Part shown: positions 1 to 64,000 of the stretch, piece by piece
Position numbering within the stretch: the stretch's first letter is position 1
Layout of the letters: each line of letters begins with the position of its first letter
Assembly (NCBI GenBank): GCA_017304675.1
Contig: JAFKLS010000017.1
Location: forward strand, 700,971 to 764,970
Length of the DNA: 64,000 nt
Direction: 5' to 3'
Origin: Sphingobacteriia bacterium
GTDB lineage: Bacteria; Bacteroidota; Bacteroidia; Chitinophagales; Chitinophagaceae
Program-made: the position numbers and the translations under genes
Notes under the pieces: model-generated
What the model saw: only the letters and a program-made list of their open reading frames with translations
The model's database searches: none
Told to the model about the DNA's origin: nothing

Positions 1-721
1 TATGACCACCGATTACCGGGATACGAACAGTAGTGGCCGTTACACGAATGGAATCGTCTTGCATGATCTTTTTCGTTTCGTTCACCATTTTCATTTCTTC
101 CTTGGTATATCCGTTTTCGAGAAAAACATCAATTTGAGGAATTACGTTCAGGTCAATTTGATATTTATAAGCCATTGGATGTTCTGCGTTACTTCCTTTT
201 TCAGCTTTAGCCCTTTCACCGAACAATTGATCAACTGCTTTTTTACCTGTTCCTGTAACGCTTTGATACGTAGAAACCACCACTCTTTTAATCTTGTATT
301 TTTTATGCAGGGGTTGTAATGCCACTACCATTTGAATAGTAGAACAATTAGGGTTGGCAATAATATAATCGTCTTGGGTTAACACATCTGCATTTACTTC
401 TGGCACTACTAATTTTTTAGTAGGATCCATTCGCCATGCGCTGGAGTTATCAATTACTTTAATACCGGCTTCCGCAAATTTTGGGGCCCATTCCAAAGAG
501 GTTCCACCGCCTGCAGAAAAAATGGCAACAGCAGGTTTCGCAGCAATGGCATCGCTCATGCTTACAACTTTGTATTGCTTTCCTTTGAATTCAACTTCTT
601 TACCAATACTTCTTTCACTGGCAACAGGTAATAATTCTGTTACGGGGAAATTTCTTTCTGCCAATACTTGCAACATTTTGGTTCCTACCAGGCCGGTTGC
701 GCCAACAACAGCTACTTTCAT
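1..721 (-). CDS. asd: Aspartate-semialdehyde dehydrogenase, 3'-truncated by window edge
   Basis: Converts aspartyl phosphate to aspartate semialdehyde, the branch point to lysine/diaminopimelate, threonine, isoleucine and methionine. The minus strand is open from the ATG at 721 to the window edge (240 codons). The protein starts MKVAVVGATGLVG, an NADP-binding loop. The family active-site motif ANPNCST is present with the catalytic Cys at residue 126. A conserved stretch VSTYQSVTGTG follows near residue 155. The C-terminal part lies outside the window. The gene is preceded by a leader peptide, antiterminator and terminator at 800-919, so it is very probably controlled by transcription attenuation. 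Identification is secure; only the 3' end is missing. Confidence 0.96.
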   Translation of the reverse strand, partial: MKVAVVGATGLVGTKMLQVLAERNFPVTELLPVASERSIGKEVEFKGKQYKVVSMSDAIAAKPAVAIFSAGGGTSLEWAPKFAEAGIKVIDNSSAWRMDPTKKLVVPEVNADVLTQDDYIIANPNCSTIQMVVALQPLHKKYKIKRVVVSTYQSVTGTGKKAVDQLFGERAKAEKGSNAEHPMAYKYQIDLNVIPQIDVFLENGYTKEEMKMVNETKKIMQDDSIRVTATTVRIPVIGGH

Positions 722-799
722 GTTTTACTCCTTGTCTCTTTTATACAGAGATTTTTAAGGTGATGAATAAGATTGTTTGCTTTTTTCTCAATGATCTGC

Positions 800-827
800 A
801 AAAAAAAACCTCCCCGTTTCGGGAAGG
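800..827 (-). terminator. Attenuator terminator hairpin in the asd leader
   Basis: On the minus strand an 8-bp stem CCTTCCCG / CGGGGAGG (827-820 with 816-809, one G.U pair) closes a 3-nt loop and is followed by nine T (808-800). It lies between the promoter and the asd start, so it must be bypassed for asd expression. The sequence GGGAAGG at 871-865, directly after the leader stop codon, is the perfect complement of the CCTTCCC arm and can form the competing antiterminator. Confidence 0.85.
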
Positions 828-871
828 CCTTTTATACTTTTTATGTTTACCACAAAGCAGTACACCTTCCC

Positions 872-919
872 TTACGAGATGTGTTTCTTACTGTTCTTTG
901 TGATGATAGTTGTGTTCAT
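872..919 (-). CDS. asd leader peptide (thr-type attenuation)
   Basis: A 15-codon reading frame, MNTTIITKNSKKHIS then TAA, sits between a good promoter and an intrinsic terminator upstream of asd. It holds three Thr, three Ile and three Lys codons, all end products of the pathway that asd serves. The block TTIIT recalls enterobacterial ThrL. The stop codon abuts the antiterminator arm GGGAAGG (871-865), so a ribosome finishing the peptide would cover that arm and let the terminator form. A ribosome stalled on Thr, Ile or Lys codons would leave it free. A short pairing ACACATCT with AGGTGT could act as the protector hairpin. Function is inferred from arrangement and codon content. Confidence 0.75.
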   Translation of the reverse strand: MNTTIITKNSKKHIS

Positions 920-928
920 TTGTGCTTG

Positions 929-960
929 CAAAAGTATTGGCGAAAGCGATTGGTGCCAAA
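929..960 (-). promoter_or_regulatory. Promoter of the asd leader transcript
   Basis: Read on the minus strand, TTTG (960-957) and TACTTTTG (936-929) match the Bacteroidota -33 (TTTG/TTG) and -7 (TAnnTTTG) elements. Spacing is 23 nt from TTG to TA, the same as in the psd promoter of this window. The expected start point is only a few bases before the leader ATG at 919, so the leader mRNA would be nearly leaderless. Confidence 0.65.
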
Positions 961-1010
961 AATATTTTTTGAAGGCATATCATTAACACCAATGCTTTCT
1001 TATAAAATGT

Positions 1011-1559
1011 TTATTGTACCGTTAATAAAAGAGTGGCAGTATAATTGGCATAAGCGTTATTTATGGTATAGGTAACAGTGCAAGTACCTGTTTCTACACC
1101 GGTAACCAATCCTGTTTGGGAGATGACTGCAACAGTTGAGTCCGAAGTAGTCCAACTTCCACCCTGAAATGGTTCGTTCAATTGTAATGTGGAGCCGGTG
1201 CTAACATTGTTACCGCCTGTAATGGGAACTATAGTGGTTAATGGCACTACATTAATAGAATCTGTTTTAATAACAGGGGTTGATGAATTGTAGTACAGAT
1301 AAGAAATTACAACTGATCCTGATTTAACTCCCGAAACAATTCCGTAAGACGAAACGGTAGCAATGGTTGTATCGGAACTGCTCCATGTACCATTGGGAAT
1401 GGTGTCTTTGAGTTGAAGGGTTGAGTCTACCATTACCGTTGTTGCCCCCATAATTGCATCGTTAATGGTAGCAGTTGTAGAATCGAGGTTTTTTTTACAT
1501 GAAATGCAAAGCAAGGTTGTAGATACAGCGAATACTAATAGTAGGGATAACTTTTTCAT
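1011..1559 (-). CDS. Lipoprotein with two bacterial Ig-like (BIG_2) domains
   Basis: A 182-residue exported lipoprotein. An N-terminal signal with lipobox LLCISC puts the lipidated Cys near residue 21. Two repeats of about 75 residues follow, each with the BIG_2 pattern of a short strand, a 'W(S/T)(S/T)SD(S/T)T(I/V)A' core, then 'G(I/L)V(S/T)GV..G...(I/V)(S/T)Y'. Such Ig-like repeats usually serve as surface spacer or adhesion modules. It is transcribed toward asd with about 90 nt between its stop and the asd leader, but asd has its own promoter. No catalytic motif is visible; the role is unknown. Confidence 0.8.
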   Translation of the reverse strand: MKKLSLLLVFAVSTTLLCISCKKNLDSTTATINDAIMGATTVMVDSTLQLKDTIPNGTWSSSDTTIATVSSYGIVSGVKSGSVVISYLYYNSSTPVIKTDSINVVPLTTIVPITGGNNVSTGSTLQLNEPFQGGSWTTSDSTVAVISQTGLVTGVETGTCTVTYTINNAYANYTATLLLTVQ

Positions 1560-1717
1560 GTTTGCTTTTTTAATGGTTCAGAATACTTTTCAGACCCCAA
1601 CATGAGAAAGAATGTTTATTGTTGTTATGCGAAAAAAATGTTAATGAGGGCGGGGCTTTATTTTAAAGCGGCGAATAGTTAAAAAACAATATTTAATATT
1701 AAAAAGAGATTAATATT

Positions 1718-3862
1718 TTATTTCAAGAGCTGGTATACGAGGAAGCTAACGATATAAGCAGATCCCGTCATTACAAATAATTGTATGGCCGGCCACTTCC
1801 AGCTTTTTGTTTCTCTTTTTACAACAGATAAAGTGCTCATGCATTGCATGGCCAGTAAATAAAACATCATTAAAGAAAAGGCAGTAGCTAAAGTATAAAC
1901 AGGTTTACCATCTTCAGTTTTAGCATTTTCCATTTTTTTGCGCAGCGATACATTATCTTTTTCTTCAACACTATAAAGTGTGGCCATTGTTCCAACAAAA
2001 ACTTCTCTTGCAGCAAAGGAGGTAATTAAAGCAATGCCTATTTTCCAATCATACCCAAGTGGTTTAATAACAGGCTCTATGGTTTTGCCTAAAACACCTG
2101 CATAAGAGTTTTGTAGTTTTTCTGCAGAGAAGCTTTTTTGTAAAGAATCTTTGGCTTCTGGCTGCTGTTGTATAAGCAGGGTATATTTGTTTTCTACCTG
2201 TTGTATTTTGTTAGATGGCCCGTACGAACTTAAAAACCAAAGTAGCAGGCTAATAAGCATAATAATCTTACCGGCATCTGTTACAAATATTTTGGCTTTT
2301 TCTACCATGGTTATGCCTACATTCTTCCATCGTGGAGAACGGTATACCGGCAATTCTAAAATAAAAAAACTTTTTTCCTGGATTTTTACATAAAACTTCA
2401 TCACCTGGCTTACTATTAATGCAAATAGTACACCCACCAGGTAAAGACCCATCATTACCAAACCTTGCAGGCTTAGAAAGCCAAAATAATATTTATTTGA
2501 AACAACCAGCGATATTAAAATAGTATATACAGGAAGCCTTGCACTACAGCTCATAAAAGGTGTAACAAGTATGGTGAGCAGCCTTTCTTTCCTGTTTTCA
2601 ATATTCCGTGTACTCATAATAGCCGGTACAGCACAGGCAAAGCCGCTTATCATAGGCATAACGCTTTTCCCGTTAAGGCCTACTTTTCGCATCAGCTTAT
2701 CGCTCAAAAAACTAATGCGTGCCATGTAGCCTGTATCTTCCAGTACGGTAATGAGCCCAAACAATATCATAATCTGCGGAACAAATACCATAATACCGCT
2801 AAGGCCGGCTACGGCTCCGTTAATAAAGAGATTACTCCACCAGGCTTCGGGTAAATTATTATTCAGGTATGCGGCGATTTGTTGAAAACTCCATTCAATA
2901 CCATCCATCGGGAAGCGGGCCAGCCAAAAAATACTTTGAAACAATAAAAACAGAACGAGTAAAAGAATAATATACCCCCAGGTTTTATGAAGCAGCAGAT
3001 CGTCTAATTTATCTGTAAATATCTTTCTTTCAAGCGGGCCGGGCTCTACCACATTTTTTTGAACAATCTGTTTAATGCGCTGGTAGCGTTGTAATACCTC
3101 TTCGGCTTGTGTTTTAGTGGGGTTGAAGTTGTTGTTAATTTCTATTTGCTCAATCGTATTCTGCATTGCTGCATTTAACGGGAAGTTTTCATGGTTGATT
3201 AAATAATGCAATGCTGCATAATTATTCAGTTCAGGAAAATGAGCCTGCAGGCTTTTAATAGGAGCTTCGGCCAATTGCAGCGTATCTAAAAATTTTGCAG
3301 AAGAAATTACTTTTTTTTGTTTCACTGTTTGTAGCATCACTTTCTTAAGCTGTGTTAACCCTTTACCTTTTCTTGGATTAACAGCTACAACAGGTACACC
3401 TAAATCAGCTTCAAGACCCGCAATATCTATTTTAATATTTTTTTGCGCAGCAAGATCGGTCATGGTTAAAGCCACTACCACAGGTATTTTCAGATCGATG
3501 ATCTGGCTGCAGAAAAGTAAGTTTCTTTTAAGGTTACTGGCATCGGCAACAAGTAATATCATGTCTGCCTTTATGTCTTCATCAACACCCATTAAAACTT
3601 TATAAGCAACCCATTCATCTGCCCTTCTCGGATAAAGCGAGTAAGTGCCGGGCAAATCTATCAACTCTATGGTTTGGTGTTCTAATGCTACCGCGCCGGC
3701 TTTCTTGTCAACCGTAACACCCGGAAAATTGCCCACCTTTTGATTTAGGCCGGTTAAGGCATTAAATAGCGATGTTTTACCACTATTGGGATTACCCACT
3801 AACGCAATATGTGCTGCAGTATTTTTCACAAAGCCAGCAAATGTAAACCCCGTGGATAGCAT
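1718..3862 (-). CDS. feoB: Ferrous iron transporter B
   Basis: Inner-membrane Fe(II) importer with an N-terminal G-protein domain, 714 residues (usual size). G1 loop GNPNSGKT is at residues 23-30 and the G3 motif DLPG at 69-72. The usual N-x-x-D base-recognition motif (G4) reads TMTD at 133-136, with Thr in place of Asn. The membrane part begins near residue 290 and includes the gate-type segment 'GLNGKSVMPMISGFACAVPAIMSTR'-like region, followed by several hydrophobic helices up to the C-terminus. No feoA is adjacent. It is transcribed divergently from the M28 peptidase gene. Confidence 0.95.
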   Translation of the reverse strand: MLSTGFTFAGFVKNTAAHIALVGNPNSGKTSLFNALTGLNQKVGNFPGVTVDKKAGAVALEHQTIELIDLPGTYSLYPRRADEWVAYKVLMGVDEDIKADMILLVADASNLKRNLLFCSQIIDLKIPVVVALTMTDLAAQKNIKIDIAGLEADLGVPVVAVNPRKGKGLTQLKKVMLQTVKQKKVISSAKFLDTLQLAEAPIKSLQAHFPELNNYAALHYLINHENFPLNAAMQNTIEQIEINNNFNPTKTQAEEVLQRYQRIKQIVQKNVVEPGPLERKIFTDKLDDLLLHKTWGYIILLLVLFLLFQSIFWLARFPMDGIEWSFQQIAAYLNNNLPEAWWSNLFINGAVAGLSGIMVFVPQIMILFGLITVLEDTGYMARISFLSDKLMRKVGLNGKSVMPMISGFACAVPAIMSTRNIENRKERLLTILVTPFMSCSARLPVYTILISLVVSNKYYFGFLSLQGLVMMGLYLVGVLFALIVSQVMKFYVKIQEKSFFILELPVYRSPRWKNVGITMVEKAKIFVTDAGKIIMLISLLLWFLSSYGPSNKIQQVENKYTLLIQQQPEAKDSLQKSFSAEKLQNSYAGVLGKTIEPVIKPLGYDWKIGIALITSFAAREVFVGTMATLYSVEEKDNVSLRKKMENAKTEDGKPVYTLATAFSLMMFYLLAMQCMSTLSVVKRETKSWKWPAIQLFVMTGSAYIVSFLVYQLLK

Positions 3863-3947
3863 AAGGTTACGAGGTTGGGAAAAGAATATGCCTTAAAAGG
3901 AAACAAACTAATCTGCTGCGCTTAATTTTGTATGAATACTTCTTTTT

Positions 3948-5594
3948 ATGAGATATATATGGTTGATGATGGCCCTGCTGCCTTTAACAATAACTGCACA
4001 AAACAGGAAAAAGAAACAGAAAGAGGAACAGCAGGCCAATATTGCACTTGAAGCCGCTTTAAAAAAACATATAAGTTATCTTGCCAGCGATTCGCTTGAA
4101 GGAAGAAGGGCCGGAACAAAAGGCGAGAAACTGGCTGCACAATACATTATTTCTCAATACACGCAAGAAGGAATTGAACCCGGGGGCACTAATGGTTATT
4201 TACAGGAGTTTACTGTTGATGAAGGGAAATCTGCCACTACTGATACTTATTTAAAAATAAATAACAGAATTGCGGAGTTACAGAAAGATTTTTTCCCATT
4301 GGCCTATAGCGCTAACGGGAATGTTAATGGTAATGCTGCTGTAGCCTTAAACCAATATGCACAACCCTGGTTTAAAGACGTAAAAGAACTACTGGAAGAC
4401 AACCAGCATAATCCTCATTTTGATATAGATGCCGCCATTAAAAAAGAAACAGAGAAAGCTGCATCAAGGGGTGCATCAGCGTTGTTTTTATACAATTCAT
4501 CTGCCCTAACAGATAATATACAATTCAATAAGAACGATCACTCCGCCAGCACACCAATACCGGTTGTGTTTATTACAAAGCGTGGGTACAAAACTTTTTT
4601 CGGTAACGAAACAATTGCGCAGGATATTCTGTTGCAGGTAAGCCTGCATGCCAATGTAAGACAATGCAGTAATGTTGTTGCATTTATGAATAACAATGCT
4701 CCCTCAACAATTATCCTGGGAGCTCACTTTGATCACCTGGGGTATGGAGAAGATAAGAATGCGTTAGACACCGGGCACCTTGTTCATAATGGAGCAGATG
4801 ATAATGCCAGCGGAACGGCAGCTCTTATAGAGCTGGCCAGGCAGCTTAAAAGATCAACGCTAAAAAATAATAATTACCTCATCATTCATTTTTCAGCAGA
4901 AGAACTGGGCTTATTGGGCAGTAAATACTGGCTGGAGCATCCTACCGTACAAGTAAACCCTAACTATATGATTAATATGGATATGGTTGGCCGCTACGAT
5001 AGTGTACATAAACTAACGGTAGGCGGCTATGGAACCTCTCCGTATTGGGGTGATCTCTTTGCAATGAATTCTCCGAAAGACCTGGCGATTAAATTAGATA
5101 GTAGTGGCAGTGGTCCCAGCGATCATGAAGCTTTTTACAGAAAAGATATCCCCGTATTGTTCTTTTTTACCGGCAGCCATCCTGATTATCATAAAGCAAC
5201 AGACGATTGGGATAAAATAAATTATCCGGGAGAAAGAGCCATTATACAATTTATCTATCGTTTAATTAGTGTAACCGATACAAAAGGGAAGCTTGTATTT
5301 ACTAAAACCAGGGAACAAAGTATGAGTAGGAGTACAAAATTTACGGTAAGCCTTGGCGTAATACCGGATTACGGTTTTACGGGAACAGGTGTACGGATAG
5401 ATGGGGTTAGCGGAGGAAAGCTGGCAGAAAAAATAGGGTTGCAGGCCGGAGACATTTTATTACAACTGGGCGAATATAAATTTGTAGATGTAATGAGCTA
5501 TATGGAAACGCTTGCAAAATTTAAAAAGGGAGACCCTGCAAAATTAATCATCAGGAGAGGCAATGAAGAGAAAGAGTTTAACGTTGTATTCTAA
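3948..5594 (+). CDS. Secreted M28-family zinc aminopeptidase with C-terminal PDZ domain
   Basis: A 548-residue exported metallopeptidase. A signal peptide (about residues 1-17, ending ITAQ) precedes a protease-associated-type region and the M28 catalytic domain. Zinc ligands and catalytic residues are visible: H260 in GAHFDH, D284 in GADDNASG, E318 in SAEELG, D in NMDMVGR and a late His in SHPDYHKATDD. A PDZ domain (about 455-545, with GVSGGKLAEKIGLQAGDILL) follows. The family removes N-terminal amino acids from peptides in the periplasm or outside the cell. The IPExxxVDY gene starts 11 nt downstream, so they are probably co-transcribed. Confidence 0.9.
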   Translation: MRYIWLMMALLPLTITAQNRKKKQKEEQQANIALEAALKKHISYLASDSLEGRRAGTKGEKLAAQYIISQYTQEGIEPGGTNGYLQEFTVDEGKSATTDTYLKINNRIAELQKDFFPLAYSANGNVNGNAAVALNQYAQPWFKDVKELLEDNQHNPHFDIDAAIKKETEKAASRGASALFLYNSSALTDNIQFNKNDHSASTPIPVVFITKRGYKTFFGNETIAQDILLQVSLHANVRQCSNVVAFMNNNAPSTIILGAHFDHLGYGEDKNALDTGHLVHNGADDNASGTAALIELARQLKRSTLKNNNYLIIHFSAEELGLLGSKYWLEHPTVQVNPNYMINMDMVGRYDSVHKLTVGGYGTSPYWGDLFAMNSPKDLAIKLDSSGSGPSDHEAFYRKDIPVLFFFTGSHPDYHKATDDWDKINYPGERAIIQFIYRLISVTDTKGKLVFTKTREQSMSRSTKFTVSLGVIPDYGFTGTGVRIDGVSGGKLAEKIGLQAGDILLQLGEYKFVDVMSYMETLAKFKKGDPAKLIIRRGNEEKEFNVVF

Positions 5595-5605
5595 AACTTC
5601 TGCCC

Positions 5606-6043
5606 GTGAGCAAACTGGTACTTGATAATGATTTTGTATACGAAGACTTCTTTGAACAAACAAGGTTGCTGGGCATTATTGCTCCCGTAAAAAATTATCA
5701 GTTTTGCTGGCGGTTGAATAAGCAGTTGGGGTTTGAATACAGGCTGAACACCGATTGTGTGGTACATTTAAAAAAAAGAAACAGGGATTACTTTTTTAAT
5801 ATTTATGAATCGAGAGAAGAAAACAGTTTTTTAAGCCATTATTTATACCATAATCAATACGACGGAGAGTACCTCCTGCCCGAGTTTAAGCATATAGATT
5901 TTTTATGGTTGATGAAGGGAGATTGGGTAGACGAAGAAAAATGTGCTTTAATAACCAGTGCCGTTAAAAGCATAGAAGGAGTGCAATTGGTTACCGAACT
6001 AACCAACGAGAAAATAAAGAACAAAGGGAACATGGTATTTTAA
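5606..6043 (+). CDS. IPExxxVDY family protein
   Basis: A 145-residue protein of a Bacteroidota-specific family named for a conserved motif, here LPEFKHIDF (about residues 93-101). No enzymatic motif or membrane segment is visible, so it is probably cytoplasmic. The start is a GTG 11 nt after the M28 peptidase stop; no better ATG exists without losing conserved N-terminal sequence. Function of the family is unknown. It is sometimes found near acyl-carrier or fatty-acid genes in relatives, but this is not the case here. Confidence 0.8.
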
Positions 6044-6080
6044 AACCCTAATTGATAATTACTACAATCAACAAAATGCT

Positions 6081-6314
6081 ATGTGGCAGCAACAAAACAA
6101 TAAGCTTTATAAAAAATTTCAATTCGGTGATTTTTCAGAAGCATTTGCTTTTATGACCCGGGTGGCCATGGAAGCAGAAAAGATGGATCATCATCCTTTA
6201 TGGACAAATGTTTGGAATACGGTAGAGATATGGCTTTGTACCCACGATGCAGGCAATATAATTACAGAAAAAGATCATGCCCTGGCTAAAAAAATAGATG
6301 GGTTGGCGAAGTAA
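6081..6314 (+). CDS. Pterin-4a-carbinolamine dehydratase
   Basis: Dehydrates 4a-hydroxytetrahydropterin during recycling of the tetrahydrobiopterin cofactor of aromatic amino-acid hydroxylases. The 77-residue protein has the diagnostic motif EKMDHHPLW (about residues 33-41) followed by [13 protein letters not shown] and [13 protein letters not shown]. It is shorter than the roughly 100-residue enzymes of proteobacteria, but the N-terminal extension is dispensable and short forms are usual in Bacteroidota. The upstream ATG at 6076 is in another frame. No partner hydroxylase is nearby. Confidence 0.9.
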
Positions 6315-6388
6315 AACACAAATTCAAAACACCAATCATTGCATAAGCTGCATTTGTGGGTTGGGTTCCGATGAAATAGGGATTCGCC

Positions 6389-6409
6389 CGAACATGTGCA
6401 ACATGTTCG
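6389..6409. repeat. Perfect 9-bp inverted repeat (REP-like)
   Basis: CGAACATGT and ACATGTTCG flank GCA. With the second palindrome at 6471-6491 it forms a cluster of small palindromes in the 188-nt gap between the dehydratase and birA. There is no U-tract, so it is not a simple terminator. Confidence 0.5.
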
Positions 6410-6470
6410 AAAGAAGCCGCAACAGCAGCGTTGCAATAATAAGCCTTACGGCGTTGGAGTAAAATATGAG

Positions 6471-6491
6471 ATTCCAAATCAAGTTTGGAAT
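6471..6491. repeat. Perfect 8-bp inverted repeat (REP-like)
   Basis: ATTCCAAA and TTTGGAAT flank a 5-nt loop. Just beyond, GATCATTT/AAATGATC (6495-6512) overlaps the end of birA. The arrangement resembles intergenic palindromic repeats found in many bacterial genomes; copy number cannot be judged from one window. Confidence 0.45.
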
Positions 6492-6502
6492 AACGATCAT
6501 TT

Positions 6503-7255
6503 TCAAATGATCCATTCAACTTCACCAAAGCTAAAGCATTGCTGCACTCCGTTAGTTACAACAAGCTCCCCGTTATTGTTCACATGTTCAACAATGCACT
6601 CAAAAGCAATATTGTTCTTCTTCAGTTTTGTAACTTCTCCTTTCCTAAATAAAACAGAATTATATTCTTTCAATAAACTATCAAAAGCACCTTGCTTTAG
6701 TTGCAAGTATCTTTTTTCTAAGTAACTACATAATTCTTTTGCCAATACAGAAGGAGTAAAACTTTTTCCGGTTATCTGTTTTAAAGAAACAGGCCTGCCT
6801 ATATCAGGGAATGCTGTTTGATTGATATTGATACCGAAACCTGCAATAGAAAATCTTTGCTGCCCCATGGTGGTGGTTTCTACCAAAATACCCCCTGCTT
6901 TTCTATTTTGCCAGTAAATATCATTAGGCCATTTTATTTTGGTATCATCCGTGGTATACGTAGAAAACAATTCAAATCCCGCTAATGCTGCCGCAATACC
7001 CACATAAAATTGGTTACGTAGGGGAATAAAAGTGGTATCGAGTATTACGGACAATATAATGTTACTGCCGGGCTCAGCTTTCCATATCTTGCCACGCTGG
7101 CCCCTGCCCGCAAACTGCTCTTCCGCAAAAACAGAATAGCCATGGGCAGCCATTTTTGCATGTAGCCGCTCATGGGCATAATTATTGGTACTATCTACGG
7201 AAGCCAATTGTATAAAGGGATGACCGATTGTACCGTTGGATTGAACAGATGCCAA
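6503..7255 (-). CDS. birA: Biotin--[acetyl-CoA-carboxylase] ligase
   Basis: Attaches biotin to the carboxyl-carrier protein through biotinyl-5'-AMP. The 250-residue protein has the biotinyl-AMP loop GRGQRG at residues 50-55 and the catalytic region KWPNDIYW at 108-115. The GGILVET segment follows. There is no N-terminal DNA-binding domain, so this is a class I ligase without repressor function. It is transcribed convergently with the dehydratase gene and divergently from rsfS, the usual neighbour arrangement in this lineage. Confidence 0.93.
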   Translation of the reverse strand: MASVQSNGTIGHPFIQLASVDSTNNYAHERLHAKMAAHGYSVFAEEQFAGRGQRGKIWKAEPGSNIILSVILDTTFIPLRNQFYVGIAAALAGFELFSTYTTDDTKIKWPNDIYWQNRKAGGILVETTTMGQQRFSIAGFGININQTAFPDIGRPVSLKQITGKSFTPSVLAKELCSYLEKRYLQLKQGAFDSLLKEYNSVLFRKGEVTKLKKNNIAFECIVEHVNNNGELVVTNGVQQCFSFGEVEWII

Positions 7256-7369
7256 AAGATTATTACTTTTGGCGAAGATAGAGTTTAGATAATTTGAAAT
7301 CTGTACAATATTTATTCAGGTTTCTACGTCTCTAAAACAGAAAGTATTTTTATTATCATTTAAACGCAT

Positions 7370-7780
7370 TTGTTATTGGCACCGTTAACCGCTTTACAAG
7401 CAAGAAAAAAGGGTATTTCCGTTCGTCTTACCAAAAGTTCAAAAATTTTTAAAGCCATTATTAAAGCCATTCAGGATAAGAAAGGGGAAGATATTGTTAG
7501 CCTTGATCTGAGGAAAGTGCCTGAAGCTGTTGCCGATTTTTTTATTGTTTGCCAGGCAACGAGCACCACTCAAATAAAAGCTATAAGCGATAATATTGAA
7601 GAGGAAGTAAACAGGTTAACCGGCGAAAAACCCTATAAACACGAAGGGTATAAAGCCTTGCATTGGGTGCTGATAGATTATGTAAACATTGTGGTACATG
7701 TTATGCACCCAGATTCCAGAAAATTTTATAAGTTAGAAGAAATGTGGAGCGATGCGGCTGCAGAACAACACGACCTGTAA
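7370..7780 (+). CDS. rsfS: Ribosome silencing factor RsfS
   Basis: Binds ribosomal protein uL14 and prevents joining of the subunits under starvation. The 136-residue frame contains the family core: IIKAIQDKKGEDIVSLDLRK, ADFFIVC.A.STTQ, KPYKHEG and LIDYVNIVVHVMHP. No ATG lies at the head of the frame; the assigned start is a TTG at 7370, and the true start may be another non-ATG codon a few residues further in. It lies 73 nt upstream of ftsH in the same direction. Confidence 0.88.
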   Translation: MLLAPLTALQARKKGISVRLTKSSKIFKAIIKAIQDKKGEDIVSLDLRKVPEAVADFFIVCQATSTTQIKAISDNIEEEVNRLTGEKPYKHEGYKALHWVLIDYVNIVVHVMHPDSRKFYKLEEMWSDAAAEQHDL

Positions 7781-7853
7781 TTGTTAAAAAAAACTTTACG
7801 TTAAACAATTAAGCCTTTGAATCATTAATATTGAACCCGAAGCAATAGAATTT

Positions 7854-9881
7854 ATGTTACAACAAGAAGAAAATAAAAAAGCAAGATCTCCTTTTAACGA
7901 TAAACAGGATGATAGCAAGCCACAAAGAAGAATGCCTAAATTCAACATTTATTGGATATACATCATTATTACCGCTTTATTACTTGGCTCAACACTTTTA
8001 AGGTATAGTCCTGAGTCTTCAAAAGTAAGCGAGCTGGAAATGAGGAAAAATATGTTGTTAAAAGGCGATGTAGACCATTTCGATCTCGTAAAAAACAAAG
8101 AGGTGGTTAGGGTGTATATTAAATCAGATAGCATTGTAAAACCATATTACGAAGAAAGGTTCAAAACAAAATATGAGCCTTCCAGGATAAAAAATGTTCC
8201 GCTTTTCCAGTTTGAAATAGCAGACCCCAAAACATGGGAAAAAGACCTGGCCGATTACTGCCAGAAAAACAATATAGACCAGCCTTCGGTGAATAAAACA
8301 GACGATCCGGACTATATCGGTCCGCTTACCAATATTATTGTGGTAGTGTTAATGATCGTGAGCTTTATTTTACTGATGCGTAAAATGGGTGGCGCTTCCA
8401 GTGGTGGCGGTCCGGGCGGCATTTTCAACATCGGAAAATCAAAAGCACAATTATTCGATAAAGGCACGAAAGTAAACATCACTTTTACAGACGTTGCCGG
8501 TTTGGATGAAGCAAAAGTGGAAGTAATGGAAATTGTAGACTTCCTTAAAAATCCAAAGAAATATACGGCACTGGGTGGAAAAATTCCGAAAGGTGCTTTA
8601 TTGGTAGGCCCTCCGGGTACCGGTAAAACCTTGCTGGCAAAGGCAATGGCAGGTGAAGCTCAGGTTCCTTTCTTCAGCTTAAGCGGTAGCGATTTTGTGG
8701 AAATGTTTGTTGGTGTGGGTGCAAGTCGTGTAAGAGATTTGTTTAAACAGGCAAGAGAAAAAGCACCTTGTATTATTTTCATTGATGAAATTGATGCCAT
8801 CGGTAGAGCTCGTGGAAGAAATGCCATTATGAGTAACGATGAAAGAGAAAATACTTTGAATCAGTTATTGGTGGAAATGGATGGATTTGGTGGCGATAGC
8901 GGCATCATCATCTTGGCAGCTACCAACAGGCCTGATGTTTTAGATAGTGCGTTGTTAAGACCTGGAAGATTCGACAGACAAATTACGATTGATAAACCGG
9001 ATGTAAAAGGAAGAGAAGCCATATTTAAAGTGCATTTAGCACCAATTAAAGTTTCAGAAACCTTAGATATTCATAAACTGGCCGAACAAACACCGGGATT
9101 TGCAGGTGCGGATATTGCCAATGTTTGTAACGAGGCAGCTTTGATTGCAGCTCGTAACAATAAGGAAGGTGTGGATATGAAAGATTTTCAAGATGCAATT
9201 GATAGGGTGATTGGCGGATTGGAAAAGAAAAATAAAATCATCGCTCCGCACGAAAAAGCGATTATTGCTTATCACGAAGCCGGTCATGCTGTATGCGGTT
9301 GGTTTTTAGAACATGCATATCCTTTATTAAAAGTAACCATCGTTCCAAGAGGCACAGCAGCATTGGGTTATGCTCAATACACACCAAAAGAACAATACCT
9401 GTACAATACAGATCAGTTAATGGATCAGATTTGTATGACATTAGGCGGCCGTGCGGCAGAACAAATCTTCTTCGGAAAAATTTCAACAGGCGCAGCCAAT
9501 GATTTGCAACAGATTACCCGCATTGCTTACAGTATGGTAACAGCTTATGGAATGAATGATAAAGTTGGGAATGTAAGTTTTTACGATCCGGCAGCAGAAA
9601 ATACTTTTACAAAACCGTATAGTGAAGAAACAGGAAAGATGATTGATGAAGAAGTGAGAAAAATAATTGATGAGGCTTATGAAAGAACCAAACAATTACT
9701 TACTGAAAGAAAAGAAGAAGTTGAAAAATTAGCGAAAGCGTTGTTGGATAAAGAAGTTTTACACCAAAGCGATGTGGAAGAGTTAATTGGTAAAAGACCT
9801 TATGAAGAAAAGAAAATCCTGGATGTAGATGAAAATAATTCAACTGCTCCAGAAAGTAATAACGAAACAGTTTCAGCATAA
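7854..9881 (+). CDS. ftsH: ATP-dependent zinc metalloprotease FtsH
   Basis: Membrane-anchored AAA+ protease that degrades unassembled membrane proteins and regulators. The 675-residue protein has a cytoplasmic head and TM1 at about 32-50. A periplasmic domain follows, with TM2 at about 157-176. The AAA module carries Walker A GPPGTGKT near 252, Walker [12 protein letters not shown] and the second region of homology with RPGRFDR. The M41 protease domain has HEAGH near residue 474. It overlaps the next gene by one base (TAATG), so LutC-like protein and LpxH follow in the same operon. Confidence 0.97.
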
Positions 9882-10513
9882 TGGCAACTACTGCAAAAGA
9901 GAGTATTCTTAAAAAAATAAGACAGGCACTGGCACAACCGGTGCCTGTTCCCTTTCCTGCAAGCGAAGGAGGAGAATCTGTTTTCAAACCACTAATACAG
10001 GAACTGGAAATAGAGTTTGCAGAAAATTTTACCAAATTGCAGGGCCGGTTTTCTTTTTGCGCCGGCCTTAGCGAATTGGCACAACAACTTAATACCCTGG
10101 CAACAGCAAGAAAATGGACAAAAATGTACTGCAGGGAAGATGAATTAAAAGCGGCACTAAATTCCTTTGGTTTTACCGGGCACGAGCATACAGACCTTTC
10201 TTCTTGTGAAGCGGCTATAACCACTTGCGAAAGTTTAATAGCAAGAACAGGAAGTATTATTATGAGCACGGCACAACAAAGTGGCAGAACAGTAAGTGTA
10301 TATGCACCTGTACATATTTGTGTTGCATTCACTCACCAGCTAAAGTATGATATTAAAGAAGGGTTGAGCGAATTGAAAGAAAAATATACAGACCGCTTAC
10401 CCTCATTAATTACGTTGGCTACAGGGCCAAGCCGCACGGCAGATATAGAAAAAACCCTGGTTGTTGGTGTTCATGGTCCAAAAGAAGTTTTTTGCTTTTT
10501 GGTTGATAGTTAG
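9881..10513 (+). CDS. LUD-domain protein (LutC/YkgG type)
   Basis: A 210-residue protein of the LUD family. LutC-type members work with iron-sulfur proteins LutA and LutB in L-lactate oxidation. Here lutA and lutB are absent and the gene is fused by a 1-bp overlap to ftsH. Visible family features are AITTCESLIARTGSIIMST (about 108-126) and the C-terminal TGPSRTADIEKTLVVGVHGPKE. The stand-alone form next to ftsH suggests a role other than lactate use, but none can be assigned from sequence. Confidence 0.85.
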   Translation: MATTAKESILKKIRQALAQPVPVPFPASEGGESVFKPLIQELEIEFAENFTKLQGRFSFCAGLSELAQQLNTLATARKWTKMYCREDELKAALNSFGFTGHEHTDLSSCEAAITTCESLIARTGSIIMSTAQQSGRTVSVYAPVHICVAFTHQLKYDIKEGLSELKEKYTDRLPSLITLATGPSRTADIEKTLVVGVHGPKEVFCFLVDS

Positions 10514-10524
10514 ATTTGCAATAC

Positions 10525-11280
10525 ATGCAAGACAATTCAAAAAAAATATACTTTCTTTCAGATTTTCATTTGGGTGCACCTAATGCGGCTGCCAGTTTAG
10601 TAAGAGAGAAAAAAATAGTCGCTTTTTTAGACTTTGTTAAACACTCTGCCGAAAAGATTTTTATTGTAGGAGATATTTTCGATTTTTGGTACGAGTACAC
10701 AAAAGTAGTTCCCAAAGGCTATGTACGTTTATTGGGGAAACTTGCCGAACTGACAGATGCAGGGATTGAAATTTATTTTTTTGTGGGCAATCATGATATG
10801 TGGATGAAGGATTATTTTCAAACAGAACTGAATATTCCGGTTTATTTTGAACCTAAAACATTCAATTTTAACCATAAGAAATTTTACATTGGTCACGGGG
10901 ATGGCCTCGGGCCCGGAGACCATGGATATAAATTCATTAAAAAGGTTTTCAGAAACAGGCTTTGCCAGTGGTTATTTGGGCAGCTGCATCCAACATGGGG
11001 GATTAACCTTGCCAATTATTTCAGCAGAAAGAGCAGGGCCAAAACAGGCAGCAGCGATGAAATTTTTTTAGGAGAAGACAATGAGTGGCTGGTGATTTAC
11101 GCTAAAACTATTTTGCAGAAAGAGCACTTCGATTATTTTATCTTCGGGCACCGGCACCTGCCATTAACAATAAAATTAAACGAACACAGTACTTATATTA
11201 ATTTGGGAGATTGGATTAGGAGCTTTACTTATGCCGAGTTTGATGGAGAAACTGTTTCTTTGAAAAAATGGGAACAATAA
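10525..11280 (+). CDS. lpxH: UDP-2,3-diacylglucosamine diphosphatase
   Basis: Calcineurin-type phosphoesterase that makes lipid X in lipid A synthesis. Metal-binding motifs are in order: SDFHLG (residues 12-17), GDIFDFW, GNHDMW, a GHGDG motif and GHRHLP near the C-terminus. I chose the ATG at 10525 rather than the in-frame TTG three codons upstream, because it places the usual short N-terminus before the first strand. It lies 11 nt after the LUD gene. A second, related enzyme is encoded at 31255. Confidence 0.9.
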   Translation: MQDNSKKIYFLSDFHLGAPNAAASLVREKKIVAFLDFVKHSAEKIFIVGDIFDFWYEYTKVVPKGYVRLLGKLAELTDAGIEIYFFVGNHDMWMKDYFQTELNIPVYFEPKTFNFNHKKFYIGHGDGLGPGDHGYKFIKKVFRNRLCQWLFGQLHPTWGINLANYFSRKSRAKTGSSDEIFLGEDNEWLVIYAKTILQKEHFDYFIFGHRHLPLTIKLNEHSTYINLGDWIRSFTYAEFDGETVSLKKWEQ

Positions 11281-11287
11281 ACAAACT

Positions 11288-12379
11288 ATGAAAGAACTTT
11301 TGCGATACACTTTTTTAGACAACAGTATTAAAAGCTACCTAATTGTTATGGGTACTTTATTATTGTTGTTCACAGTTAAACGGATTATCTCAAAATATTT
11401 TGCAGGCATTTTATACAAATTATTTGCCCAAAAAGGTAAAACCGTTTTAAGGCAGGCGTTCATTAACCTGATCATTCCTTCCCTGGAGTTATTCCTGATG
11501 ATTTTTGTGGGATTTATTGCAGTAGATAAATTAAAATTCCCCTCCCAATTTGATTTTGATGTATACCATGTTACTTCAAAAAAAATAACAGAATCCCTGG
11601 CTTCAGGCATTCTCATTATAGTCTTTATCAGGCTTTGCCTGCGTGTGGTGGATTTTATAGCGATGATACTGGAAGAAAGAGCCAACCAAACAATAGATCA
11701 GACAGACAACCAGTTAATCCTATTCTTCAAAGATTTTTTTAAAGTGCTCATTGTTATCAACGGTGTATTAATGGTGCTTCATTTTTCACTTCATAAAGAT
11801 GTGGGCAACCTGTTAACAGGATTGAGTATTGTTGGTGCTGCTGTTGCCTTGGCAACAAGAGAAAGCCTGGAGAACCTGATTGCTTCTTTTATTATTTTTT
11901 TCGATAAACCTTTTACTGCAGGCGATACCGTTAAAGTTCATGCTTTTACAGGTATTGTTGAAAAAATAGGTTTGCGAAGTACCCGTATAAGAACGGAAGA
12001 CAAAACCCTGCTTACCGTTCCTAATAAACAAATGGTAGATAGTCTTATAGATAACTTAAGCCTACGTTCCCACAGAAAAGCCGTATTGCAGATAGATGTA
12101 AACCTTTCAGCTTCGGCAGAGCAATTAAAACAATTGAGTGCCGGCATAAAAGATGTGCTGAAACAAAAAGAAACGATCAGTACTTTTCATGTTTTTGTAA
12201 GCGATACCGGTAAAAATGCACACACATTAACAGTAGATTTCTTAATGCCTATGCCTTTGGATATTTACCAGTTTCAGGCTTTGAGAGAAGAAATAAACCT
12301 GCAGTTGATAGATTTATTAAATAAAATGAACCTCTCTTTGGCAGCAGCCTCTACAGATGTGGTGGTAAGTAATAAATAA
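11288..12379 (+). CDS. Small-conductance mechanosensitive channel (MscS family)
   Basis: A 363-residue inner-membrane channel that releases solutes upon hypo-osmotic shock. Several hydrophobic helices occur in the first 165 residues (about 18-38, 60-80, 100-118, 145-160). The pore-lining TM3 is about 165-195, with GLSIVGAAVALATRESLENLIAS-type Gly/Ala pattern. The beta domain starts at DKPFTAGDTV. The C-terminal alpha/beta part follows. It starts 7 nt after lpxH and probably belongs to the ftsH-lut-lpxH operon. Its end abuts the convergent thioredoxin-like gene. Confidence 0.9.
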   Translation: MKELLRYTFLDNSIKSYLIVMGTLLLLFTVKRIISKYFAGILYKLFAQKGKTVLRQAFINLIIPSLELFLMIFVGFIAVDKLKFPSQFDFDVYHVTSKKITESLASGILIIVFIRLCLRVVDFIAMILEERANQTIDQTDNQLILFFKDFFKVLIVINGVLMVLHFSLHKDVGNLLTGLSIVGAAVALATRESLENLIASFIIFFDKPFTAGDTVKVHAFTGIVEKIGLRSTRIRTEDKTLLTVPNKQMVDSLIDNLSLRSHRKAVLQIDVNLSASAEQLKQLSAGIKDVLKQKETISTFHVFVSDTGKNAHTLTVDFLMPMPLDIYQFQALREEINLQLIDLLNKMNLSLAAASTDVVVSNK

Positions 12380-12380
12380 A

Positions 12381-12899
12381 TTATTTTATAGCCGCTACTA
12401 TTTCACCCAACTCTTTATCAATAGCGCCATACTTACCATATTCCGTTACCCTGCCAATTTCTTTATTGTTGTGCAATACAATAAAAGTAGGCGTATGTGT
12501 TGGATTAAACTTTTGTGCAAGTTCTTTCGTGGTTTGCTTGTCTCTGTCTACACAATAAAGCGTTATATTTTTTTCGCTGTAACCACTTTCCGCTACCAAC
12601 CTGTAAAAAACAGGCAATAAGGTTTGCGTGTCTTCGCACCAAGTGCCGGCAAAAACAACCATTGTAAAATCATTTTTCTTGGTACGGAATGTTTCAACAG
12701 CCTGTTCGTTAAGCTTACCCCATTTCATATTCTCGTCAAACCATTTATAGCTCGTGTCTTTTTCAATAACAGATCTGTTAACAAACCCTTTTAATACTTT
12801 CTCATTCCTGTTGTTATAATAAGACTGGTATTGCAGTTTATGGCTGCAGCCTGCAACCGAAACAATTAAAAGCAATAAAATAAAGCGGAATTTTATCAT
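12381..12899 (-). CDS. Thioredoxin-fold lipoprotein with single active-site Cys
   Basis: A 172-residue periplasmic lipoprotein (signal with lipobox VAGC, lipid Cys at residue 18). The thioredoxin-fold core contains VVFAGTWCEDTQTLLPVF with Cys88 but Thr at the second position of the usual CxxC (CEDT). The cis-Pro segment is THTPTFIVL. A single Cys cannot make the intramolecular disulfide, so a monothiol, peroxiredoxin-like or binding role is more likely than disulfide exchange. Its start overlaps the stop of the upstream MerR gene (ATGA), so the two are translationally coupled. Confidence 0.82.
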   Translation of the reverse strand: MIKFRFILLLLIVSVAGCSHKLQYQSYYNNRNEKVLKGFVNRSVIEKDTSYKWFDENMKWGKLNEQAVETFRTKKNDFTMVVFAGTWCEDTQTLLPVFYRLVAESGYSEKNITLYCVDRDKQTTKELAQKFNPTHTPTFIVLHNNKEIGRVTEYGKYGAIDKELGEIVAAIK

Positions 12900-13450
12900 G
12901 ATTCTAAATTAGCTTTCAATTCTAATAAAAAAGATCTCAGGGTGTTAAGCATATTGGCAAGATCTTGGTGAAGGGATACTTTCTTTGCATTTGCCTGCAG
13001 GTATTCTTTAGCACCCTCTATGCTATACTTTTTATTACGCAGCAGGTAATAAATAAGCTGCAGGTTTTTAATATCTTCTTTTTTAAACAGCCTGTCGCCC
13101 TTTTTATTTTTTCTGGGTTTTAGAATATCAAATTCTTTTTCCCAAAAACGTATTTGCGAAGTATTTACATTAAACCAAACAGCTACCTCACTAATACTGT
13201 AATATAGTTTTTGATCGAGAATAGTATCGTCAGGAATATTGATAAGATCGGCCGATAAATACATTTCTTTGTTAGACTTCCTTCCCCGCTTTCCTTTGGC
13301 TTTAATTATGTTATGAGCTGGCGGGGCAACGGCTTCGGGTTCTTCAGTGGGCTTGCTTTTATGCGCTTTAACAACCTGCTTCGCAGGCTTCTTTTTAACA
13401 GGAGCCTGCTCTATGATATTACCGAATAAATCTAATTGCTGAAGAGCCAT
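12896..13450 (-). CDS. MerR-family transcriptional regulator
   Basis: A DNA-binding protein of 184 residues. The Lys/Pro-rich N-terminal tail (about 1-75) precedes a MerR winged helix: LYYSISEVAVWFNVNTSQIRFWEKEF (about 83-108), then KNKKGDRLFKKEDIKNLQLI and a short C-terminal helix. No Cys-rich metal-sensing domain is present; this form is common in Bacteroidota. I chose the ATG at 13450, eleven codons inside the longest frame, because MALQQLDLFG is the typical beginning of this group and the upstream part is Tyr/Cys-rich filler. It is coupled to the thioredoxin-like lipoprotein. Confidence 0.85.
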   Translation of the reverse strand: MALQQLDLFGNIIEQAPVKKKPAKQVVKAHKSKPTEEPEAVAPPAHNIIKAKGKRGRKSNKEMYLSADLINIPDDTILDQKLYYSISEVAVWFNVNTSQIRFWEKEFDILKPRKNKKGDRLFKKEDIKNLQLIYYLLRNKKYSIEGAKEYLQANAKKVSLHQDLANMLNTLRSFLLELKANLES

Positions 13451-13576
13451 AACGTAAAAATAACAATAAGTAGCAGTATACAATTAAAGATGCCCCATAG
13501 AGTTAATAACTCCTGAAAAACTTACTACAAGAATGCATCAACCTTATTGCTGCTGCTAAAAATGTATCTTGCAAAT

Positions 13577-14428
13577 ATGAAAAGAATTTGTTCTGTTGCT
13601 GTGTGTGGCGCCGGCACTATGGGCAGTGGCATTGCGCAGGTTGCCGCCCAATATGGTTTTAAAGTAATCCAGTTTGATGTGAATGAAGTTGTACTGGAAA
13701 AAAGCCGGCAACTGGTTTTAAAGAACCTCCGGTTCCTTGTAGAAAAAGGAAAGATAAATGAAGATGCTTTAAAGGAAATATATAGCAGGATATTGTTTAC
13801 CAATAATATTAACGATTGTAAAGCAGATGTGGTTATTGAGGCCATAATAGAAAAAAAAGAGGCAAAAGCAGATCTTTTTGAGCAACTGATGAATATTAAC
13901 GGTAACGATACTCTTTTTGCAACCAATACTTCATCCATATCAGTAAACGAACTGGCTACAGCACTTAATAAAACAGAACGCTTCGCTGGAATGCATTTTT
14001 TTAACCCCGCCCCTCTTATGAAACTGGTGGAAGTGATTAAGACCAACTATTCTTCCCCTGAAACCATTGCTGCACTGGTACAATTAAGTAAGGATCTTGG
14101 AAAAATTCCTGTTGTGTGCAAAGATGCTCCGGGTTTTATTGTAAACAGGGTGGCGCGCCACTATTATTTAGAGGCTATGAAATTAATTGAACAGAACCTG
14201 GCAACCATAGAAAACATAGATATGATTATGGAAGCTTCCGGGTTTAAAATGGGGCCTTTTAAATTAATGGACCTGATTGGGATGGATATTAATTTTGGTG
14301 TTAGCAATATTGTATGGAACGATCTTGGAAAACCTGATAGATTAAAGCCCTCTATAATTCAACAACAAAAAGTAGAGCAGCACAAACTGGGCAGAAAAAC
14401 AGGAGAAGGGTTTTATAAATACGAATAG
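13577..14428 (+). CDS. 3-hydroxyacyl-CoA (3-hydroxybutyryl-CoA) dehydrogenase
   Basis: NAD-dependent oxidation of L-3-hydroxyacyl-CoA to 3-ketoacyl-CoA. The protein (283 residues from the chosen ATG) starts with the Rossmann motif VCGAGTMGSGIAQ. It has the family signature with the catalytic His in FAGMHFFNPAPLMKLVEV and the DAPGFIVNRVARHY segment. The C-terminal helical domain ends with GRKTGEGFYKY. Ten extra residues upstream (start 13547) are unlikely because the ATG at 13577 immediately precedes the first strand. It stands alone between a divergent MerR gene and a glycosyltransferase, with no thiolase or crotonase nearby. Confidence 0.92.
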   Translation: MKRICSVAVCGAGTMGSGIAQVAAQYGFKVIQFDVNEVVLEKSRQLVLKNLRFLVEKGKINEDALKEIYSRILFTNNINDCKADVVIEAIIEKKEAKADLFEQLMNINGNDTLFATNTSSISVNELATALNKTERFAGMHFFNPAPLMKLVEVIKTNYSSPETIAALVQLSKDLGKIPVVCKDAPGFIVNRVARHYYLEAMKLIEQNLATIENIDMIMEASGFKMGPFKLMDLIGMDINFGVSNIVWNDLGKPDRLKPSIIQQQKVEQHKLGRKTGEGFYKYE

Positions 14429-14462
14429 ATAGCTTTGTTGCCCTACTTTCTACATTTGCTTT

Positions 14463-15527
14463 ATGAAGATTGTTATCAATTGCGTTTCTTTTAATAAACA
14501 TTCGGCTTGCTATAGCAAATACTTTATTAAATGTTTCTTTACATGGGCCTGCAACAGCCATAAAGAAGATGAATTTATTTTTTTGGTAAATGAAGAATGT
14601 AACAGCCAGTTTCTTTTGGCACCCAATGCCAGGGAAATGAATACCGGCAAAAAAAAATCTTCTGTGGCGCTAACTGCTTTTTATAAAATTCAATTGCCGC
14701 TTATTTTAAAGAAAATAAAACCAGATGTTGTAATACAACCTTTTGGTAAAGCCGGTTCTGGTACAGTTCCGCAGATCATTATTTTTGAAGAGAGCCAGGC
14801 TGAAAAAATTTCTGGATATACTGTTTCAAAGGCAGGTGTATGTCTTTGTTTTACACAGCATGCCGTGCAAAAAGTACGATCGCTTTTTTCTGTACACGAA
14901 AAAAAAATAATACAAGCTCCTTTCATAGCAGAACAACATATTCATGAGCTTTCTCTCGTACAAAAACAACAGCAACTGGCAAGAATAACCAATGGGAAAG
15001 CTTTCTTTCTTTTTTACGATGATGGCATTTTGCCAGAAGAGGCCTTATGTGTATTGAAGGCATTTTCTTTGTTCAAGAAAAGAATGCAGAGCAACATGCA
15101 ACTGGTAGTAGTTTCGATTAACCAAATATTGCTAGAAGAAAAACTCAGATTGTATAAATACAGGGCCGATGTTATTTTGCTTGCAGAAGAAGCTATGAAT
15201 AATGAAATATTGCAGGCAGCATATGGGTTTATTCAGCTAAACCAAAACGGCCAATTATCAGCTTTGGTTACTACTGCACTGTTAACAGGTATACCTGTAA
15301 TTACCGCACCCAATGAGGGCTTGGCAGAGTTGTTTGATAAAAGTTTGTTAATGCCTGAAACCATTTCGCCTGAAAAAATTGCAGAGTACCTCAATCTTTT
15401 ATACAGAGATGAAACGTATAGAAAAGCTGTAATAGCCAATGGCAAAGAAAAAATGCGCTCCTTTAATGCTGAAAATGATTGTGGCCGGTTATGGAAAACA
15501 ATTACTGAAACAGTTCGTAAAACATGA
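14463..15527 (+). CDS. Glycosyltransferase family 4-like protein
   Basis: A 354-residue protein with the two-domain layout of GT-B enzymes. The N-terminal domain begins MKIVINCVSF and has a 'KIKPDVVIQPFGKAG' strand-turn. The C-terminal domain has FFLFYDDG, LVVVS, and a late TALLTGIPVITAPNEGLAELF segment that corresponds to the nucleotide-sugar-binding region. The usual E-x7-E motif is only partly kept (SALVTTALLTG... NEGLAELF), so the donor site may be altered. Substrate is unknown. A TACATTTG element at 14451-14458 may be its -7 box. Confidence 0.7.
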   Translation: MKIVINCVSFNKHSACYSKYFIKCFFTWACNSHKEDEFIFLVNEECNSQFLLAPNAREMNTGKKKSSVALTAFYKIQLPLILKKIKPDVVIQPFGKAGSGTVPQIIIFEESQAEKISGYTVSKAGVCLCFTQHAVQKVRSLFSVHEKKIIQAPFIAEQHIHELSLVQKQQQLARITNGKAFFLFYDDGILPEEALCVLKAFSLFKKRMQSNMQLVVVSINQILLEEKLRLYKYRADVILLAEEAMNNEILQAAYGFIQLNQNGQLSALVTTALLTGIPVITAPNEGLAELFDKSLLMPETISPEKIAEYLNLLYRDETYRKAVIANGKEKMRSFNAENDCGRLWKTITETVRKT

Positions 15528-15576
15528 ATATGCCATGTTTAGCAGTACATTTGCCATCTTAAAAATTAAATAGTTC

Positions 15577-15927
15577 ATGCAAAAATCCACCATAGCAATA
15601 GATGTTCAATTAGATGAAAATAAAATACCTGACCAAATTAACTGGTCGGCCAGTGGAAGTACGGCAGATGATCAGCAAAAAGCAAAGGCCATGATGCTGG
15701 CTTTTTGGGATGGGGCAGATAAAAGCGCCTTAAGAATTGATCTCTGGACCAAAGAAATGATGGTAGATGAAATGGCAGATTTTTTTTACCAAACCTTAAT
15801 GGGAATGGCCGACTCGTTCGACCGTGCCACTCATAACCACGAACTGGTAAAAAATATGAAAGAGTTTGCCAAAGATTTTTATAAAAAATTCAGAGACCAG
15901 CAATTGAAAGAGAACAAGGCAGATTAA
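15577..15927 (+). CDS. gldC: Gliding motility protein GldC
   Basis: A small protein (116 residues) associated with gliding motility and type IX secretion in Bacteroidota. In Flavobacterium johnsoniae GldC stabilises the motility complex. Typical segments are KSTIAIDVQLDENKIPDQI.W.AS near the N-terminus, LAFWDGADKSALRIDLWTKEMMVDEMADFF and the helical tail. No signal peptide is visible, so it is cytoplasmic or membrane-associated. TACATTTG at 15546-15553 is a candidate -7 element. It is followed by yqeY and cvpA in the same direction. Confidence 0.9.
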   Translation: MQKSTIAIDVQLDENKIPDQINWSASGSTADDQQKAKAMMLAFWDGADKSALRIDLWTKEMMVDEMADFFYQTLMGMADSFDRATHNHELVKNMKEFAKDFYKKFRDQQLKENKAD

Positions 15928-15992
15928 ATAATAAAAGCATACTAATAAATATATCTTCCATTTTAAATCTCAAACCTTAAATACGAAACGAT

Positions 15993-16445
15993 ATGAGCTT
16001 AGAAGTAAAGATTATGGCAGAAATGAAAGAAGCCATGAAAGCAAAAAATGAAGCTACTTTACGCGGCTTACGTGCCATTAAAGCAGAGATCATTAAAGCT
16101 AAAACAGAACCGGGGGCTAATGGCGCCATTACAGAAGACGGCGAATTAAAGCTTCTGCAAAAACTGGTAAAACAAAGAAAAGATTCATTAGAAATATTTG
16201 TACAGCAGAATCGCGCTGATCTTGCCCAAAAAGAACAGGAAGAAATTAATGTGATAGAGAGATTCCTGCCTAAACAACTGTCTCAGGAAGAATTAACAGA
16301 AGCATTAAAAACCATTATTGCTGAAGCTGGCGCCACAACTATGGCAGATTTGGGCAAAGTAATGGGAGTTGCTTCCAAACAACTGGCTGGAAAAGCAGAT
16401 GGGAAAGCCATTGCTGCAACAGTAAAAGAGCTTTTATCTAAATAG
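15993..16445 (+). CDS. GatB/YqeY domain-containing protein
   Basis: A 150-residue all-helical protein of the YqeY family, related to the C-terminal tRNA-binding domain of the GatB amidotransferase subunit. Characteristic are MSLEVKIMAEMKEAMKAKN, the LRAIKAEIIKAKTEPG segment, EINVIERFLPKQLSQEEL and the C-terminal GKVMGVASKQLAGKADGKAI. It lies seven bases before cvpA and probably shares its transcript. The family's cellular role is not firmly known. Confidence 0.92.
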   Translation: MSLEVKIMAEMKEAMKAKNEATLRGLRAIKAEIIKAKTEPGANGAITEDGELKLLQKLVKQRKDSLEIFVQQNRADLAQKEQEEINVIERFLPKQLSQEELTEALKTIIAEAGATTMADLGKVMGVASKQLAGKADGKAIAATVKELLSK

Positions 16446-16451
16446 CCGGCC

Positions 16452-16979
16452 ATGTTCATTGATATCCTTTATATTATCCTGATTGTACTGGCTGCAATAA
16501 AAGGATATTCTCGTGGATTGATAGTGGCGGTCTTTTCTTTTTTAGCGGTGGTAATAGGGTTGGCTGCAGCCCTTAAACTAAGCGCAACGGTTGCAGCATG
16601 GTTAAATAAAAGTACAAGCCTGGGGTTAAAATGGCTGCCGTTTCTGGCTTTTTTGCTGATTATAATTGTAGTAATCTTATTGGTAAGAATAGCAGCAGGC
16701 CTTTTGCAGAAAAGTGTTGAACTTGTTTTTGCAGGCTGGTTAAATAAATTGGGGGGAATAATACTTTATGCATGCTTATACACAATGGTATATAGTGTTT
16801 TTATATTTTATGCAACCCAAATTCACTTATTAAATACAAATGCGGTTGCTGCTTCTTCGGTTTATCATTTTATAGAACCCTGGGGCCCCTTTTGTATCAA
16901 CCTGTTTGGAGATTTGATACCCCTATTCAAAGGCCTTTTTGAAGAATTGAAAACATTCTTTGGAAAGTTTGCAGCTTAA
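16452..16979 (+). CDS. CvpA family membrane protein
   Basis: A 175-residue integral membrane protein with four hydrophobic helices (about 2-20, 25-48, 62-84, 100-120). The N-terminus MFIDILYIILIVLAAIKGYSRG matches the CvpA family (colicin V production), with the conserved KGYxRG turn. The family is linked to envelope homeostasis and biofilm traits; mechanism is unknown. The start is 6 nt after the yqeY stop. Confidence 0.88.
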   Translation: MFIDILYIILIVLAAIKGYSRGLIVAVFSFLAVVIGLAAALKLSATVAAWLNKSTSLGLKWLPFLAFLLIIIVVILLVRIAAGLLQKSVELVFAGWLNKLGGIILYACLYTMVYSVFIFYATQIHLLNTNAVAASSVYHFIEPWGPFCINLFGDLIPLFKGLFEELKTFFGKFAA

Positions 16980-17123
16980 GCGGGAACAATTAAACTAACC
17001 TATATTATCTAAATGCATTAATTTAGCAACAATAGAGTTGAAAGATGCCTGATACCTATTATTAATTACCCATTTTTTCTTTTATTTGTATCGAACCAAA
17101 ATTTGCACCTGCGAAAAAACGAC

Positions 17124-17903
17124 ATGGAGTATCAACTGAAACAATTAGATAAGTTTAAATATATAGAAGAAGGCGAAGGAGAACCTCTGTTGCTATTGCA
17201 TGGGCTTTTTGGTGCTTTAAGCAATTTTGCAGACCTGGTGGAATATTTCCGGAAAGACTATAAAGTTATAGTGCCCATATTGCCGTTGTTTGACCTGGAT
17301 ATTTTTCATACAACTGTAAGCGGATTAGAAAAATATGTTCAGAAATTTATAGAAACCAAAGGCTATACAGGTATTCACCTTCTCGGCAATTCGCTCGGAG
17401 GCCATGTGGCATTGGTACATGTATTAAAGCATCCTGAAAAAATAAAATCGCTAACTCTTACCGGCAGTTCAGGCTTATTTGAAAATGGTATGGGCGACAG
17501 CTATCCTAAACGGGGAGATTACGAGTATATCCGTAAAAAAACAGAACTTACTTTTTACGACCCGGCTATGGCCACCAAAGAATTGGTAGATGAAGTTTTT
17601 GAAATTACCAATAACCGGTTGAAAGTTATAAAAATTATTGCCCTTGCCAAAAGCGCCATCAGGAGTAATTTAGGAGAAGAATTAAACCAGATCAAAATAC
17701 CAACGCTTCTTATTTGGGGCAATAACGATACAATTACGCCTCCATTTGTTGGAAGAGAGTTTAACCGGTTAATACCTAATAGCGAATTATATTTCATAGA
17801 TAAATGTGGCCATGCTCCTATGATGGAAGTGCCAACAGAATTCAATGAAATTTTATACAGATTTTTACAAAAGATCAGGCAGCCTTCTGCAACAATTGCT
17901 TAA
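17124..17903 (+). CDS. Alpha/beta-fold hydrolase
   Basis: A soluble hydrolase of 259 residues. The oxyanion segment LLLLHGLFGALSNF occurs near residue 25. The nucleophile elbow is LLGNSLGGH (Ser near 98). The acid is in NNDTITPP and the catalytic His in KCGHAPMMEVP. I prefer the ATG at 17124 over the TTG at 17103 because MEYQLKQLDKFKYIEEGEGEPLLLLHG is the usual family beginning. The CBS-domain gene starts 27 nt later. Substrate cannot be told from sequence. Confidence 0.88.
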   Translation: MEYQLKQLDKFKYIEEGEGEPLLLLHGLFGALSNFADLVEYFRKDYKVIVPILPLFDLDIFHTTVSGLEKYVQKFIETKGYTGIHLLGNSLGGHVALVHVLKHPEKIKSLTLTGSSGLFENGMGDSYPKRGDYEYIRKKTELTFYDPAMATKELVDEVFEITNNRLKVIKIIALAKSAIRSNLGEELNQIKIPTLLIWGNNDTITPPFVGREFNRLIPNSELYFIDKCGHAPMMEVPTEFNEILYRFLQKIRQPSATIA

Positions 17904-17930
17904 TCTTTGTGTTGTTCGTATATTTATTAA

Positions 17931-18593
17931 ATGCTATTCGCCTCATCAATTATTCAAACAGGATTCCCTTCTATCAACTTATTTGATAGTGCAGGCCTTG
18001 CGCTTCAGTTAATGGACGATTTTGATGTGCAACACCTTCCTGTTGTTAATGAAGAAAAATATATAGGACTGATTAGTAAAGATGATTTGTTTGATACCGA
18101 TGAAACAGCCGTTATAGCTACTTTACAGGATCAAATAATAAAAATTGGCGTAAATAGCAATGCCGTTTTCCTTGAAGCGGTTAAGCAGATTGTAGAACAC
18201 GAAACAGACCTGGTAACAGTTGTGAACGATGAAAATGAGGTAGAAGGCGTTTTAACCGCTACTCACTTATTAAAGCAACTGGCATTGTTTAACGGAATTG
18301 AAGAACCCGGAGGCACAATAGTGCTTGAACTGGAGAAGAGAAGTTATGCTTTTGGAGAAATATCCCGCCTCGTAGAAACAAACGACGCCTATATTACCCA
18401 ACTTAATACAACGGTTAATGCCGAAACAGGGATGATGCAGGTGCTCATTAAAATCAGCAAAAGAGAAGTCAGCGATATTGTAGCCACTTTTCAACGGTAC
18501 GATTACCATGTTAAATATTATCTTGGCGAAGAACAATATGCCAATGAATTGAAACAAAATTTTCAACACCTCTTATCATATCTTAACATCTAA
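17931..18593 (+). CDS. CBS-domain protein
   Basis: A 220-residue protein with a tandem CBS pair in the first 130 residues (LALQLMDDFDVQHLPVVNEEKYIGLISKDDLF and AVKQIVEHETDLVTVVNDENEVEGVLTATHLL). A C-terminal ACT-like part follows (IVLELEKRSYAFGEISRLVETNDAYITQLNT). Such pairs usually bind adenosyl nucleotides and act as sensors. It is placed in a row with an outer-membrane barrel gene and NAD kinase, an arrangement often seen in Bacteroidota. Partner and ligand are unknown. Confidence 0.85.
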   Translation: MLFASSIIQTGFPSINLFDSAGLALQLMDDFDVQHLPVVNEEKYIGLISKDDLFDTDETAVIATLQDQIIKIGVNSNAVFLEAVKQIVEHETDLVTVVNDENEVEGVLTATHLLKQLALFNGIEEPGGTIVLELEKRSYAFGEISRLVETNDAYITQLNTTVNAETGMMQVLIKISKREVSDIVATFQRYDYHVKYYLGEEQYANELKQNFQHLLSYLNI

Positions 18594-18633
18594 CACCTAC
18601 TTTTACTCCATTCGTTTACTGTAACACATTTTA

Positions 18634-20067
18634 ATGAAAAGGATCGTTGCAATCTTTTTATCTTTTTTTGCTTTGCAAATAATTGCAGCGCAACCTTTAA
18701 CCCACCGGTTAGATACCCTTACAAAATCGTTTATAGCAGATACAGCTGTTACCAAAACATATACTATTGGTAAAGTGGTTGTTACAGGTAATAAAAGAAC
18801 AAGGCCACATATTATTTTAAGAGAACTAACCTTTAAAACTGGCGATACTGTTACAGCATCAGTGCTTGCAGAGAAAATACATCGCTCTAAAGAACTTGTA
18901 TACAATACCGGCCTGTTTGTTGAAGACAGTATAAAAATAATTAGCAAAGAAGGCAATGTATTGAATTTTGAAGTGGTTGTAAAAGAACGCTGGTATGTTT
19001 TCCCATTGCCTTATGTACGGCCTGTTGACAGAAACCTGAATCAATGGCTGATACAGGAGGGGGCCAGTTTAGACAGGGTTAATTATGGGGTGAAGCTTAC
19101 ACACAATAATTTAACAGGGCAGAACGATAAGTTAAATATTTGGCTGATATCGGGCTACAACCAGCAGTTATCTGTACGGTATAACCTGCCCTTTATAGAT
19201 AAATCCCTTACCAAAGGTTTTGAAGTTGGCTATACCACATCTCGCCAGCATGAACTGAATTACATGACAAGCGACAGCAATAAGCAATTGTTCTTAAAAC
19301 TGCCCAATGATTATGCAAGGAGTTTTACGCGGTTTGATTTTACTTATTCTTACAGGCCCGATCAAAAGAAGCGCCATTTGCTCAGGATAGCGTATACAAA
19401 TGAAATGATAGCAGATAGCGTATTTGTAAGCAATCCTAATTACTATCCGGATAACAGAACGGAAATGAAGTACGTAGATTTTCTATATGCTTTTCGTTAT
19501 TTAAACACAGATTATTTTGTATATCCTACAAAAGGGTTTATGGGGGAAGTGAGTGTTTATAAACGTGGATTGGAAAGCATCAGCAACCTCTGGCAGGTTG
19601 CCCTTCATGGTGTATGGGCCAAACATTTAAACGAAAAAACATTTGGAACTATTGAAGCGGCCACCACTGTTAAATTCCCGTTTAATGATGATTACTATAC
19701 GCAACCTTTATTTGGTTACGGATACTTTCAGCTAAGGGGCCAGGAGTACTACGTGGTAGACGGTATGTTTGGCGCTTTAGGAAAATTTACTTTAACACAT
19801 TCGCTCTTCAATTATACTTATCATAATCCTATTAAAAGCAAAACACACGATTTAATCCCTTTCAGATTTTATGTAAAAGCGTTTTTCGATATGGGTTATG
19901 CATATAATCCCAACGTTACATCTAACCTGCTGAATAATAAATTTATGTATACCTACGGTGTAGGGATGGATATATTATCTATCTATGATTTAACGCTTAA
20001 GATCACATTTGCCATCAATCAACTTGGCAACAAAGGATTATATTTACATGCTCGAAACGATTTTTAG
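18634..20067 (+). CDS. BamA/TamA-family outer membrane protein
   Basis: A 477-residue exported protein (signal peptide about 1-19, ending IIAAQ). One POTRA-like domain (about 48-125, IGKVVVTGNKRTRPHIILRELTFKTGD...) precedes a beta-barrel with alternating aromatic strands and a terminal YLHARNDF strand. One POTRA instead of five separates it from BamA proper, so it is a small TamA- or patatin-barrel-like Omp85 member. It probably assembles or translocates surface proteins or lipids. It is 40 nt downstream of the CBS gene and 15 nt before nadK. Confidence 0.85.
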   Translation: MKRIVAIFLSFFALQIIAAQPLTHRLDTLTKSFIADTAVTKTYTIGKVVVTGNKRTRPHIILRELTFKTGDTVTASVLAEKIHRSKELVYNTGLFVEDSIKIISKEGNVLNFEVVVKERWYVFPLPYVRPVDRNLNQWLIQEGASLDRVNYGVKLTHNNLTGQNDKLNIWLISGYNQQLSVRYNLPFIDKSLTKGFEVGYTTSRQHELNYMTSDSNKQLFLKLPNDYARSFTRFDFTYSYRPDQKKRHLLRIAYTNEMIADSVFVSNPNYYPDNRTEMKYVDFLYAFRYLNTDYFVYPTKGFMGEVSVYKRGLESISNLWQVALHGVWAKHLNEKTFGTIEAATTVKFPFNDDYYTQPLFGYGYFQLRGQEYYVVDGMFGALGKFTLTHSLFNYTYHNPIKSKTHDLIPFRFYVKAFFDMGYAYNPNVTSNLLNNKFMYTYGVGMDILSIYDLTLKITFAINQLGNKGLYLHARNDF

Positions 20068-20082
20068 ACTTAACCTTCATTC

Positions 20083-20961
20083 ATGAAAGTAGCAATTTAC
20101 AGCAGGGGTTTAGATGCAGAACATACTCATGCATTGGTGCTTTTATTAGAAGAGTTGAAAAAACATAATATTACTGTATTATTATACCGTCCGTTATTAG
20201 GAATGATTCCCATTCCTTCTGCTTTGCTCGAGCATATCATCCCCTTTCAGGTTCCTTCAGATCTTAATAATGAAGTGGAATGTATTATAAGCCTTGGCGG
20301 CGATGGCACCATGTTGGATACAGTTGTATTGGCAAAAGACAGCAATATTCCCATACTTGGTATAAATTTTGGCCGACTGGGTTTTCTGGCAAGTATAAGC
20401 CCCGAAGAACTGATTGTAGCGGTAGATGCATTGATTAACGGAACATATGTAATAGATAAGCGAAGCTTAATTCATGTAGACGCAAATGTTCCTTTATTTG
20501 GCGATGCGCCTTTTGCTTTGAATGAATTTTCCATTCATAAGAGAGACACTTCTCCTATGATTAAAATTCATACTTATCTGAACGGGGAATTCTTAAATAC
20601 TTACTGGGCAGATGGGTTAATTGTTTCAACACCAACAGGCTCTACAGGATATAACATGAGTTGCAATGGTCCTATCTTGTTTCCCGAATCATCCAGCTTT
20701 GTTATTACTCCGGTTGCTCCCCATAATCTAAATGTTCGTTCTATAGTTGTTGCAGACAGCGATATTATTTCATTTGAAATTGAAGGAAGGGCAGAACAGT
20801 TTATTTGTTCTTTAGATGCCCGAAGAGAAATTGTAGATAGGAATATTCAATTAGCCGTAAAGAAAGAATCTTTTATGGCCAGCCTTGTTCGTTTGAATGA
20901 AAATAGTTTCTTATCTACCCTTCGTACCAAACTTACATGGGGCTTAGATAAACGCAATTGA
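20083..20961 (+). CDS. nadK: NAD kinase
   Basis: Phosphorylates NAD to NADP. The 292-residue protein carries the nucleotide-binding motif LGGDGTMLDT (GGDGT at residues 72-76). NEFSIHKRD follows, with the Asn-Glu pair that binds the NAD ribose, then the Gly-rich DGLIVSTPTGSTGYNMS motif. Length is normal. It is the last gene of the rightward series starting at 17124 and faces a convergent secreted-protein gene. Confidence 0.95.
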   Translation: MKVAIYSRGLDAEHTHALVLLLEELKKHNITVLLYRPLLGMIPIPSALLEHIIPFQVPSDLNNEVECIISLGGDGTMLDTVVLAKDSNIPILGINFGRLGFLASISPEELIVAVDALINGTYVIDKRSLIHVDANVPLFGDAPFALNEFSIHKRDTSPMIKIHTYLNGEFLNTYWADGLIVSTPTGSTGYNMSCNGPILFPESSSFVITPVAPHNLNVRSIVVADSDIISFEIEGRAEQFICSLDARREIVDRNIQLAVKKESFMASLVRLNENSFLSTLRTKLTWGLDKRN

Positions 20962-21006
20962 TTTTTTTAAAGGGGTAGGATAGGATAAGTTTTTTGCCAG
21001 GCAAGA

Positions 21007-21828
21007 TTATTGCGACTGTTGAAATTCTTCCACGCCGGTTTTTTCATCTACCAGTACCAGCTCAAGACTATGGTTTCTTTTTAAAGAATGAATACTCCAT
21101 ATGGCATTTCCTCTTACAAAATATCTTTTACCGAATTTCACATCTATGTTCTGTTTCCTCTCAGTATTCTGTGCGGTAGCTTTCAGTTCATAAGTGCCTT
21201 CTTTAAACAGTTTAAGAACAAACGTAGCATGATTGCTAGCCTTGGTTAATAAAATATCATTTAAATACAGGTTAAATTCCAGCAGGCTCAATACTAACTT
21301 ACTCTTCCTGTAAAAAAATAACAATGCAAAAGAAGAAGTATCTGTTATACTTTTCTTTTTTAATGATTCTTGTATGTTAACAGGCTGTATTAATTTTAGA
21401 ATATTGCTGAAACTTTTATTATCCTTTCTCCAAACAGTATCAATAGTGTATTTTTTATTGGCTGCATTATCTGCTGTTTCCTTATACAGGTAATAATCTT
21501 CGGTTATTTGAATGATTTGATGTACAACTATATGTTCATTAAGCTTTACATTGTTGTTAGGGGCCGGGCAACTGCAGGAGATAAATTTTAAAGTATATAT
21601 GCTATCGTTTAACCATTCTATTTTCCAGGCAGAAGTATCGCCATTTATTATATCGGTAAATACTTGTTTGCCATTTGCCCTGCGGATAATGATTTGCGAT
21701 TGAGTATTTTTTGGGGCATAGTAAAATACACCTTCTTTTAAATTTTCACTAATAGCTCTTTTCTCTTGTGCAGATAAAAAGACAGGAGCAAAGAACAGTG
21801 CACTAAACAATAAAAAGCATACACGCAT
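21007..21828 (-). CDS. Secreted protein of unknown function
   Basis: A 273-residue exported protein (signal peptide about 1-20, ending FLSAQ). The mature part is mostly beta and includes a short Cys-rich turn SCSCPAPNNN near residue 97. I do not recognise a family. It follows the small membrane protein gene at 21835 by 6 nt and may be co-transcribed with the metB-like gene upstream. No catalytic motif is apparent. Confidence 0.65.
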   Translation of the reverse strand: MRVCFLLFSALFFAPVFLSAQEKRAISENLKEGVFYYAPKNTQSQIIIRRANGKQVFTDIINGDTSAWKIEWLNDSIYTLKFISCSCPAPNNNVKLNEHIVVHQIIQITEDYYLYKETADNAANKKYTIDTVWRKDNKSFSNILKLIQPVNIQESLKKKSITDTSSFALLFFYRKSKLVLSLLEFNLYLNDILLTKASNHATFVLKLFKEGTYELKATAQNTERKQNIDVKFGKRYFVRGNAIWSIHSLKRNHSLELVLVDEKTGVEEFQQSQ

Positions 21829-21834
21829 GTAAGT

Positions 21835-22071
21835 TTATTTTTTCTTCAGCAAGGCGGCCACCGCTATAATTACCCATACAATGTTTACCATCATGGAAGG
21901 ATATGCCTGATGATAAAAGGTATTGATAATGAAAAATATTCCTCCAACAAGGTTGCCCCATATATATAAGGGAGAATTGGCCTGTAGCTTGCCTCTGATA
22001 TTAAAAAAATAACAGCCTACTATTAATGCGCTGGCTATCCAGCCCATTATTTCAATCAAAATATTCATCAT
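21835..22071 (-). CDS. Small integral membrane protein (CBU_0592-like)
   Basis: A 78-residue protein made of three hydrophobic helices (about 4-22, 34-52, 56-75) with the family pattern IEIMGWIASALIVGCYFF, SPLYIWGNLVGGIFFIINTFYHQAYPSMMVNIVW. Known only as a conserved membrane family distantly resembling SemiSWEET/PQ-loop halves. The start overlaps the stop of the upstream PLP enzyme by four bases (ATGA), so translation is probably coupled. Confidence 0.75.
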   Translation of the reverse strand: MMNILIEIMGWIASALIVGCYFFNIRGKLQANSPLYIWGNLVGGIFFIINTFYHQAYPSMMVNIVWVIIAVAALLKKK

Positions 22072-23207
22072 CCTATTGCTTTATTCAGGTCATCAATTAA
22101 ATCATCTGCATCTTCAATACCTACGCTGAGGCGAATCAAGCTATCGCTCAGGCCGTTCTTAATTCTTTCTTCCCGTGGAATAGAAGCATGGGTCATGGAG
22201 GCGGGGTGGTTAATTAAACTTTCAACGCCACCTAAACTTTCTGCCAGTGAAAATAAGTGTGTGGAAGACAATACTCTTTTTGCTTCTTCTACACTATTAT
22301 CCTTCAGTTCAAAACTGATCATGCCACCATAGCCACGCATTTGCTGTTGGGCAATATTATGGTTGGGATGATCTGTAAAGCCAGGCCAGTACACTTTGGC
22401 AATTTTTGGATTATTGCGTAACCAATGAGCTATTTTTTCACCGTTTTCGCAATGGCGTTGCATGCGCACATGAAGTGTTTTAATACCTCTCAGTACGAGA
22501 AAACAGTCTTGAGGACCCGGAACAGCACCACAACTTTTCTGAATAAAATATAATTGTTGCACCAGTTCATCGCTGTTCATCATTAAGGCACCTTGTATAA
22601 CATCGCTGTGGCCGCCCAAATATTTGGTAGCGCTATGCATTACAATATCGGCTCCAAGGTCGAGGGGGTTTTGTAAATAAGGAGAAGCGAAAGTATTATC
22701 AACACACAGTAATACTCCTGCTTCTTTAGAAATGGCTGCCAAGGCTTTAATATCAACAATATTCATTAAGGGATTGGTGGGTGTTTCGGCCCAGATCAAT
22801 TTTGTTTGTTTATTGATATATGTTTTTATGTTAGCAGCATCTTGCATGTTCGCATAATGGAATTTGATGCCAAACTTTTCAAATATTTTTGTAAATAGCC
22901 TGTAAGTGCCGCCGTACATATCATTCCCCGCAATCACTTCGTCTCCGGGTTGCAACAGTTTAATAACAGCATCTGTGGCTGCAACACCACTGCTAAAAGC
23001 CAAAGCATGCTTTGCATTTTCTATTTGGGCATAAGCTCTTTCTAATGCAAAACGAGTTGGGTTTTGGCTACGGGCATATTCAAAACCTTTATTTACACCC
23101 GGTGCAGACTGAACATAAGTAGATGTTTGGAAAATGGGAGTCATGATCGCCCCTGTTGATGGATCGGGCTCTGCACCTGCATGAATAAATTTGGTTGCGA
23201 TTTTCAT
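22068..23207 (-). CDS. Cystathionine gamma-synthase / trans-sulfuration PLP enzyme
   Basis: A fold-type I PLP enzyme of the Cys/Met metabolism family (379 residues). Features are YARSQNPTRFALE near residue 45, SSGVAATDAVIKLLQPGDEVI, the PLP-phosphate contacts, the D-N-T segment LLCVDNTFASPYLQNPL, and the Schiff-base Lys in MHSATKYLGGHSD. The C-terminal part has SLGGVESLINHPASMTHASIP. It either makes cystathionine from an O-activated homoserine or cleaves cystathionine; sequence reading alone does not separate metB from metC/mccB types. A function in methionine synthesis would be downstream of asd chemistry. Confidence 0.9.
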   Translation of the reverse strand: MKIATKFIHAGAEPDPSTGAIMTPIFQTSTYVQSAPGVNKGFEYARSQNPTRFALERAYAQIENAKHALAFSSGVAATDAVIKLLQPGDEVIAGNDMYGGTYRLFTKIFEKFGIKFHYANMQDAANIKTYINKQTKLIWAETPTNPLMNIVDIKALAAISKEAGVLLCVDNTFASPYLQNPLDLGADIVMHSATKYLGGHSDVIQGALMMNSDELVQQLYFIQKSCGAVPGPQDCFLVLRGIKTLHVRMQRHCENGEKIAHWLRNNPKIAKVYWPGFTDHPNHNIAQQQMRGYGGMISFELKDNSVEEAKRVLSSTHLFSLAESLGGVESLINHPASMTHASIPREERIKNGLSDSLIRLSVGIEDADDLIDDLNKAIG

Positions 23208-23273
23208 ATTAAATGATTTACGGTTTGCAAAGATGCAGAAATAAGGGGTAATTAAGCTGTTTGTATTTTCGGT

Positions 23274-24134
23274 TTACGCAAACAGTTTTATTAGCAACCA
23301 AACAAAGGGACTTGCCAGTAAGAGAGAATCAAAACGGTCTAAAAAACCGCCGTGGCCGGGCATAAACTGTCCGCTGTCTTTTACATTGGCCATACGTTTT
23401 AATTTACTTTCAAAAAGGTCGCCCAGGGTTCCCATTACTGCTGCTATGAGTGGTATGCCTATTGCAATGACCCCTTTGCATTTAAAACCGAAATATGCTG
23501 TAAGTGCTATAACAGCAACGCACAATATAGAGCCCCCTATTGTTCCCTCCCATGTTTTTTTAGGAGATACTTTACTGAAAGGTGTTTTGCCTATTAAAGA
23601 CCCCACTATATATTGCATGGTATCGTTTATCCATATGGAGGCAATTAAGAATAATACATACAGCAAGCCATAATCAACTAAAAAGCCCGGGTACAAGAAC
23701 CTTAAACCAATTAACAAACCCCAGCTTAAAGAAATATATACCAGGCCAAAAGCAGAATAGGCAATTGTTTTAATATTCAGGTTTTTCTTTAATAAAATTT
23801 CAACCAGGCAAAAAATAATGGTAAGCACCATAATACCGTACCAGCCAATACCTTTTAAAGCAATATTGCCCAGCTTTAAAACATGGTTGCTCATAAACAG
23901 TATAAAGCACCAGCCGATAAGCATAATGATATTCCTGTGCATAGAAGATACTTGCTGATAATCTTTATCAATCAACCCAACCAGTTTTTGGTATTCTATC
24001 CAGCAGCCAAAATGAATAACAGAAAAAAGAATTAAAAAACTCCACTGATTGAATAATAACCCCACTAACATTACTACAACGAAAATGATGGCAGTAAGTG
24101 TTCTGGTTTTAAATGTTTGTAAGTTAAAAGCCAC
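23274..24134 (-). CDS. cdsA: Phosphatidate cytidylyltransferase
   Basis: Makes CDP-diacylglycerol for phospholipid synthesis in the inner membrane. The 286-residue protein has about eight hydrophobic helices and the CDP-alcohol signature region: GKTPFSKVSPKKTWEGTIGG, then GDLFESKLKR..NVKDSG and the terminal GHGGFLDRFDSLL. It lies 61 nt downstream of a DUF2007 gene, and the CPBP protease gene is further upstream; this set often travels together in Bacteroidota. Phosphatidylserine decarboxylase, a later step, is at 28726. Confidence 0.95.
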   Translation of the reverse strand: MAFNLQTFKTRTLTAIIFVVVMLVGLLFNQWSFLILFSVIHFGCWIEYQKLVGLIDKDYQQVSSMHRNIIMLIGWCFILFMSNHVLKLGNIALKGIGWYGIMVLTIIFCLVEILLKKNLNIKTIAYSAFGLVYISLSWGLLIGLRFLYPGFLVDYGLLYVLFLIASIWINDTMQYIVGSLIGKTPFSKVSPKKTWEGTIGGSILCVAVIALTAYFGFKCKGVIAIGIPLIAAVMGTLGDLFESKLKRMANVKDSGQFMPGHGGFLDRFDSLLLASPFVWLLIKLFA

Positions 24135-24195
24135 AATAGTTTAAGATTTATAAATATAATGATAGGCAATTTTTATTATTCCCCGGGTAATTGGC

Positions 24196-24402
24196 TCAGT
24201 TAAACAGCGCCCTATGAACAAGACCTTCTGCAATGCTCTTTAAGTGTATGGGCACATAAATCTCAATCTCGCCAAATACCAGGTAGCTGCTATCTTGTTT
24301 GTTTAGCAGTTGTGCCGGTATATTATTTTCTTCGAGCATGCCTTTAATAATATTGGCTTCGGTTAAATTTTTAGTACAGTATAACAATTTCCAGTCTTGC
24401 AT
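24196..24402 (-). CDS. DUF2007 putative signal-transducing protein
   Basis: A 68-residue soluble protein with the DUF2007 pattern: WKLLYCTKNLTEANIIKGMLEENNIPAQLLNKQDSS-type beta-alpha-beta layout ending in an 'IEIYVP' strand and a helix. It resembles the GlnB-like fold that senses small molecules, hence the family name. It sits between cdsA and the CPBP protease gene, nine bases after the latter's stop, and is likely part of one transcript. Confidence 0.85.
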   Translation of the reverse strand: MQDWKLLYCTKNLTEANIIKGMLEENNIPAQLLNKQDSSYLVFGEIEIYVPIHLKSIAEGLVHRALFN

Positions 24403-24411
24403 GCTGAAGCG

Positions 24412-25416
24412 TTAGTGTGTAATAGGCAAATTTTTCAAATCTGCTTTATATAAAACAGTCTTCGATTCTTTTTGCAATTGCTGTATCAGGTAGATCACGG
24501 CAATTAAAGCAACAAGGCCCACCCATAATGGATATGTATCATCGTTCATGGTTTCTTTGCTTATTTTCCCTTTTATGGAATAAAAGTAAAGGGCGGTTAC
24601 ACTAATACCGTTATTAATAAAGTGCATTAAAATATTCAACCACATATTTTGAGTATAATAGAAAATAAGGCCTAATACAATACCCAGCATTGCTCTTGAT
24701 AAAAACCCATAGAAGCTAACGTGAATGGCACTGAAAATAATGCTGGTGAAAATAATACCTGTCCAGGGATTGCCGATCCATTTGATTAATATAGGCTGAA
24801 TGCCGCCTCTGAATAAAGTTTCTTCAATAATGGCAGGCACAATAGCAATTGTAAGCAACGAAAAAAGATAATCGCCAAAATTTTTAATCTGCATCATGGC
24901 CACTACCTGATCATTGTAAGAATCTTCCCAGCTTTTAAAAGTAGCGGCCCATTTTTTTGATACCGGTATTAAAGAATTTAATTGCCCCAAAGCACCGCTT
25001 AAAAATAAAGCCGCAATAGAAATACCAATTATCAGTAAAACCTGCTTTCTGGAAAAAATGGTATTAAACCCAAGATGTTTAAAAGGTTTATTGCTAACAA
25101 TAAGTGCATATATTAATACCGGGAAAAAGAACATGAACAATGTACCGATGATCTGTATTGTCTTAATCACATCAGCATATTGGGGGTTAAGCATGGTTTT
25201 TTGAATATCCATTAACGATGTGTGCGTTAATGCCGGAATAAGCAAAGCTGTTATGAGCGAACCTGCTACCACTCCGGCCCCAATCAAACCCAATAAAATA
25301 AAAAACTGCCCAAAATCGCTGATAGCAGGTTTTGTATTTATTTTTTCCCAGAATACTTCATTATCAAATGGTTTTTCTGCTTCTGGTTTAGGAACATGTG
25401 CTTGTTCTTCACTCAT
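24412..25416 (-). CDS. CPBP-family intramembrane metalloprotease
   Basis: An inner-membrane protein of 334 residues with about eight helices. The CPBP/CaaX-protease motifs are visible: EETLFRGG (glutamates of motif 1), FSAIHVSF (motif 2 His) and NILMHFINN (motif 3 His). The family includes CaaX prenyl endopeptidases and bacteriocin-immunity proteins; the target here is unknown. The start at 25416 overlaps the longest upstream frame of the divergent dusB gene, one reason to place the dusB start further in. Confidence 0.9.
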   Translation of the reverse strand: MSEEQAHVPKPEAEKPFDNEVFWEKINTKPAISDFGQFFILLGLIGAGVVAGSLITALLIPALTHTSLMDIQKTMLNPQYADVIKTIQIIGTLFMFFFPVLIYALIVSNKPFKHLGFNTIFSRKQVLLIIGISIAALFLSGALGQLNSLIPVSKKWAATFKSWEDSYNDQVVAMMQIKNFGDYLFSLLTIAIVPAIIEETLFRGGIQPILIKWIGNPWTGIIFTSIIFSAIHVSFYGFLSRAMLGIVLGLIFYYTQNMWLNILMHFINNGISVTALYFYSIKGKISKETMNDDTYPLWVGLVALIAVIYLIQQLQKESKTVLYKADLKNLPITH

Positions 25417-25420
25417 AGAA

Positions 25421-25450
25421 TTGTGATTAAAATGGGAGGTTGTATTTTTG
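25421..25450 (+). promoter_or_regulatory. Bacteroidota-type promoter of dusB
   Basis: TTG at 25421-25423 and TATTTTTG at 25443-25450 fit the -33 and -7 elements with 22 nt between their first bases. Transcription would begin about 25455, upstream of the ATG at 25522 but downstream of the earlier in-frame ATG at 25396, which supports the later start. Confidence 0.55.
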
Positions 25451-25521
25451 CAGCTTGCAATATACGTGCTGTGCGTAAAAGTAGCAGAGAATTGCGTGAA
25501 ACGGAAACATTAAATCTTATT

Positions 25522-26559
25522 ATGGTAACTATTGGCAATATACAATTACCCGAATTTCCTTTATTACTCGCTCCTATGGAAGATGTGAGCGACCCACCGT
25601 TTAGATCTGTTTGCAAAGACAATGGTGCAGATATGATGTATACCGAATTTATCAGTAGTGAAGGCTTAATACGAGATGCTATTAAAAGCCGGCAAAAGCT
25701 TGATATATTTGAAGAGGAGCGGCCGGTAGGGATTCAGATTTTTGGAGGAGATGAAGAAGCTATGGCGCTAAGCGCCAAGATTGTTGAAACTGTTCAGCCA
25801 GATTTGGTAGACATTAATTTCGGCTGCCCCGTTAAAAAAGTTGTAAGTAAAGGCGCCGGAGCCGGTGTACTGAAAGATATTGAACTAATGGTTCGGTTAA
25901 CAGAAGCCGTTGTTAAATCCACCTCATTACCCGTAACGGTAAAAACACGCTTGGGCTGGGACGATCAATCTAAAAATATTGAAGAAGTGGCGGAAAGATT
26001 GCAGGATGTTGGTATTAAAGCCATCAGCATTCACGGAAGAACAAGAAGCCAGATGTATAAGGGCGAGGCAGACTGGAGCCTGATAGCAAAAGTTAAGAAC
26101 AATCCACGTATTACCATACCTGTTTTTGGCAATGGAGATATCGATAGCCCTCAAAAGGCTCTGGCGTATAAAAACAAATATGGAATAGACGGAATAATGA
26201 TCGGAAGAGCTGCCATTGGTTACCCCTGGATATTTAACGAGATCAAACATTTTCTGTTAACAGGAGAAATGCTGCCTGCACCTACTATTGAGCAACGGAT
26301 AGCCGTTATTAAAAAGCATTTGTATAAAAGTATTGAATGGAAGAAGGGGCTTCTGGGTATTTTGGAAATGCGCAGTCATTATGCCAATTACCTGAAAGGT
26401 TTCCCGGGTATTAAAGAATACAGAAACAAACTGGTATTGCTAAAAGAGTTAAATGAGATAGAAGCGGTTTTAGAAGAGATAGAGTGCAAATACAAAGGCT
26501 ATATGGTAGAAAGAACACCCATTGAAATGATCAATTACCACGAAAAATGTGCGGTATAA
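25522..26559 (+). CDS. dusB: tRNA-dihydrouridine synthase
   Basis: FMN enzyme that reduces uridine to dihydrouridine in the tRNA D-loop. The protein (345 residues from the chosen ATG) has the N-terminal LLLAPMEDVSDPPFR and the catalytic Cys102 in DINFGCPVKKVVSKGAGA. The barrel continues with TVKTRLGWDD, ISIHGRTRSQMYKGEADW, and GNGDIDSPQ...GIDGIMIGRAAIG. The C-terminal helical domain binds tRNA. Length and DVSDPPFR favour DusB. The start at 25396 was rejected because it precedes the promoter and overlaps the divergent gene. Confidence 0.93.
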   Translation: MVTIGNIQLPEFPLLLAPMEDVSDPPFRSVCKDNGADMMYTEFISSEGLIRDAIKSRQKLDIFEEERPVGIQIFGGDEEAMALSAKIVETVQPDLVDINFGCPVKKVVSKGAGAGVLKDIELMVRLTEAVVKSTSLPVTVKTRLGWDDQSKNIEEVAERLQDVGIKAISIHGRTRSQMYKGEADWSLIAKVKNNPRITIPVFGNGDIDSPQKALAYKNKYGIDGIMIGRAAIGYPWIFNEIKHFLLTGEMLPAPTIEQRIAVIKKHLYKSIEWKKGLLGILEMRSHYANYLKGFPGIKEYRNKLVLLKELNEIEAVLEEIECKYKGYMVERTPIEMINYHEKCAV

Positions 26560-26564
26560 ATAAT

Positions 26565-27173
26565 TTAATATTCTTGTATTGCTCTTTTAACTGCTTTACT
26601 TAGAGGAGAAACGGTACTGGCAAAGAAATGCGTAAGCGTGCCTTCCCGGTTAATAAGATATTTGCTAAAATTCCAAAGCGGAGCCTGTGAGCACCAGCCG
26701 TTTTTATCGGGATTACTTAGCCATTCAAAAACCATATTTTGCTCCGGATTTTTAATAACCACAGACTTTTTCATTATAGGAAAACTAACCCCATAGTTCA
26801 TTTTACAAAAGCTGGCTATTTCCTCATCGCTTTTCTGTCCCTGCTGTTTAAAATCGTTTGAAGGAAACGCAAGAATAATCAGCGATCCCTTTTGTTGCTC
26901 ATACAGCTTCTCCAATTCGGCATATTGTGCAGTATAACCGCAGTTACTCGCTGTATTAACGAGCATTACATTTTTTCCTTTTAGCAAACTAAAAGAAAAA
27001 GTAGTGCCGTTGTTGGCATTGGCAAACAATTCATAAAAAGAGAGAATGGGTTTTATTTGTTGATGATTAGATAAAACATTACCTGTTTTATGAAATAATT
27101 TTTCTTTCAACATCAGTATAGGATATACTGCTTTTAAAAAAGATTGTCTTGGCGTCATTCGTATATATTTCAT
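26565..27173 (-). CDS. Glutathione peroxidase (Cys type)
   Basis: Thiol peroxidase of the GPx family, 202 residues. The peroxidatic residue is Cys78 in VNTASNCGYT (Cys instead of Sec). The Gln and Trp partners are in FPSNDFKQQGQ and WNFSKYLINREG. No resolving Cys is obvious in the usual alpha-2 position. An unusual N-terminal extension of about 40 residues with a hydrophobic stretch (LKAVYPILML) is present; an internal start is possible. It is convergent with dusB, with only 5 nt between stops. Confidence 0.88.
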   Translation of the reverse strand: MKYIRMTPRQSFLKAVYPILMLKEKLFHKTGNVLSNHQQIKPILSFYELFANANNGTTFSFSLLKGKNVMLVNTASNCGYTAQYAELEKLYEQQKGSLIILAFPSNDFKQQGQKSDEEIASFCKMNYGVSFPIMKKSVVIKNPEQNMVFEWLSNPDKNGWCSQAPLWNFSKYLINREGTLTHFFASTVSPLSKAVKRAIQEY

Positions 27174-27245
27174 GAATAATAAAACGAGTACAAAAATTAA
27201 TCGTAGCCATTAACCGGCAGAAGAAACGATCGCTTTGTTTAATAA

Positions 27246-28625
27246 CTATTTTACAATCATCTTAAACAAACCCAGCCGTCCCTTAAAAGGTGGGTATTTT
27301 AAAGCAGGATCAAACCAGTTAGGCGTTTTCATTACTGCTTTTTTATGTGTGAAAGTGTCAAATGAAAATTTGCCATGATAATTGCCGGTTCCGCTAAAAC
27401 CCCTTCCTCCAAATGGCAGGTAATGATTGGTTAAATGCCAGCTTGCATTGTTTACACATGCCCCGCCTGCGGGTACTGCCTCTAACCACTCTTTTTCTTT
27501 TTTATGGCTTCTGGTAAATATGTAAAAAGCAAGAGGGTTTGCATGCTGCTTAACAATGGCCAAAGCTTCTTCCATAGTATTAAAACTAATTACCGGAAGT
27601 ATTGGGCCAAAAATTTCTTCCTGCATTACTTTACTGTTCAATGAAACATCTGTTAATATAGTTGGCTGAATATATAAAGTGTTTTCGTTGTAATGCCCGC
27701 CATAATAAACCTGACCGTTATTAAGATAACCGGTAACGCGATGGAATTGTTTCTGATTGATTATTCTGCCGTAATTGGCATGCGCAGAAGCATCTTCTCC
27801 AAAAAAACGAAGAATATTCTTTTTTAGCTGTTCTAATAATTTTTCTTTCTGAGAAATGTGCACCAGAATATAATCGGGGGCTACACACATTTGCCCACAA
27901 TTAGAAAATTTGGTAACGGCAATTCTTTTAGAAGCTATTGCAATATCCGCATCCTGCTCAATGATACAAGGGCTTTTACCTCCCAGTTCAAGCGTAACGG
28001 GCACCAGTTTTTCTGCAGCCATGCCATAAATAATTTTACCTACTGCTGTGCTGCCGGTATAAAAAACATGATCGAACCTGAAATGCTTCATCATCTCACC
28101 AATCATGGCAGCTCCATCTCCCTGCACGAATAAAATATATTCTTTCGGAAAAACTTCTTCAATTATTTGCTGCATTATCCTGGCTGTTGCCGGTGCAAAC
28201 TCACTGGGTTTTAATACAATGCAGTTACCTGCTGCTATGGCACCAATTAAGGGCGTAAATAAAAGCTGTAAAGGGTAATTCCATGGTCCAATAATAAGCA
28301 CTACACCCAAGGGTTCTTTCATTATGCTGCTGGAAGAAGGCATATTCAGCAAATTGGTGCCTACCTTTTCATCCTGCATCCAGCTTTTTAAATGTTTTAA
28401 AGCAGTATTAATTTCACTGATCACAAAGCCATTCTCGGTAACCCAGCATTCTTCCCTGCTCTTCTTCAAATCTATATACAATGCTTCGTATAAATCTTCT
28501 TCGTGCTGAAGTAGTGCCTGCTTCAGTAATAACAACTGCCTTTTTCTGAACTGGTACGAAGTAGTTTGCCTCGATTGAAAAAAAGCACTGCATGCTTCTA
28601 ATTGCGATAATAAAGTTGTTTGCAT
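27246..28625 (-). CDS. NAD(P)-dependent aldehyde dehydrogenase (class 3 type)
   Basis: Oxidises fatty or aromatic aldehydes to acids. The 459-residue length and the absence of the N-terminal extension fit class 3 enzymes. Visible are GPWNYPLQLLFTPLIGAIAAGN, the Rossmann G-x-T-x-x-G region FYTGSTAVGK, the general base in LELGGKSP, the catalytic Cys in FSNCGQMCVAPDY and the EEIFGPILPV segment. It is divergent from psd with a 52-nt gap from its start to the psd promoter. Confidence 0.93.
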   Translation of the reverse strand: MQTTLLSQLEACSAFFQSRQTTSYQFRKRQLLLLKQALLQHEEDLYEALYIDLKKSREECWVTENGFVISEINTALKHLKSWMQDEKVGTNLLNMPSSSSIMKEPLGVVLIIGPWNYPLQLLFTPLIGAIAAGNCIVLKPSEFAPATARIMQQIIEEVFPKEYILFVQGDGAAMIGEMMKHFRFDHVFYTGSTAVGKIIYGMAAEKLVPVTLELGGKSPCIIEQDADIAIASKRIAVTKFSNCGQMCVAPDYILVHISQKEKLLEQLKKNILRFFGEDASAHANYGRIINQKQFHRVTGYLNNGQVYYGGHYNENTLYIQPTILTDVSLNSKVMQEEIFGPILPVISFNTMEEALAIVKQHANPLAFYIFTRSHKKEKEWLEAVPAGGACVNNASWHLTNHYLPFGGRGFSGTGNYHGKFSFDTFTHKKAVMKTPNWFDPALKYPPFKGRLGLFKMIVK

Positions 28626-28677
28626 AATACCGGTTTTCTATAACCCGTGCTGCCAAGTTAATAATGAAGTTTGAATA

Positions 28678-28708
28678 TTGATAGGAGCTGGGAAATCTTT
28701 TACATTTG
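28678..28708 (+). promoter_or_regulatory. Bacteroidota-type promoter of psd
   Basis: TTG at 28678-28680 and TACATTTG at 28701-28708 are 23 nt apart (first base to first base), the same geometry as the asd leader promoter. The psd ATG at 28726 lies 17 nt after the -7 element. Confidence 0.6.
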
Positions 28709-28725
28709 CAGTTCAAATTTTACGA

Positions 28726-29382
28726 ATGACAATTCATAGAGAAGGTTATAGAACCATTGGTATTGCCGCACTGATTTTCGGGTTGCTAAACGTGGCCTCG
28801 TTTTCTTTTTTAAGTTCAGATGTTCATTGGCTCTCATTACTCATTTTTATTGTAACGTTGGGGCTCTTGTTGTTTATTGTTTCTTTTTTCAGGATACCTA
28901 ACAGGCAACTTACTGTTGATGATTCTAAGATCATTTGCCCGGCAGATGGTAAAGTGGTGGTGATTGAAGAAGTGGTTGATGAGGAATATTTTAAGAACAA
29001 ACGCATTCAGGTAAGCATTTTTATGAGCCCTGCCAATGTTCATGTAAACAGAAACCCTATTAATGGTGAAGTAACATATAACCAATACCATAAAGGAAAA
29101 TACCTGGTAGCATGGCATCCTAAGAGCTCTACGGAAAATGAAAGATGGAGTGTGGCTGTAAAAAACAGCCATGGCGAAATTTTGTACAAACAAATTGCAG
29201 GAGCTTTGGCAAAAAGAATTTGTAATTATACAAAAGTGGGGCAACAGGTAAAACAAACAGAGGAATATGGCTTTATTAAATTCGGCAGCAGGGTAGATGT
29301 ATTATTACCTGTAGGAACAAAAGTGAATGTTGCGTTAAATCAGGTTGTTAAAGGAGGCGTTACCGTATTGGCCAGTTGGTAA
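28726..29382 (+). CDS. psd: Phosphatidylserine decarboxylase
   Basis: Converts phosphatidylserine to phosphatidylethanolamine. The proenzyme (218 residues from the chosen ATG) has two N-terminal hydrophobic helices (about 12-30, 35-54) and the metal-free catalytic core with CPADGKVVVI and SIFMSPANVHVNR. The self-cleavage site is Gly187-Ser188 in KFGSRVDVLLP, where Ser becomes the pyruvoyl group. It is the short bacterial/archaeal-like form. Start 28678 was rejected because it lies inside the promoter. Confidence 0.93.
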   Translation: MTIHREGYRTIGIAALIFGLLNVASFSFLSSDVHWLSLLIFIVTLGLLLFIVSFFRIPNRQLTVDDSKIICPADGKVVVIEEVVDEEYFKNKRIQVSIFMSPANVHVNRNPINGEVTYNQYHKGKYLVAWHPKSSTENERWSVAVKNSHGEILYKQIAGALAKRICNYTKVGQQVKQTEEYGFIKFGSRVDVLLPVGTKVNVALNQVVKGGVTVLASW

Positions 29383-29446
29383 CCATTCATGTAAAACGAT
29401 ATTTTTATATTTTGTTTTATTTATCTTTAAGGCAAAATTAATTAGT

Positions 29447-29659
29447 ATGAAAAAATTTTTAGTGTTGGCCACTGCCGCCTTCCTTTTCAATGGCATTGCT
29501 TTTGCGCAAGACAAAACAAAGGATAAGCCTAAAGAGAAATGCGCTAAAGAGTGCTGTAAAGGCGGAAAAGAAAAATGTGAAAAAGATTGCAAAGGAAAAG
29601 ACGCCAAATGCAGTAAAGACGAAAAGAAAGAAACTAAAACATCAACCAAAAAAGCATAA
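29447..29659 (+). CDS. Small secreted Lys/Cys-rich protein
   Basis: A 70-residue exported protein. The signal peptide (1-19, ending GIAFAQ) is followed by a very basic mature part with seven Cys and many Lys, in patterns such as CAKECCKGG and KCEKDCKGK. It could bind metal or nucleic acid, but no family is recognised. I chose the ATG at 29447 because it starts a proper signal peptide; the longer frame begins inside psd. A strong terminator follows directly. Confidence 0.75.
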   Translation: MKKFLVLATAAFLFNGIAFAQDKTKDKPKEKCAKECCKGGKEKCEKDCKGKDAKCSKDEKKETKTSTKKA

Positions 29660-29679
29660 CGATTGCGTTGAAATTTTTT

Positions 29680-29710
29680 AATCCCCGGCAATTTTTCCGG
29701 GGATTTTTTT
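29680..29710 (+). terminator. Intrinsic terminator after the Lys/Cys-rich gene
   Basis: A perfect 9-bp stem AATCCCCGG (29680-29688) / CCGGGGATT (29697-29705) with an 8-nt loop, followed by T (through 29710). It ends the psd-side transcript and overlaps the end of the convergent HAD gene. Confidence 0.9.
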
Positions 29711-30404
29711 ATAAAATATGCTCCAGTTCCTTTAAATGTTTTATTTCGTAGGTAGCTTGTATATGTGGCTGTATGTGTAAATGATTTACAAAAACAGTAT
29801 CCATCCCTGCATTTATTCCTCCTTGTATATCTGCTTCAAGGTTATCACCTATCATAATACTTTCCTCAGGGTTCGCTCCTGTTTTTTGAAAGGCATAATC
29901 AAAAATTTCCTTATTCGGTTTTAAACTATTGCTGGCCTCGGAGGTAATGATTTCCAAAAAATAAACAGACAGGTTACTATTCTTTAGTTTGTTATGCTGC
30001 ACTTTTTCAAAACCGTTGGTTACAAGATGCAGCTTATATGCTTTGTTCTGCAGGTAATTTAATATTTCAAAAGTATAAGGAAAGAGGTTTTTCTTGGTAG
30101 GCAGCAATTCTAAAAAACCTGCCGACATTTTTTTTGATAAATCTTCATCGCCTATCTTAAAATCCAGCAAAGCCAGCCACATTCTTTTCCATCTTAACTC
30201 TTCTTGTTTAATAAAGCCCTTGGTATATCTATCCCATAGCCGTTCATTGTGCATGCTGTATTGGCTAAAAAAAACATCAAAATCGTGCACTCCTTTTTCT
30301 TTCAGGTTATACTCTGTATAAAGCTCGCTCAGTGTTTCTTTGGCATTGGCCTCAAAATCCCATAATGTGTGATCCAGATCAAAAAATAAATGTTTATATG
30401 CCAT
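29709..30404 (-). CDS. YjjG-family noncanonical pyrimidine nucleotidase (HAD hydrolase)
   Basis: A HAD-superfamily phosphatase of 231 residues. Motif I is FFDLDHTLWDF with nucleophile Asp9 and Asp11. Motif II is HLVTNG, motif III the Lys in SLKPNKEIFDYAF and motif IV IMIGDNLEADIQGGINAG. The DLDHTLWDFE beginning is typical of the YjjG group, which dephosphorylates noncanonical pyrimidine nucleotides. The ATG at 30404 was chosen over 30440 because it gives the short N-terminus of the family. Confidence 0.88.
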   Translation of the reverse strand: MAYKHLFFDLDHTLWDFEANAKETLSELYTEYNLKEKGVHDFDVFFSQYSMHNERLWDRYTKGFIKQEELRWKRMWLALLDFKIGDEDLSKKMSAGFLELLPTKKNLFPYTFEILNYLQNKAYKLHLVTNGFEKVQHNKLKNSNLSVYFLEIITSEASNSLKPNKEIFDYAFQKTGANPEESIMIGDNLEADIQGGINAGMDTVFVNHLHIQPHIQATYEIKHLKELEHIL

Positions 30405-30477
30405 GCGATAAAAATACGAATTACGATAAACGGATAACAATTTAGCCGAGTATTTATCTTTACGTAAATTTTTTGTT

Positions 30478-31176
30478 ATGCTAATTGTAATTACAGGTGC
30501 TTCAAGAGGAATAGGGAAGGCTTTTGCTGAAATATTTGCAGAACCCGATGCCGTTATACTGCTTGCTGCAAAGAACGAGGAAACGCTTGCGGTAACCTGT
30601 GCTGAATTATCTAAACAATACCCGGAAACAAAATTTCATTCAAAAAACATAGATGCGGCCAGGCCCGAAGAAATGAAGGCATTTGGCAATTGGTGCTTGC
30701 AGTTTGGTGTACCCGATATTGTAATTAATAATGTGGGCTTCTTTGTTCCCGGCTCCATTGCAACTGAAAAAGAAGGGTTGATTGATGATATGCTGAATAC
30801 CAATTTCAGAAGCGCTTATGAGCTTTCCAGAACATTACTTCCTGCAATGAAAGCAAAAAAAGCGGGCCATATCTTTAACATATGTTCTATAGCATCGCTG
30901 CATGCTTATGCCAATGGAGGAAGTTACAGCATCAGTAAATTTGCAATGCTTGGCTTTAGTAAAAACCTGAGAGAAGAATTGAAACCATTTAATATTAAGG
31001 TTACCTCTGTAATGCCGGGTGCAGTGTATACAGACAGCTGGAACGGATCGGGAGTTGATGAAAACAGAATTATGAAGCCTTCCGATATTGCACAAATGGT
31101 ACACGCTGCGGCCAAACTTTCCCCTCAAGCCTGCGTGGAAGAGATTGTGATACGACCCCAGTTAGGCGATTTGTAG
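30478..31176 (+). CDS. Short-chain dehydrogenase/reductase
   Basis: A classical SDR of 232 residues. The cofactor loop is VITGASRGIGKAF (residues 3-15). The structural motif INNVG (about 84-88, for NNAG) is followed by the catalytic Ser in CSIASLHAYANGG and the YSISK motif with the active Tyr and Lys. PG near VMPGAVYTDSW follows. The substrate is unknown. It stands 78 nt upstream of the LpxH-like gene, in the same direction. Confidence 0.9.
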   Translation: MLIVITGASRGIGKAFAEIFAEPDAVILLAAKNEETLAVTCAELSKQYPETKFHSKNIDAARPEEMKAFGNWCLQFGVPDIVINNVGFFVPGSIATEKEGLIDDMLNTNFRSAYELSRTLLPAMKAKKAGHIFNICSIASLHAYANGGSYSISKFAMLGFSKNLREELKPFNIKVTSVMPGAVYTDSWNGSGVDENRIMKPSDIAQMVHAAAKLSPQACVEEIVIRPQLGDL

Positions 31177-31254
31177 CCTGCCATAACAATTTGTTCACTT
31201 GCAAATTACATTTACTTAATATTCATGTGAGAATTTTGGAAAACGAATCCTTAC

Positions 31255-32124
31255 ATGGAAAAAAGACAAGTGGATGTGGCAGTGCTGAGTGATTTACATT
31301 TAGGAACCTATGGATGCCACGCCAAAGAAATAGTAAACTACCTTAAAAGCATCTCTCCACAAATACTTATTTTGAATGGTGATGTGATTGACGTTTGGCA
31401 ATTCAGGAAAAAATATTTCCCCCTAACACACATACAGGTAATTAAAGAAATTATAAGCCTTGCCTCTAAGGGCACCCGGGTGATTTATGTAACGGGTAAC
31501 CACGACGAAACGCTCCGCCGATACAGCAACCTGCAAATGGGCAATTTACAACTGGTAGATAAAATTGTAATGGAAATTGATGGAAAGATGTGCTGGGTTT
31601 TTCACGGCGATGTGTTTGATTCTACAACCAAAGGCAGCGCTAAAATGCTTGCAAAACTGGGAAGTCATGGATATGATGTGCTTATCAGGGTTAATCGTTT
31701 TGTGAACTGGATATTGCAAATGATGGGCAAAGAAAAAATGAGCCTGTCTAAACGCGTAATGAACAGCGTGAACAAAGCCATTATTAAAGTGAACAATTTT
31801 GAGCAAACGGCTGCAGAAATAGCCATTGATAAAAAATATGATTATGTGATCTGCGGCCACATTCATGAACCGCAAATACGGGAAGTGGTAACCGATAAAG
31901 GGAAAGTAACATATTTAAACAGCGGAGATTGGGTAGAACATTTAACGGCACTGGAATATGCCCATGGTAATTGGAAATTATACCATTACGATGAAAAAGA
32001 ATATGCACAGGCTCCTATAATAAACATGGACAAAAAACTACCTGACCTGAATGTGGTGATTGATGAAGTGAAAATGTTTTGCCCTATTCCAAAAAGTTAC
32101 GCCAATATTTTATTATCCGTTTAG
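31255..32124 (+). CDS. UDP-2,3-diacylglucosamine diphosphatase-like metallophosphoesterase
   Basis: A calcineurin-like phosphoesterase of 289 residues. Metal motifs are LSDLHLGTYG, NGDVIDVWQF, TGNHDETLR, VFHGDVFD and CGHIHEP. It belongs to the LpxH-related group but differs from the LpxH at 10525 in its longer C-terminus and in having no membrane segment. It lies one base before a glycosyltransferase gene (TAG T ATG), so the pair probably acts in one envelope glycolipid pathway. The cell would then have two such hydrolases. Confidence 0.87.
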   Translation: MEKRQVDVAVLSDLHLGTYGCHAKEIVNYLKSISPQILILNGDVIDVWQFRKKYFPLTHIQVIKEIISLASKGTRVIYVTGNHDETLRRYSNLQMGNLQLVDKIVMEIDGKMCWVFHGDVFDSTTKGSAKMLAKLGSHGYDVLIRVNRFVNWILQMMGKEKMSLSKRVMNSVNKAIIKVNNFEQTAAEIAIDKKYDYVICGHIHEPQIREVVTDKGKVTYLNSGDWVEHLTALEYAHGNWKLYHYDEKEYAQAPIINMDKKLPDLNVVIDEVKMFCPIPKSYANILLSV

Positions 32125-32125
32125 T

Positions 32126-33181
32126 ATGAAAATATTTTATGCCATACAAGCTACAGGAAATGGCCATATAGCAAGGGCCATAGAGCTTATGCCTTATCTG
32201 CAGCAATATGGCAATGTTGATATTTTTTTAAGCGGAAGCAATGCTAACCTGGATATTAACCTGCCTGTTAAATACAGGAGTAAAGGAATTAGCTTATTCT
32301 ATGGCAACCGCGGCGGGCTGAACTATTGGAAAATGTTCAAAAGCTTTTCCCCCGTTCAGGCGTATAAAGAGGCCCGGTCTTTACCGGTTGAGCAATATGA
32401 TATAGTGATTAATGATTTTGAAGCGATCACCTCCCTGGCATGCAGGTTAAAGCATGTACCTTCTGTTAACTTCGGGCATCAGGCAAGTTTTATAAGTAAT
32501 AACACACCAAGGCCTTTGCATAAAGACCTGGCCGGCGAATTGGTGCTGAAATATTATGCCCCTGCAAAAAACTATGTGGGTTTGCATTTTAAGCAATACG
32601 ATGATTTTATTTTTTCGCCGGTTATTAAAGATGCTGTTTTAAAAGCAGAGCCTACCGATAAAGGGCATGTTACTGTTTATCTTTCTCATTACAGCGATGA
32701 AGTGATACTTCAGTACTTGCAAAAACTTTCACATATTCCTTTTCAGGTATTCAGTAAAAAAAGAAAACAGGTTGAAGTGATTAAGAATGTTACATTCATT
32801 CCGGTAAATAATACTGCTTTTACCGAAAGTATGATTACAGCTCATGGTATTGTTACCGGCGCCGGTTTTGAAACACCTGCCGAAGCTTTATATCTTGGAA
32901 AGAAATTATTGTGCCTGCCTATTCGCGGGCAATACGAACAGTTGTGCAATGCTGCGGCTTTAAAAGATTTTAATGTTAAGATTGTAGATAAAATATCGGA
33001 AACCTTCCCTGGTGAAATAGAAAATTGGTTATTAAAAGAAGATCAAAAAAAACTAACACTACAGCAATCTACTTACGAAACCGTGCAGCATGTAATTGAT
33101 ATTGCCAGAAATACACGGAAAGAAAAGTTTATCAACTTGCCCGGCCTTTTAACGGAAGAAGATCTTTTGGCAATGGGTTAA
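32126..33181 (+). CDS. GT-B glycosyltransferase (GT28-like, MJ1255/VC2487 type)
   Basis: A 351-residue GT-B protein. The N-terminus MKIFYAIQATGNGHIARAIELM is typical of a group of MurG/UGT-like enzymes. VIVDFE-type segment VINDFEAITSLAC and the C-terminal GIVTGAGFETPAEALYLGKKLLCLPIRGQYEQ (nucleotide-sugar site with GxGFETPAEAL) support this. It is directly coupled to the LpxH-like hydrolase, suggesting glycolipid synthesis. It overlaps the convergent desaturase gene by four bases. Substrates are unknown. Confidence 0.85.
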   Translation: MKIFYAIQATGNGHIARAIELMPYLQQYGNVDIFLSGSNANLDINLPVKYRSKGISLFYGNRGGLNYWKMFKSFSPVQAYKEARSLPVEQYDIVINDFEAITSLACRLKHVPSVNFGHQASFISNNTPRPLHKDLAGELVLKYYAPAKNYVGLHFKQYDDFIFSPVIKDAVLKAEPTDKGHVTVYLSHYSDEVILQYLQKLSHIPFQVFSKKRKQVEVIKNVTFIPVNNTAFTESMITAHGIVTGAGFETPAEALYLGKKLLCLPIRGQYEQLCNAAALKDFNVKIVDKISETFPGEIENWLLKEDQKKLTLQQSTYETVQHVIDIARNTRKEKFINLPGLLTEEDLLAMG

Positions 33182-33954
33182 ACTGTTTTTAAATGCGGAA
33201 GCCTGTTTTTCACCTCTTCAAATTTTAAATCGTAATCATTTCTCAGGGTACCCATCCATCTATCCCACCATAAAAAATACAATCCGTAATTACCTTTAAA
33301 ATGTTGATGATGCTGGTTATGGTTAACAGAAGTATTGATCCATCTTCCCAGCCAATGTTTGTTAAAACCTTTCGGATAAATTTCCCAACCCAGATGTCCG
33401 TATACATTGTAAACGATCATAAATAAAAAAAAGAAAAACAGATGCCAGAAGGTAATGGGCATTATGAATACAAATACAATAAAAATGCCTGCTTCCACCA
33501 CTGCTTCGGTAGGATAAAAAGCATATGCAGCCCAGGGAGAAGGATTGGTTGATTTGTGGTGCAGCAAATGAAATGTTTTAAACAATGCCGGATGATGCAT
33601 AAGCCTGTGTGTCCAGTAAAAATAGGTGTCGTGAACAAGGAACATTAACGGGAATGCAGCCCAAAACCACAACATGCCATATTGATGAATGTCTTTATAA
33701 AAAAAAGTATACTGCCTCACAGGTGTTCCCAGTATAAAGGCAGGCACCAGTGCAAAAATGATCATAGTGATTACGGAATAAAATATTTCCCTTCTGTAAT
33801 CTTTACTATTAGGAAAACGAAGTTGTATTTTCTTGAAACTTATTTTTTTCTTTAGCAAAACATACCATACTAACCATACAGTTCCTGCAAAAAGAAAATA
33901 CCGTAAAGAAACTGTTTGTAATGTAGTGCTGAAGTGTTGCCAAAAAGAATTCAT
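33178..33954 (-). CDS. Sterol desaturase / fatty-acid hydroxylase family protein
   Basis: A di-iron membrane oxygenase of 258 residues with about four hydrophobic helices. The three His clusters are HDTYFYWTHRLMHH, FHLLHH and NHNQHHQHF. In Bacteroidota relatives hydroxylate or desaturate fatty acids, carotenoids or ornithine lipids; the substrate here is not predictable. It is transcribed ahead of no other gene and is preceded by the flavin reductase gene with a 9-nt gap. Confidence 0.88.
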   Translation of the reverse strand: MNSFWQHFSTTLQTVSLRYFLFAGTVWLVWYVLLKKKISFKKIQLRFPNSKDYRREIFYSVITMIIFALVPAFILGTPVRQYTFFYKDIHQYGMLWFWAAFPLMFLVHDTYFYWTHRLMHHPALFKTFHLLHHKSTNPSPWAAYAFYPTEAVVEAGIFIVFVFIMPITFWHLFFFFLFMIVYNVYGHLGWEIYPKGFNKHWLGRWINTSVNHNQHHQHFKGNYGLYFLWWDRWMGTLRNDYDLKFEEVKNRLPHLKTV

Positions 33955-33963
33955 ACTATAAAA

Positions 33964-34854
33964 TTATACATTCTCTCCTGCCAATAAAACCTGCCAGGCA
34001 GCGTTAACGTTTCCTTCATCCAGCAGTTGTTTGGCATAACGGTGCAATTCTTTTTCCATTTCAACAGGGTTTACAGAAAAGTATTGCACTATGTTTTTAA
34101 GTGTATCGTTTGTAAATGCTACATCTACTTCCGGCAATTGCTGCACATTGGCCAATTGTCCAAGATTATTGCCGGTAAGTATGGCGCTGCAGCGTATACT
34201 TTCCGGTAAGGCATCTATACCTATACCCAGTTCCTTGTTGGGTTTGGCTACAGTAAACAGGTTCGCTTTGTTAATTACGGCATAATAATCACCACCGAGC
34301 CTTGCAACATGTTCTATTTTTTGCTGATCAATCATTGAGCCGTCTTCATTCAATACAGATTCATCTACATGCATGCATAATACTTCGGCAATAATTAATT
34401 GGCCTGCACCCGGCTGATCTCCCAAACTCTTCACTTCATTTACTTTACACTCCATTTTTATCTTCGCTTCTTTTACCATTGGAGGTTTTATAATACTTGC
34501 AGCCTCTTTTGTAAAACCGGCTTTAATAAATTCATCTACATTCCTGGGATATTCGCAACTGCTTAAACTTACCTGTTGCACCATAGTGTAATCGCAAATG
34601 TTAACCACCACTTCAGGAACTTCTAAAACATTCAGTAATGTATGCTTCAGGTGATTGTCTCTGCCACTTCTTGATGGTGAAAAAATAATGATAGGCGGAT
34701 TGGTGGAAAAAAGATTGAAGAAGCTGAAAGGGCTTAAGTTTATATTGCCCTCTCTGTTAATCGTACTTGCAAATGCAATAGGGCGTGGGGCTATGGCATG
34801 TTGCAGCCAGGCCTGGCGTTTGGGTATTGCAAGTTCTTGTATGTTGATGATCAT
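33964..34854 (-). CDS. Flavin reductase-like FMN-binding protein
   Basis: A 296-residue split-barrel flavoprotein (DIM6/NTAB type). The N-terminal half contains RPIAFASTINREGNINLSPFSFFN and SPSRSGRDNHLKHTLLN, which hold FMN. Such proteins supply reduced flavin or act as oxidoreductases. The extra C-terminal helical part (after about residue 210) is found in a Bacteroidota subgroup. It lies nine bases upstream of the sterol-desaturase-like gene, a possible electron donor arrangement, but this is inference. The 266-nt gap to the next gene shows no clear feature. Confidence 0.87.
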   Translation of the reverse strand: MIINIQELAIPKRQAWLQHAIAPRPIAFASTINREGNINLSPFSFFNLFSTNPPIIIFSPSRSGRDNHLKHTLLNVLEVPEVVVNICDYTMVQQVSLSSCEYPRNVDEFIKAGFTKEAASIIKPPMVKEAKIKMECKVNEVKSLGDQPGAGQLIIAEVLCMHVDESVLNEDGSMIDQQKIEHVARLGGDYYAVINKANLFTVAKPNKELGIGIDALPESIRCSAILTGNNLGQLANVQQLPEVDVAFTNDTLKNIVQYFSVNPVEMEKELHRYAKQLLDEGNVNAAWQVLLAGENV

Positions 34855-35120
34855 TTGTGAATTACAGATTAGCGGATTGGCGAATTATTTTTTGATTTTT
34901 AATACTGAATAAAGCCTCTTGTTTTCTTTGAGAGCATTACAATTCTTATACTGAAAACCTCATATTGTTTTTGTTTAATCATTTTAGCTTTTAATAAAAT
35001 AGTTATTTTATTGAAGACTTTCCCCGCAAAACCTATTGCATAAACAAAAAAAACAACAAATAGATTATATACGAATAAACAAAATGCTTAACAATTATTC
35101 AATTCGTTCATTCGCATTCG

Positions 35121-36134
35121 TCAATCAATAATTTTCTTTTTCGAAAGAATTGAAAAATTACTTTCCTCTTTTACTATGTTGTTGCTGAGTTTCCCTAACC
35201 CTTCTATTTCCATTTCCACAACATCACCAGGTTGTAACCATTGTTCAATATAATCGGGGTTGTTTAACTTGCCTGTTCCATTCAATTCCAAAAAACATCC
35301 TGTTCCAACAGTACCGCTGCCAATCACATCGCCGGGATAAAGGTTTACGCCATAGCTGCAGCGTTCAATAATCTCTGCAAAGGTCCAGTCCATATCACCT
35401 ATATTGCCTTCACTCACCTGTATACCGTTTACATAACATTTCATATGCAGGTTCCAGCTTTTGCCAATATGGTTGGCCTTGGCCGGTATTTCAAATTGCT
35501 CCAGTTCATCCAAGGTTACCAGGCAGGGGCCAATAACGGTAGCAAAATCTTTGCCTTTGGCAGGCCCAAGATTTAACAGCATTTCTTCCATTTGCAATAC
35601 CCTTGCACTCATATCGTTCATAATCATCAGGCCGCCAATATAGTGGTCGGCTTTCTCTGCCGGTATGTTTCTGCCCTGTTTACAAATAACAATAGCAGCT
35701 TCCAATTCAAAGTCCAATTTATTAAAATGGTCCGGCATACATTCAATTGCTCCGGGTCCCTGAATACTATGATGGTTGGTGAAGTAGAAGATGGGGTATT
35801 GATCGAATTCAGGGATCATAGGCACGCCACGGTTTCTACGGGCTGCTGCAACGTGTTGCCTGAACGCATAACCATCTCTGCAACTTGCAGGAAAAGGAAT
35901 AGGTGCCAATAAATGAACCGCTGCAAGCGGAATCGATTTTTCAATGCCAATCCTGCCATTGAGAATTGCTGCATTTACTTTTTGTGCTATTGGGTAGAGA
36001 TCGTCCCAGTATTGCAAAAAAAGATTCATGCTGCTGGGTAGGTCAGGATGTACCAGGTCGCAATCGTATAAAGCATCGTTGGCCAAAAAAGCCAGCTGAT
36101 CGTGCCCTTCTTTTAAGTAAGAAACCAGTTTCAT
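35121..36134 (-). CDS. Fumarylacetoacetate hydrolase family protein
   Basis: A 337-residue protein of the FAH family. The metal-binding C-terminal domain shows LDFELEAAIVICKQGRNI, MNDMSARVLQ, KGKDFATVIGPCLVT and GDVIGSGTVGTGCFLEL. The N-terminal part SCRDGYAFRQHVAAARRNRG is typical of fumarylacetoacetases of tyrosine degradation. No homogentisate dioxygenase is next to it, so the role in tyrosine breakdown is likely but not proven. It is divergent from the serine hydrolase gene. Confidence 0.9.
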   Translation of the reverse strand: MKLVSYLKEGHDQLAFLANDALYDCDLVHPDLPSSMNLFLQYWDDLYPIAQKVNAAILNGRIGIEKSIPLAAVHLLAPIPFPASCRDGYAFRQHVAAARRNRGVPMIPEFDQYPIFYFTNHHSIQGPGAIECMPDHFNKLDFELEAAIVICKQGRNIPAEKADHYIGGLMIMNDMSARVLQMEEMLLNLGPAKGKDFATVIGPCLVTLDELEQFEIPAKANHIGKSWNLHMKCYVNGIQVSEGNIGDMDWTFAEIIERCSYGVNLYPGDVIGSGTVGTGCFLELNGTGKLNNPDYIEQWLQPGDVVEMEIEGLGKLSNNIVKEESNFSILSKKKIID

Positions 36135-36255
36135 CGTTAGAAAAATTTATGCGGCGAAATTATAGTAAAATCTGGCCGGCCCTAAAATTGCTTTTTGCCA
36201 ATATCCCATTTTTTTATGCTAAATGTTTTGAGCAAATTTGTTGAAATGATGTTTT

Positions 36256-37500
36256 ATGCGTAAAAAACTTGCCGGTTTGTTCGTTTTTTCTGGTATTCAT
36301 CTTCTTTTAGCCCAGCCAAAAACTGATATGTGGTTAGACCAGTTGTTGAAAGAAAAGGCACCTCCTTTATTACAGCATGTATTAAATAACCCCGACAGCT
36401 TTAGATACCAGCTTATTTATACAAAAATTGACCGGGATAAAAAGAATGAGCCGCATTGCACGAATTATTATATACATGCCAACGCAGCAGAATACTTTAA
36501 TCCTGCTTCTACGGTAAAAATGCCATTGGCTTTTTTATCGCTGGAAAAAATTAACCGGTTGAAAGAAAAAGGTATTAATAAAGAAACGGTGATGTTAACA
36601 GATAGTTCTTTCGCTGCACAAACAACTGTTTTCTCAGACACCAGTGCTGCTAATGGGTTGCCTTCGGTTGCACAATATATCCGCAAAATATTTTTGGTGA
36701 GCGATAATGATGCCTATAACAGGTTGTATGAATTTTTAGGTCAGCAAACCATTAATGAACAACTGCATAAAAAAGGATATGCTGATATAAGAATCACTCG
36801 CCGTTTTGTAACCATGGATGAAGAACAAAATCGTCACACAAATCAGGTTCGGTTTGTACAAAATGAAAAAAAAATATATACACAACCCCCGGCATACAGC
36901 AATTTTAAATTTAATTTCCCTCAACCCATATTAATCGGTAAAGCATATTATAACAGAAATGATTCTTTAATTGATGCGCCGATGGATTTTACAAAGCACA
37001 ATAATATTTCTTTAGAAGATCTGCAACAGATCTTACAATCTGTTATGTTGCCTTCTTCCGTTAAGCCGGAACAACGTTTTGATCTTGGCCCTGAAGATTA
37101 CAGATTTTTATACCAGTATATGTCGGAACTGCCATATGAGAGCAGCCACCCCAAATATGATACAACAGAGTTTTTTGATAGTTATTGTAAATTCTTTTGG
37201 TTTAAAGCCGGCAAAGGAAAATTGCCGGAGTATATCAGGTCTTATAACAAGCCAGGCTGGAGCTATGGTTTTTTAACAGATGTAGCTTATATAGTAGATT
37301 TTAAGAACAATGTTGAGTTTATGCTGAGTGGGGTTATTTATGTAAACAGAGACCAGGTATTGAACGATAATAAATACGAGTATGAAGAAATTGGATACCC
37401 CTTCTTTCAGCAGGCAGGAAAAATTATATATGAGTATGAGTTAGGGCGGAAAAGAAAGGTAAAACCCAACCTCTCTATTTATAAATGTCAATATAATTAA
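36256..37500 (+). CDS. Secreted serine hydrolase (class A beta-lactamase fold)
   Basis: A 414-residue exported protein with signal peptide (about 1-20, ending LLLAQ). The penicillin-recognising fold has Ser85-x-x-Lys88 in NPASTVKMP and Ser149-Asp-Asn151 in LVSDNDAY. A KTG-like triad is replaced by KAGKG (WFKAGKGK). The insert between motifs is larger than in true beta-lactamases, so resistance is doubtful; a peptidase or esterase acting on cell wall or glycopeptide is more likely. The GH9-type gene starts 15 nt downstream, suggesting one transcript. Confidence 0.8.
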   Translation: MRKKLAGLFVFSGIHLLLAQPKTDMWLDQLLKEKAPPLLQHVLNNPDSFRYQLIYTKIDRDKKNEPHCTNYYIHANAAEYFNPASTVKMPLAFLSLEKINRLKEKGINKETVMLTDSSFAAQTTVFSDTSAANGLPSVAQYIRKIFLVSDNDAYNRLYEFLGQQTINEQLHKKGYADIRITRRFVTMDEEQNRHTNQVRFVQNEKKIYTQPPAYSNFKFNFPQPILIGKAYYNRNDSLIDAPMDFTKHNNISLEDLQQILQSVMLPSSVKPEQRFDLGPEDYRFLYQYMSELPYESSHPKYDTTEFFDSYCKFFWFKAGKGKLPEYIRSYNKPGWSYGFLTDVAYIVDFKNNVEFMLSGVIYVNRDQVLNDNKYEYEEIGYPFFQQAGKIIYEYELGRKRKVKPNLSIYKCQYN

Positions 37501-37515
37501 GAATACAGAAACTTT

Positions 37516-40038
37516 ATGAAAAAAATTGCATTATATATATTGGTGGTTTTTTGCTTTTCCTTTAAAAAGGAAGATACGGTACAACAGGTTATTCGCATTA
37601 ACCAGTTAGGATATACCACCGGCGGAATAAAAGTGGCAGTGTGGTGCAGTAAGCAAAACACCCTGATAGATTCTTTTCAAATTATTGACAGCGCTACAAA
37701 AAAGATTGTGTTTAAAAGTGGTGCAGGAAAAGCATTTGGCGGTTATGGCCCTTTTAATCAAACCTATCGGTTGAATTTTTCTGAGTTTAAAAAGCCCGGC
37801 AAATATTTTATTCAATGCGGCAAAGCACAGTCGCCGGTTTTTACCATTGCAGATGATGTTTACAAAGGAGCTGCAGATTTTTGTTTGCAATACATGCGCC
37901 AACAAAGAAGCGGCTTTAATCCTTTTTTAAAAGACAGCTGCCATACGCATGACGGGTATGTTTTATATGGTTTGCCTGTTGGCATTAAAGACAGCACACA
38001 TATTAATGTTAGTGGTGGCTGGCACGATGCCAGTGATTACCTGCAATACAGTTCTACTTCTGCCAATGCAACCTACCATTTGTTGGCTGCATACAGAGAT
38101 TTTCCTGAAGTTTTTAAAGATGAAAAACTGAGTAATGGATTGGATGGAAGCAATGGTGTTGCAGATGTTTTAGATGAAGCAAAATGGGGATTGGATTGGT
38201 TGCTGAAAATGCATCCTTCAAAAAACATTATGTTTAACCAGTTAGGAGATGATAGAGATCATAGAGGCATGCGTATACCTAAAGAAGATAGTTATTACGG
38301 TAAAGGTTTTGAAAGGCCTGTTTATTTTATTGATGGCGAAAAACAGCAGCGAGGAAAATTTTTAAACAACACAACAGGAACAAGTTCTACTGCAGCAAAA
38401 TTTTCGAGTGCGTTTGCTTTAGGGTATGAGTTGTTTAAAAAGGAAGATAAAAAATTTGCAAACATATTAAAGGAGAAAGCTATTGCGGCCTATGCTTTTG
38501 CCAATAAAAAGAAAGGTGTAACACAAACTGTTTCCGTTGTATCGCCATATATTTATGAAGAAGCAGATTGGCAGGACGATATGGGCTTGGCTGCAACACA
38601 TATGTCGGCACTAATCAACAATAAAAAACTTTTAGATACAGCGTATAAATATTTAGAAAATGCCAATGCCGAAACATGGATTGGGAAAGACACTGCAAAG
38701 CATTATCAATATTATCCGTTCATTCATTTGGGGGTGAATGAATTAACGAAAAGGCTTGGTAACTCAATAGCCGCTTCAGAAAAAATTATCAGTTATAGCA
38801 ATGAAATTCTTGCTGTTTTAAACAAAGCAAAACAGAATGCATTTTATAGAGCTATCCCGTTTATCTGGTGCAGTAATAATTTAACAACAGCATTTGCAAC
38901 GGAATGTTTCTGGTACAGGCAAAGAACAGGTGATCAATCTTTCATTGAATTGGAGCAGGCCAATTTCGATTGGCTGTTCGGGTGCAATCCATGGGGTACC
39001 AGCATGGTATACGGTTTGCCTGCATGGGGCGATACACCTGTTGATCCTCATTCGGCTTTCACTCATTTAAAAAATTACCCGATCAATGGCGGATTGGTTG
39101 ATGGCCCGGTTTATACTTCTATTTATAATAATTTAATTGGTATTAAACTAACTCATGAAGATGCCTATGCAGCTTTTCAAAGCGATCTGGCAGTATATCA
39201 TGACGATTATGGAGACTACAGCACCAACGAACCAACAATGGATGGAACGGCAAATCTTATATACCTGCTGGCGGCAAAAGAAAGTGAAAGTAAAAAGGGC
39301 TTTAACTTTTCAACAAACCCAAGAACAAAACGAAATCTTACTTATAGCTATGGCGCCGCAATAAGAGGCGATAGTACAAAAAGAGAAATTGCATTGGTGT
39401 TTACTGCAGACGAATTTGGAGAAGGCATTCCAACAATTGTAAACGTACTTTCCAGGAGATATTTAACCGCTTCCTTTTTCTTTACGGGCAGATTTTATAA
39501 CGATCCTAAAAATGCCGCGAACATTAAACTCATTCAAGATAAGTTCAATGAATTGGGGCCGCATTCGAACGATCATTTGTTGTATTGCGATTGGAACAAG
39601 AGAGACAGTACATTGATAAGCAGGCAAACCTTTGTAAATGATTTTCATTTGAATGAAGATGCGATGGATAAATTGCACGTTCGGGAACCATGGAACAGGT
39701 TATTTATTCCGCCTTATGAATGGTGGAACAATGATATTGCAAAATGGTGCCATGAGTTGGGTATACAACTGTTCAACTTTACGCCGGGTTCTGCAACGAA
39801 TGCGGATTATACTTATCCTGAATTGGAAAAGCAATACAAAAGCAGTGAAGAAATATTACAACGTGTGTACTCAATTGCCAAAAAACCGAATGGATTAAAC
39901 GGGTATATTTTATTGATACATGCAGGAACCGATAACAGAAGAACAGATAAATTGTATGATCGATTGGAAGAGCTGCTTGGTTTTTTAGAGAAGGAAAATT
40001 ATAAGGTTTTGCCTGTTGGCGATTTGCTTTATTATTAG
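37516..40038 (+). CDS. GH9 glycoside hydrolase fused to polysaccharide-deacetylase-like domain
   Basis: An 840-residue exported protein. The N-terminal CelD-type Ig domain (about 22-110) begins IRINQLGYTTGGIKVAVW. The GH9 (alpha/alpha)6 domain (about 115-590) has the nucleophile region GGWHDASDY (167-175) and the acid in STNEPTMDGTANL near 573. A NodB/CE4-like domain (about 620-840) has TADEFGEG (metal motif, altered from TFDDG), ASFFFTG, GPHSNDH, PPYEWW and LLIHAG. GH9 enzymes cleave beta-1,4-glucans, and some act on glucosamine oligomers, which would fit a deacetylase partner. It is co-transcribed with the serine hydrolase. Confidence 0.85.
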   Translation: MKKIALYILVVFCFSFKKEDTVQQVIRINQLGYTTGGIKVAVWCSKQNTLIDSFQIIDSATKKIVFKSGAGKAFGGYGPFNQTYRLNFSEFKKPGKYFIQCGKAQSPVFTIADDVYKGAADFCLQYMRQQRSGFNPFLKDSCHTHDGYVLYGLPVGIKDSTHINVSGGWHDASDYLQYSSTSANATYHLLAAYRDFPEVFKDEKLSNGLDGSNGVADVLDEAKWGLDWLLKMHPSKNIMFNQLGDDRDHRGMRIPKEDSYYGKGFERPVYFIDGEKQQRGKFLNNTTGTSSTAAKFSSAFALGYELFKKEDKKFANILKEKAIAAYAFANKKKGVTQTVSVVSPYIYEEADWQDDMGLAATHMSALINNKKLLDTAYKYLENANAETWIGKDTAKHYQYYPFIHLGVNELTKRLGNSIAASEKIISYSNEILAVLNKAKQNAFYRAIPFIWCSNNLTTAFATECFWYRQRTGDQSFIELEQANFDWLFGCNPWGTSMVYGLPAWGDTPVDPHSAFTHLKNYPINGGLVDGPVYTSIYNNLIGIKLTHEDAYAAFQSDLAVYHDDYGDYSTNEPTMDGTANLIYLLAAKESESKKGFNFSTNPRTKRNLTYSYGAAIRGDSTKREIALVFTADEFGEGIPTIVNVLSRRYLTASFFFTGRFYNDPKNAANIKLIQDKFNELGPHSNDHLLYCDWNKRDSTLISRQTFVNDFHLNEDAMDKLHVREPWNRLFIPPYEWWNNDIAKWCHELGIQLFNFTPGSATNADYTYPELEKQYKSSEEILQRVYSIAKKPNGLNGYILLIHAGTDNRRTDKLYDRLEELLGFLEKENYKVLPVGDLLYY

Positions 40039-40311
40039 TTACCAACGCTCATCTTCCGGTATTGAATTGTTTTGTTTAAACTGGCGCCTGGTATTTTCTT
40101 TCTCTGCCAAACGTTGTAAAACCAACGTTGCAATAATTTCTCCTGCATTGGTGCCGGTATTCTGCTGGAGTGTTTGCTTCAGCTTCTTTTCATTAATATC
40201 AATTCTGTATAGCAATCGAACCAGTGTATTAAAATCGTTAAGAATTAAATCGTTCAAAGCATCAATTAACTCTTGCTTTTTAAGTGTTTGTATGTTTTCT
40301 AAATCTAACAT
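40039..40311 (-). CDS. Small conserved helical protein of unknown function
   Basis: A 90-residue protein, mostly helical and charged (LKKQELIDALNDLILNDFNTLVRLLYRIDINEKKLKQ). No signal or membrane segment. I do not recognise a named family. The stop abuts the GH9 stop (convergent), and the start is 3 nt after the TIGR02757 gene, with which it is almost certainly co-transcribed; a link to that protein's unknown role is plausible. Confidence 0.7.
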   Translation of the reverse strand: MLDLENIQTLKKQELIDALNDLILNDFNTLVRLLYRIDINEKKLKQTLQQNTGTNAGEIIATLVLQRLAEKENTRRQFKQNNSIPEDERW

Positions 40312-40314
40312 CGT

Positions 40315-41076
40315 TTATAGTTTTTCCATCACACCTAAGCCGAACAAGGCAAAATCATATTTTACAGGATCCTGCGCATCTAAAGTTCGTAAGTATTCTG
40401 TTAACTCAATAGCCGCCTGCCAATCTGTTTGCTCTCTTTGTAAAATTCCCAAATGTTTGGCCACTCTTGCCACATGCACATCAACCGGGCAAATGAGTTG
40501 TGAAGGATGAATATTATTCCAAATACCAAAATCAACGCCGCAATCATCTTGTCTAACCATCCAGCGCAAAAACATATTCAATCTTTTACAGTTCGATTTT
40601 TTAGCAGGTGTGGCAATATGTTTCCTGGTTCGGTGTGGAAAATCTTCTAACGAGAAAAAATAATTGTGAAAGCCCGAGAGCATTTCTTCAATTGTATTTC
40701 CCCATTGTGAAAAAGCGGTTTCTAAACTTGTGTGATGAAGGTAATGTTCTTTTAAAAATTCGATGAAATATAAAATATCCGTTGCATTGAATGTTCTGTG
40801 TTTGAATAGCAGCAAACGCTTCATGTCTTTGGGCTGATGATGCAATACAAAATCGTGAGGCGCATTTTCCATTAGCTGCATCAGTTCTCTTGATTTATTG
40901 ATGATGATGGTTCTGTTACCCCATGCAAACAGTGCTGCAAAAAAGGCTGCTATTTCAATATCCTGCTTACTGGAAAATGAATGTGGAATGCAAATGGGGT
41001 CTTTTGCAATAAATGAAGGGTTGTTGTATAAAACTGCTTTTTCGTTCAATAAAACTGCTATCTCATTCCTATTCAT
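40315..41076 (-). CDS. TIGR02757 (DUF2400) family protein
   Basis: A 253-residue soluble protein of a Bacteroidota-rich family. Characteristic are DIEIAAFFAALFAWGNRTIIINKSRELMQLM near the N-terminus, LLLFKHRTFNATDILYFIEFL, KRLNMFLRWMVRQDD.GVDFGIW and the PVDVHVARVAKHLGIL segment. The helix-hairpin-helix-like end recalls DNA glycosylases, with PVDVHV and a late Asp (DAQDPVKYDFALFGLG). An activity on damaged bases is speculative. It forms a pair with the 90-residue gene downstream. Confidence 0.85.
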   Translation of the reverse strand: MNRNEIAVLLNEKAVLYNNPSFIAKDPICIPHSFSSKQDIEIAAFFAALFAWGNRTIIINKSRELMQLMENAPHDFVLHHQPKDMKRLLLFKHRTFNATDILYFIEFLKEHYLHHTSLETAFSQWGNTIEEMLSGFHNYFFSLEDFPHRTRKHIATPAKKSNCKRLNMFLRWMVRQDDCGVDFGIWNNIHPSQLICPVDVHVARVAKHLGILQREQTDWQAAIELTEYLRTLDAQDPVKYDFALFGLGVMEKL

Positions 41077-41112
41077 AAACTTAATAGTATGCCATGATGT
41101 ACAAAATAAACA

Positions 41113-41140
41113 AAAGGCTTCCGGTATACCGAAAGCCTTT
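41113..41140 (-). terminator. Terminator of the SET/ATP-grasp/ABC operon
   Basis: Arms AAAGGCTTCCGGT (41113-41125) and ACCGAAAGCCTTT (41128-41140) pair with one mismatch. On the minus strand the hairpin is followed by TTGTTTATTTTG. It lies 9 nt past the stop of the ABC membrane protein, and just upstream of the TIGR02757 start. Confidence 0.75.
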
Positions 41141-41149
41141 GCGAATAAA

Positions 41150-42040
41150 TTATACTGCTACGGCCGGGGTATCGTCATCAAATTCTTCTTCAGATTCTAT
41201 ACGCTTGGTAATATCGTTCAATGAAGTTAATCTTTGAACGGTGTAAGGAATGGTATCCAGGCCGCCTACAAATTTGAGAATGTAATTATAAATACCAATC
41301 AATTCACCTGCATAAATGCCTTCTGAAGAAATATTCTTTTTAGTAACAAACAGGGCGGCTGCAATAACAACCATCACTAACATTTCGAGCCAACCGAAAT
41401 TCCATGCTTCCTGGTCGGATATTTTTATTTGCCACTTCTTTAAATTGTTGTAATGACTCCTGATCTTTAATTCGTTGCCGCTACTAATAACATCTACCTG
41501 TTTCTCCAGCTCATCGTTTTTCTTTTTGTTAAGATGTTTCATTTTTTTGCCATAGAAATAACTCATAGCACTAACAGGCAGTAATACACCCAAACAAATT
41601 AACACAACTTGTTTATCGTAAAAATAAAGCAATACCAATGAACCGAGAATGTTGTATATGGCTTCAATAACATATACCAGGTCGTACTCAAGAAAGTCTA
41701 CAAACTCTCTTGCAAGAGTAGAGTGGGCACTTAGTTTTGAAACGGCTTCAGAGCTAAGGCGCTTGCTTAAAAAATTTGTTACCAGTGAAGTATATATAGA
41801 TGAATAGGTTCTGGTGTCGTACCTGTGCCGTATGGTTCCGATAATAATCCAGCTGAAATGCACTAATGATAAAATAATTAGGCCCTTATAACTCCCGTCA
41901 ACCAAATCATCCACTGCCTTACCAAGAAAGAAGGGGCGCATAAGAGAACCCAGCATTTCTAATGAGAACAGAGAATACGTAATAAGCAACCTAACTTTAT
42001 GTTGGGCAAAAACGTTTCGTAATAAGCTATTCTTTTTCAT
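41150..42040 (-). CDS. ABC-transporter six-TM domain protein without ATPase domain
   Basis: An integral membrane protein (297 residues from the chosen ATG) resembling the membrane half of type-1 ABC exporters. Hydrophobic helices lie at about 20-40, 50-70, 125-145, 150-170 and 225-245. Coupling-helix-like segments occur between them. The protein ends after the TM part (…RIESEEEFDDDTPAVAV), with no Walker A, signature or Walker B motif. Without an ATPase it is either a partner of a remote one or has another role. The ATG at 42040 (MKKNSLLRN) is preferred to that at 42163, which lies inside the upstream gene. It is the last gene of the SET/ATP-grasp operon. Confidence 0.8.
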   Translation of the reverse strand: MKKNSLLRNVFAQHKVRLLITYSLFSLEMLGSLMRPFFLGKAVDDLVDGSYKGLIILSLVHFSWIIIGTIRHRYDTRTYSSIYTSLVTNFLSKRLSSEAVSKLSAHSTLAREFVDFLEYDLVYVIEAIYNILGSLVLLYFYDKQVVLICLGVLLPVSAMSYFYGKKMKHLNKKKNDELEKQVDVISSGNELKIRSHYNNLKKWQIKISDQEAWNFGWLEMLVMVVIAAALFVTKKNISSEGIYAGELIGIYNYILKFVGGLDTIPYTVQRLTSLNDITKRIESEEEFDDDTPAVAV

Positions 42041-42134
42041 ATCCGTTCTTTTTATGTTCAGCTCTAAAAATCTGACCTTACAATAAGTACGGAGTTTAAT
42101 GGGGTTGCAAGCACTGGCAAATGTAGGGGTAGAA

Positions 42135-43559
42135 TTACTTGTCAGGGGCTGACCTTTTGTCAACCGTATTGCCTGAAATACCGTTTATTTTACCTCTGCA
42201 ATTGGGGCTTGTACACTGGCAATCAAAGGGTTCGGCTGTATCGTCTAATAGCAATCCATAATCTAAAGTTAGTTCTTCGCCAATCTTAATTTTTTTTGAA
42301 GCTACAACATTTAACCCTTTATAAACAGTGTTGGCATTACAAGAGTGGTTTTGCGGAGCCCATTCGGCAGGATTGTCATCCCATAAAATATATACATTAC
42401 TGCTAATAGGGTATGCATATCTTCTAAAGTTTTCTTTTTCGGCTTCATCCCAATTGGCATCAACAAATTGTTTGGTAATAATTCGTTGGGCTTTGCCTTC
42501 TCCTTTAAAGATAAGCTCTCCTTCTTCAATATCGCGGGAAGCATATATGCCATAGCCTGCAATAGAATTGCCTTTCACTTCGTAAGGTTTTTGCCTGCGT
42601 TTGTAGCGGGCAATGCCCTCTTCAATAATATGCTTTAAAAACCCTTTCTGTCCTGCGGCGTCAAACCTCAAAATATAATCTGCACTTCCTTCATACCCAT
42701 TTTTATAAAAAACAGAACAGGTAAAATTGATCTCTAAAAAATAAAGCCGGCTGTTTTTGTCTGTCCTAAAATCGAGCCTTGCATAGCCAATGCCATTAAA
42801 TGCAGTGAAGATTTTTTCAGCAGCATTGATTAATTCCTGTTTTAATTTTTCATCTGTAACCGGGATATTGGCATCGGTATGCAGATCGGAAGTTTTAAGG
42901 GCATAGGTTTTAAAACTCACTTCTTTTGGGAAAATATATTCAATGGGTTGAAAAGCCTTGCAGGTTTTGCCATCTGCATTGGCTGCCACTAAAACGGTAA
43001 ATTCTCTTCCGTCAATAAATTGTTCAACCAGCAATTCGTTGTACTCGGGCAGGGTAGCAGCAACCTTTTCTTCTAGAGTACTAAAGCTGTTAACCAAAGA
43101 GTGCTCATCAATGCCAAGACTGTCTCCTGCCTTGGCCGGTTTTACAAATAGTGGGTAATGTAATTTGTTTTGAATGGAATGAAGTTGTTGTAACGAAGTG
43201 ATTTTATGGTATGCAGGTGTTTGTATATTGCAACAATAAGCAACATATTTCATCAGCTCCTTGGGCGGGTCGTATAAAACTGTTGATGGGCCCGTATGCG
43301 GGAGGTTTAGTAGCTCTAATGTATAAATAACATCAATACTGGGTACTTCCCATTCCAGGTAGCCTTCACACAGGTTAACAAAAACATCAAAACCCTGTGT
43401 ACTTAATTGTTTTAATTGTTTGTAGGTGGTAAGTTTATTTAAGAAAACAGTGTGCACTTCATCGTCCGGTAATAATACCGATAAATCCCTTGGCGGATCG
43501 TAATACTGGTAATCAACTTTTGTAGTGGAATAATCAGGAAGCAGTACACATAGTTTCAT
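42135..43559 (-). CDS. ATP-grasp ligase fused to a C-terminal SET methyltransferase domain
   Basis: A 474-residue two-domain protein. The N-terminal part resembles D-Ala-D-Ala ligases: N-domain with NLCEGYLEWEVPSIDVIYTLELLNLPHTGPS, the ATP loop VKPAKAGDSLGI, and metal ligands in GYARLDFRT...LYFLEINFT. The C-terminal SET domain (about 325-460) has GYGIYASRDIEEGELIF, NHSCNANTVY near residue 404, GEELTLDYG and a post-SET CQCTSPNCRG cluster. SET enzymes methylate lysines using S-adenosylmethionine. One chain could thus both form an amide bond and methylate. It lies 43 nt after another ATP-grasp gene. Confidence 0.88.
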   Translation of the reverse strand: MKLCVLLPDYSTTKVDYQYYDPPRDLSVLLPDDEVHTVFLNKLTTYKQLKQLSTQGFDVFVNLCEGYLEWEVPSIDVIYTLELLNLPHTGPSTVLYDPPKELMKYVAYCCNIQTPAYHKITSLQQLHSIQNKLHYPLFVKPAKAGDSLGIDEHSLVNSFSTLEEKVAATLPEYNELLVEQFIDGREFTVLVAANADGKTCKAFQPIEYIFPKEVSFKTYALKTSDLHTDANIPVTDEKLKQELINAAEKIFTAFNGIGYARLDFRTDKNSRLYFLEINFTCSVFYKNGYEGSADYILRFDAAGQKGFLKHIIEEGIARYKRRQKPYEVKGNSIAGYGIYASRDIEEGELIFKGEGKAQRIITKQFVDANWDEAEKENFRRYAYPISSNVYILWDDNPAEWAPQNHSCNANTVYKGLNVVASKKIKIGEELTLDYGLLLDDTAEPFDCQCTSPNCRGKINGISGNTVDKRSAPDK

Positions 43560-43602
43560 GGAAGGAAATTACATAAACATTTATTGTTGAAACAAATAAA
43601 TG

Positions 43603-44769
43603 TTAGGAGGCAATGGCCTGAGAGGGTTTGTTTTTTCTTGTTTTAACAGTTACTACTTTGGTGCCTGATTTTTTACGATTAACCGCATCTTCTAAGATAT
43701 GAACGATGAGTTGCGTAAAACTATTATTACTTAACCTTAATATTGCACCAATGGAAGTATAGTTTTCATCGTCACTTAGGCCGCATTGCGCATTTACTTC
43801 CAGAACATATAATTTGTTGGTGGCTTCATCCATTCTCAGATCTACACGGGTATAGCCTTTTCCTTTTACTGCTACATAAGCATCCCAGCTTAATTTTTTA
43901 ATCTCTTCCAGTAATGACTCGCAGGGAGTTTGGTATTCATAAAAATTTTCGTTAGCCGGCATAGGTGCCTCTTCCTCATAAATCTCCCAAAGCCTGTCGA
44001 ACGACAGGAATTTTTCCGTGTCGGGTAAGGATGTATGAAAAACTCTTTCCACAGGTGGGTAAATAATCGCTTTATCGGGTTTATTATAAGAGCCAACAAT
44101 GAGCGTGGTAAATTCCGGCCCTTTAATAAATTGTTCTGCAATAATACCGTCGGCTGTTAGCTGCCAACCTCTATAACCGGTAAACATTTTATTAACCTGT
44201 TCTTGTAATTCTGTTTTGCTGTGTACCACATTTTTTATACCAACACCCATACTGCCGCCACTAACTGCAGGTTTTACAATAATAGGGGTACCCAGTTTAT
44301 CGAAAATATTTTTGGCCACATCTTTTTTATTGCTAATGGCCTGCCATGCTGCAGTGGGTACCTGTGCTTTATCAAAAGCTTTTTTCATAGGAAGCTTAGA
44401 CGTGGTAATGCTGTAAAAAAAATCGTCTGCCCCTGTGTATATCAGCTCATTTTCTTCCAGGCAATGAATAACAGAAACACCAGGTGTTCCATTAATTTCA
44501 TCACCATCGCATAAATTTAATATTACAGGAATTTTAGTGCTATGGTTTTTTTGTGATGCAATTTTTTTAATTACCTGTGCATAATTATCCATTGTTACAG
44601 GTTGCCATTGCCATTCTGTATTCAGTTCTGCAAAAACTTTTGTATACTCTTCTATGCTTTGCGAAAAATCGTAATAATAATCAATGTTCGGGTCGTTGCT
44701 AACAAGGCTTGGAGCCAATACCCATACTTTAATGTTTTGCAAAAAATGATTATCTGAAACTGAGTGCAC
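43603..44769 (-). CDS. D-Ala-D-Ala-ligase-like ATP-grasp enzyme
   Basis: A 388-residue ATP-dependent carboxylate-amine ligase. The N-domain has ILNLCDGDEINGTPGVSVIHCLEENELIYTGAD; the ATP loop is IIVKPAVSGGSMGVG; the metal ligands are in GYTRVDLRMDE...LYVLEVNAQCGLS. It differs from housekeeping Ddl in its longer middle insert and C-terminal Lys/Thr-rich tail. Substrates are unknown. It starts 5 nt after the SET gene stop and is followed by the ATP-grasp/SET fusion, which strongly suggests joint action in making a peptide-like or amide product. Confidence 0.87.
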   Translation of the reverse strand: MHSVSDNHFLQNIKVWVLAPSLVSNDPNIDYYYDFSQSIEEYTKVFAELNTEWQWQPVTMDNYAQVIKKIASQKNHSTKIPVILNLCDGDEINGTPGVSVIHCLEENELIYTGADDFFYSITTSKLPMKKAFDKAQVPTAAWQAISNKKDVAKNIFDKLGTPIIVKPAVSGGSMGVGIKNVVHSKTELQEQVNKMFTGYRGWQLTADGIIAEQFIKGPEFTTLIVGSYNKPDKAIIYPPVERVFHTSLPDTEKFLSFDRLWEIYEEEAPMPANENFYEYQTPCESLLEEIKKLSWDAYVAVKGKGYTRVDLRMDEATNKLYVLEVNAQCGLSDDENYTSIGAILRLSNNSFTQLIVHILEDAVNRKKSGTKVVTVKTRKNKPSQAIAS

Positions 44770-44774
44770 GATTA

Positions 44775-45266
44775 TTATTTGTTTAACATACTTTGAATGA
44801 AGTCAGTAAGTTTGTGTTTTGCCAACAAGGTCTTGTCTATGTATTTGGCACCACTAATATGTTGTAAACAAGTGGCAGTACCACATGTACAGGCAAAAGG
44901 CTGGGCCATATCCCATTCGGTAGAAGGATAAAAGAACGTAAACTCATCTCCGGGTTCAATTTTTTTCAAAGCTGTTAGCTGGAATGTTGTTGTATTGAAA
45001 AAAACGTTAGGGGTACAACTATGGTTAATATATTGCAGAAACTCGGGTACTAAAGTAATATGTTCGTTGTTCGAAGTTTGTACAGTTAAATAAGTGGGGG
45101 TGTTTGAAACTACACCACCTGCAAAACTGCAAATAACATCATCCGGTTGAAATGAAGCAATACTATGCAGCGATTTTTCACCGTTGATTTCATTCTCCAT
45201 TATTTCAGCAAAACTATGCGTGCTAATGAGACGGAAACTAGTTCTGGCGGCTGTATTTACTTTCAT
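44775..45266 (-). CDS. Stand-alone SET-domain methyltransferase
   Basis: A 163-residue SET protein. Core motifs are INHSCTPNVFFNTTTFQLTALKKI (NHSC near residue 80), PGDEFTFFYPSTEWDMAQPF and the post-SET Cys cluster ACTCGTATC. The catalytic Tyr of GEELTxDY is replaced by FFYPSTEW, with Tyr retained in a similar place. It is the first gene of the operon with two ATP-grasp enzymes. Target could be a lysine in a small peptide or in a carrier. It has no signal peptide and acts in the cytoplasm. Confidence 0.85.
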   Translation of the reverse strand: MKVNTAARTSFRLISTHSFAEIMENEINGEKSLHSIASFQPDDVICSFAGGVVSNTPTYLTVQTSNNEHITLVPEFLQYINHSCTPNVFFNTTTFQLTALKKIEPGDEFTFFYPSTEWDMAQPFACTCGTATCLQHISGAKYIDKTLLAKHKLTDFIQSMLNK

Positions 45267-45399
45267 AATTTAATGGGTTGTAGAAGTATGATTAAAGTAA
45301 ATACAAATAGTTTAATAATTAAAATTTTTAAAGGCACAATGTGGATAAACCTGATAGGTTGCCGTAAGCGTAATTTTAATGGATGTATACCGTGATATA

Positions 45400-46491
45400 T
45401 TATTTGTTGGAAACGGAAGAAGAGTATACGGGCGGCTTATTTTCCCTGTATTGGTTTGAGGTGGTAATTGTATAGTTGTTTGCAGATGTTAAGTACTTCT
45501 GTAAAACAGCCATTTGTGGTTTGTCTATACCTTGTACGGGTTGAATAGATAATGGGTAATTATACCACCAAGACCCGGCAGCCCAATAATTGGCAATAAT
45601 CTGTTGTTCGCTTATATAAGTTAAAAATTTATCCATTACCATTAGCCATCTGCTATCATTTGCAGGAACGCCGAATTCGCCAATCATTCCTTGTTTCCTG
45701 TTTTTCTTTAACCAGTCTAAGAAAGGTTTTATACGGTCTATGCCTATTTTCTCATAAGCGCCGTCTGCACCATATTCGTTAATATACCTACCGGAGCGGT
45801 CTTTATCAAAATAACAATGGGCATCGTAAATGATTTTGTTGGAAGGGTCGTACAAAAATCTAAGTGCATCATTAATAATTGGCCAACTGCTGGGGTCTGA
45901 ATAGTTTTCACCGCCTACAATAATATTTGCAGTTTTATTAATTTCCCTTATGCCTTCAATGGCTGCTTGCGCGGAAGTAGCCCAGGAAAATCCCCACATA
46001 TTATGGGGCTCGCTCATAATATCAAACCCGTAAATGTTGGTATATTCTTTAAAGGTGAAAGCTATTTTTTTCCAAACATCTTTAAACGTTTCTTTGGGAA
46101 CAATTGAACTGCCTACCACAAAATTGGTATTGTATTTTCTGTAACGCCCAAAATTGTGCATGCTAAGAATCACTTTAAGACCTTTTTTGCTGCAGATATT
46201 CAATACTTTTTTTATCTCGTCTATTTCTATAATGTTTAAATCTGCGCCTAATTCTTTTTGAATTCTTTCCCACTTAAAAGGAAGATTAACGATTTTAAAG
46301 CCTTTTAATGCAAAATAATTGATCTCTTTTTCGTTTGGATAAACGTAGTCTACATTCAGTTTGCCGGGCAGTTTATCTTCTCCAAACTCACTTCCGCAAA
46401 TATTAATACCCAAACATAAACTGTTTGTTTTTTGCGAGTATCCGGCAATAAGAATACTAAGAAATAATATGAGAAATGCTGCCCTTAGCAT
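45400..46491 (-). CDS. Secreted GH5-family glycoside hydrolase
   Basis: A 363-residue exported protein (signal peptide about 1-20, ending AGYSQ). The (beta/alpha)8 GH5 fold is seen in GFKIVNLPFKWERIQ, VILSMHNFGRY, the acid/base in YGFDIMSEPHNMWG (with SEP for NEP) and the nucleophile in QGMIGEFGVPAND. Such enzymes act on cellulose, mannan or related beta-1,4-glycans. It is in tandem with, but 133 nt upstream of, the SET operon. With the GH9 fusion it indicates use of plant or microbial polysaccharides. Confidence 0.9.
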   Translation of the reverse strand: MLRAAFLILFLSILIAGYSQKTNSLCLGINICGSEFGEDKLPGKLNVDYVYPNEKEINYFALKGFKIVNLPFKWERIQKELGADLNIIEIDEIKKVLNICSKKGLKVILSMHNFGRYRKYNTNFVVGSSIVPKETFKDVWKKIAFTFKEYTNIYGFDIMSEPHNMWGFSWATSAQAAIEGIREINKTANIIVGGENYSDPSSWPIINDALRFLYDPSNKIIYDAHCYFDKDRSGRYINEYGADGAYEKIGIDRIKPFLDWLKKNRKQGMIGEFGVPANDSRWLMVMDKFLTYISEQQIIANYWAAGSWWYNYPLSIQPVQGIDKPQMAVLQKYLTSANNYTITTSNQYRENKPPVYSSSVSNK

Positions 46492-46685
46492 GATTTTTCA
46501 GTATATAGGTAAGGTTTAGAATTTTAAAAGCTTACAGGCACGGTTAACGAATTTAACAGATTTAATCCGTTTTTTCAAAAAAATATAATGAATTGATAAC
46601 AGAGGGTTCTAAGTTGAAGCTGGGTTTATCAATAATAATTTACCGCTCTTTAAGATAAATAAATAAATTCGTGCCCTTAAAATGC

Positions 46686-46758
46686 GACTCCGTAGCTCAG
46701 TTGGTAGAGCTACTGACTCTTAATCAGTAGGTCCAGGGTTCGAGTCCCTGCGGGGTCA
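46686..46758 (+). tRNA. tRNA-Lys (anticodon CTT)
   Basis: A full cloverleaf of 73 nt. The acceptor stem GACTCCG/CGGGGTC has one T.G pair; the anticodon stem ACTGA/TCAGT encloses CTCTTAA with anticodon CTT; the T arm has GGTTCGAGTCC. The CCA end is not encoded. It marks the left limit of the accessory region. Confidence 0.97.
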
Positions 46759-46766
46759 CAAATGCC

Positions 46767-46804
46767 AAACGGTACCATTTGACTGCTAATGGTACCGTTT
46801 TTTA
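46767..46804 (+). terminator. Terminator of the tRNA-Lys transcript
   Basis: A perfect 12-bp stem AAACGGTACCAT (46767-46778) / ATGGTACCGTTT (46789-46800) with a 10-nt loop, followed by TTTTATT. It starts nine bases after the tRNA. Confidence 0.92.
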
Positions 46805-46953
46805 TTAAATGCTTATTTATCAATATAAAACGATTTCCTAATCAGAAATTATTCTTTGTAAAATTCATTTAATCGTATCTCTTATCTTTCCAAAGCAAGC
46901 CTCTAAACAACAATTGACTATTATTACTTCTTTGATATTTTTAATAAATTCAG

Positions 46954-47367
46954 TTATTGTTTTATATAGTACCTTGCACCTGAGCCAGATATACCAATTA
47001 AACCTGCTGAAAAATAGAGTGTATCATTGCCGTAAGTTTCAAAATAGGAGGCTGAGTCAGTCACTCTGTTATTTGTAAAAAAAATAGTTTGTATGTCTTT
47101 TCCATCCTGACGTTTGGTTATTCCATTCTTAAAAGTTCCTAAGCTTACAATTACTCCATTCTGTTTTATTGAATATGAACTGTTTGAATTGAATGAAAGC
47201 GTTTCATTAATTCCTGTTGATATTGGTGTTAAAGTATAACTGGGGTTATTGGTGTATTGTATTATCCACTTCCATTCTCCAATTACAGAAGTTGTTTGAG
47301 TTGTATTTTTTTTACAGGATACAAATGAAATTAACCCCATAATAAGAATTACTGAAATAGGTTTCAT
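46954..47367 (-). CDS. Small lipoprotein, lipocalin-like
   Basis: A 137-residue lipoprotein with lipobox SFVSC (lipid Cys near 18) followed by KK. The mature part starts after a short linker with VIGEWKWIIQYT, a 'G-x-W' start typical of lipocalin-like barrels, and continues with alternating beta strands. It resembles the lipoprotein at 52723 (VGQWQWAYSYGG) in size and layout. I chose the ATG at 47367 because it gives a clean signal peptide. It is the first gene of the accessory region right of the tRNA, and I see no attC-like element downstream of it. Confidence 0.7.
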   Translation of the reverse strand: MKPISVILIMGLISFVSCKKNTTQTTSVIGEWKWIIQYTNNPSYTLTPISTGINETLSFNSNSSYSIKQNGVIVSLGTFKNGITKRQDGKDIQTIFFTNNRVTDSASYFETYGNDTLYFSAGLIGISGSGARYYIKQ

Positions 47368-47639
47368 AAAGAATATTTTAATTAAAGACACATAAAACTG
47401 CCTAAGCATTGCATTTTGGCGAAAAAATTTATTCAATGGTGTGGGCAGCACACTGCATTTAGGTAGCTATAATAGCTTTTATTGAATGTAGAATCCAGAG
47501 CTAATGCAGAATAGGTACTCATTATTTTTTTTATTGCCGGTATTATTCATTAACTGAAAGTGAAACTGATTAATGAACAAAGAGTTGAGCATCTCTCCAT
47601 ATTGTCAATAAAAATTAGTATGCTTAATGCTGCCAACGG

Positions 47640-48017
47640 TTAGAAAACCTGAAAATCCACAATAAGGCTACAAATTTTCCCTTCATCATTGGTTCCCCAA
47701 TAACAAGGATACATCCCGTCTCCATATCCTGAATGAAACATAATTATATTTAAGTCTGGCTTATTGGGCAAATAAAAATTCAGCCAGTTTCCAGTGTCGT
47801 CTTCCGGATTGGTTGCATTTTTTTTGAATTCTGCAGCAAAAAAATCGTCATAAATATTTCCATCTGGGTTTCTTTGCATAAAACCTGAATCAAACTCATT
47901 ATATAATTGTTGAGCCTCTAAGTCGCAAAAGCAACCAAGCCCTGCATTAACCGGAAAACCAAAAAAATCATTGTCTTCATTTAATTCTTTTATATCCTGA
48001 TGTTCTGTTACTGCCAT
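47640..48017 (-). CDS. DUF4241-like protein, apparently N-terminally shortened
   Basis: A 125-residue soluble protein. The region FPVNAGLGCFCDLEAQQLYNEF and the C-terminal MFHSGYGDGMYPCYWGTNDEGKICSLIVDFQVF match the second half of DUF4241 proteins. The roughly 90-residue first half found in relatives is missing. The frame begins at an ATG at 48017, so it is either a natural short form or a cassette truncated at its 5' side. A CTGCCAACG arm at 47629-47637 lies directly after its stop. Confidence 0.65.
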   Translation of the reverse strand: MAVTEHQDIKELNEDNDFFGFPVNAGLGCFCDLEAQQLYNEFDSGFMQRNPDGNIYDDFFAAEFKKNATNPEDDTGNWLNFYLPNKPDLNIIMFHSGYGDGMYPCYWGTNDEGKICSLIVDFQVF

Positions 48018-48091
48018 CTTTATTTAACAGTTGAAGGATAGACTATCTGCTATAAACTTTTAGCAATACTTTTTAAGATTGTTATAATATA

Positions 48092-48136
48092 GCCATCAAT
48101 GTTCGAGGCTTGCCGGCAAAACTTTTGTTATGCGTT
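48092..48136 (-). repeat. attC-like site a (minimal form)
   Basis: A compact version of about 45 bp. Inner arms GGCTTGCC/GGCAAAAC (48107-48122) form a near-loopless hairpin. The AAC arm on the minus strand is CGCATAAC; the other end reads ATTGATGG where other sites have GTT, perhaps a mutated crossover triplet. It separates the DUF4241 gene from the cupin gene. Confidence 0.55.
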
Positions 48137-48164
48137 CTTTTTTTCATTTTATACTTGAAAGTAT

Positions 48165-48713
48165 TTATAAACTTAACGGTGGCCCTATATGTTTTATGTC
48201 ATGCTTTAAGGCCAATTTATCTATTTCTTCCTGAGTTGGATTTTTCAAGTCATTCGCTTCCTTAAAAAAATCTTCTAGCTCACCTGCTGGGGTTACTGCA
48301 TATATCAATTTTCCGTTTACTGAAAGTTGAAGCCATTGATGCGGAATATTTCTTGGAAGAAAAATTGTATCACCTTCATTCAGTTCGCCTTTGGTTTCGC
48401 CGCATACAAAACGGTATTTTCCTTCCAGCACTGTAAAAAACTCGTCTTGGTGAGGATGTACATGTAGAGGCGTGCCAACATTTCCAAACCCCGTAAATAA
48501 AAAGACACTTAGAGCATTGTTTGTATCATGTCTTGATATCACAACATCATTTGGATGCATGCCCATATATTTCATCATAGATTCTCCAGAACGGTTTTTA
48601 CCGGATCGGACTATAAATGGTTTTTCTGTGATTGTATAAGTAAATACAGTTTCTGCTAAAACAAATGAAGGGAAAGCGGCTAATGAGCTAAGTAAAAATT
48701 GTTTTCGTTTCAT
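48165..48713 (-). CDS. Secreted cupin-domain protein
   Basis: A 182-residue protein with a signal or Tat-like leader (MKRKQFLLSSLAAFPSFVLAE). The cupin motif 1 is PLHVHPHQDEFFTVLEG (GX5HXHX3-4EX6G pattern) and motif 2 is LNEGDTIFLPRNIPHQW. Metal-binding His and Glu are kept. The AraC regulator gene lies upstream in the same cassette, so the pair forms one unit. Substrate is unknown; similar single cupins include quercetinase-like and binding proteins. Confidence 0.85.
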   Translation of the reverse strand: MKRKQFLLSSLAAFPSFVLAETVFTYTITEKPFIVRSGKNRSGESMMKYMGMHPNDVVISRHDTNNALSVFLFTGFGNVGTPLHVHPHQDEFFTVLEGKYRFVCGETKGELNEGDTIFLPRNIPHQWLQLSVNGKLIYAVTPAGELEDFFKEANDLKNPTQEEIDKLALKHDIKHIGPPLSL

Positions 48714-48781
48714 GTTCTAAAAATTTAGAACACAAAGCTAATTTGGGTTATTGCTATTATGTTGGTACAAACTGGACTTTT

Positions 48782-49615
48782 TCAAACTTCTGCATCACCG
48801 AATGCACGTTCGGGAGCTTGTTTATCAATTTCGTAAAACTGAACAGGAGTATAGCCTGTAAACTGCTTGTATGCTCTCACCAAATGTTGATAGTCATGGT
48901 AACCACAACTCAGAGCGATGGAAAGCCAGTCTTTTTCCGGGAAACGGTTTTTCATACGAAAGGCTTTATCAAAACGAGTGATTTCTAAAAATTGCTTGGG
49001 TGGTATGCCAACCAATTCTTTGAACTTACGGTCAAATTGCCTGTGTGAAAGACAGGCAGCATTGAGGAATTTATCTAACGAAAATTTTTCTTCCTCTTTA
49101 AGCATCAATTTGCTTATCTCATCAACCGGATGATTTTTCTTTTTGTACTTTTCTTTTATGAAGTCTGCCAAAAATCGTTCAATAAGATGAATTACTTCAG
49201 CATAGGTTTTAGAATGAAACAATTGTTCATTTACAAGCCTGATGTTTTTTCCAAAAATATCTTCTGCATCCCAATGGAAGTTTACTAATTCATGAGCAGA
49301 GATATTTGTTAATTGACTGAAGGCAGAGGGTTGAAATACAACTTGAAATAAAAAAAAATCTTTTGGAACATATCGAAAGTTTACAATTGTATGTTGCCCC
49401 ATTAATGAAGTTTGCGTACAGACTAGTTTTGGATCTGAACTAAAGTAGTTTATGGCATCAGGATCTCTTAAATAAAAATGAAGACAAACCTCAGGCCTTG
49501 GTGGATAAGCTTTAACAGGCAAAGGAATGCCAGAAGGGAAGCGAAAATGTACAATCCGGTATAACCTGACGTACTCGGTCAAAAAAGGGGCTGGTTTGAT
49601 TTCATTTAGTAGCAC
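48782..49615 (-). CDS. AraC-family transcriptional regulator
   Basis: A 277-residue regulator. The N-terminal sensor part (about 1-160) contains AYPPRPEVCLHFYLRDP and is of the DUF6597 kind. The C-terminal double helix-turn-helix is LDKFLNAACLSHRQFDRKFKELVGIPPKQFL and IALSCGYHDYQHLVRAYKQFTGYTPVQF. It is transcribed into the cupin gene, which it may control. The R-type arm GTTATGTGTC of its cassette is at 49659-49650. Confidence 0.9.
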   Translation of the reverse strand: MLLNEIKPAPFLTEYVRLYRIVHFRFPSGIPLPVKAYPPRPEVCLHFYLRDPDAINYFSSDPKLVCTQTSLMGQHTIVNFRYVPKDFFLFQVVFQPSAFSQLTNISAHELVNFHWDAEDIFGKNIRLVNEQLFHSKTYAEVIHLIERFLADFIKEKYKKKNHPVDEISKLMLKEEEKFSLDKFLNAACLSHRQFDRKFKELVGIPPKQFLEITRFDKAFRMKNRFPEKDWLSIALSCGYHDYQHLVRAYKQFTGYTPVQFYEIDKQAPERAFGDAEV

Positions 49616-49647
49616 TTTAACCCAAGTTTAATACTGATCATATTAAC

Positions 49648-49823
49648 ATGACACATAACATTGAAGCATTTTTTAAAGTATCGCAATAGTGATTGGTCGG
49701 CCTGATGCAAATGCTTAATTAGAAAACTGGTGTTTAATATATTGAAAAAGTTTGATAGCGAAAAGGAGATGAGCAATTGCGGTATAGTCTGCCTACTTTG
49801 ATCAAATGCTTTGTTGGTTGCTG
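49648..49823 (-). repeat. attC-like site b
   Basis: Left arm GACACATAAC (49650-49659) pairs with the right end of site a (GTTATGCG). The right end TTGTTGGTTGCT pairs across the next small gene with site c. The body shares its right half (GATAGCG, AAAGGAGATGAGCAATTGCG, then CTACTTTG...AAATGC) with sites i and m. Confidence 0.7.
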
Positions 49824-49827
49824 TTAT

Positions 49828-50037
49828 TTACTTTTTATGCTTACCATAATGATTGTTCGTTTTGCTATTTTTATATGTACCACCTTTATGTGAACTCCCT
49901 TTACCACCTGAATAATGTCCGCCGTGGCTTGTCGTATGTTTACTGCCTGAATACCTTTTTTGCCCGAATGAATTCGAATTTGTCATCAGTAAAATGGCAA
50001 ATAGAAAAACAATGATGATTGCAATTTTTTGTCTCAT
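49828..50037 (-). CDS. Small secreted His/Gly/Lys-rich protein
   Basis: A 69-residue exported peptide. The signal (about 1-25, ending SNSFGQ) precedes a low-complexity mature part rich in His, Gly, Ser and Lys (KHTTSHGGHYSGGKGSSHKGG). His-rich repeats may bind metal, but no family is recognised. It forms a complete single-gene cassette: the arms GTTGGTTGCT (left) and AGCAACAAAC (right) match in nine of ten bases. Confidence 0.65.
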   Translation of the reverse strand: MRQKIAIIIVFLFAILLMTNSNSFGQKRYSGSKHTTSHGGHYSGGKGSSHKGGTYKNSKTNNHYGKHKK

Positions 50038-50305
50038 AGTTTGAAATTTAATTTTTAGAAAATAGTAATAAACTAGTTGTCAATATGATTAAAGTTAATA
50101 AAATAAAAATTAATATATAATCTTTTGTATTCTTATTGTAAATTTTATTGTAGACTGCTTTTTAGGATTAGTCAGCTATCCAAAACCTGTAGAAGCTTTA
50201 AATCCAAGATTGTGTCTTAATATTCTTTTGTAAGATGTCCGAGCAGCAAACCTTTTTCCGATGATGGTTTTCTAAAACAAAATTTAATAATTAGAATTAT
50301 TTAAA

Positions 50306-50403
50306 TAGCAACAAACGAGTATGACTTTATGCAGGGTGGCATTAGAATTCCGTCCGCCCAAACCGTCAAGCCACACTTGCACAAAGCCCTATGTTATGTG
50401 CCG
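50306..50403 (-). repeat. attC-like site c
   Basis: A 98-bp element. Inner arms ACTTTATGCAGGGTGG (left) and CACACTTGCACAAAGC (right) pair with wobble and a bulge. Outer arms are AGCAACAAAC on the left and GTTATGTGCC on the right, which are not complementary to each other. Its body (ATTCCGTCNGCCC) is shared with sites e and h. Confidence 0.7.
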
Positions 50404-50410
50404 TTTTTTA

Positions 50411-51304
50411 TCAGTTTGTAGTTAGTGAGGATAACCTGTCAAACCCAACTGTGTTGCGATAGATTTGAGGAGAAACGTCAGTATTGGTCTTAAAAAACCT
50501 GCTGAAATAATACTCGTCATCATAACCTAATTCGTAAGCTATTTGTTTTACAGGTTTACTGGTTAAATAAAGTTCCCGTTTGGCTTCAATAATTATTCTC
50601 TCTGAAATCAGCGATGTAATCGTTTTATTAAGATGTGCCTTTGTAATTTTTGCTAATGCTTTTGCTGTAATATGCAATATTTCAGCGTAGTCGCTTGCTG
50701 TATGCTTTTCTTTGTAATTTTTTTCAATAGCTTCTTTCAAAGATTGAAGTATAAAAGGCTCCTGCAAATTAGAAAGAGAATTTTTTACTTCTTCCTGCTG
50801 CTCTACCTTTAATCGGGCTGCATTGATTAAAAATATTTTTAAGTAGGAAATCAATAACTCGTATTGTGCCAATGCAACTATTTGCATTTCGGCTTTCATC
50901 TGCTGAATAAGCATTTGAAATGTGTTTATTGTTTTTGAGTCAATGCTTACAATTGGTGGCTGATAAATATTGTTGAATAAAACACCATTGCAGGCAACTT
51001 CTTCATGATGTTTATGTATACAAAAGAAATCAGGATGAAATTGAATAGCTATTCCGCTCAAATCACTTTCCGGAGTCAGCATAAATGGCTGATAAGGTGA
51101 AAAGGCCAACAAGCTATTGTTTGAATAAATGTATTCAGAGAAATCTGCTTTTAACTTTCCCTTGCCTTGTTTTATCCAAATCAAAGAGTAGTAGTTGTTT
51201 CGTTGGATATGGTCAAAAAAATTATAGTTTTCAAAACCGAATATTTTGAAAGCAAGATTGCCATTTTGTGGATTGATAAGCGTAAATGTTTCTTGGTTGT
51301 TCAT
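50411..51304 (-). CDS. AraC-family transcriptional regulator
   Basis: A 297-residue regulator. An N-terminal cupin-like sensor (about 1-150) precedes the HTH region: [28 protein letters not shown] and [32 protein letters not shown]. It overlaps the start of the next upstream gene's stop (ATGA at 51301-51304), forming an operon with a SnoaL-like and an AhpD-like gene. It is different from the AraC protein at 48782, with little identity outside the HTH. Confidence 0.9.
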
Positions 51305-51717
51305 TTTAATTTTCTGTCCTGCTGATTTATAGGCAAGTCATTAATGCTTGCAAAACGTTTTTTCATCAGACCGTTTTCGTCAAATTCCCATAACTCATTG
51401 CCATAACTTCTGTACCATTGTCCATTGTTGTCGTGCCATTCATATTCAAATCTTACTGCCATCCTGTTTTCTCTAAAACCCCAAAGTTCTTTTTTCAGTT
51501 TGTAATCTAATTCTTTTTGCCATTTTCTCTTTAAGAACTGTTTTACTTCTTCTCTTCCGTTTAAAAATTCTGTTCGGTTTCTCCATTCAGTATCTACAGT
51601 ATATGCAAGGCAAACCTTTTCAGGGTCTTTTGTATTCCAGGCATTTTCTGCCATTTGCACCTTTTGCAAGGCTGTTTCCAAAGTAAAAGGTGGCAACGGG
51701 TACTTTATATTTTCCAT
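51301..51717 (-). CDS. SnoaL/NTF2-like protein (DUF1348)
   Basis: A 138-residue cone-shaped-fold protein. DUF1348 features are [40 protein letters not shown] and [30 protein letters not shown]. Members of this fold act as small-molecule hydrolases or isomerases, or bind ligands; the reaction is unknown. The ATG at 51717 ([10 protein letters not shown]) is preferred to 51741. It lies between the AhpD-like gene and the coupled AraC gene. Confidence 0.85.
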
Positions 51718-51765
51718 TTTAATAAAATTTGTGCAGGGCAACTTTAATTTCCCTGCACTATGTTT

Positions 51766-52299
51766 TTAAATTGCTTTTGCAACTGGGAAGTCGATATCAA
51801 CTTTTGTAATAGCGTGCAAATAGTTCATCGCTGATTTTTCTGCTACCAGCATTACGAGTTCTACCAATTGACCTTTTGTGTAACCGGCGTTTAAAAAACC
51901 GTTTAAGGTTGTTTCAGAAATGAAACCTCTTTTAGCAGTGATTTCTTTTGCTAATGCAACCAAAGCATTTAGCTTTAAGTCAAACGCTGCCCCCCCTTTT
52001 CTAATTTCAATAGTTTGTTCTTCGGTAAATCCATTCATTGTACCAAGAAGTGTGTGAGCCGATTGGCAGTATAGACATTCATTTACTTGGCTTACCACTA
52101 AGTTTACAGCCTGTTTTTCTTTGTTGGAGAAGGCTGTCTTTGCATTCTGAAAGTTAAGGTAATTGCCGAGCGCTGTGTCGGACAAAGCCATTACAGCATA
52201 AAGGTTTGGAACCATACCGAGGCCTTTTTTAAGATTATCAAAAATTTCTTGATTGCTTGCAGACACTTCTTCTCTGCGTGGAACATTAAAATTTGCCAT
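51766..52299 (-). CDS. Carboxymuconolactone decarboxylase / AhpD-like protein
   Basis: A 178-residue all-helical protein. The AhpD-type redox centre ECLYCQSAH has Cys75 and Cys78 with a following His82. The N-terminal MANFNVPRREEVSASNQEIFDNLKKGLG is typical of this peroxidase-like group. The longer frame (start 52545) runs into sequence with no coding character, so the ATG at 52299 is used. It heads the AhpD-SnoaL-AraC unit, plausibly an oxidative or electrophile response module. Confidence 0.87.
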   Translation of the reverse strand: MANFNVPRREEVSASNQEIFDNLKKGLGMVPNLYAVMALSDTALGNYLNFQNAKTAFSNKEKQAVNLVVSQVNECLYCQSAHTLLGTMNGFTEEQTIEIRKGGAAFDLKLNALVALAKEITAKRGFISETTLNGFLNAGYTKGQLVELVMLVAEKSAMNYLHAITKVDIDFPVAKAI

Positions 52300-52722
52300 T
52301 GCTTTTATTTTAAATTTTATTGTCGTTATTGACAATGCAAAAGTGCAATGGTATTGTGTCCTGTAAAATGGATGAATGACGTAAGTGGATGGACAATTTT
52401 TTGTCTGTGTAAATTGAGTGCTATTGAAGGAGGGCTTAGGGTGACGCTCTAAAATGACACAAAACGAAGCTTCCCACAATTGTCCCTTCATGGTCACCAA
52501 TAAAATATTATGGCGGGTACTACAATGGGAAGTAGGGATACCCAATTGAAGAAATTCTCCAGCGAAAAGAGTTCGAGTTCTATGCTAATGGGTTCATAAA
52601 TGGGATGAATTATTTTCACCCCATTTTTATTTAAAAAGATTCGAGACGTGATCCTCACAGATAAGCAAATGAATTGTTATTCGCCGACTTTGCTTGATGC
52701 TTTGTTGTGGGCTATTTATGTC
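52300..52722. other. Intergenic stretch with right half of an attC-like site (d)
   Basis: Most of this 423-nt gap holds no gene. At its right end, 52683-52712 (GCCGACTTTGCTTGATGC then TTTGTTGTGGGC) matches the right half of sites i and m. The corresponding left half is not found; a weak arm GACACAAAAC at 52456-52465 may be its remains. An inverted repeat CTTCCCA/TGGGAAG lies at about 52471-52535. The site looks broken by a deletion or insertion. Confidence 0.5.
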
Positions 52723-53136
52723 TTATTGTATTTTTTGAAAATAATGATTGTATCCATCTGAAATCAGATAATCGGTAAATGTCAAAGTGTCCTTCTTAAT
52801 TGTAAAAATCTCACCATTTGGACTGAGCCAAAGTTTAGAGGCATTAAAATTACTTAAGCTTAGAATAATCTGATTTGAATTTACTTGTGTTAGTTGATAC
52901 TTGTCAGTCGATTTGATAACTCCGTTTTCCATATAAGTATACATCATGTCAGATCTAAAATCAAATTTCACAATGTTTGGTGAAGAATTAATTTTCTGAA
53001 CAGCCAAACCTCCATATGAATATGCCCATTGCCATTGTCCGACTAAATTTGAATTATTGTCAACATTTCTTGTACAAGAATTAAATGTCAAACAAAAAAT
53101 TAGGTAGGGTAATATAAAAATAAAATACTTTTTCAT
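52723..53136 (-). CDS. Small lipoprotein, lipocalin-like
   Basis: A 137-residue lipoprotein (lipobox FNSC, lipid Cys near 21). The mature part begins NLVGQWQWAYSYGG and has a beta-rich body ending in NHYFQKIQ. Same length and layout as the lipoprotein at 46954, so these are probably distant relatives taken up as separate cassettes. The gene is a complete single-gene cassette: GTTGTGGGCTAT on the left and ATAGTCCACAAC on the right match in 11 of 12 bases. Confidence 0.7.
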   Translation of the reverse strand: MKKYFIFILPYLIFCLTFNSCTRNVDNNSNLVGQWQWAYSYGGLAVQKINSSPNIVKFDFRSDMMYTYMENGVIKSTDKYQLTQVNSNQIILSLSNFNASKLWLSPNGEIFTIKKDTLTFTDYLISDGYNHYFQKIQ

Positions 53137-53207
53137 AATGTCATTTTATTAAAAGACAAGAAAATATGAACAATCATTGCATCAATCTAAAATATTGTCA
53201 CGCAATA

Positions 53208-53340
53208 GTCCACAACGAATAGGCCTTTGTGCAGTTGTGGTAATAGCATTCCGTCTGCCCGTAACAGAAGCTAAATTGAAAAATAAATGTTGAGACTTGC
53301 TACGCCTGCCCAACTTGCACAAAACCTCGTGTTGCACGTA
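53208..53340 (-). repeat. attC-like site e
   Basis: Left arm ATAGTCCACAAC ends at 53216; right arm GTTGCACGTA is at 53330-53339. Inner arms GGCCTTTGTGCAGTTGTGG and CCCAACTTGCACAAAACC pair with one bulge. Body shared with sites c and h (ATTCCGTCTGCCCGTAAC). Confidence 0.72.
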
Positions 53341-53428
53341 GTTTTAGTCTAATTAAAGCATTTTAGCAAAACCAAAGAAAAGCTAAAGAATTAAATAACA
53401 AAGGCTTTCTATGGCTATTTTCATCGCG

Positions 53429-54010
53429 TCACTTTTTACTAAAATAAAACACACAATTTTCATTCTCAATTCGCCACTTACCTTTGCAGTTTTCTAATAA
53501 TAAAGTAACTGACTTAAACCTACTTATACCATAGCTTATAACACAAAAACGATTGTTTCTTAAAAAAATGGGATAAGAAAAGGCACACCAATATTGGTAT
53601 TCCCCTTTTGCTTGATTGATAGAATCTTTAACTGCTGTGTCTGGTCCTTCTAATTTACTTTTAAGAATTAGATCGTTAGTCACATTTATTACTTCAATAT
53701 TAGAACTAGTAAATTGATTTTTTTTCAACTGTAAAATATTATTTGTTTGCAGCTCTTTATCTAGATAGTTCATTTCTTCAGTTGAGAATATAGCTTTTAG
53801 CGAAAATGCATAATCTTTACATAATGGAAACCGGTCGTTGTCAGCTTCGTCAGCAACCATTATTGGATATTTACTTTTTACTTGTTTTTGTATTACACTA
53901 TCAATAACAAATGCTAATACTTTGGGCAATTCTTTTTCCATTGTGCTATCTTGGCACAAAGCACCTAACCAGCTAAAAGCTAAAAAACAGATTACAAGTA
54001 TTTTTTTCAT
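53429..54010 (-). CDS. Secreted protein of unknown function
   Basis: A 193-residue exported protein (signal about 1-19, ending GALCQ). The mature part is mixed alpha/beta and contains a 'YPIFLRNNRFCVISYGI' strand pair and a Cys-Lys-Gly-Lys-Trp turn near the end (LLENCKGKWRIENE), a pattern found in many Bacteroidota hypothetical secreted proteins. It lies two bases downstream of the interrupted lipoprotein gene, inside one multi-gene cassette. Confidence 0.65.
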   Translation of the reverse strand: MKKILVICFLAFSWLGALCQDSTMEKELPKVLAFVIDSVIQKQVKSKYPIMVADEADNDRFPLCKDYAFSLKAIFSTEEMNYLDKELQTNNILQLKKNQFTSSNIEVINVTNDLILKSKLEGPDTAVKDSINQAKGEYQYWCAFSYPIFLRNNRFCVISYGISRFKSVTLLLENCKGKWRIENENCVFYFSKK

Positions 54011-54012
54011 AA

Positions 54013-54744
54013 CTATTTACATTTTGTACCGTTTACGCCAGCATGTTGGTAATTGTTTTCTTTTAAAAAACTATCTTTCTGTGCTTGGGTCAGGTTGTTG
54101 TTCCATGTTGGTGTTCCATCTAAACCACCCCAAGCAATTGCCAAGGCTTTATCATCTGAAAAATTAGGAAAACTATTTTTTAATGAATTGTAAATTGTAG
54201 AAACATACTTTGATGCAATTCTGTTTTCTTGTTCAATTTTACCAACGACACCAGTTGCTCTTAAATAGGCGTGTAATATTTCATGCAAAATAGTAGCGGT
54301 TGTAAATTCTAGAGTGGCGTCGGGTAATGTACTAGAATTTAATTGAAGAGTAATATCTAATACACCTGTATTGGGATTAAATACTGTTTTTGTATGACCA
54401 TCTAAACTATTACCGTTATTATCAACAAGATTTGTCACCTCTGTAATTACAATATTAAATTTACTAGAACCTAAAAAATTTTCATTTAAGAAGCTAACAA
54501 TACTATCAGATACGCCTTTACTGTAAAGACTATCCCATGCTTTTCTCAAACATTCATTTTGCAAACTATCTTTAATATCAGTAATTGCGGCAATATTATT
54601 CCCATTTGGTGTTACCGTTGGGTTATTCCCACCGTTCCCATCAATGAAAAGGGCGTCGTATGGCACTTCTTCATCGTTGGTTGCATCGTCATATTGCAAA
54701 ATGACGAAACTAAAAGTATGTGGTTTTCTGGAATAAACAGTCAC
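54013..54744 (-). CDS. C-terminal part of an interrupted lipoprotein, with HExxH motif
   Basis: The frame is open from the TAG at 54928 down to 54013; a start here can only be a GTG at 54744, and no ATG gives a signal peptide. The 243 residues contain TILHEILHAYLRATG, a zinc-metallopeptidase-like HExxH, near residue 153. It is in the same frame as the lipoprotein N-terminus at 54928-55362, separated by one TAG (difference 915 bases, an exact multiple of three). The reading continues sensibly across the stop (SLSGRFLKKISLKDGDI). It is therefore the second half of one 449-codon gene. Confidence 0.6.
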   Translation of the reverse strand: MTVYSRKPHTFSFVILQYDDATNDEEVPYDALFIDGNGGNNPTVTPNGNNIAAITDIKDSLQNECLRKAWDSLYSKGVSDSIVSFLNENFLGSSKFNIVITEVTNLVDNNGNSLDGHTKTVFNPNTGVLDITLQLNSSTLPDATLEFTTATILHEILHAYLRATGVVGKIEQENRIASKYVSTIYNSLKNSFPNFSDDKALAIAWGGLDGTPTWNNNLTQAQKDSFLKENNYQHAGVNGTKCK

Positions 54745-54927
54745 TTCTGGAAGTGTATTGTCTAAAGTACGGATGCTGCCATCGCCTGTTTTGATATTAT
54801 TTAAAGTTGCGTTATCGTTTAGGATATCACCGTCTTTTAAGCTTATCTTTTTTAAAAACCTACCGCTTAAAGAATAAATAAAGGTTACACCAGTAAGACC
54901 TGCATAATTTTTTTTATTATTCGTGTA

Positions 54928-55362
54928 CTAAATACTATCTGGTATGGTTTTTATTAAAAATCCTTTTATTTTGTTATTATGATTAATAGTTGCCAATTGT
55001 ATAAACTCGCCTGTGGCTTTATTGTGGTAAATAGGTACTGTCAACCCTTTTCTATCCGCTGAGTCATAATGAATATATGAACTATCCCAATACAAAGTTG
55101 TGATATTAAGATTGGGCTCAACAACGGAGTTATTAGTTGACAATGTAGTAATTTGATTATTTAGAATAACGTTTTTAGCATTTAGAGATGAGTCGTACCA
55201 TTTATGAACTTTATTTATTAAAAGGGTCAGTTCTTCGTTTTGCCTAAAGGTAACATCTTGCTTTCTGCAAGCCCAAAAACCAATAATTGTTATAAGCAAT
55301 AAACAAATTACGGTTACAGTTTTTTTGTTGTTTCTCTTAAGTGTCAATGTGTGTTTGTTCAT
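54928..55362 (-). CDS. N-terminal part of the interrupted lipoprotein
   Basis: A 144-codon frame with signal and lipobox GFWAC (lipid Cys near 32). The mature part includes YWDSSYIHYDSADRKGLTVPIYHNKATGEFIQLATINHNNKIKGFLIKT and ends …IPDSI before a TAG at 54930-54928. Beyond it the same frame continues YTNNKKNYAGLTGVTFIYSLSG, so the stop most simply replaces a Tyr codon (TAT/TAC to TAG). The first half would be an exported fragment without the HExxH domain. Sequencing error, a real nonsense mutation or readthrough are all possible. Confidence 0.6.
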   Translation of the reverse strand: MNKHTLTLKRNNKKTVTVICLLLITIIGFWACRKQDVTFRQNEELTLLINKVHKWYDSSLNAKNVILNNQITTLSTNNSVVEPNLNITTLYWDSSYIHYDSADRKGLTVPIYHNKATGEFIQLATINHNNKIKGFLIKTIPDSI

Positions 55363-55430
55363 AGTTGGTTGTTTTTATTAGTTATGATAGTTTTTTGCTA
55401 AAGTATTTTGGAATTGGAGTGATTGTCAAA

Positions 55431-55511
55431 AATTACGTGCAACGGAAAAGCATTTGTGTTTGTGGCGGAATTTGAAATACATCTGCTGGAAAAAATACCA
55501 ATTAAAAATAC
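55431..55511 (-). repeat. attC-like half-site f (left half only)
   Basis: Left arm TTACGTGCAAC pairs perfectly, across the whole three-gene unit, with GTTGCACGTA of site e. The inner sequence GCATTTGTGTTTGTGGCGG and the body are shared with sites k and n but stop after AATTAAAAATAC. The right half is missing. Confidence 0.7.
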
Positions 55512-55780
55512 GATGTAGGTAAAGAAACCCTATTAACGAAACCAGAGAGATGGTAATTATGTAAACATCAGCAGCAGCAGTACGTGCAGTGTCGTATCAT
55601 GATTACAGCAATACCAATTTTTAAAAAATAGCGGCTGTTAATGGTAATGCCTTCTCAAAGCGTTTAGATCGTTGGCAATTAGTATTTGGTGATGATTTGA
55701 ATTGATTTTTTATAAAAGTCTGCACAACTGATGTACGTGCTTTTTCTTCACACGCAACAGATAACTATTTTTGTAATGTT
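55512..55780. other. Non-coding stretch between half-site f and site g
   Basis: No intact gene on either strand. A short plus-strand fragment reads SKRLDRWQLVFGDDLN before a stop, which could be a remnant of an older gene, but I cannot assign it. Together with the truncated site f it suggests that a cassette was lost here. Confidence 0.4.
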
Positions 55781-55972
55781 ACTACTAACGGCTTCGGCTT
55801 GGCGGTTGGACGGGAACTTGGAAAACGTGCGCCGATTGATAAACTAAGATACAAAATATTCTCTGTCGCTCAGTTTCTAACGTCTAGCCGGAACTAACGC
55901 CGATGAATAGATGAAGTTGAAGGCGGCATTAATGTCCTGCCCGGCTGCCGCCAAACCGTTTGTTGGTTGCAG
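55781..55972 (-). repeat. attC-like site g
   Basis: Left arm ACTACTAAC, right arm GTTGGTTGCAG. Inner arms GGCTTCGGCTTGGCGG and CTGCCGCCAAACC pair over about ten bases with wobble. It belongs to the G+C-richer group with sites l and o. Confidence 0.62.
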
Positions 55973-55984
55973 TTTTCTGTCGCA

Positions 55985-57250
55985 CTACAAGGAATCAATC
56001 ATTTGCTTAAACTTACTGTCTTCGAAAAATTTTTTATAGTCCTGTATGTGCAGCATATCATAAATGGCTTTATGTTTATCCTTAGCGTTTGCATAATAAG
56101 ATTTACAAATTTCATATCCAACCCAATAACCCAAATCAGCAGGCTTATCTGCTGTTTCCTGGTCTGCATTTGCTATCCAATTTTCCGCTTTGTTTAAATA
56201 CATTTCTTTTTCAAATGATTCCCAAATTTGCTTTTCCTTTCCTTTGGCATACACCTTCAGCCTTTCATTCGCAGTTTTGCCTGATATTAGCTCTCCAATA
56301 AAATCAGCCATGCCTTCTACAAGCGGTGCTTTTAATAAAGTAGTATCAGAAGCCATACCATTTTGTAAGTAGTGAATTAATTCGTGCGCAACAGTATAAG
56401 GAAGCCCTTTAAAAGTACTGATGTTGTGTTTTTCCAAAGTCGTTAATTCTGTCGTGTCGGCTGTTGGCGACATACAGGCTTGGTCAATTCCTAAAATAAG
56501 TCCATAACTACAAGAAGTGCCAGCCGACCTTAACTTTCCTATCACAAAATAAATTGGTGGAAATACGGCTTCGGGATAAATCTTTTTTAGCTTGATAAAT
56601 GATTTTTGATATTCAGGTTTTAATTGGGCCGCTTTTAAAGTATTCTCCCGGATGCTTTCATAGTATTTACTTTTAGCATTGTGCATATAAACGAAATTGT
56701 CAACCGATTGAATTTTATTGACAAAATAATATTGTAATGCCATTGAACCCTTATCAAAATACGCGTATTTATATATTTGTTCTGCTTTGTCCTGCGAAAT
56801 TTTTGTCTTGTCGTATGCAGCCCAGAAATTTTTTACATCAGCCTCTATTACCTGAACATTCAGTGGATTTTTTGTATAAACCGGTTTTATAGACTTAAGA
56901 AGACTAAGCCACCTGTTAGATTTATTTATAAAGGAAAATGCTTCTTGTGTTTTTAGTTCAGGTAAGTCATTGAAGCCATTTTTTGTTACAGCCATTTCAA
57001 GACAATGAAATGTGTTCACACTGTCTTTTGCTTCAGCATAAGCAACTGACGCTATATAAAAATTTGTCTGTTTGGTAATTTTATTATCTGCTAACTCCGC
57101 AGATTGACACCAGGCTTTGGCTGCTTTATCAAATTCTTTAGCTTTGTAAAATTTGTTTCCAATTTCTAATAAACTATCAGAAGCTGATTGTGAGAAAGAC
57201 AGATTTGAAATAAGCATTAAAACGAGTGCAACAACATATTTTCTTGTCAT
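55985..57250 (-). CDS. Secreted protein with TPR-like repeats and DUF2268-type HExxH protease motif
   Basis: A 421-residue exported protein (signal about 1-20, ending LSFSQ). The N-terminal third has helical TPR-like repeats (DSLLEIGNKFYKAKEFDKAAKAWCQSAELA). The C-terminal half contains VAHELIHYLQ followed by LVEGMADFIGEL, a zinc-protease HExxH...E arrangement of the DUF2268/gliding-protein kind. Likely a periplasmic or surface metallopeptidase. It fills a single-gene cassette; its outer arms (GTTGATGG / CAACCAAC) match only in part. Confidence 0.75.
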   Translation of the reverse strand: MTRKYVVALVLMLISNLSFSQSASDSLLEIGNKFYKAKEFDKAAKAWCQSAELADNKITKQTNFYIASVAYAEAKDSVNTFHCLEMAVTKNGFNDLPELKTQEAFSFINKSNRWLSLLKSIKPVYTKNPLNVQVIEADVKNFWAAYDKTKISQDKAEQIYKYAYFDKGSMALQYYFVNKIQSVDNFVYMHNAKSKYYESIRENTLKAAQLKPEYQKSFIKLKKIYPEAVFPPIYFVIGKLRSAGTSCSYGLILGIDQACMSPTADTTELTTLEKHNISTFKGLPYTVAHELIHYLQNGMASDTTLLKAPLVEGMADFIGELISGKTANERLKVYAKGKEKQIWESFEKEMYLNKAENWIANADQETADKPADLGYWVGYEICKSYYANAKDKHKAIYDMLHIQDYKKFFEDSKFKQMIDSL

Positions 57251-57284
57251 ATTTTTTTATTGATTGAATGTCGAGCTAAAATTA

Positions 57285-57481
57285 CCATCAACGAACAGGG
57301 CTTTGTGCAGGTTGGGAATTAGTATTCCGTCTGCCCGTAACCGCTGCTGATTAAAAATATATTGTTGAAGTTATGTACAAAGCTGATAGTTATTCGTCGG
57401 CTGGAACTGAAGCTGGGATTTGCAATTAGCTGATGTTACAATGTCCAGCCCAACTTGCATAAAACCCAATGTTGCCTGCAG
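57285..57481 (-). repeat. attC-like site h
   Basis: Left arm CCATCAAC, right arm GTTGCCTGCAG. Inner arms GGGCTTTGTGCAGGTTGGG and CCCAACTTGCATAAAACCC pair with wobble and one bulge. Body shared with sites c and e. Confidence 0.72.
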
Positions 57482-58228
57482 TTATATTTTGGGGTTTGTC
57501 TTACGTTCTATTGCTTGCTTAGCTAAAAGTTCATATGGTTTTTTCAGAATTGTGTCGTGCCAAAGTTGGTCTGAAAATACCATCATTCGGCAGTCGTCAA
57601 TTTTGAGGTTGCTAAAAGCTTTGATGAAATCTATTTTTATTTCATTACAGCATACTATACTTTGTTTTAAATAATTCTTATTTTCCTTATTGCCAAATAT
57701 TTGGCAATACCATTTTATAGATTCAATATCTCTTCCATACATATATAAAAAACACTCTTGGCTAATAGTTTTCAGAAATGTTATAACATTTTTTTTGAAC
57801 TCATTAAAATCTTTCTTTAATTTTTTCTTCTGCTCATCATCGCCTATTTCTTTGAGCATATAATCCAATTCTGTTTCGGCAATTTTTAATAAGACTGACT
57901 TATTGTTTTGTCTATCATCAGTAAAGTTTTCTTTTTGTTTAAAATCCGAAGTATTATATGCCTTAAGTGCTTTATGCGTTATTTTCTTACTCTCAATATC
58001 AAAACAACTATGAATGGGTATGTAAAATGGCAGATTATTTTTCTTGAAAATTGAAACTATTTTATAATAATATTCAGGGTAAAGTTCTCTTAACTTTTCT
58101 GCCATTTTAATGCAAGTATATTCATCTCTTTTAAAGTGTCCTAACAAGTGTAAATAATTTCTGCAACATGGCACGTCATTAAAATTACCTAAATATTTGT
58201 ATTCATTGTCCTTAACATAATCTTTCAA
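57482..58228 (-). CDS. Cys-rich helical protein of unknown function
   Basis: A 248-residue soluble protein with no signal peptide. The predicted content is mainly helical, with a basic middle segment (DDEQKKKLKKDFNEFKKNVITFLK) and scattered Cys. No known family is recognised. Its start overlaps the end of the preceding secreted-protein gene by 17 bases, so translation is coupled. It is the last gene of a three-gene cassette, the start codon being the ATG at 58228. Confidence 0.6.
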   Translation of the reverse strand: MKDYVKDNEYKYLGNFNDVPCCRNYLHLLGHFKRDEYTCIKMAEKLRELYPEYYYKIVSIFKKNNLPFYIPIHSCFDIESKKITHKALKAYNTSDFKQKENFTDDRQNNKSVLLKIAETELDYMLKEIGDDEQKKKLKKDFNEFKKNVITFLKTISQECFLYMYGRDIESIKWYCQIFGNKENKNYLKQSIVCCNEIKIDFIKAFSNLKIDDCRMMVFSDQLWHDTILKKPYELLAKQAIERKTNPKI

Positions 58229-58514
58229 TTTTCATTTCAGATAAGGTTTGCTGCTTAAACTGACTTTTACGATCAGCAAATTTTCCAGTCAATCCTTTTG
58301 TTTCAACAAGAGCGGACGTTGAATTAAACTTTGCAAACTTCTTCGCAATACTTTCAATTTTCTCTGCATCCTGTTCATAAAATTCTATGTATATTTCTTT
58401 ATCAGAAATTGTAAACTCAATTTTTCCAGCTTTGCTGTTGTAGTTTGCTTTCTCCTGAGCAATGGCTGCATTTCCAATGCAAGCGAAAAAAATTAAAATA
58501 ATTATTTTTTTCAT
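58212..58514 (-). CDS. Small secreted protein of unknown function
   Basis: A 100-residue exported protein (signal about 1-19, ending AAIAQ). The mature part is KIEFTISDKEIYIEFYEQDAEKIESIAKKF and ends NQ-free with KIERLC. No family is recognised. It overlaps the upstream lipoprotein by four bases (58511-58514) and the downstream gene by 17, so all three are one tightly coupled operon. A frameshift joining it to the next gene was considered, but neither protein looks incomplete. Confidence 0.6.
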   Translation of the reverse strand: MKKIIILIFFACIGNAAIAQEKANYNSKAGKIEFTISDKEIYIEFYEQDAEKIESIAKKFAKFNSTSALVETKGLTGKFADRKSQFKQQTLSEMKIERLC

Positions 58515-58927
58515 TGTACTATAATTTTGGTTAAAATGATATATTCATACGTATAATCACCTGGGGCAATTATTTTTTCGCAAAATTGTTTTAAATCTCC
58601 TGCGAATTTTACCTGTAAGGATTGATTGGTTTGTTTTAAGTCTAATACTCGTTGCGGTAAAATGTCTTGGTTGCAAATAACCATTGTATGTATGCAATTG
58701 GAGCAGTTCCTCTCTACGTATACTATCGTGAATTTATTTTTAAAATTGTCGTTACTATTGTAATACTTGTTGTATTCAATTGTTCCAATCAAATTTGAAG
58801 TGTCAGATATAGTTGTTTTGATTGGGGCATCACAACCACAATCAGGCTGGGTGCTTTTTTTACAACTACTACTACTTAAAAATGTAATGGGAGAAATAAT
58901 TGCTGCTATGATTAATATACGTTTCAT
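58511..58927 (-). CDS. Cys-rich lipoprotein of unknown function
   Basis: A 138-residue lipoprotein with lipobox SSSSC (about residue 22) and a CGCDAP segment in the N-terminal mature part. Further Cys occur in RNCSNCIHTMVICNQ, perhaps a disulfide or metal site. No family is recognised. It is the first gene of the three-gene unit; 140 nt separate its start from site i, long enough for a promoter. Confidence 0.6.
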   Translation of the reverse strand: MKRILIIAAIISPITFLSSSSCKKSTQPDCGCDAPIKTTISDTSNLIGTIEYNKYYNSNDNFKNKFTIVYVERNCSNCIHTMVICNQDILPQRVLDLKQTNQSLQVKFAGDLKQFCEKIIAPGDYTYEYIILTKIIVQ

Positions 58928-59067
58928 AAATTTTGCTTTTTTAGATTAATGTAAAAATAAAAAATTACAGGTGGGCTTTTATCTCTTAACTGTGCTTGTT
59001 TTAATGATTTCATAAACGTTGTTTTGTCTGTCGTCACACTTCAAATTTTCAGGGTGTGTCCGATAGG

Positions 59068-59210
59068 GTTGCTTACAACGATTCCGCATTTAAGTAGAGG
59101 CGGAATTTGGAAATATCTTGTTGAAATTATTGAAAAAGTCGATAGCGAATAGGAGATGAGCATTTGCGCTGTCGTCCGCCGACTTTGCTTAAATGTTTTG
59201 TTGGCTGTAG
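59068..59210 (-). repeat. attC-like site i
   Basis: Left arm GGTTGCTTACAAC, right arm GTTGGCTGTA. Inner arms GCATTTAAGTAGAGGCGG and CCGCCGACTTTGCTTAAATG pair with two unpaired bases on one side. Almost the same body as site m. Confidence 0.78.
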
Positions 59211-59214
59211 TACT

Positions 59215-59967
59215 TTAATTCAAAATGATTTCATCTAATCGGCTCTCCATACTGTCAAGAAATTCAAATGTGTATTTTGCGGCTTCCGAAATTACAGTTT
59301 CAATTTCTGAAATAGCTTCTTGGATTTGCTCTTTTGTGTATTCCTCTAAAATATTATCGTGTGTGTCTTTTGGTTTGCCGATTACTTTATTAATCGTATC
59401 CCAAAAAATTATTTTGTCAAATCTGTTTTTAGGGTTTTGTCCTTGATGAACTTTTGAGTGTCTCTGAGTTTTAAATTCGTCGAGAAAGTCCGAAAATTTA
59501 CTCAAACTCTGTGCAGGTAATGTGTCTTTCACGGTTGGATGAACTGTGAATGAATACCAATTGGCATATCTTTCTTGAATTTGTAAATTGAAAACAAGAT
59601 TGCCGATTTTACCACATATGTCAATTGAAGTCACAACCCTGACAATAAAATTGTCGTAGTGATATTTATAGTAATTGTCTGCTTCGAGCTTGTCCTTGTA
59701 AAGGTTCGGAATTTTAGATTTGTCAACCTTTAGAAACAACACAACCTTTTCAAGGTCTTCAAAGTAAGATTGCAGGGAACCAACTGCAGTCATTATTGAT
59801 TTCAGGTATTTTTCTTTTTCTTCACCGTAATTGTCAAAGCTTTCTTCATTATTTCCTTTTGAAAATTCTTTCAAATGTCTTACATAAATTGGTTTTGTCG
59901 CAATGAATAACTTTCTAATGAAGCGTGATTGGTTTAAATATTCTGAAAAGAATTTGTATGTTATCAT
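59215..59967 (-). CDS. HEPN-domain protein, Cthe_2314-like
   Basis: A 250-residue all-helical protein with no signal peptide. A HEPN-type R-x4-H motif, RHSKVH, is in the region FKTQRHSKVHQGQNPKNRFD (about 168-173). HEPN proteins with this motif are often metal-independent RNases in toxin-antitoxin or anti-phage systems. No partner antitoxin gene is in the same cassette. It is a complete cassette: GTTGGCTGTA and TACTGCCAAC match in nine of ten bases. Family assignment is by pattern only. Confidence 0.6.
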   Translation of the reverse strand: MITYKFFSEYLNQSRFIRKLFIATKPIYVRHLKEFSKGNNEESFDNYGEEKEKYLKSIMTAVGSLQSYFEDLEKVVLFLKVDKSKIPNLYKDKLEADNYYKYHYDNFIVRVVTSIDICGKIGNLVFNLQIQERYANWYSFTVHPTVKDTLPAQSLSKFSDFLDEFKTQRHSKVHQGQNPKNRFDKIIFWDTINKVIGKPKDTHDNILEEYTKEQIQEAISEIETVISEAAKYTFEFLDSMESRLDEIILN

Positions 59968-59973
59968 AGTATT

Positions 59974-60110
59974 ACTGCCAACGGTTCCGCATTTGCGTTG
60001 TGCGGTATTTGAAATTATGTTGACGAATTAATTTTTTAGTTCAGTAAAGATAAAAAGTTCATTGTTTATTCTGTCGCACCGCAATAACGCTAAATGCTCG
60101 TGTTGGCAGA
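59974..60110 (-). repeat. attC-like site j
   Basis: Left arm ACTGCCAAC, right arm GTTGGCAGAA. Inner arms GCATTTGCGTTGTGCGG and CCGCAATAACGCTAAATGC pair completely except for two bulged bases. Read on the minus strand it has the unpaired spacers ACGA and GGAACC between outer and inner arms, as in attC. Confidence 0.82.
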
Positions 60111-60116
60111 AGTTTT

Positions 60117-60914
60117 TTAGTCTTCAATTTTCCTTTTTTTTCTTACTGTACATTTAAAATAAAGGCTTCCTTTTAAATAAAGTTTGTCCATATTTTTAGA
60201 AATATATTTATCTTCTATATCGTAATTAGCTTTATCGCTTGGACTGTAATAGTTATTAGTTTTAAAACTTAAATAGCCTGTAATATTTTGTCCAACTGTG
60301 TAATTGGGTTTTGTGTTTATAATTAAGTTCTGAAAATCATTTTTAACTACAATGGAATAACCAAGAGTGTCATTTAGTTTTGTTTTGTAATTTTTTGTTT
60401 CAACATCACCAACAAAATATTGACTATTAAATTTATCTTTTGTTATTTCAACACTAAAGCCCCAAAAGCCAAAACCTCCAAGCCCCATACTAACTTTGAT
60501 TGTGTCATTCGATAAATAACAATCGCATGGTGATATATAAGTGAAGTTTTTAAGTACTTTCAAAGTCTCTTGATCAATTTTGTTATTTTTAAAATAATTA
60601 AAGTAATACTTACTCCTATTATTCCTATAAACAGGAGATCTTAATTTCATATCTTCAATTATTTCTTGCTTCAATTCTTGTGTCGTCTTCTCCTTGTACG
60701 CTGGATCAATGACATTATCAGTTTTTATTAGCGAGTCTACTAACTTAATACGTTCTGCATAGATAGAGTCAAACTGTAACTCATATTTATTCATTTGCTC
60801 AAATTTTGAAATATTTGGAATTTGACCAACTAAAAAATTTTTGAAGTTTGTTTTTGTCTGTCCCAACACAATACTGGTAAAAAAGCTTGTTGTTATTAAT
60901 AATAGTAATCTCAT
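60117..60914 (-). CDS. Secreted protein of unknown function
   Basis: A 265-residue exported protein (signal about 1-18, ending IVLGQ). Mixed alpha/beta, with ISPCDCYLSNDTIKVSMGLGGFGFWGFSVEITKDKF in the middle and a basic C-terminus. No family is recognised. I chose the ATG at 60914; the longer frame starts inside site k, where the same FKFRHKHKC peptide also appears ahead of an unrelated gene (site n), which shows that this extension is not coding. Complete cassette: GTTGGCAGAA and TTCTGCCAAC match in ten of ten bases. Confidence 0.65.
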   Translation of the reverse strand: MRLLLLITTSFFTSIVLGQTKTNFKNFLVGQIPNISKFEQMNKYELQFDSIYAERIKLVDSLIKTDNVIDPAYKEKTTQELKQEIIEDMKLRSPVYRNNRSKYYFNYFKNNKIDQETLKVLKNFTYISPCDCYLSNDTIKVSMGLGGFGFWGFSVEITKDKFNSQYFVGDVETKNYKTKLNDTLGYSIVVKNDFQNLIINTKPNYTVGQNITGYLSFKTNNYYSPSDKANYDIEDKYISKNMDKLYLKGSLYFKCTVRKKRKIED

Positions 60915-60919
60915 AAAAT

Positions 60920-61121
60920 TTCTGCCAACGTTCTCGCATTTGTGTTTGTGGCGGAATTTAAAATACATCTGCTGGAAAAAATACCGATTAAAAATACAAA
61001 TGTTGATGATAAAATTTATTGCCTAATTTATAACGTCAAGCTGGAACTAAAGCTCAATGATGCAATTAGTTGAGTGCCTGCGTACAGTCCGCCGACATAA
61101 CACAAATGCAATGTTGGCTGC
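60920..61121 (-). repeat. attC-like site k
   Basis: A 202-bp element. Left arm TTCTGCCAAC, right arm GTTGGCTGC. Inner arms GCATTTGTGTTTGTGGCGG and CCGCCGACATAACACAAATG pair with bulges. Body almost the same as site n, and the left half the same as half-site f. Confidence 0.8.
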
Positions 61122-61147
61122 TGGCATTTTACCCAATTTTAATTTTA

Positions 61148-61597
61148 TCAATTTGCTTTATGGTCGTCATTATAGTTACTATTAACCCAATTAAAATTTC
61201 TCTTTTTGCTTTTGTCATACAAAAGCATCAATTTTCCCGTTGATGTCACTTTATAAATTTGTTTTCTCCACTCAGGAATTGGGTCGCGATTTTTCTTTGT
61301 CTGTAAATAGTGTTTCATAAAAATGAGACTATCATTTCTTACAGTCATTGTCCCAATGTCTGTAAATACATTATTGCAATCAGCGTCTTTTGCATATAAA
61401 TAATGTGTCAAAAGATATTTTCTTTTACCATTTTCAAGCCTGTACAAAAGGATTAATGTGTCTTTTGTGCCAACACTATTTTCTCTTGTCTTCCTTGTTG
61501 TTATAAAAGTAGTATTGTTAATTACAACAGTGTCGTTTTGTCCAAATGCAAATTGCCCAAATAAAAACAAAGCAAAAAATGTCAAATAAATTTTCAT
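61148..61597 (-). CDS. Secreted protein of unknown function
   Basis: A 149-residue exported protein (signal about 1-19, ending FAFGQ). The mature part is beta-rich with TLILLYRLENGKRKYLLTHYLY. No family is recognised. It is a complete single-gene cassette: GTTGGCTGC (site k) and GCAGCCAAC (site l) match in nine of nine bases. The start ATG is 20 nt after the cassette start. Confidence 0.6.
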   Translation of the reverse strand: MKIYLTFFALFLFGQFAFGQNDTVVINNTTFITTRKTRENSVGTKDTLILLYRLENGKRKYLLTHYLYAKDADCNNVFTDIGTMTVRNDSLIFMKHYLQTKKNRDPIPEWRKQIYKVTSTGKLMLLYDKSKKRNFNWVNSNYNDDHKAN

Positions 61598-61616
61598 GAC
61601 TTATACTGTCGAAGTT

Positions 61617-61820
61617 GCTTGCAGCCAACGACCGAGGCTTGCCGCAGTGCTGGCGTTCTTATTCGTCCGCCCACAACTGAAGCCCGGTCTGATTTTTAGC
61701 TAAAGTTACAACAATCGCCCAATAGAATATTGTCCGCCGGAGCCGAAGGTGAAAATTGGTTTGCCGCTGATTGCTCTTGTGTCTGCCAGCATTGCGGCAA
61801 ACCTAATGTTGTAGGCAGCG
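61617..61820 (-). repeat. attC-like site l
   Basis: Left arm GCAGCCAAC, right arm GTTGTAGGCA. The inner arms AGGCTTGCCGCAGTGCTGGC and GCCAGCATTGCGGCAAACCT pair over 20 bases with only wobble differences, the longest inner stem of the array. The body is unlike those of sites i/m or k/n. Confidence 0.78.
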
Positions 61821-61835
61821 TTTGTCTTTTGGGAA

Positions 61836-62342
61836 CTAATTTTTTGGAACACTTTGATAATAGCCGTTTACGATTTCAAATATGTCCTGATTTTTACCTT
61901 GAAGAAAAGAAAGATTTGTCATAAAGGATTTCTTGGATAATGCAGCATTAAGCCGTAAAAAGAGATTTTGGATTGGATTTAAAACTTGACTGTAAATAAT
62001 AGAATTGTCAGTAAGGCTAAATGCCAGAAAAATGCGTCCATTAAAATTATAGATGCTAATATCGATAATGTCTGTCCAGCTAATTTTAATGCCCATTGAA
62101 TTGTCAACAAAACATTCTTGTGTCAAAAGAATAGCTGGTTTTTTTTGTATGAATAGTACAAATGATTTTATAAACATGAACATGGATTGTCCTGCGATAA
62201 TAAAAAGTGCAAGAACGAAAACAATCGCTGCTGTTTTATGAACTTGTGTAACAAGAACAGTCAACAGAATAACAAAGCCGATAGCAACAATAAAATTGAA
62301 AGTCGTATTAAACGGGGAGTAAGAAATTTTTTTGTCGTCCAT
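61836..62342 (-). CDS. Two-TM membrane protein of unknown function
   Basis: A 168-residue protein with two adjacent hydrophobic helices (about 11-30 and 36-60) and a soluble C-terminal half with a PH-like beta pattern (KISWTDIIDISIYNFNGRIFLAFSLTDNSII). No family is named with confidence; it resembles small bPH-type membrane proteins. A complete cassette: GTTGTAGGCA (site l) and TGCCTACAAC (site m) match in ten of ten bases. Confidence 0.65.
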   Translation of the reverse strand: MDDKKISYSPFNTTFNFIVAIGFVILLTVLVTQVHKTAAIVFVLALFIIAGQSMFMFIKSFVLFIQKKPAILLTQECFVDNSMGIKISWTDIIDISIYNFNGRIFLAFSLTDNSIIYSQVLNPIQNLFLRLNAALSKKSFMTNLSFLQGKNQDIFEIVNGYYQSVPKN

Positions 62343-62345
62343 AAA

Positions 62346-62490
62346 GTTGCCTACAACGTTTCCGCATTTAAGCAGAGGCGGAATTTGAAATTATGTTGTT
62401 GAAATTAATTGAAAAAGTTGATTAGCGAAAAGGAGATGAGCAATTGCGTTGTCGTCCGCCGACTTTGCTTAAATGCTTTGTTAGTGGCAG
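62346..62490 (-). repeat. attC-like site m
   Basis: Left arm TGCCTACAAC, right arm GTTAGTGGCA. Inner arms GCATTTAAGCAGAGGCGG and CCGCCGACTTTGCTTAAATGC pair with unpaired bases on one side. Its body is near-identical to site i and shares the right half with site b. Confidence 0.82.
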
Positions 62491-62597
62491 TTAGTAACGA
62501 CTTGTGTTTAATATAACATGTCATTTTATTTTTGAGTTAAAACTATTATTTAGTCTACCTACTTTAATTCAAATCAATCTATATTCTATTAAGTCAA

Positions 62598-62927
62598 TTA
62601 AATTTTAAACTTATGAAATGTCAACCAATATCGGATGAATAAAATGTATGACAATAGATAAAAGGCTGAAATAAATTTATAAGTTGTTGTCATATTTTTT
62701 TTGTCTTTCTTTCTTAGTGTATATATAAGGACTAAGTCAAAGAATAAAATTGGTAAAGGCGAAAAAGCCCATAAAATGCTGTTAAAGGTCGAGTACAAAA
62801 AACTAGAAGATTGCTCTCCAAATACGAGCATTGACAAGACAGGATATAATGAAAATATAAATAACCCTAAACTTAGTTGTGCGATAATTACGATTATAAA
62901 ACGAGTCCAAATAATATTTCTAAACAT
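62598..62927 (-). CDS. Small multi-pass membrane protein of unknown function
   Basis: A 109-residue hydrophobic protein with three predicted helices (about 10-32, 45-66, 85-105). Features include a basic loop (TLRKKDKKNMTT). No family is recognised. I chose the ATG at 62927; the longer frame begins inside site n and shares a false N-terminal peptide with the frame over site k. Complete cassette: GTTAGTGGCA and TGCCACTAAC match in ten of ten bases. The 107-nt gap after its stop holds no feature. Confidence 0.62.
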   Translation of the reverse strand: MFRNIIWTRFIIVIIAQLSLGLFIFSLYPVLSMLVFGEQSSSFLYSTFNSILWAFSPLPILFFDLVLIYTLRKKDKKNMTTTYKFISAFYLLSYILFIRYWLTFHKFKI

Positions 62928-62937
62928 GATTGAAAAA

Positions 62938-63142
62938 TTGCCACTAACGTTGACGCATTTGTGTTTGTGGCGGAATTTGAAATACGTCTGCCAGAACAAA
63001 TGCTGATTAAAAATACAAATGTTGATGATAAAATTTATTGCTCAATTTATAACATCAAGCTGGAACTAAAGTTCAGCGATGCAATTAGTTGAGCACCTGC
63101 GTTCAGTCCGCCGACATAACACGAATGCTTGTGTAGGCAGCT
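62938..63142 (-). repeat. attC-like site n
   Basis: Left arm TTGCCACTAAC, right arm GTGTAGGCAGC. Inner arms GCATTTGTGTTTGTGGCGG and CCGCCGACATAACACGAATGC pair except for bulged bases. Body near-identical to site k. The right arm reads GTAGG without the usual GTT, and the matching arm at site o has the same change. Confidence 0.8.
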
Positions 63143-63148
63143 GTGCTT

Positions 63149-63838
63149 TTACGCCCAACTGAATTTTGCATCTCTTGTCAAGTGATCTTTGTCAATATCT
63201 AAGTCGTTGCTGAATGTTTCTATTATTGTCGTTACAATTTCTTTCCGATTTATTGTTTTGTTTGTCCGCCTAATGTCAGTATAATTTTCTCTTGCTGCTT
63301 TTTCTGTTAACTGACGAACTGTTTTTAAATCCAGCCCCTTTCCAAACTTCTCAGCAACTTTTATAGAAATAATAGAAAAAACAATACCAGAAAGTGCAAT
63401 TTTCCAGTCAAAGAAAAAAGCAAAAAGAGATAATAAAAAAATAACTATAAATGTCAGGGCCAACCAACCAGGATAAGTTAGAATTTTTATGTCAGTACCG
63501 ACGTAACTCTGAAATTCATTTGCCTTTTGTCGGCGATTGTGTCTTGGGAAGAGGTCAACCAGTTTGCTGTCAAGTTTGATTTCATTCTCGTCAATTAACT
63601 GTGTCGTACTGATAGCCTTTCTTATTCTATAAAATGCCTGCTGCTTTGTGCAGTCGTCATAATTTTCGTAATTGATATTATTTTCAAAAACGTCGCACAA
63701 ATCTCCAAATGTCTTAACGTCGCTAAATGCAGTTTTGTCAAACTTAATACCAAATGATTTTTCAAGTTTGACTACAACGTCGCCAATATCTTCAGCTTCG
63801 TAATTGTCAAGTTTCGTTATGTCGTTGAGGTCTGTCAT
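63149..63838 (-). CDS. Membrane protein with N-terminal acyl-carrier-like domain
   Basis: A 229-residue protein. The first 60 residues (DIGDVVVKLEKSFGIKFDKTAFSDVKTFGDLCDVFENNI) resemble acyl-carrier proteins but lack the Ser of the DSL motif, so phosphopantetheine attachment is unlikely. Two hydrophobic helices lie at about 125-162. A basic C-terminus with IRRTNKTINRKEIVTTIIETFSNDLD follows. Function is unknown. Complete cassette: GTAGGCAGC and GCTGCCTAC match in nine of nine bases. Confidence 0.65.
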   Translation of the reverse strand: MTDLNDITKLDNYEAEDIGDVVVKLEKSFGIKFDKTAFSDVKTFGDLCDVFENNINYENYDDCTKQQAFYRIRKAISTTQLIDENEIKLDSKLVDLFPRHNRRQKANEFQSYVGTDIKILTYPGWLALTFIVIFLLSLFAFFFDWKIALSGIVFSIISIKVAEKFGKGLDLKTVRQLTEKAARENYTDIRRTNKTINRKEIVTTIIETFSNDLDIDKDHLTRDAKFSWA

Positions 63839-63843
63839 AGCAT

Positions 63844-64000
63844 TGCTGCCTACGTTCGGGGCTTGGCGATGGCGTGGCTGCTGCGTTTCGTCACGCTTGA
63901 ACTGAAGCCAAATATAGTGATGTTGTTGATGAATATTAAAAATGTTGAATAGCGTTCTGTCGAGCCCGTGACGAAAGGAAAATAGTAGTACAAATGCTGA
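63844..64000 (-). repeat. attC-like site o (cut by window edge)
   Basis: Left arm GCTGCCTAC at 63845-63853 pairs with the right end of site n. Inner arm GGGGCTTGGCGATGGCG follows, similar to sites g and l. The AAC-arm end and the inner right arm lie at or beyond the window end. Confidence 0.65.

What the first reader, a model, noticed from the sequence alone, without database searches (positions are those of the whole stretch)
47626..64000. Integron-like gene cassette array with unusual attC-like sites in a Bacteroidota genome
Seen directly: 12-13 intergenic elements lie between leftward genes. Read on the minus strand, each has an outer arm ending AAC, a short unpaired spacer, an inner stem with bulged bases, a variable middle, the inner stem again, a spacer and GTT plus an arm. 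The outer arms match across the gene, not within the element: GTTGGCAGAA, GTTGTAGGCA, GTTAGTGGCA, GTTGCACGTA, GTTGTGG(G/A)CTAT and others each have their complement on the far side of their own gene. Known: integron cassettes carry GTTRRRY at the start and RYYYAAC at the end, which pair in the excised circle. Inference: this is an integron or integrase-less array whose arms depart from the usual consensus.
Basis: partly seen in the sequence, partly recalled or inferred. Interest (0 to 1): 0.95.

Follow-up and report, generated by a model that had tools for sequence, protein, structure and literature searches.

The report
Integron-like arrays with a different recombinase
The window ends in a row of separate gene cassettes, several of them bounded by their own private pair of matching end sequences, and in many related Bacteroidota such rows lie directly behind a recombinase gene that lacks the hallmark domain of known integron integrases, so this is likely a second kind of bacterial gene-capture platform that standard searches would miss.

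Summary
The window's last 16 kb is an array of attC-like sites running off the end of contig C15: covariance models place 12 sites here and 38 in the genome, 37 of them in array segments. Start and end arms of one cassette match each other, not the arms inside one site; they run 15 nt, with a fixed A·C position (T·G on the bottom strand) at base 11. In one relative a 476-bp cassette is identical in three contexts, with breakpoints at GTT. Array heads carry a conserved attI-like motif.

Starting from recombinases beside that motif, 77 of 79 arm-linked site pairs in 80 named loci lie downstream on the recombinase's strand. This recombinase family, found in 155 of 394 genomes of the window's taxonomic family, forms a clade apart from IntI, and 86 of 86 rows measured lack the ~40-residue insertion that marks IntI. 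Canonical IntI passes its cut-off in 1 of 294, with a stop inside. An extra N-terminal domain weakly resembles XPB/HARP folds. The window's genome has three attI-like heads but no such recombinase in its assembly. Best reading: an integron-like system with a non-IntI integrase. No activity was tested.

The parts
47626..64000 (-). cassette array, genes and sites read on the minus strand; runs off the end of contig C15
63878..64000 (-). attC-like site, cut off by the contig end; its start arm GTAGGCAGC (63853) pairs with GCTGCCTAC (63141): a case with GTA/TAC in place of GTT/AAC
62934..63147 (-). attC-like site
62343..62494 (-). attC-like site (short type)
61615..61822 (-). attC-like site
60915..61127 (-). 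attC-like site
59968..60116 (-). attC-like site (short type)
59065..59214 (-). attC-like site (short type)
57278..57485 (-). attC-like site
55775..55976 (-). attC-like site
55434..55512 (-). right half only of an attC-like site (read by eye); its arm GTTGCACGTA (55443) pairs with 53340
53202..53345 (-). attC-like site (short type)
52650..52715 (-). left half only of an attC-like site (read by eye; arm ATAGCCCACAAC)
50302..50407 (-). attC-like site, weaker
   Evidence: E 8e-6 and 4e-6
49645..49827 (-). attC-like site, degenerate right half
59215..59967 (-). cassette gene, HEPN_Cthe2314 domain
55985..57250 (-). cassette gene, GldB-lipoprotein/DUF2268 protease-like
50411..52299 (-). three genes between two sites: CMD, DUF1348 and AraC-type
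61148..63838 (-). four single-gene cassettes without a Pfam match above cut-off
46686..46759 (+). tRNA-Lys(CTT) at the array's far end; the same tRNA stands at the array-free orthologous locus of three same-genus genomes

Best explanation
The elements are likely the recombination sites of an integron-like cassette array, of a kind whose cassettes occur in one relative as exact copies bounded at the GTT triplet, and the array is likely served by a Bacteroidota family of tyrosine recombinases that lies directly behind such arrays in related genomes and lacks the insertion that marks IntI. Inferred working: a cassette is released as a circle. Its own two 15-nt arms then pair around the inner stem to make a hairpin, most stably on the bottom strand, where the fixed A·C position becomes a T·G pair. 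The recombinase would cut between G and TT and join the cassette to the attI-like motif at the array head, TTKCGTATATTTRNGWG^TTR, or to another site. Shown: the arms, the array layout, the attI-like motif, the recombinase neighbourhood, the GTT breakpoints and the missing insertion. Predicted by computation: bottom-strand folding and the protein fold. Untested: catalysis, cut position, single-strand pathway and cassette expression. In the window's own genome no such recombinase was found in the assembly, so its arrays are either orphaned or served by a gene in an unassembled stretch.
For: Arms: positions 4-10 identical between start and end of the same cassette in 8 of 16 (own genome), 10 of 23 (attI-like loci) and 41 of 96 (recombinase loci), against shuffled means of 0.76, 0.59 and 1.10 and maxima of 5, 3 and 6 in 500. 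Position 11 is A against G in 71 of 97 well-matched cassettes, in 53 of the 59 whose first ten bases are identical, while positions 12-15 match again at 0.69-0.86. attI-like motif: 50 places in 35 of 394 family genomes, 25 of 101 genera; the reversed pattern gave 0. Recombinase genes lie upstream of 8 of those 50. Of loci with >=5 kb downstream 20 of 30 have an array, of those with >=1.5 kb 23 of 52. Contigs end within 1.5 kb downstream in 28 of 80, upstream in 6 of 80. Genomes with the motif carry the recombinase more often: 25 of 35 against 130 of 359, counted by me from the listings, Fisher p 9e-5. Mobility: a 476-bp cassette 100% identical at three places in G390, and a 682-bp cassette 92% alike between G390 and a Sediminibacterium, both bounded at GTT. 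Missing insertion: IntI4 aligns in two stretches, leaving out its residues 178-242; the spacing of catalytic R to HxxR is 79-95 in 86 of 86 family rows (two pairs identical) against 134 in the nine IntI I chose. Excised-form hairpins are more stable on the bottom strand in 80 of 97.
Against: No activity was measured. No member of the recombinase family was found in the window's genome, nor in G052 and G202 of its genus, which still carry sites (15 and 22 by model R2). Only 8 of 50 attI-like motifs have a recombinase beside them, one of these broken (G234) and one a fragment (G294); two of the 50 had under 400 nt of upstream DNA. 29 of 52 loci with >=1.5 kb downstream show no arm-linked pair, so either my scan misses sites or some members do something else. 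The attI arm test is weak: 24 of 49 against a shuffled mean of 7.35, max 15; among the 8 heads with a recombinase 4 match. The G240 integrase that started the trail falls outside the main clade on a long branch. For the array form of the sites the bottom strand is more stable in only 63 of 97, and part of the excised-form preference follows from position 11 itself.
Confidence: 0.8

Rival explanations
1. It is a canonical integron remnant (CALIN): a standard IntI with its additional domain built these arrays and was lost, and the neighbouring recombinase is unrelated.
For: CALINs are common in genomes (PMC9024848, passages read); the window's genome has no recombinase beside its three array starts; proteins named integron integrase from Bacteroidota exist in the protein database.
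Against: TIGR02249 passes its cut-off in only 1 of 294 family genomes (at most 7 candidates scored in each), G172, with a stop inside, and G172 has none of the attI-like motifs. The arrays sit on one side and one strand of the other recombinase family, 77 of 79 pairs.
Confidence: 0.1
2. A dispersed repeat family (REP/MITE-like) that happens to lie between genes, without cassette movement.
For: The site bodies recur as sub-types about 85-92% identical within the genome and, for some, between genera.
Against: 37 of the 38 sites found in the genome are clustered in arrays; arms are private to each cassette and match across the gene; cassettes are copied with GTT breakpoints.
Confidence: 0.03
3. 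Cassettes are moved in double-stranded form by XerC/XerD or a Xer-like reaction (comparable to pdif modules), not by folded single strands.
Against: Sites keep inner stems, unequal unpaired spacers and arms that match as a cassette's own hairpin, more stable on the bottom strand in 80 of 97; the private arms differ between partner sites, which a double-stranded crossover with a shared overlap would not allow easily (inference).
Confidence: 0.12
4. Each gene with its private inverted arms is a small transposon-like unit with terminal inverted repeats.
For: Arms form inverted repeats around single genes.
Against: No transposase domain in the 20 window reading frames scanned; neighbouring units share one structured site; the breakpoints seen fall at GTT inside that site. 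Target-site duplications were not searched for.
Confidence: 0.02

Closest known systems
Sedentary chromosomal integron (Vibrio-type superintegron) with IntI, attI and attC
   Same: tandem single-orientation cassettes, structured sites with GTT/AAC cores, conserved head site, recombinase at the head, cassette copies bounded at GTT, predicted bottom-strand preference, many near-identical sites in one genome
   Different: recombinase lacks the IntI insertion and lies outside the IntI clade; usually carries an N-terminal domain; arm consensus GTTRNNNGYN-A-NNNT instead of GTTRRRY; several attI-like heads in some genomes, most of the 50 without a recombinase beside them; recombinase usually on the same strand as the array
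CALIN (cluster of attC sites lacking IntI)
   Same: the window's genome shows sites and cassettes without an integrase
   Different: here the array starts keep attI-like heads and relatives supply a non-IntI recombinase
Integron-like subgroup of simple tyrosine recombinases (PMC8138268, passages read)
   Different: the passages read tie no insertion-less member to an array; I could not test whether these proteins fall in that subgroup
XerA/XerC-like tyrosine recombinases
   Same: core fold and, against this genome's XerC-like protein (95), the spacing of catalytic residues
   Different: neighbourhood of cassette arrays; extra N-terminal domain

Membership tests
Integron (canonical) | integrase IntI with its additional (patch III / I2) domain | tested here: not met
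   86 of 86 recombinase rows have the short spacing, 9 of 9 chosen IntI the long one; TIGR02249 172-203 bits against a cut-off of 265 in 6 of 6 recombinases beside heads; nothing over that cut-off and no family member found in the window's genome
Integron (canonical) | attI site at the array head | tested here: met
   a conserved motif heads the three array starts found in the genome and 50 places in 35 of 394 genomes; function untested; the arm test was only 24 of 49 against a shuffled mean of 7.35
Integron (canonical) | attC architecture R''-L''...L'-R' with unpaired spacers and GTT/AAC core | tested here: met
   one window site has GTA/TAC instead
Integron (canonical) | R-box consensus GTTRRRY / RYYYAAC | tested here: not met
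   GTTR holds, positions 5-7 vary, G is common at 8 and A at 11 of the start arm
Integron (canonical) | cassettes mobile with breakpoints at GTT | tested here: met
   comparative only, in relatives:
Integron (canonical) | recombination of the folded bottom strand | tested here: inconclusive
   predicted folding favours it in 80 of 97 excised forms and 63 of 97 array forms; the reaction itself cannot be tested here
Integron (canonical) | Pc promoter driving the first cassettes | not tested
   TATATTTG in some attI-like motifs resembles the Bacteroidetes -7 box (recalled); no test made
CALIN | two or more attC sites found by the IntegronFinder model with no IntI nearby | not testable with these tools
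   that covariance model is not held; Rfam finds only the tRNA
Integron-like subgroup of Smyshlyaev et al. | membership in their phylogenetic subgroup | not tested
   their profiles are not held

The most novel reading that the evidence does not exclude
Bacteroidota run a second integron system: a XerA-like integrase that never had, or has lost, the IntI hairpin-reading insertion and instead reads folded cassette sites with a HARP/XPB-type N-terminal DNA-recognition domain. Its cassettes carry private 15-nt arms with a built-in strand mark (A·C on top, T·G on the bottom), and it works in trans on several attI-headed arrays per genome.
Probability: 0.35. Interest if true: 0.93.

Novelty: new variant of a known kind. 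Interest (0 to 1): 0.82.

Why it matters
Integrons are counted by finding IntI with its additional domain. The 2008 survey kept only proteins holding it or the intI patch (PMC2426708, passages read). IntegronFinder 2.0 names one complete integron in Bacteroidetes itself, Salinibacter ruber M1 (PMC9024848, passages read). If this reading holds, integron-like platforms are common in this family (155 of 394 genomes carry the recombinase) and have been largely invisible. It also makes an open question testable: whether the IntI insertion is really required to recombine folded single-stranded sites, or whether another solution exists. Among the best 120 of 7853 homologues listed, the names shown are of the kind XerD, site-specific integrase or tyrosine-type recombinase; none says integron.

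Tried and rejected

Literature: listings (full for 10, 11, 49 and 51, cut for the others) showed no report of integron-like arrays with an insertion-less recombinase in Bacteroidota; most subscription papers and all preprints are outside that library. I read passages, not whole papers, of PMC9024848, PMC9668308, PMC8618304, PMC8138268, PMC2426708, PMC8565304, PMC2727003 and PMC8352920. on HARP and XPB were seen as listings only; that those domains read DNA structure is recalled.
Full report
WHAT IS THERE. On the minus strand the last 16 kb of the window is a row of genes separated by elements of about 105-215 nt. Each whole one has an outer arm ending AAC (TAC in one), a short unpaired spacer, an inner stem, a variable middle, the stem again, a short spacer ending in C, and GTT plus an arm. 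Covariance models made from 13 short and 14 long sites of the genome find 12 of them in the window (11 whole, 1 cut by the contig end) and 38 distinct ones in the genome (my union of the two listings, 32 and 35 matches). 37 are in array segments: eight at the end of contig C13, two on C14, twelve on C15, one on C16, seven on C17, two on C18, three on C19 and two on C20. One is isolated, C13:737882. Only 150 first-look candidates per genome and model were scored, so further weak sites may exist. The window ends because the contig ends, which is what near-identical repeats do to short-read assembly (inference).

THE ARMS. For cassettes between two neighbouring sites, the arm after GTT at the gene's start was compared with the reverse complement of the arm before AAC at its end. 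Positions 4-10 are identical in 8 of 16 cassettes of this genome, 10 of 23 beside attI-like motifs and 41 of 96 beside recombinases; shuffled pairings give means of 0.76, 0.59 and 1.10. Within one element the arms agree at about the shuffled rate. Pooling the 97 of 135 cassettes with at least 6 of 7 agreeing (38 dropped), position 11 is A at the start and G at the (complemented) end in 71, while it matches in 2; positions 12-15 match again at 0.69-0.86, and from position 16 agreement is 0.11-0.29. So the arm is 15 nt long, GTTRNNNGYN-A-NNNT, private to each cassette, with one fixed non-matching position. It is an A·C mismatch if the top strand folds and a T·G pair if the bottom strand folds. 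Pairing beyond seven bases is known in classical sites (9-11 nt, PMC2727003, passages read); the freely varying middle, the 15-base length and the fixed position are what differ here.

FOLDING. Joining each site body with its own cassette's start arm, as in the excised circle, DNA folding energies are lower for the bottom strand in 80 of 97 cases (means -36.6 and -33.9 kcal/mol), and the bottom strand is more stable with its own arm than with the next cassette's arm in 95 of 97. In the array form the bottom strand is lower in 63 of 97. This is prediction, and part of it follows directly from position 11.

THE HEAD SITE. Three array starts of the genome (C14, C16, C18) begin with the same motif directly before the first GTT. 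A 19-base version with one mismatch occurs at 50 places in 35 of 394 genomes of the family, and its reversed control at none. From 67 non-redundant copies the motif reads TTKCGTATATTTRNGWG^TTR; the search pattern fixed part of it. The arm behind the head matches the end arm of a downstream site in 24 of 49, shuffled mean 7.35. G072, G294 and G360 have two heads each, one with and one without a recombinase beside it; G390 has three, two with. In G294 the second head keeps 198 bp of homology that includes a remnant of the recombinase's last codons (read from the sequence), which suggests that heads are copied without the gene.

THE RECOMBINASE. Eight of the 50 heads have a tyrosine recombinase gene within 1.4 kb upstream, five on the array's strand and three divergent; one of the eight is broken and one a fragment. 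A relaxed motif also stands beside the gene in further loci fetched because of the recombinase. Arm-linked site pairs were then sought on both sides and strands. 77 of 79 lie downstream on the recombinase's strand, although more upstream DNA was held. An array is found in 20 of the 30 loci with at least 5 kb downstream and 23 of 52 with at least 1.5 kb; the rest show none. The family is present in 155 of 394 genomes at E <= 1e-60, and not found in the window's own. In the same genus G138 has it, followed by an attI-like motif at a contig end, and G138 also has the most sites: 67 by model R2, against 35 in the window's genome, 22 in G202 and 15 in G052.

MOVEMENT. In G390 a 476-bp cassette is 100% identical at three places: directly behind two different heads, and inside a third array where it is followed by a second copy that holds a run of N. 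Identity begins and ends at GTT each time. A 682-bp cassette is 92% alike between G390 and a Sediminibacterium, again GTT to GTT, with different neighbours. At the window's own locus, three same-genus genomes keep the flanking genes and the tRNA-Lys(CTT) but show no array in the 20 kb taken, apart from one stem-scan hit in G052 that I read as noise; neither covariance model hits those stretches.

CARGO. Of 20 window reading frames scanned (one, 58212-58514, was not), eleven have no Pfam match above the curated cut-off; the others are a HEPN protein, DUF6734, a GldB/DUF2268-like protease, a carboxymuconolactone decarboxylase, DUF1348, two AraC-type regulators, a cupin and DUF4241.

VERDICT. It works like an integron on most structural counts that could be tested, but it fails the test that defines membership, the IntI domain, and departs from the R-box consensus. 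I therefore call it an integron-like system of a new variety rather than an integron in the strict sense. The copy in the window is an array for which no recombinase was found in the assembly.

Noticed in passing
L057 / G172:C24:31071-31796: The only integron integrase over the family cut-off among 294 relatives; it carries an in-frame stop, and no attI-like motif was found in that genome.
   Followed up: partly
L254 (record titled Phycisphaerales MAG): This recombinase with a divergent arm-linked pair sits in a record labelled Planctomycetota: either transfer across phyla or a binning error.
   Followed up: no
G000:C13:737882-738013: One isolated attC-like hit (E 7e-8) far from any array.
   Followed up: no
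window 59215-59967: A cassette encodes a HEPN-domain protein, a class often found in defence and toxin-antitoxin systems (recalled).
   Followed up: no
L041 13044-14520: The first cassette of the C14 array appears to encode a P-loop ATPase-like protein (read by eye).
   Followed up: no
L150 315-1017: Tandem repeats of about 140 bp stand some 1.2 kb upstream of a truncated recombinase in G294.
   Followed up: no
L042 and L113: A GTTGNGCGT-CAT / GTTGNGCGTTCGT arm variant with one extra T recurs in different genera, as if arms evolve by paired change.
   Followed up: no
window 47600-64000: The array is poorer in G+C (33.5%) than the first 46.6 kb of the window (37.5%).
   Followed up: partly
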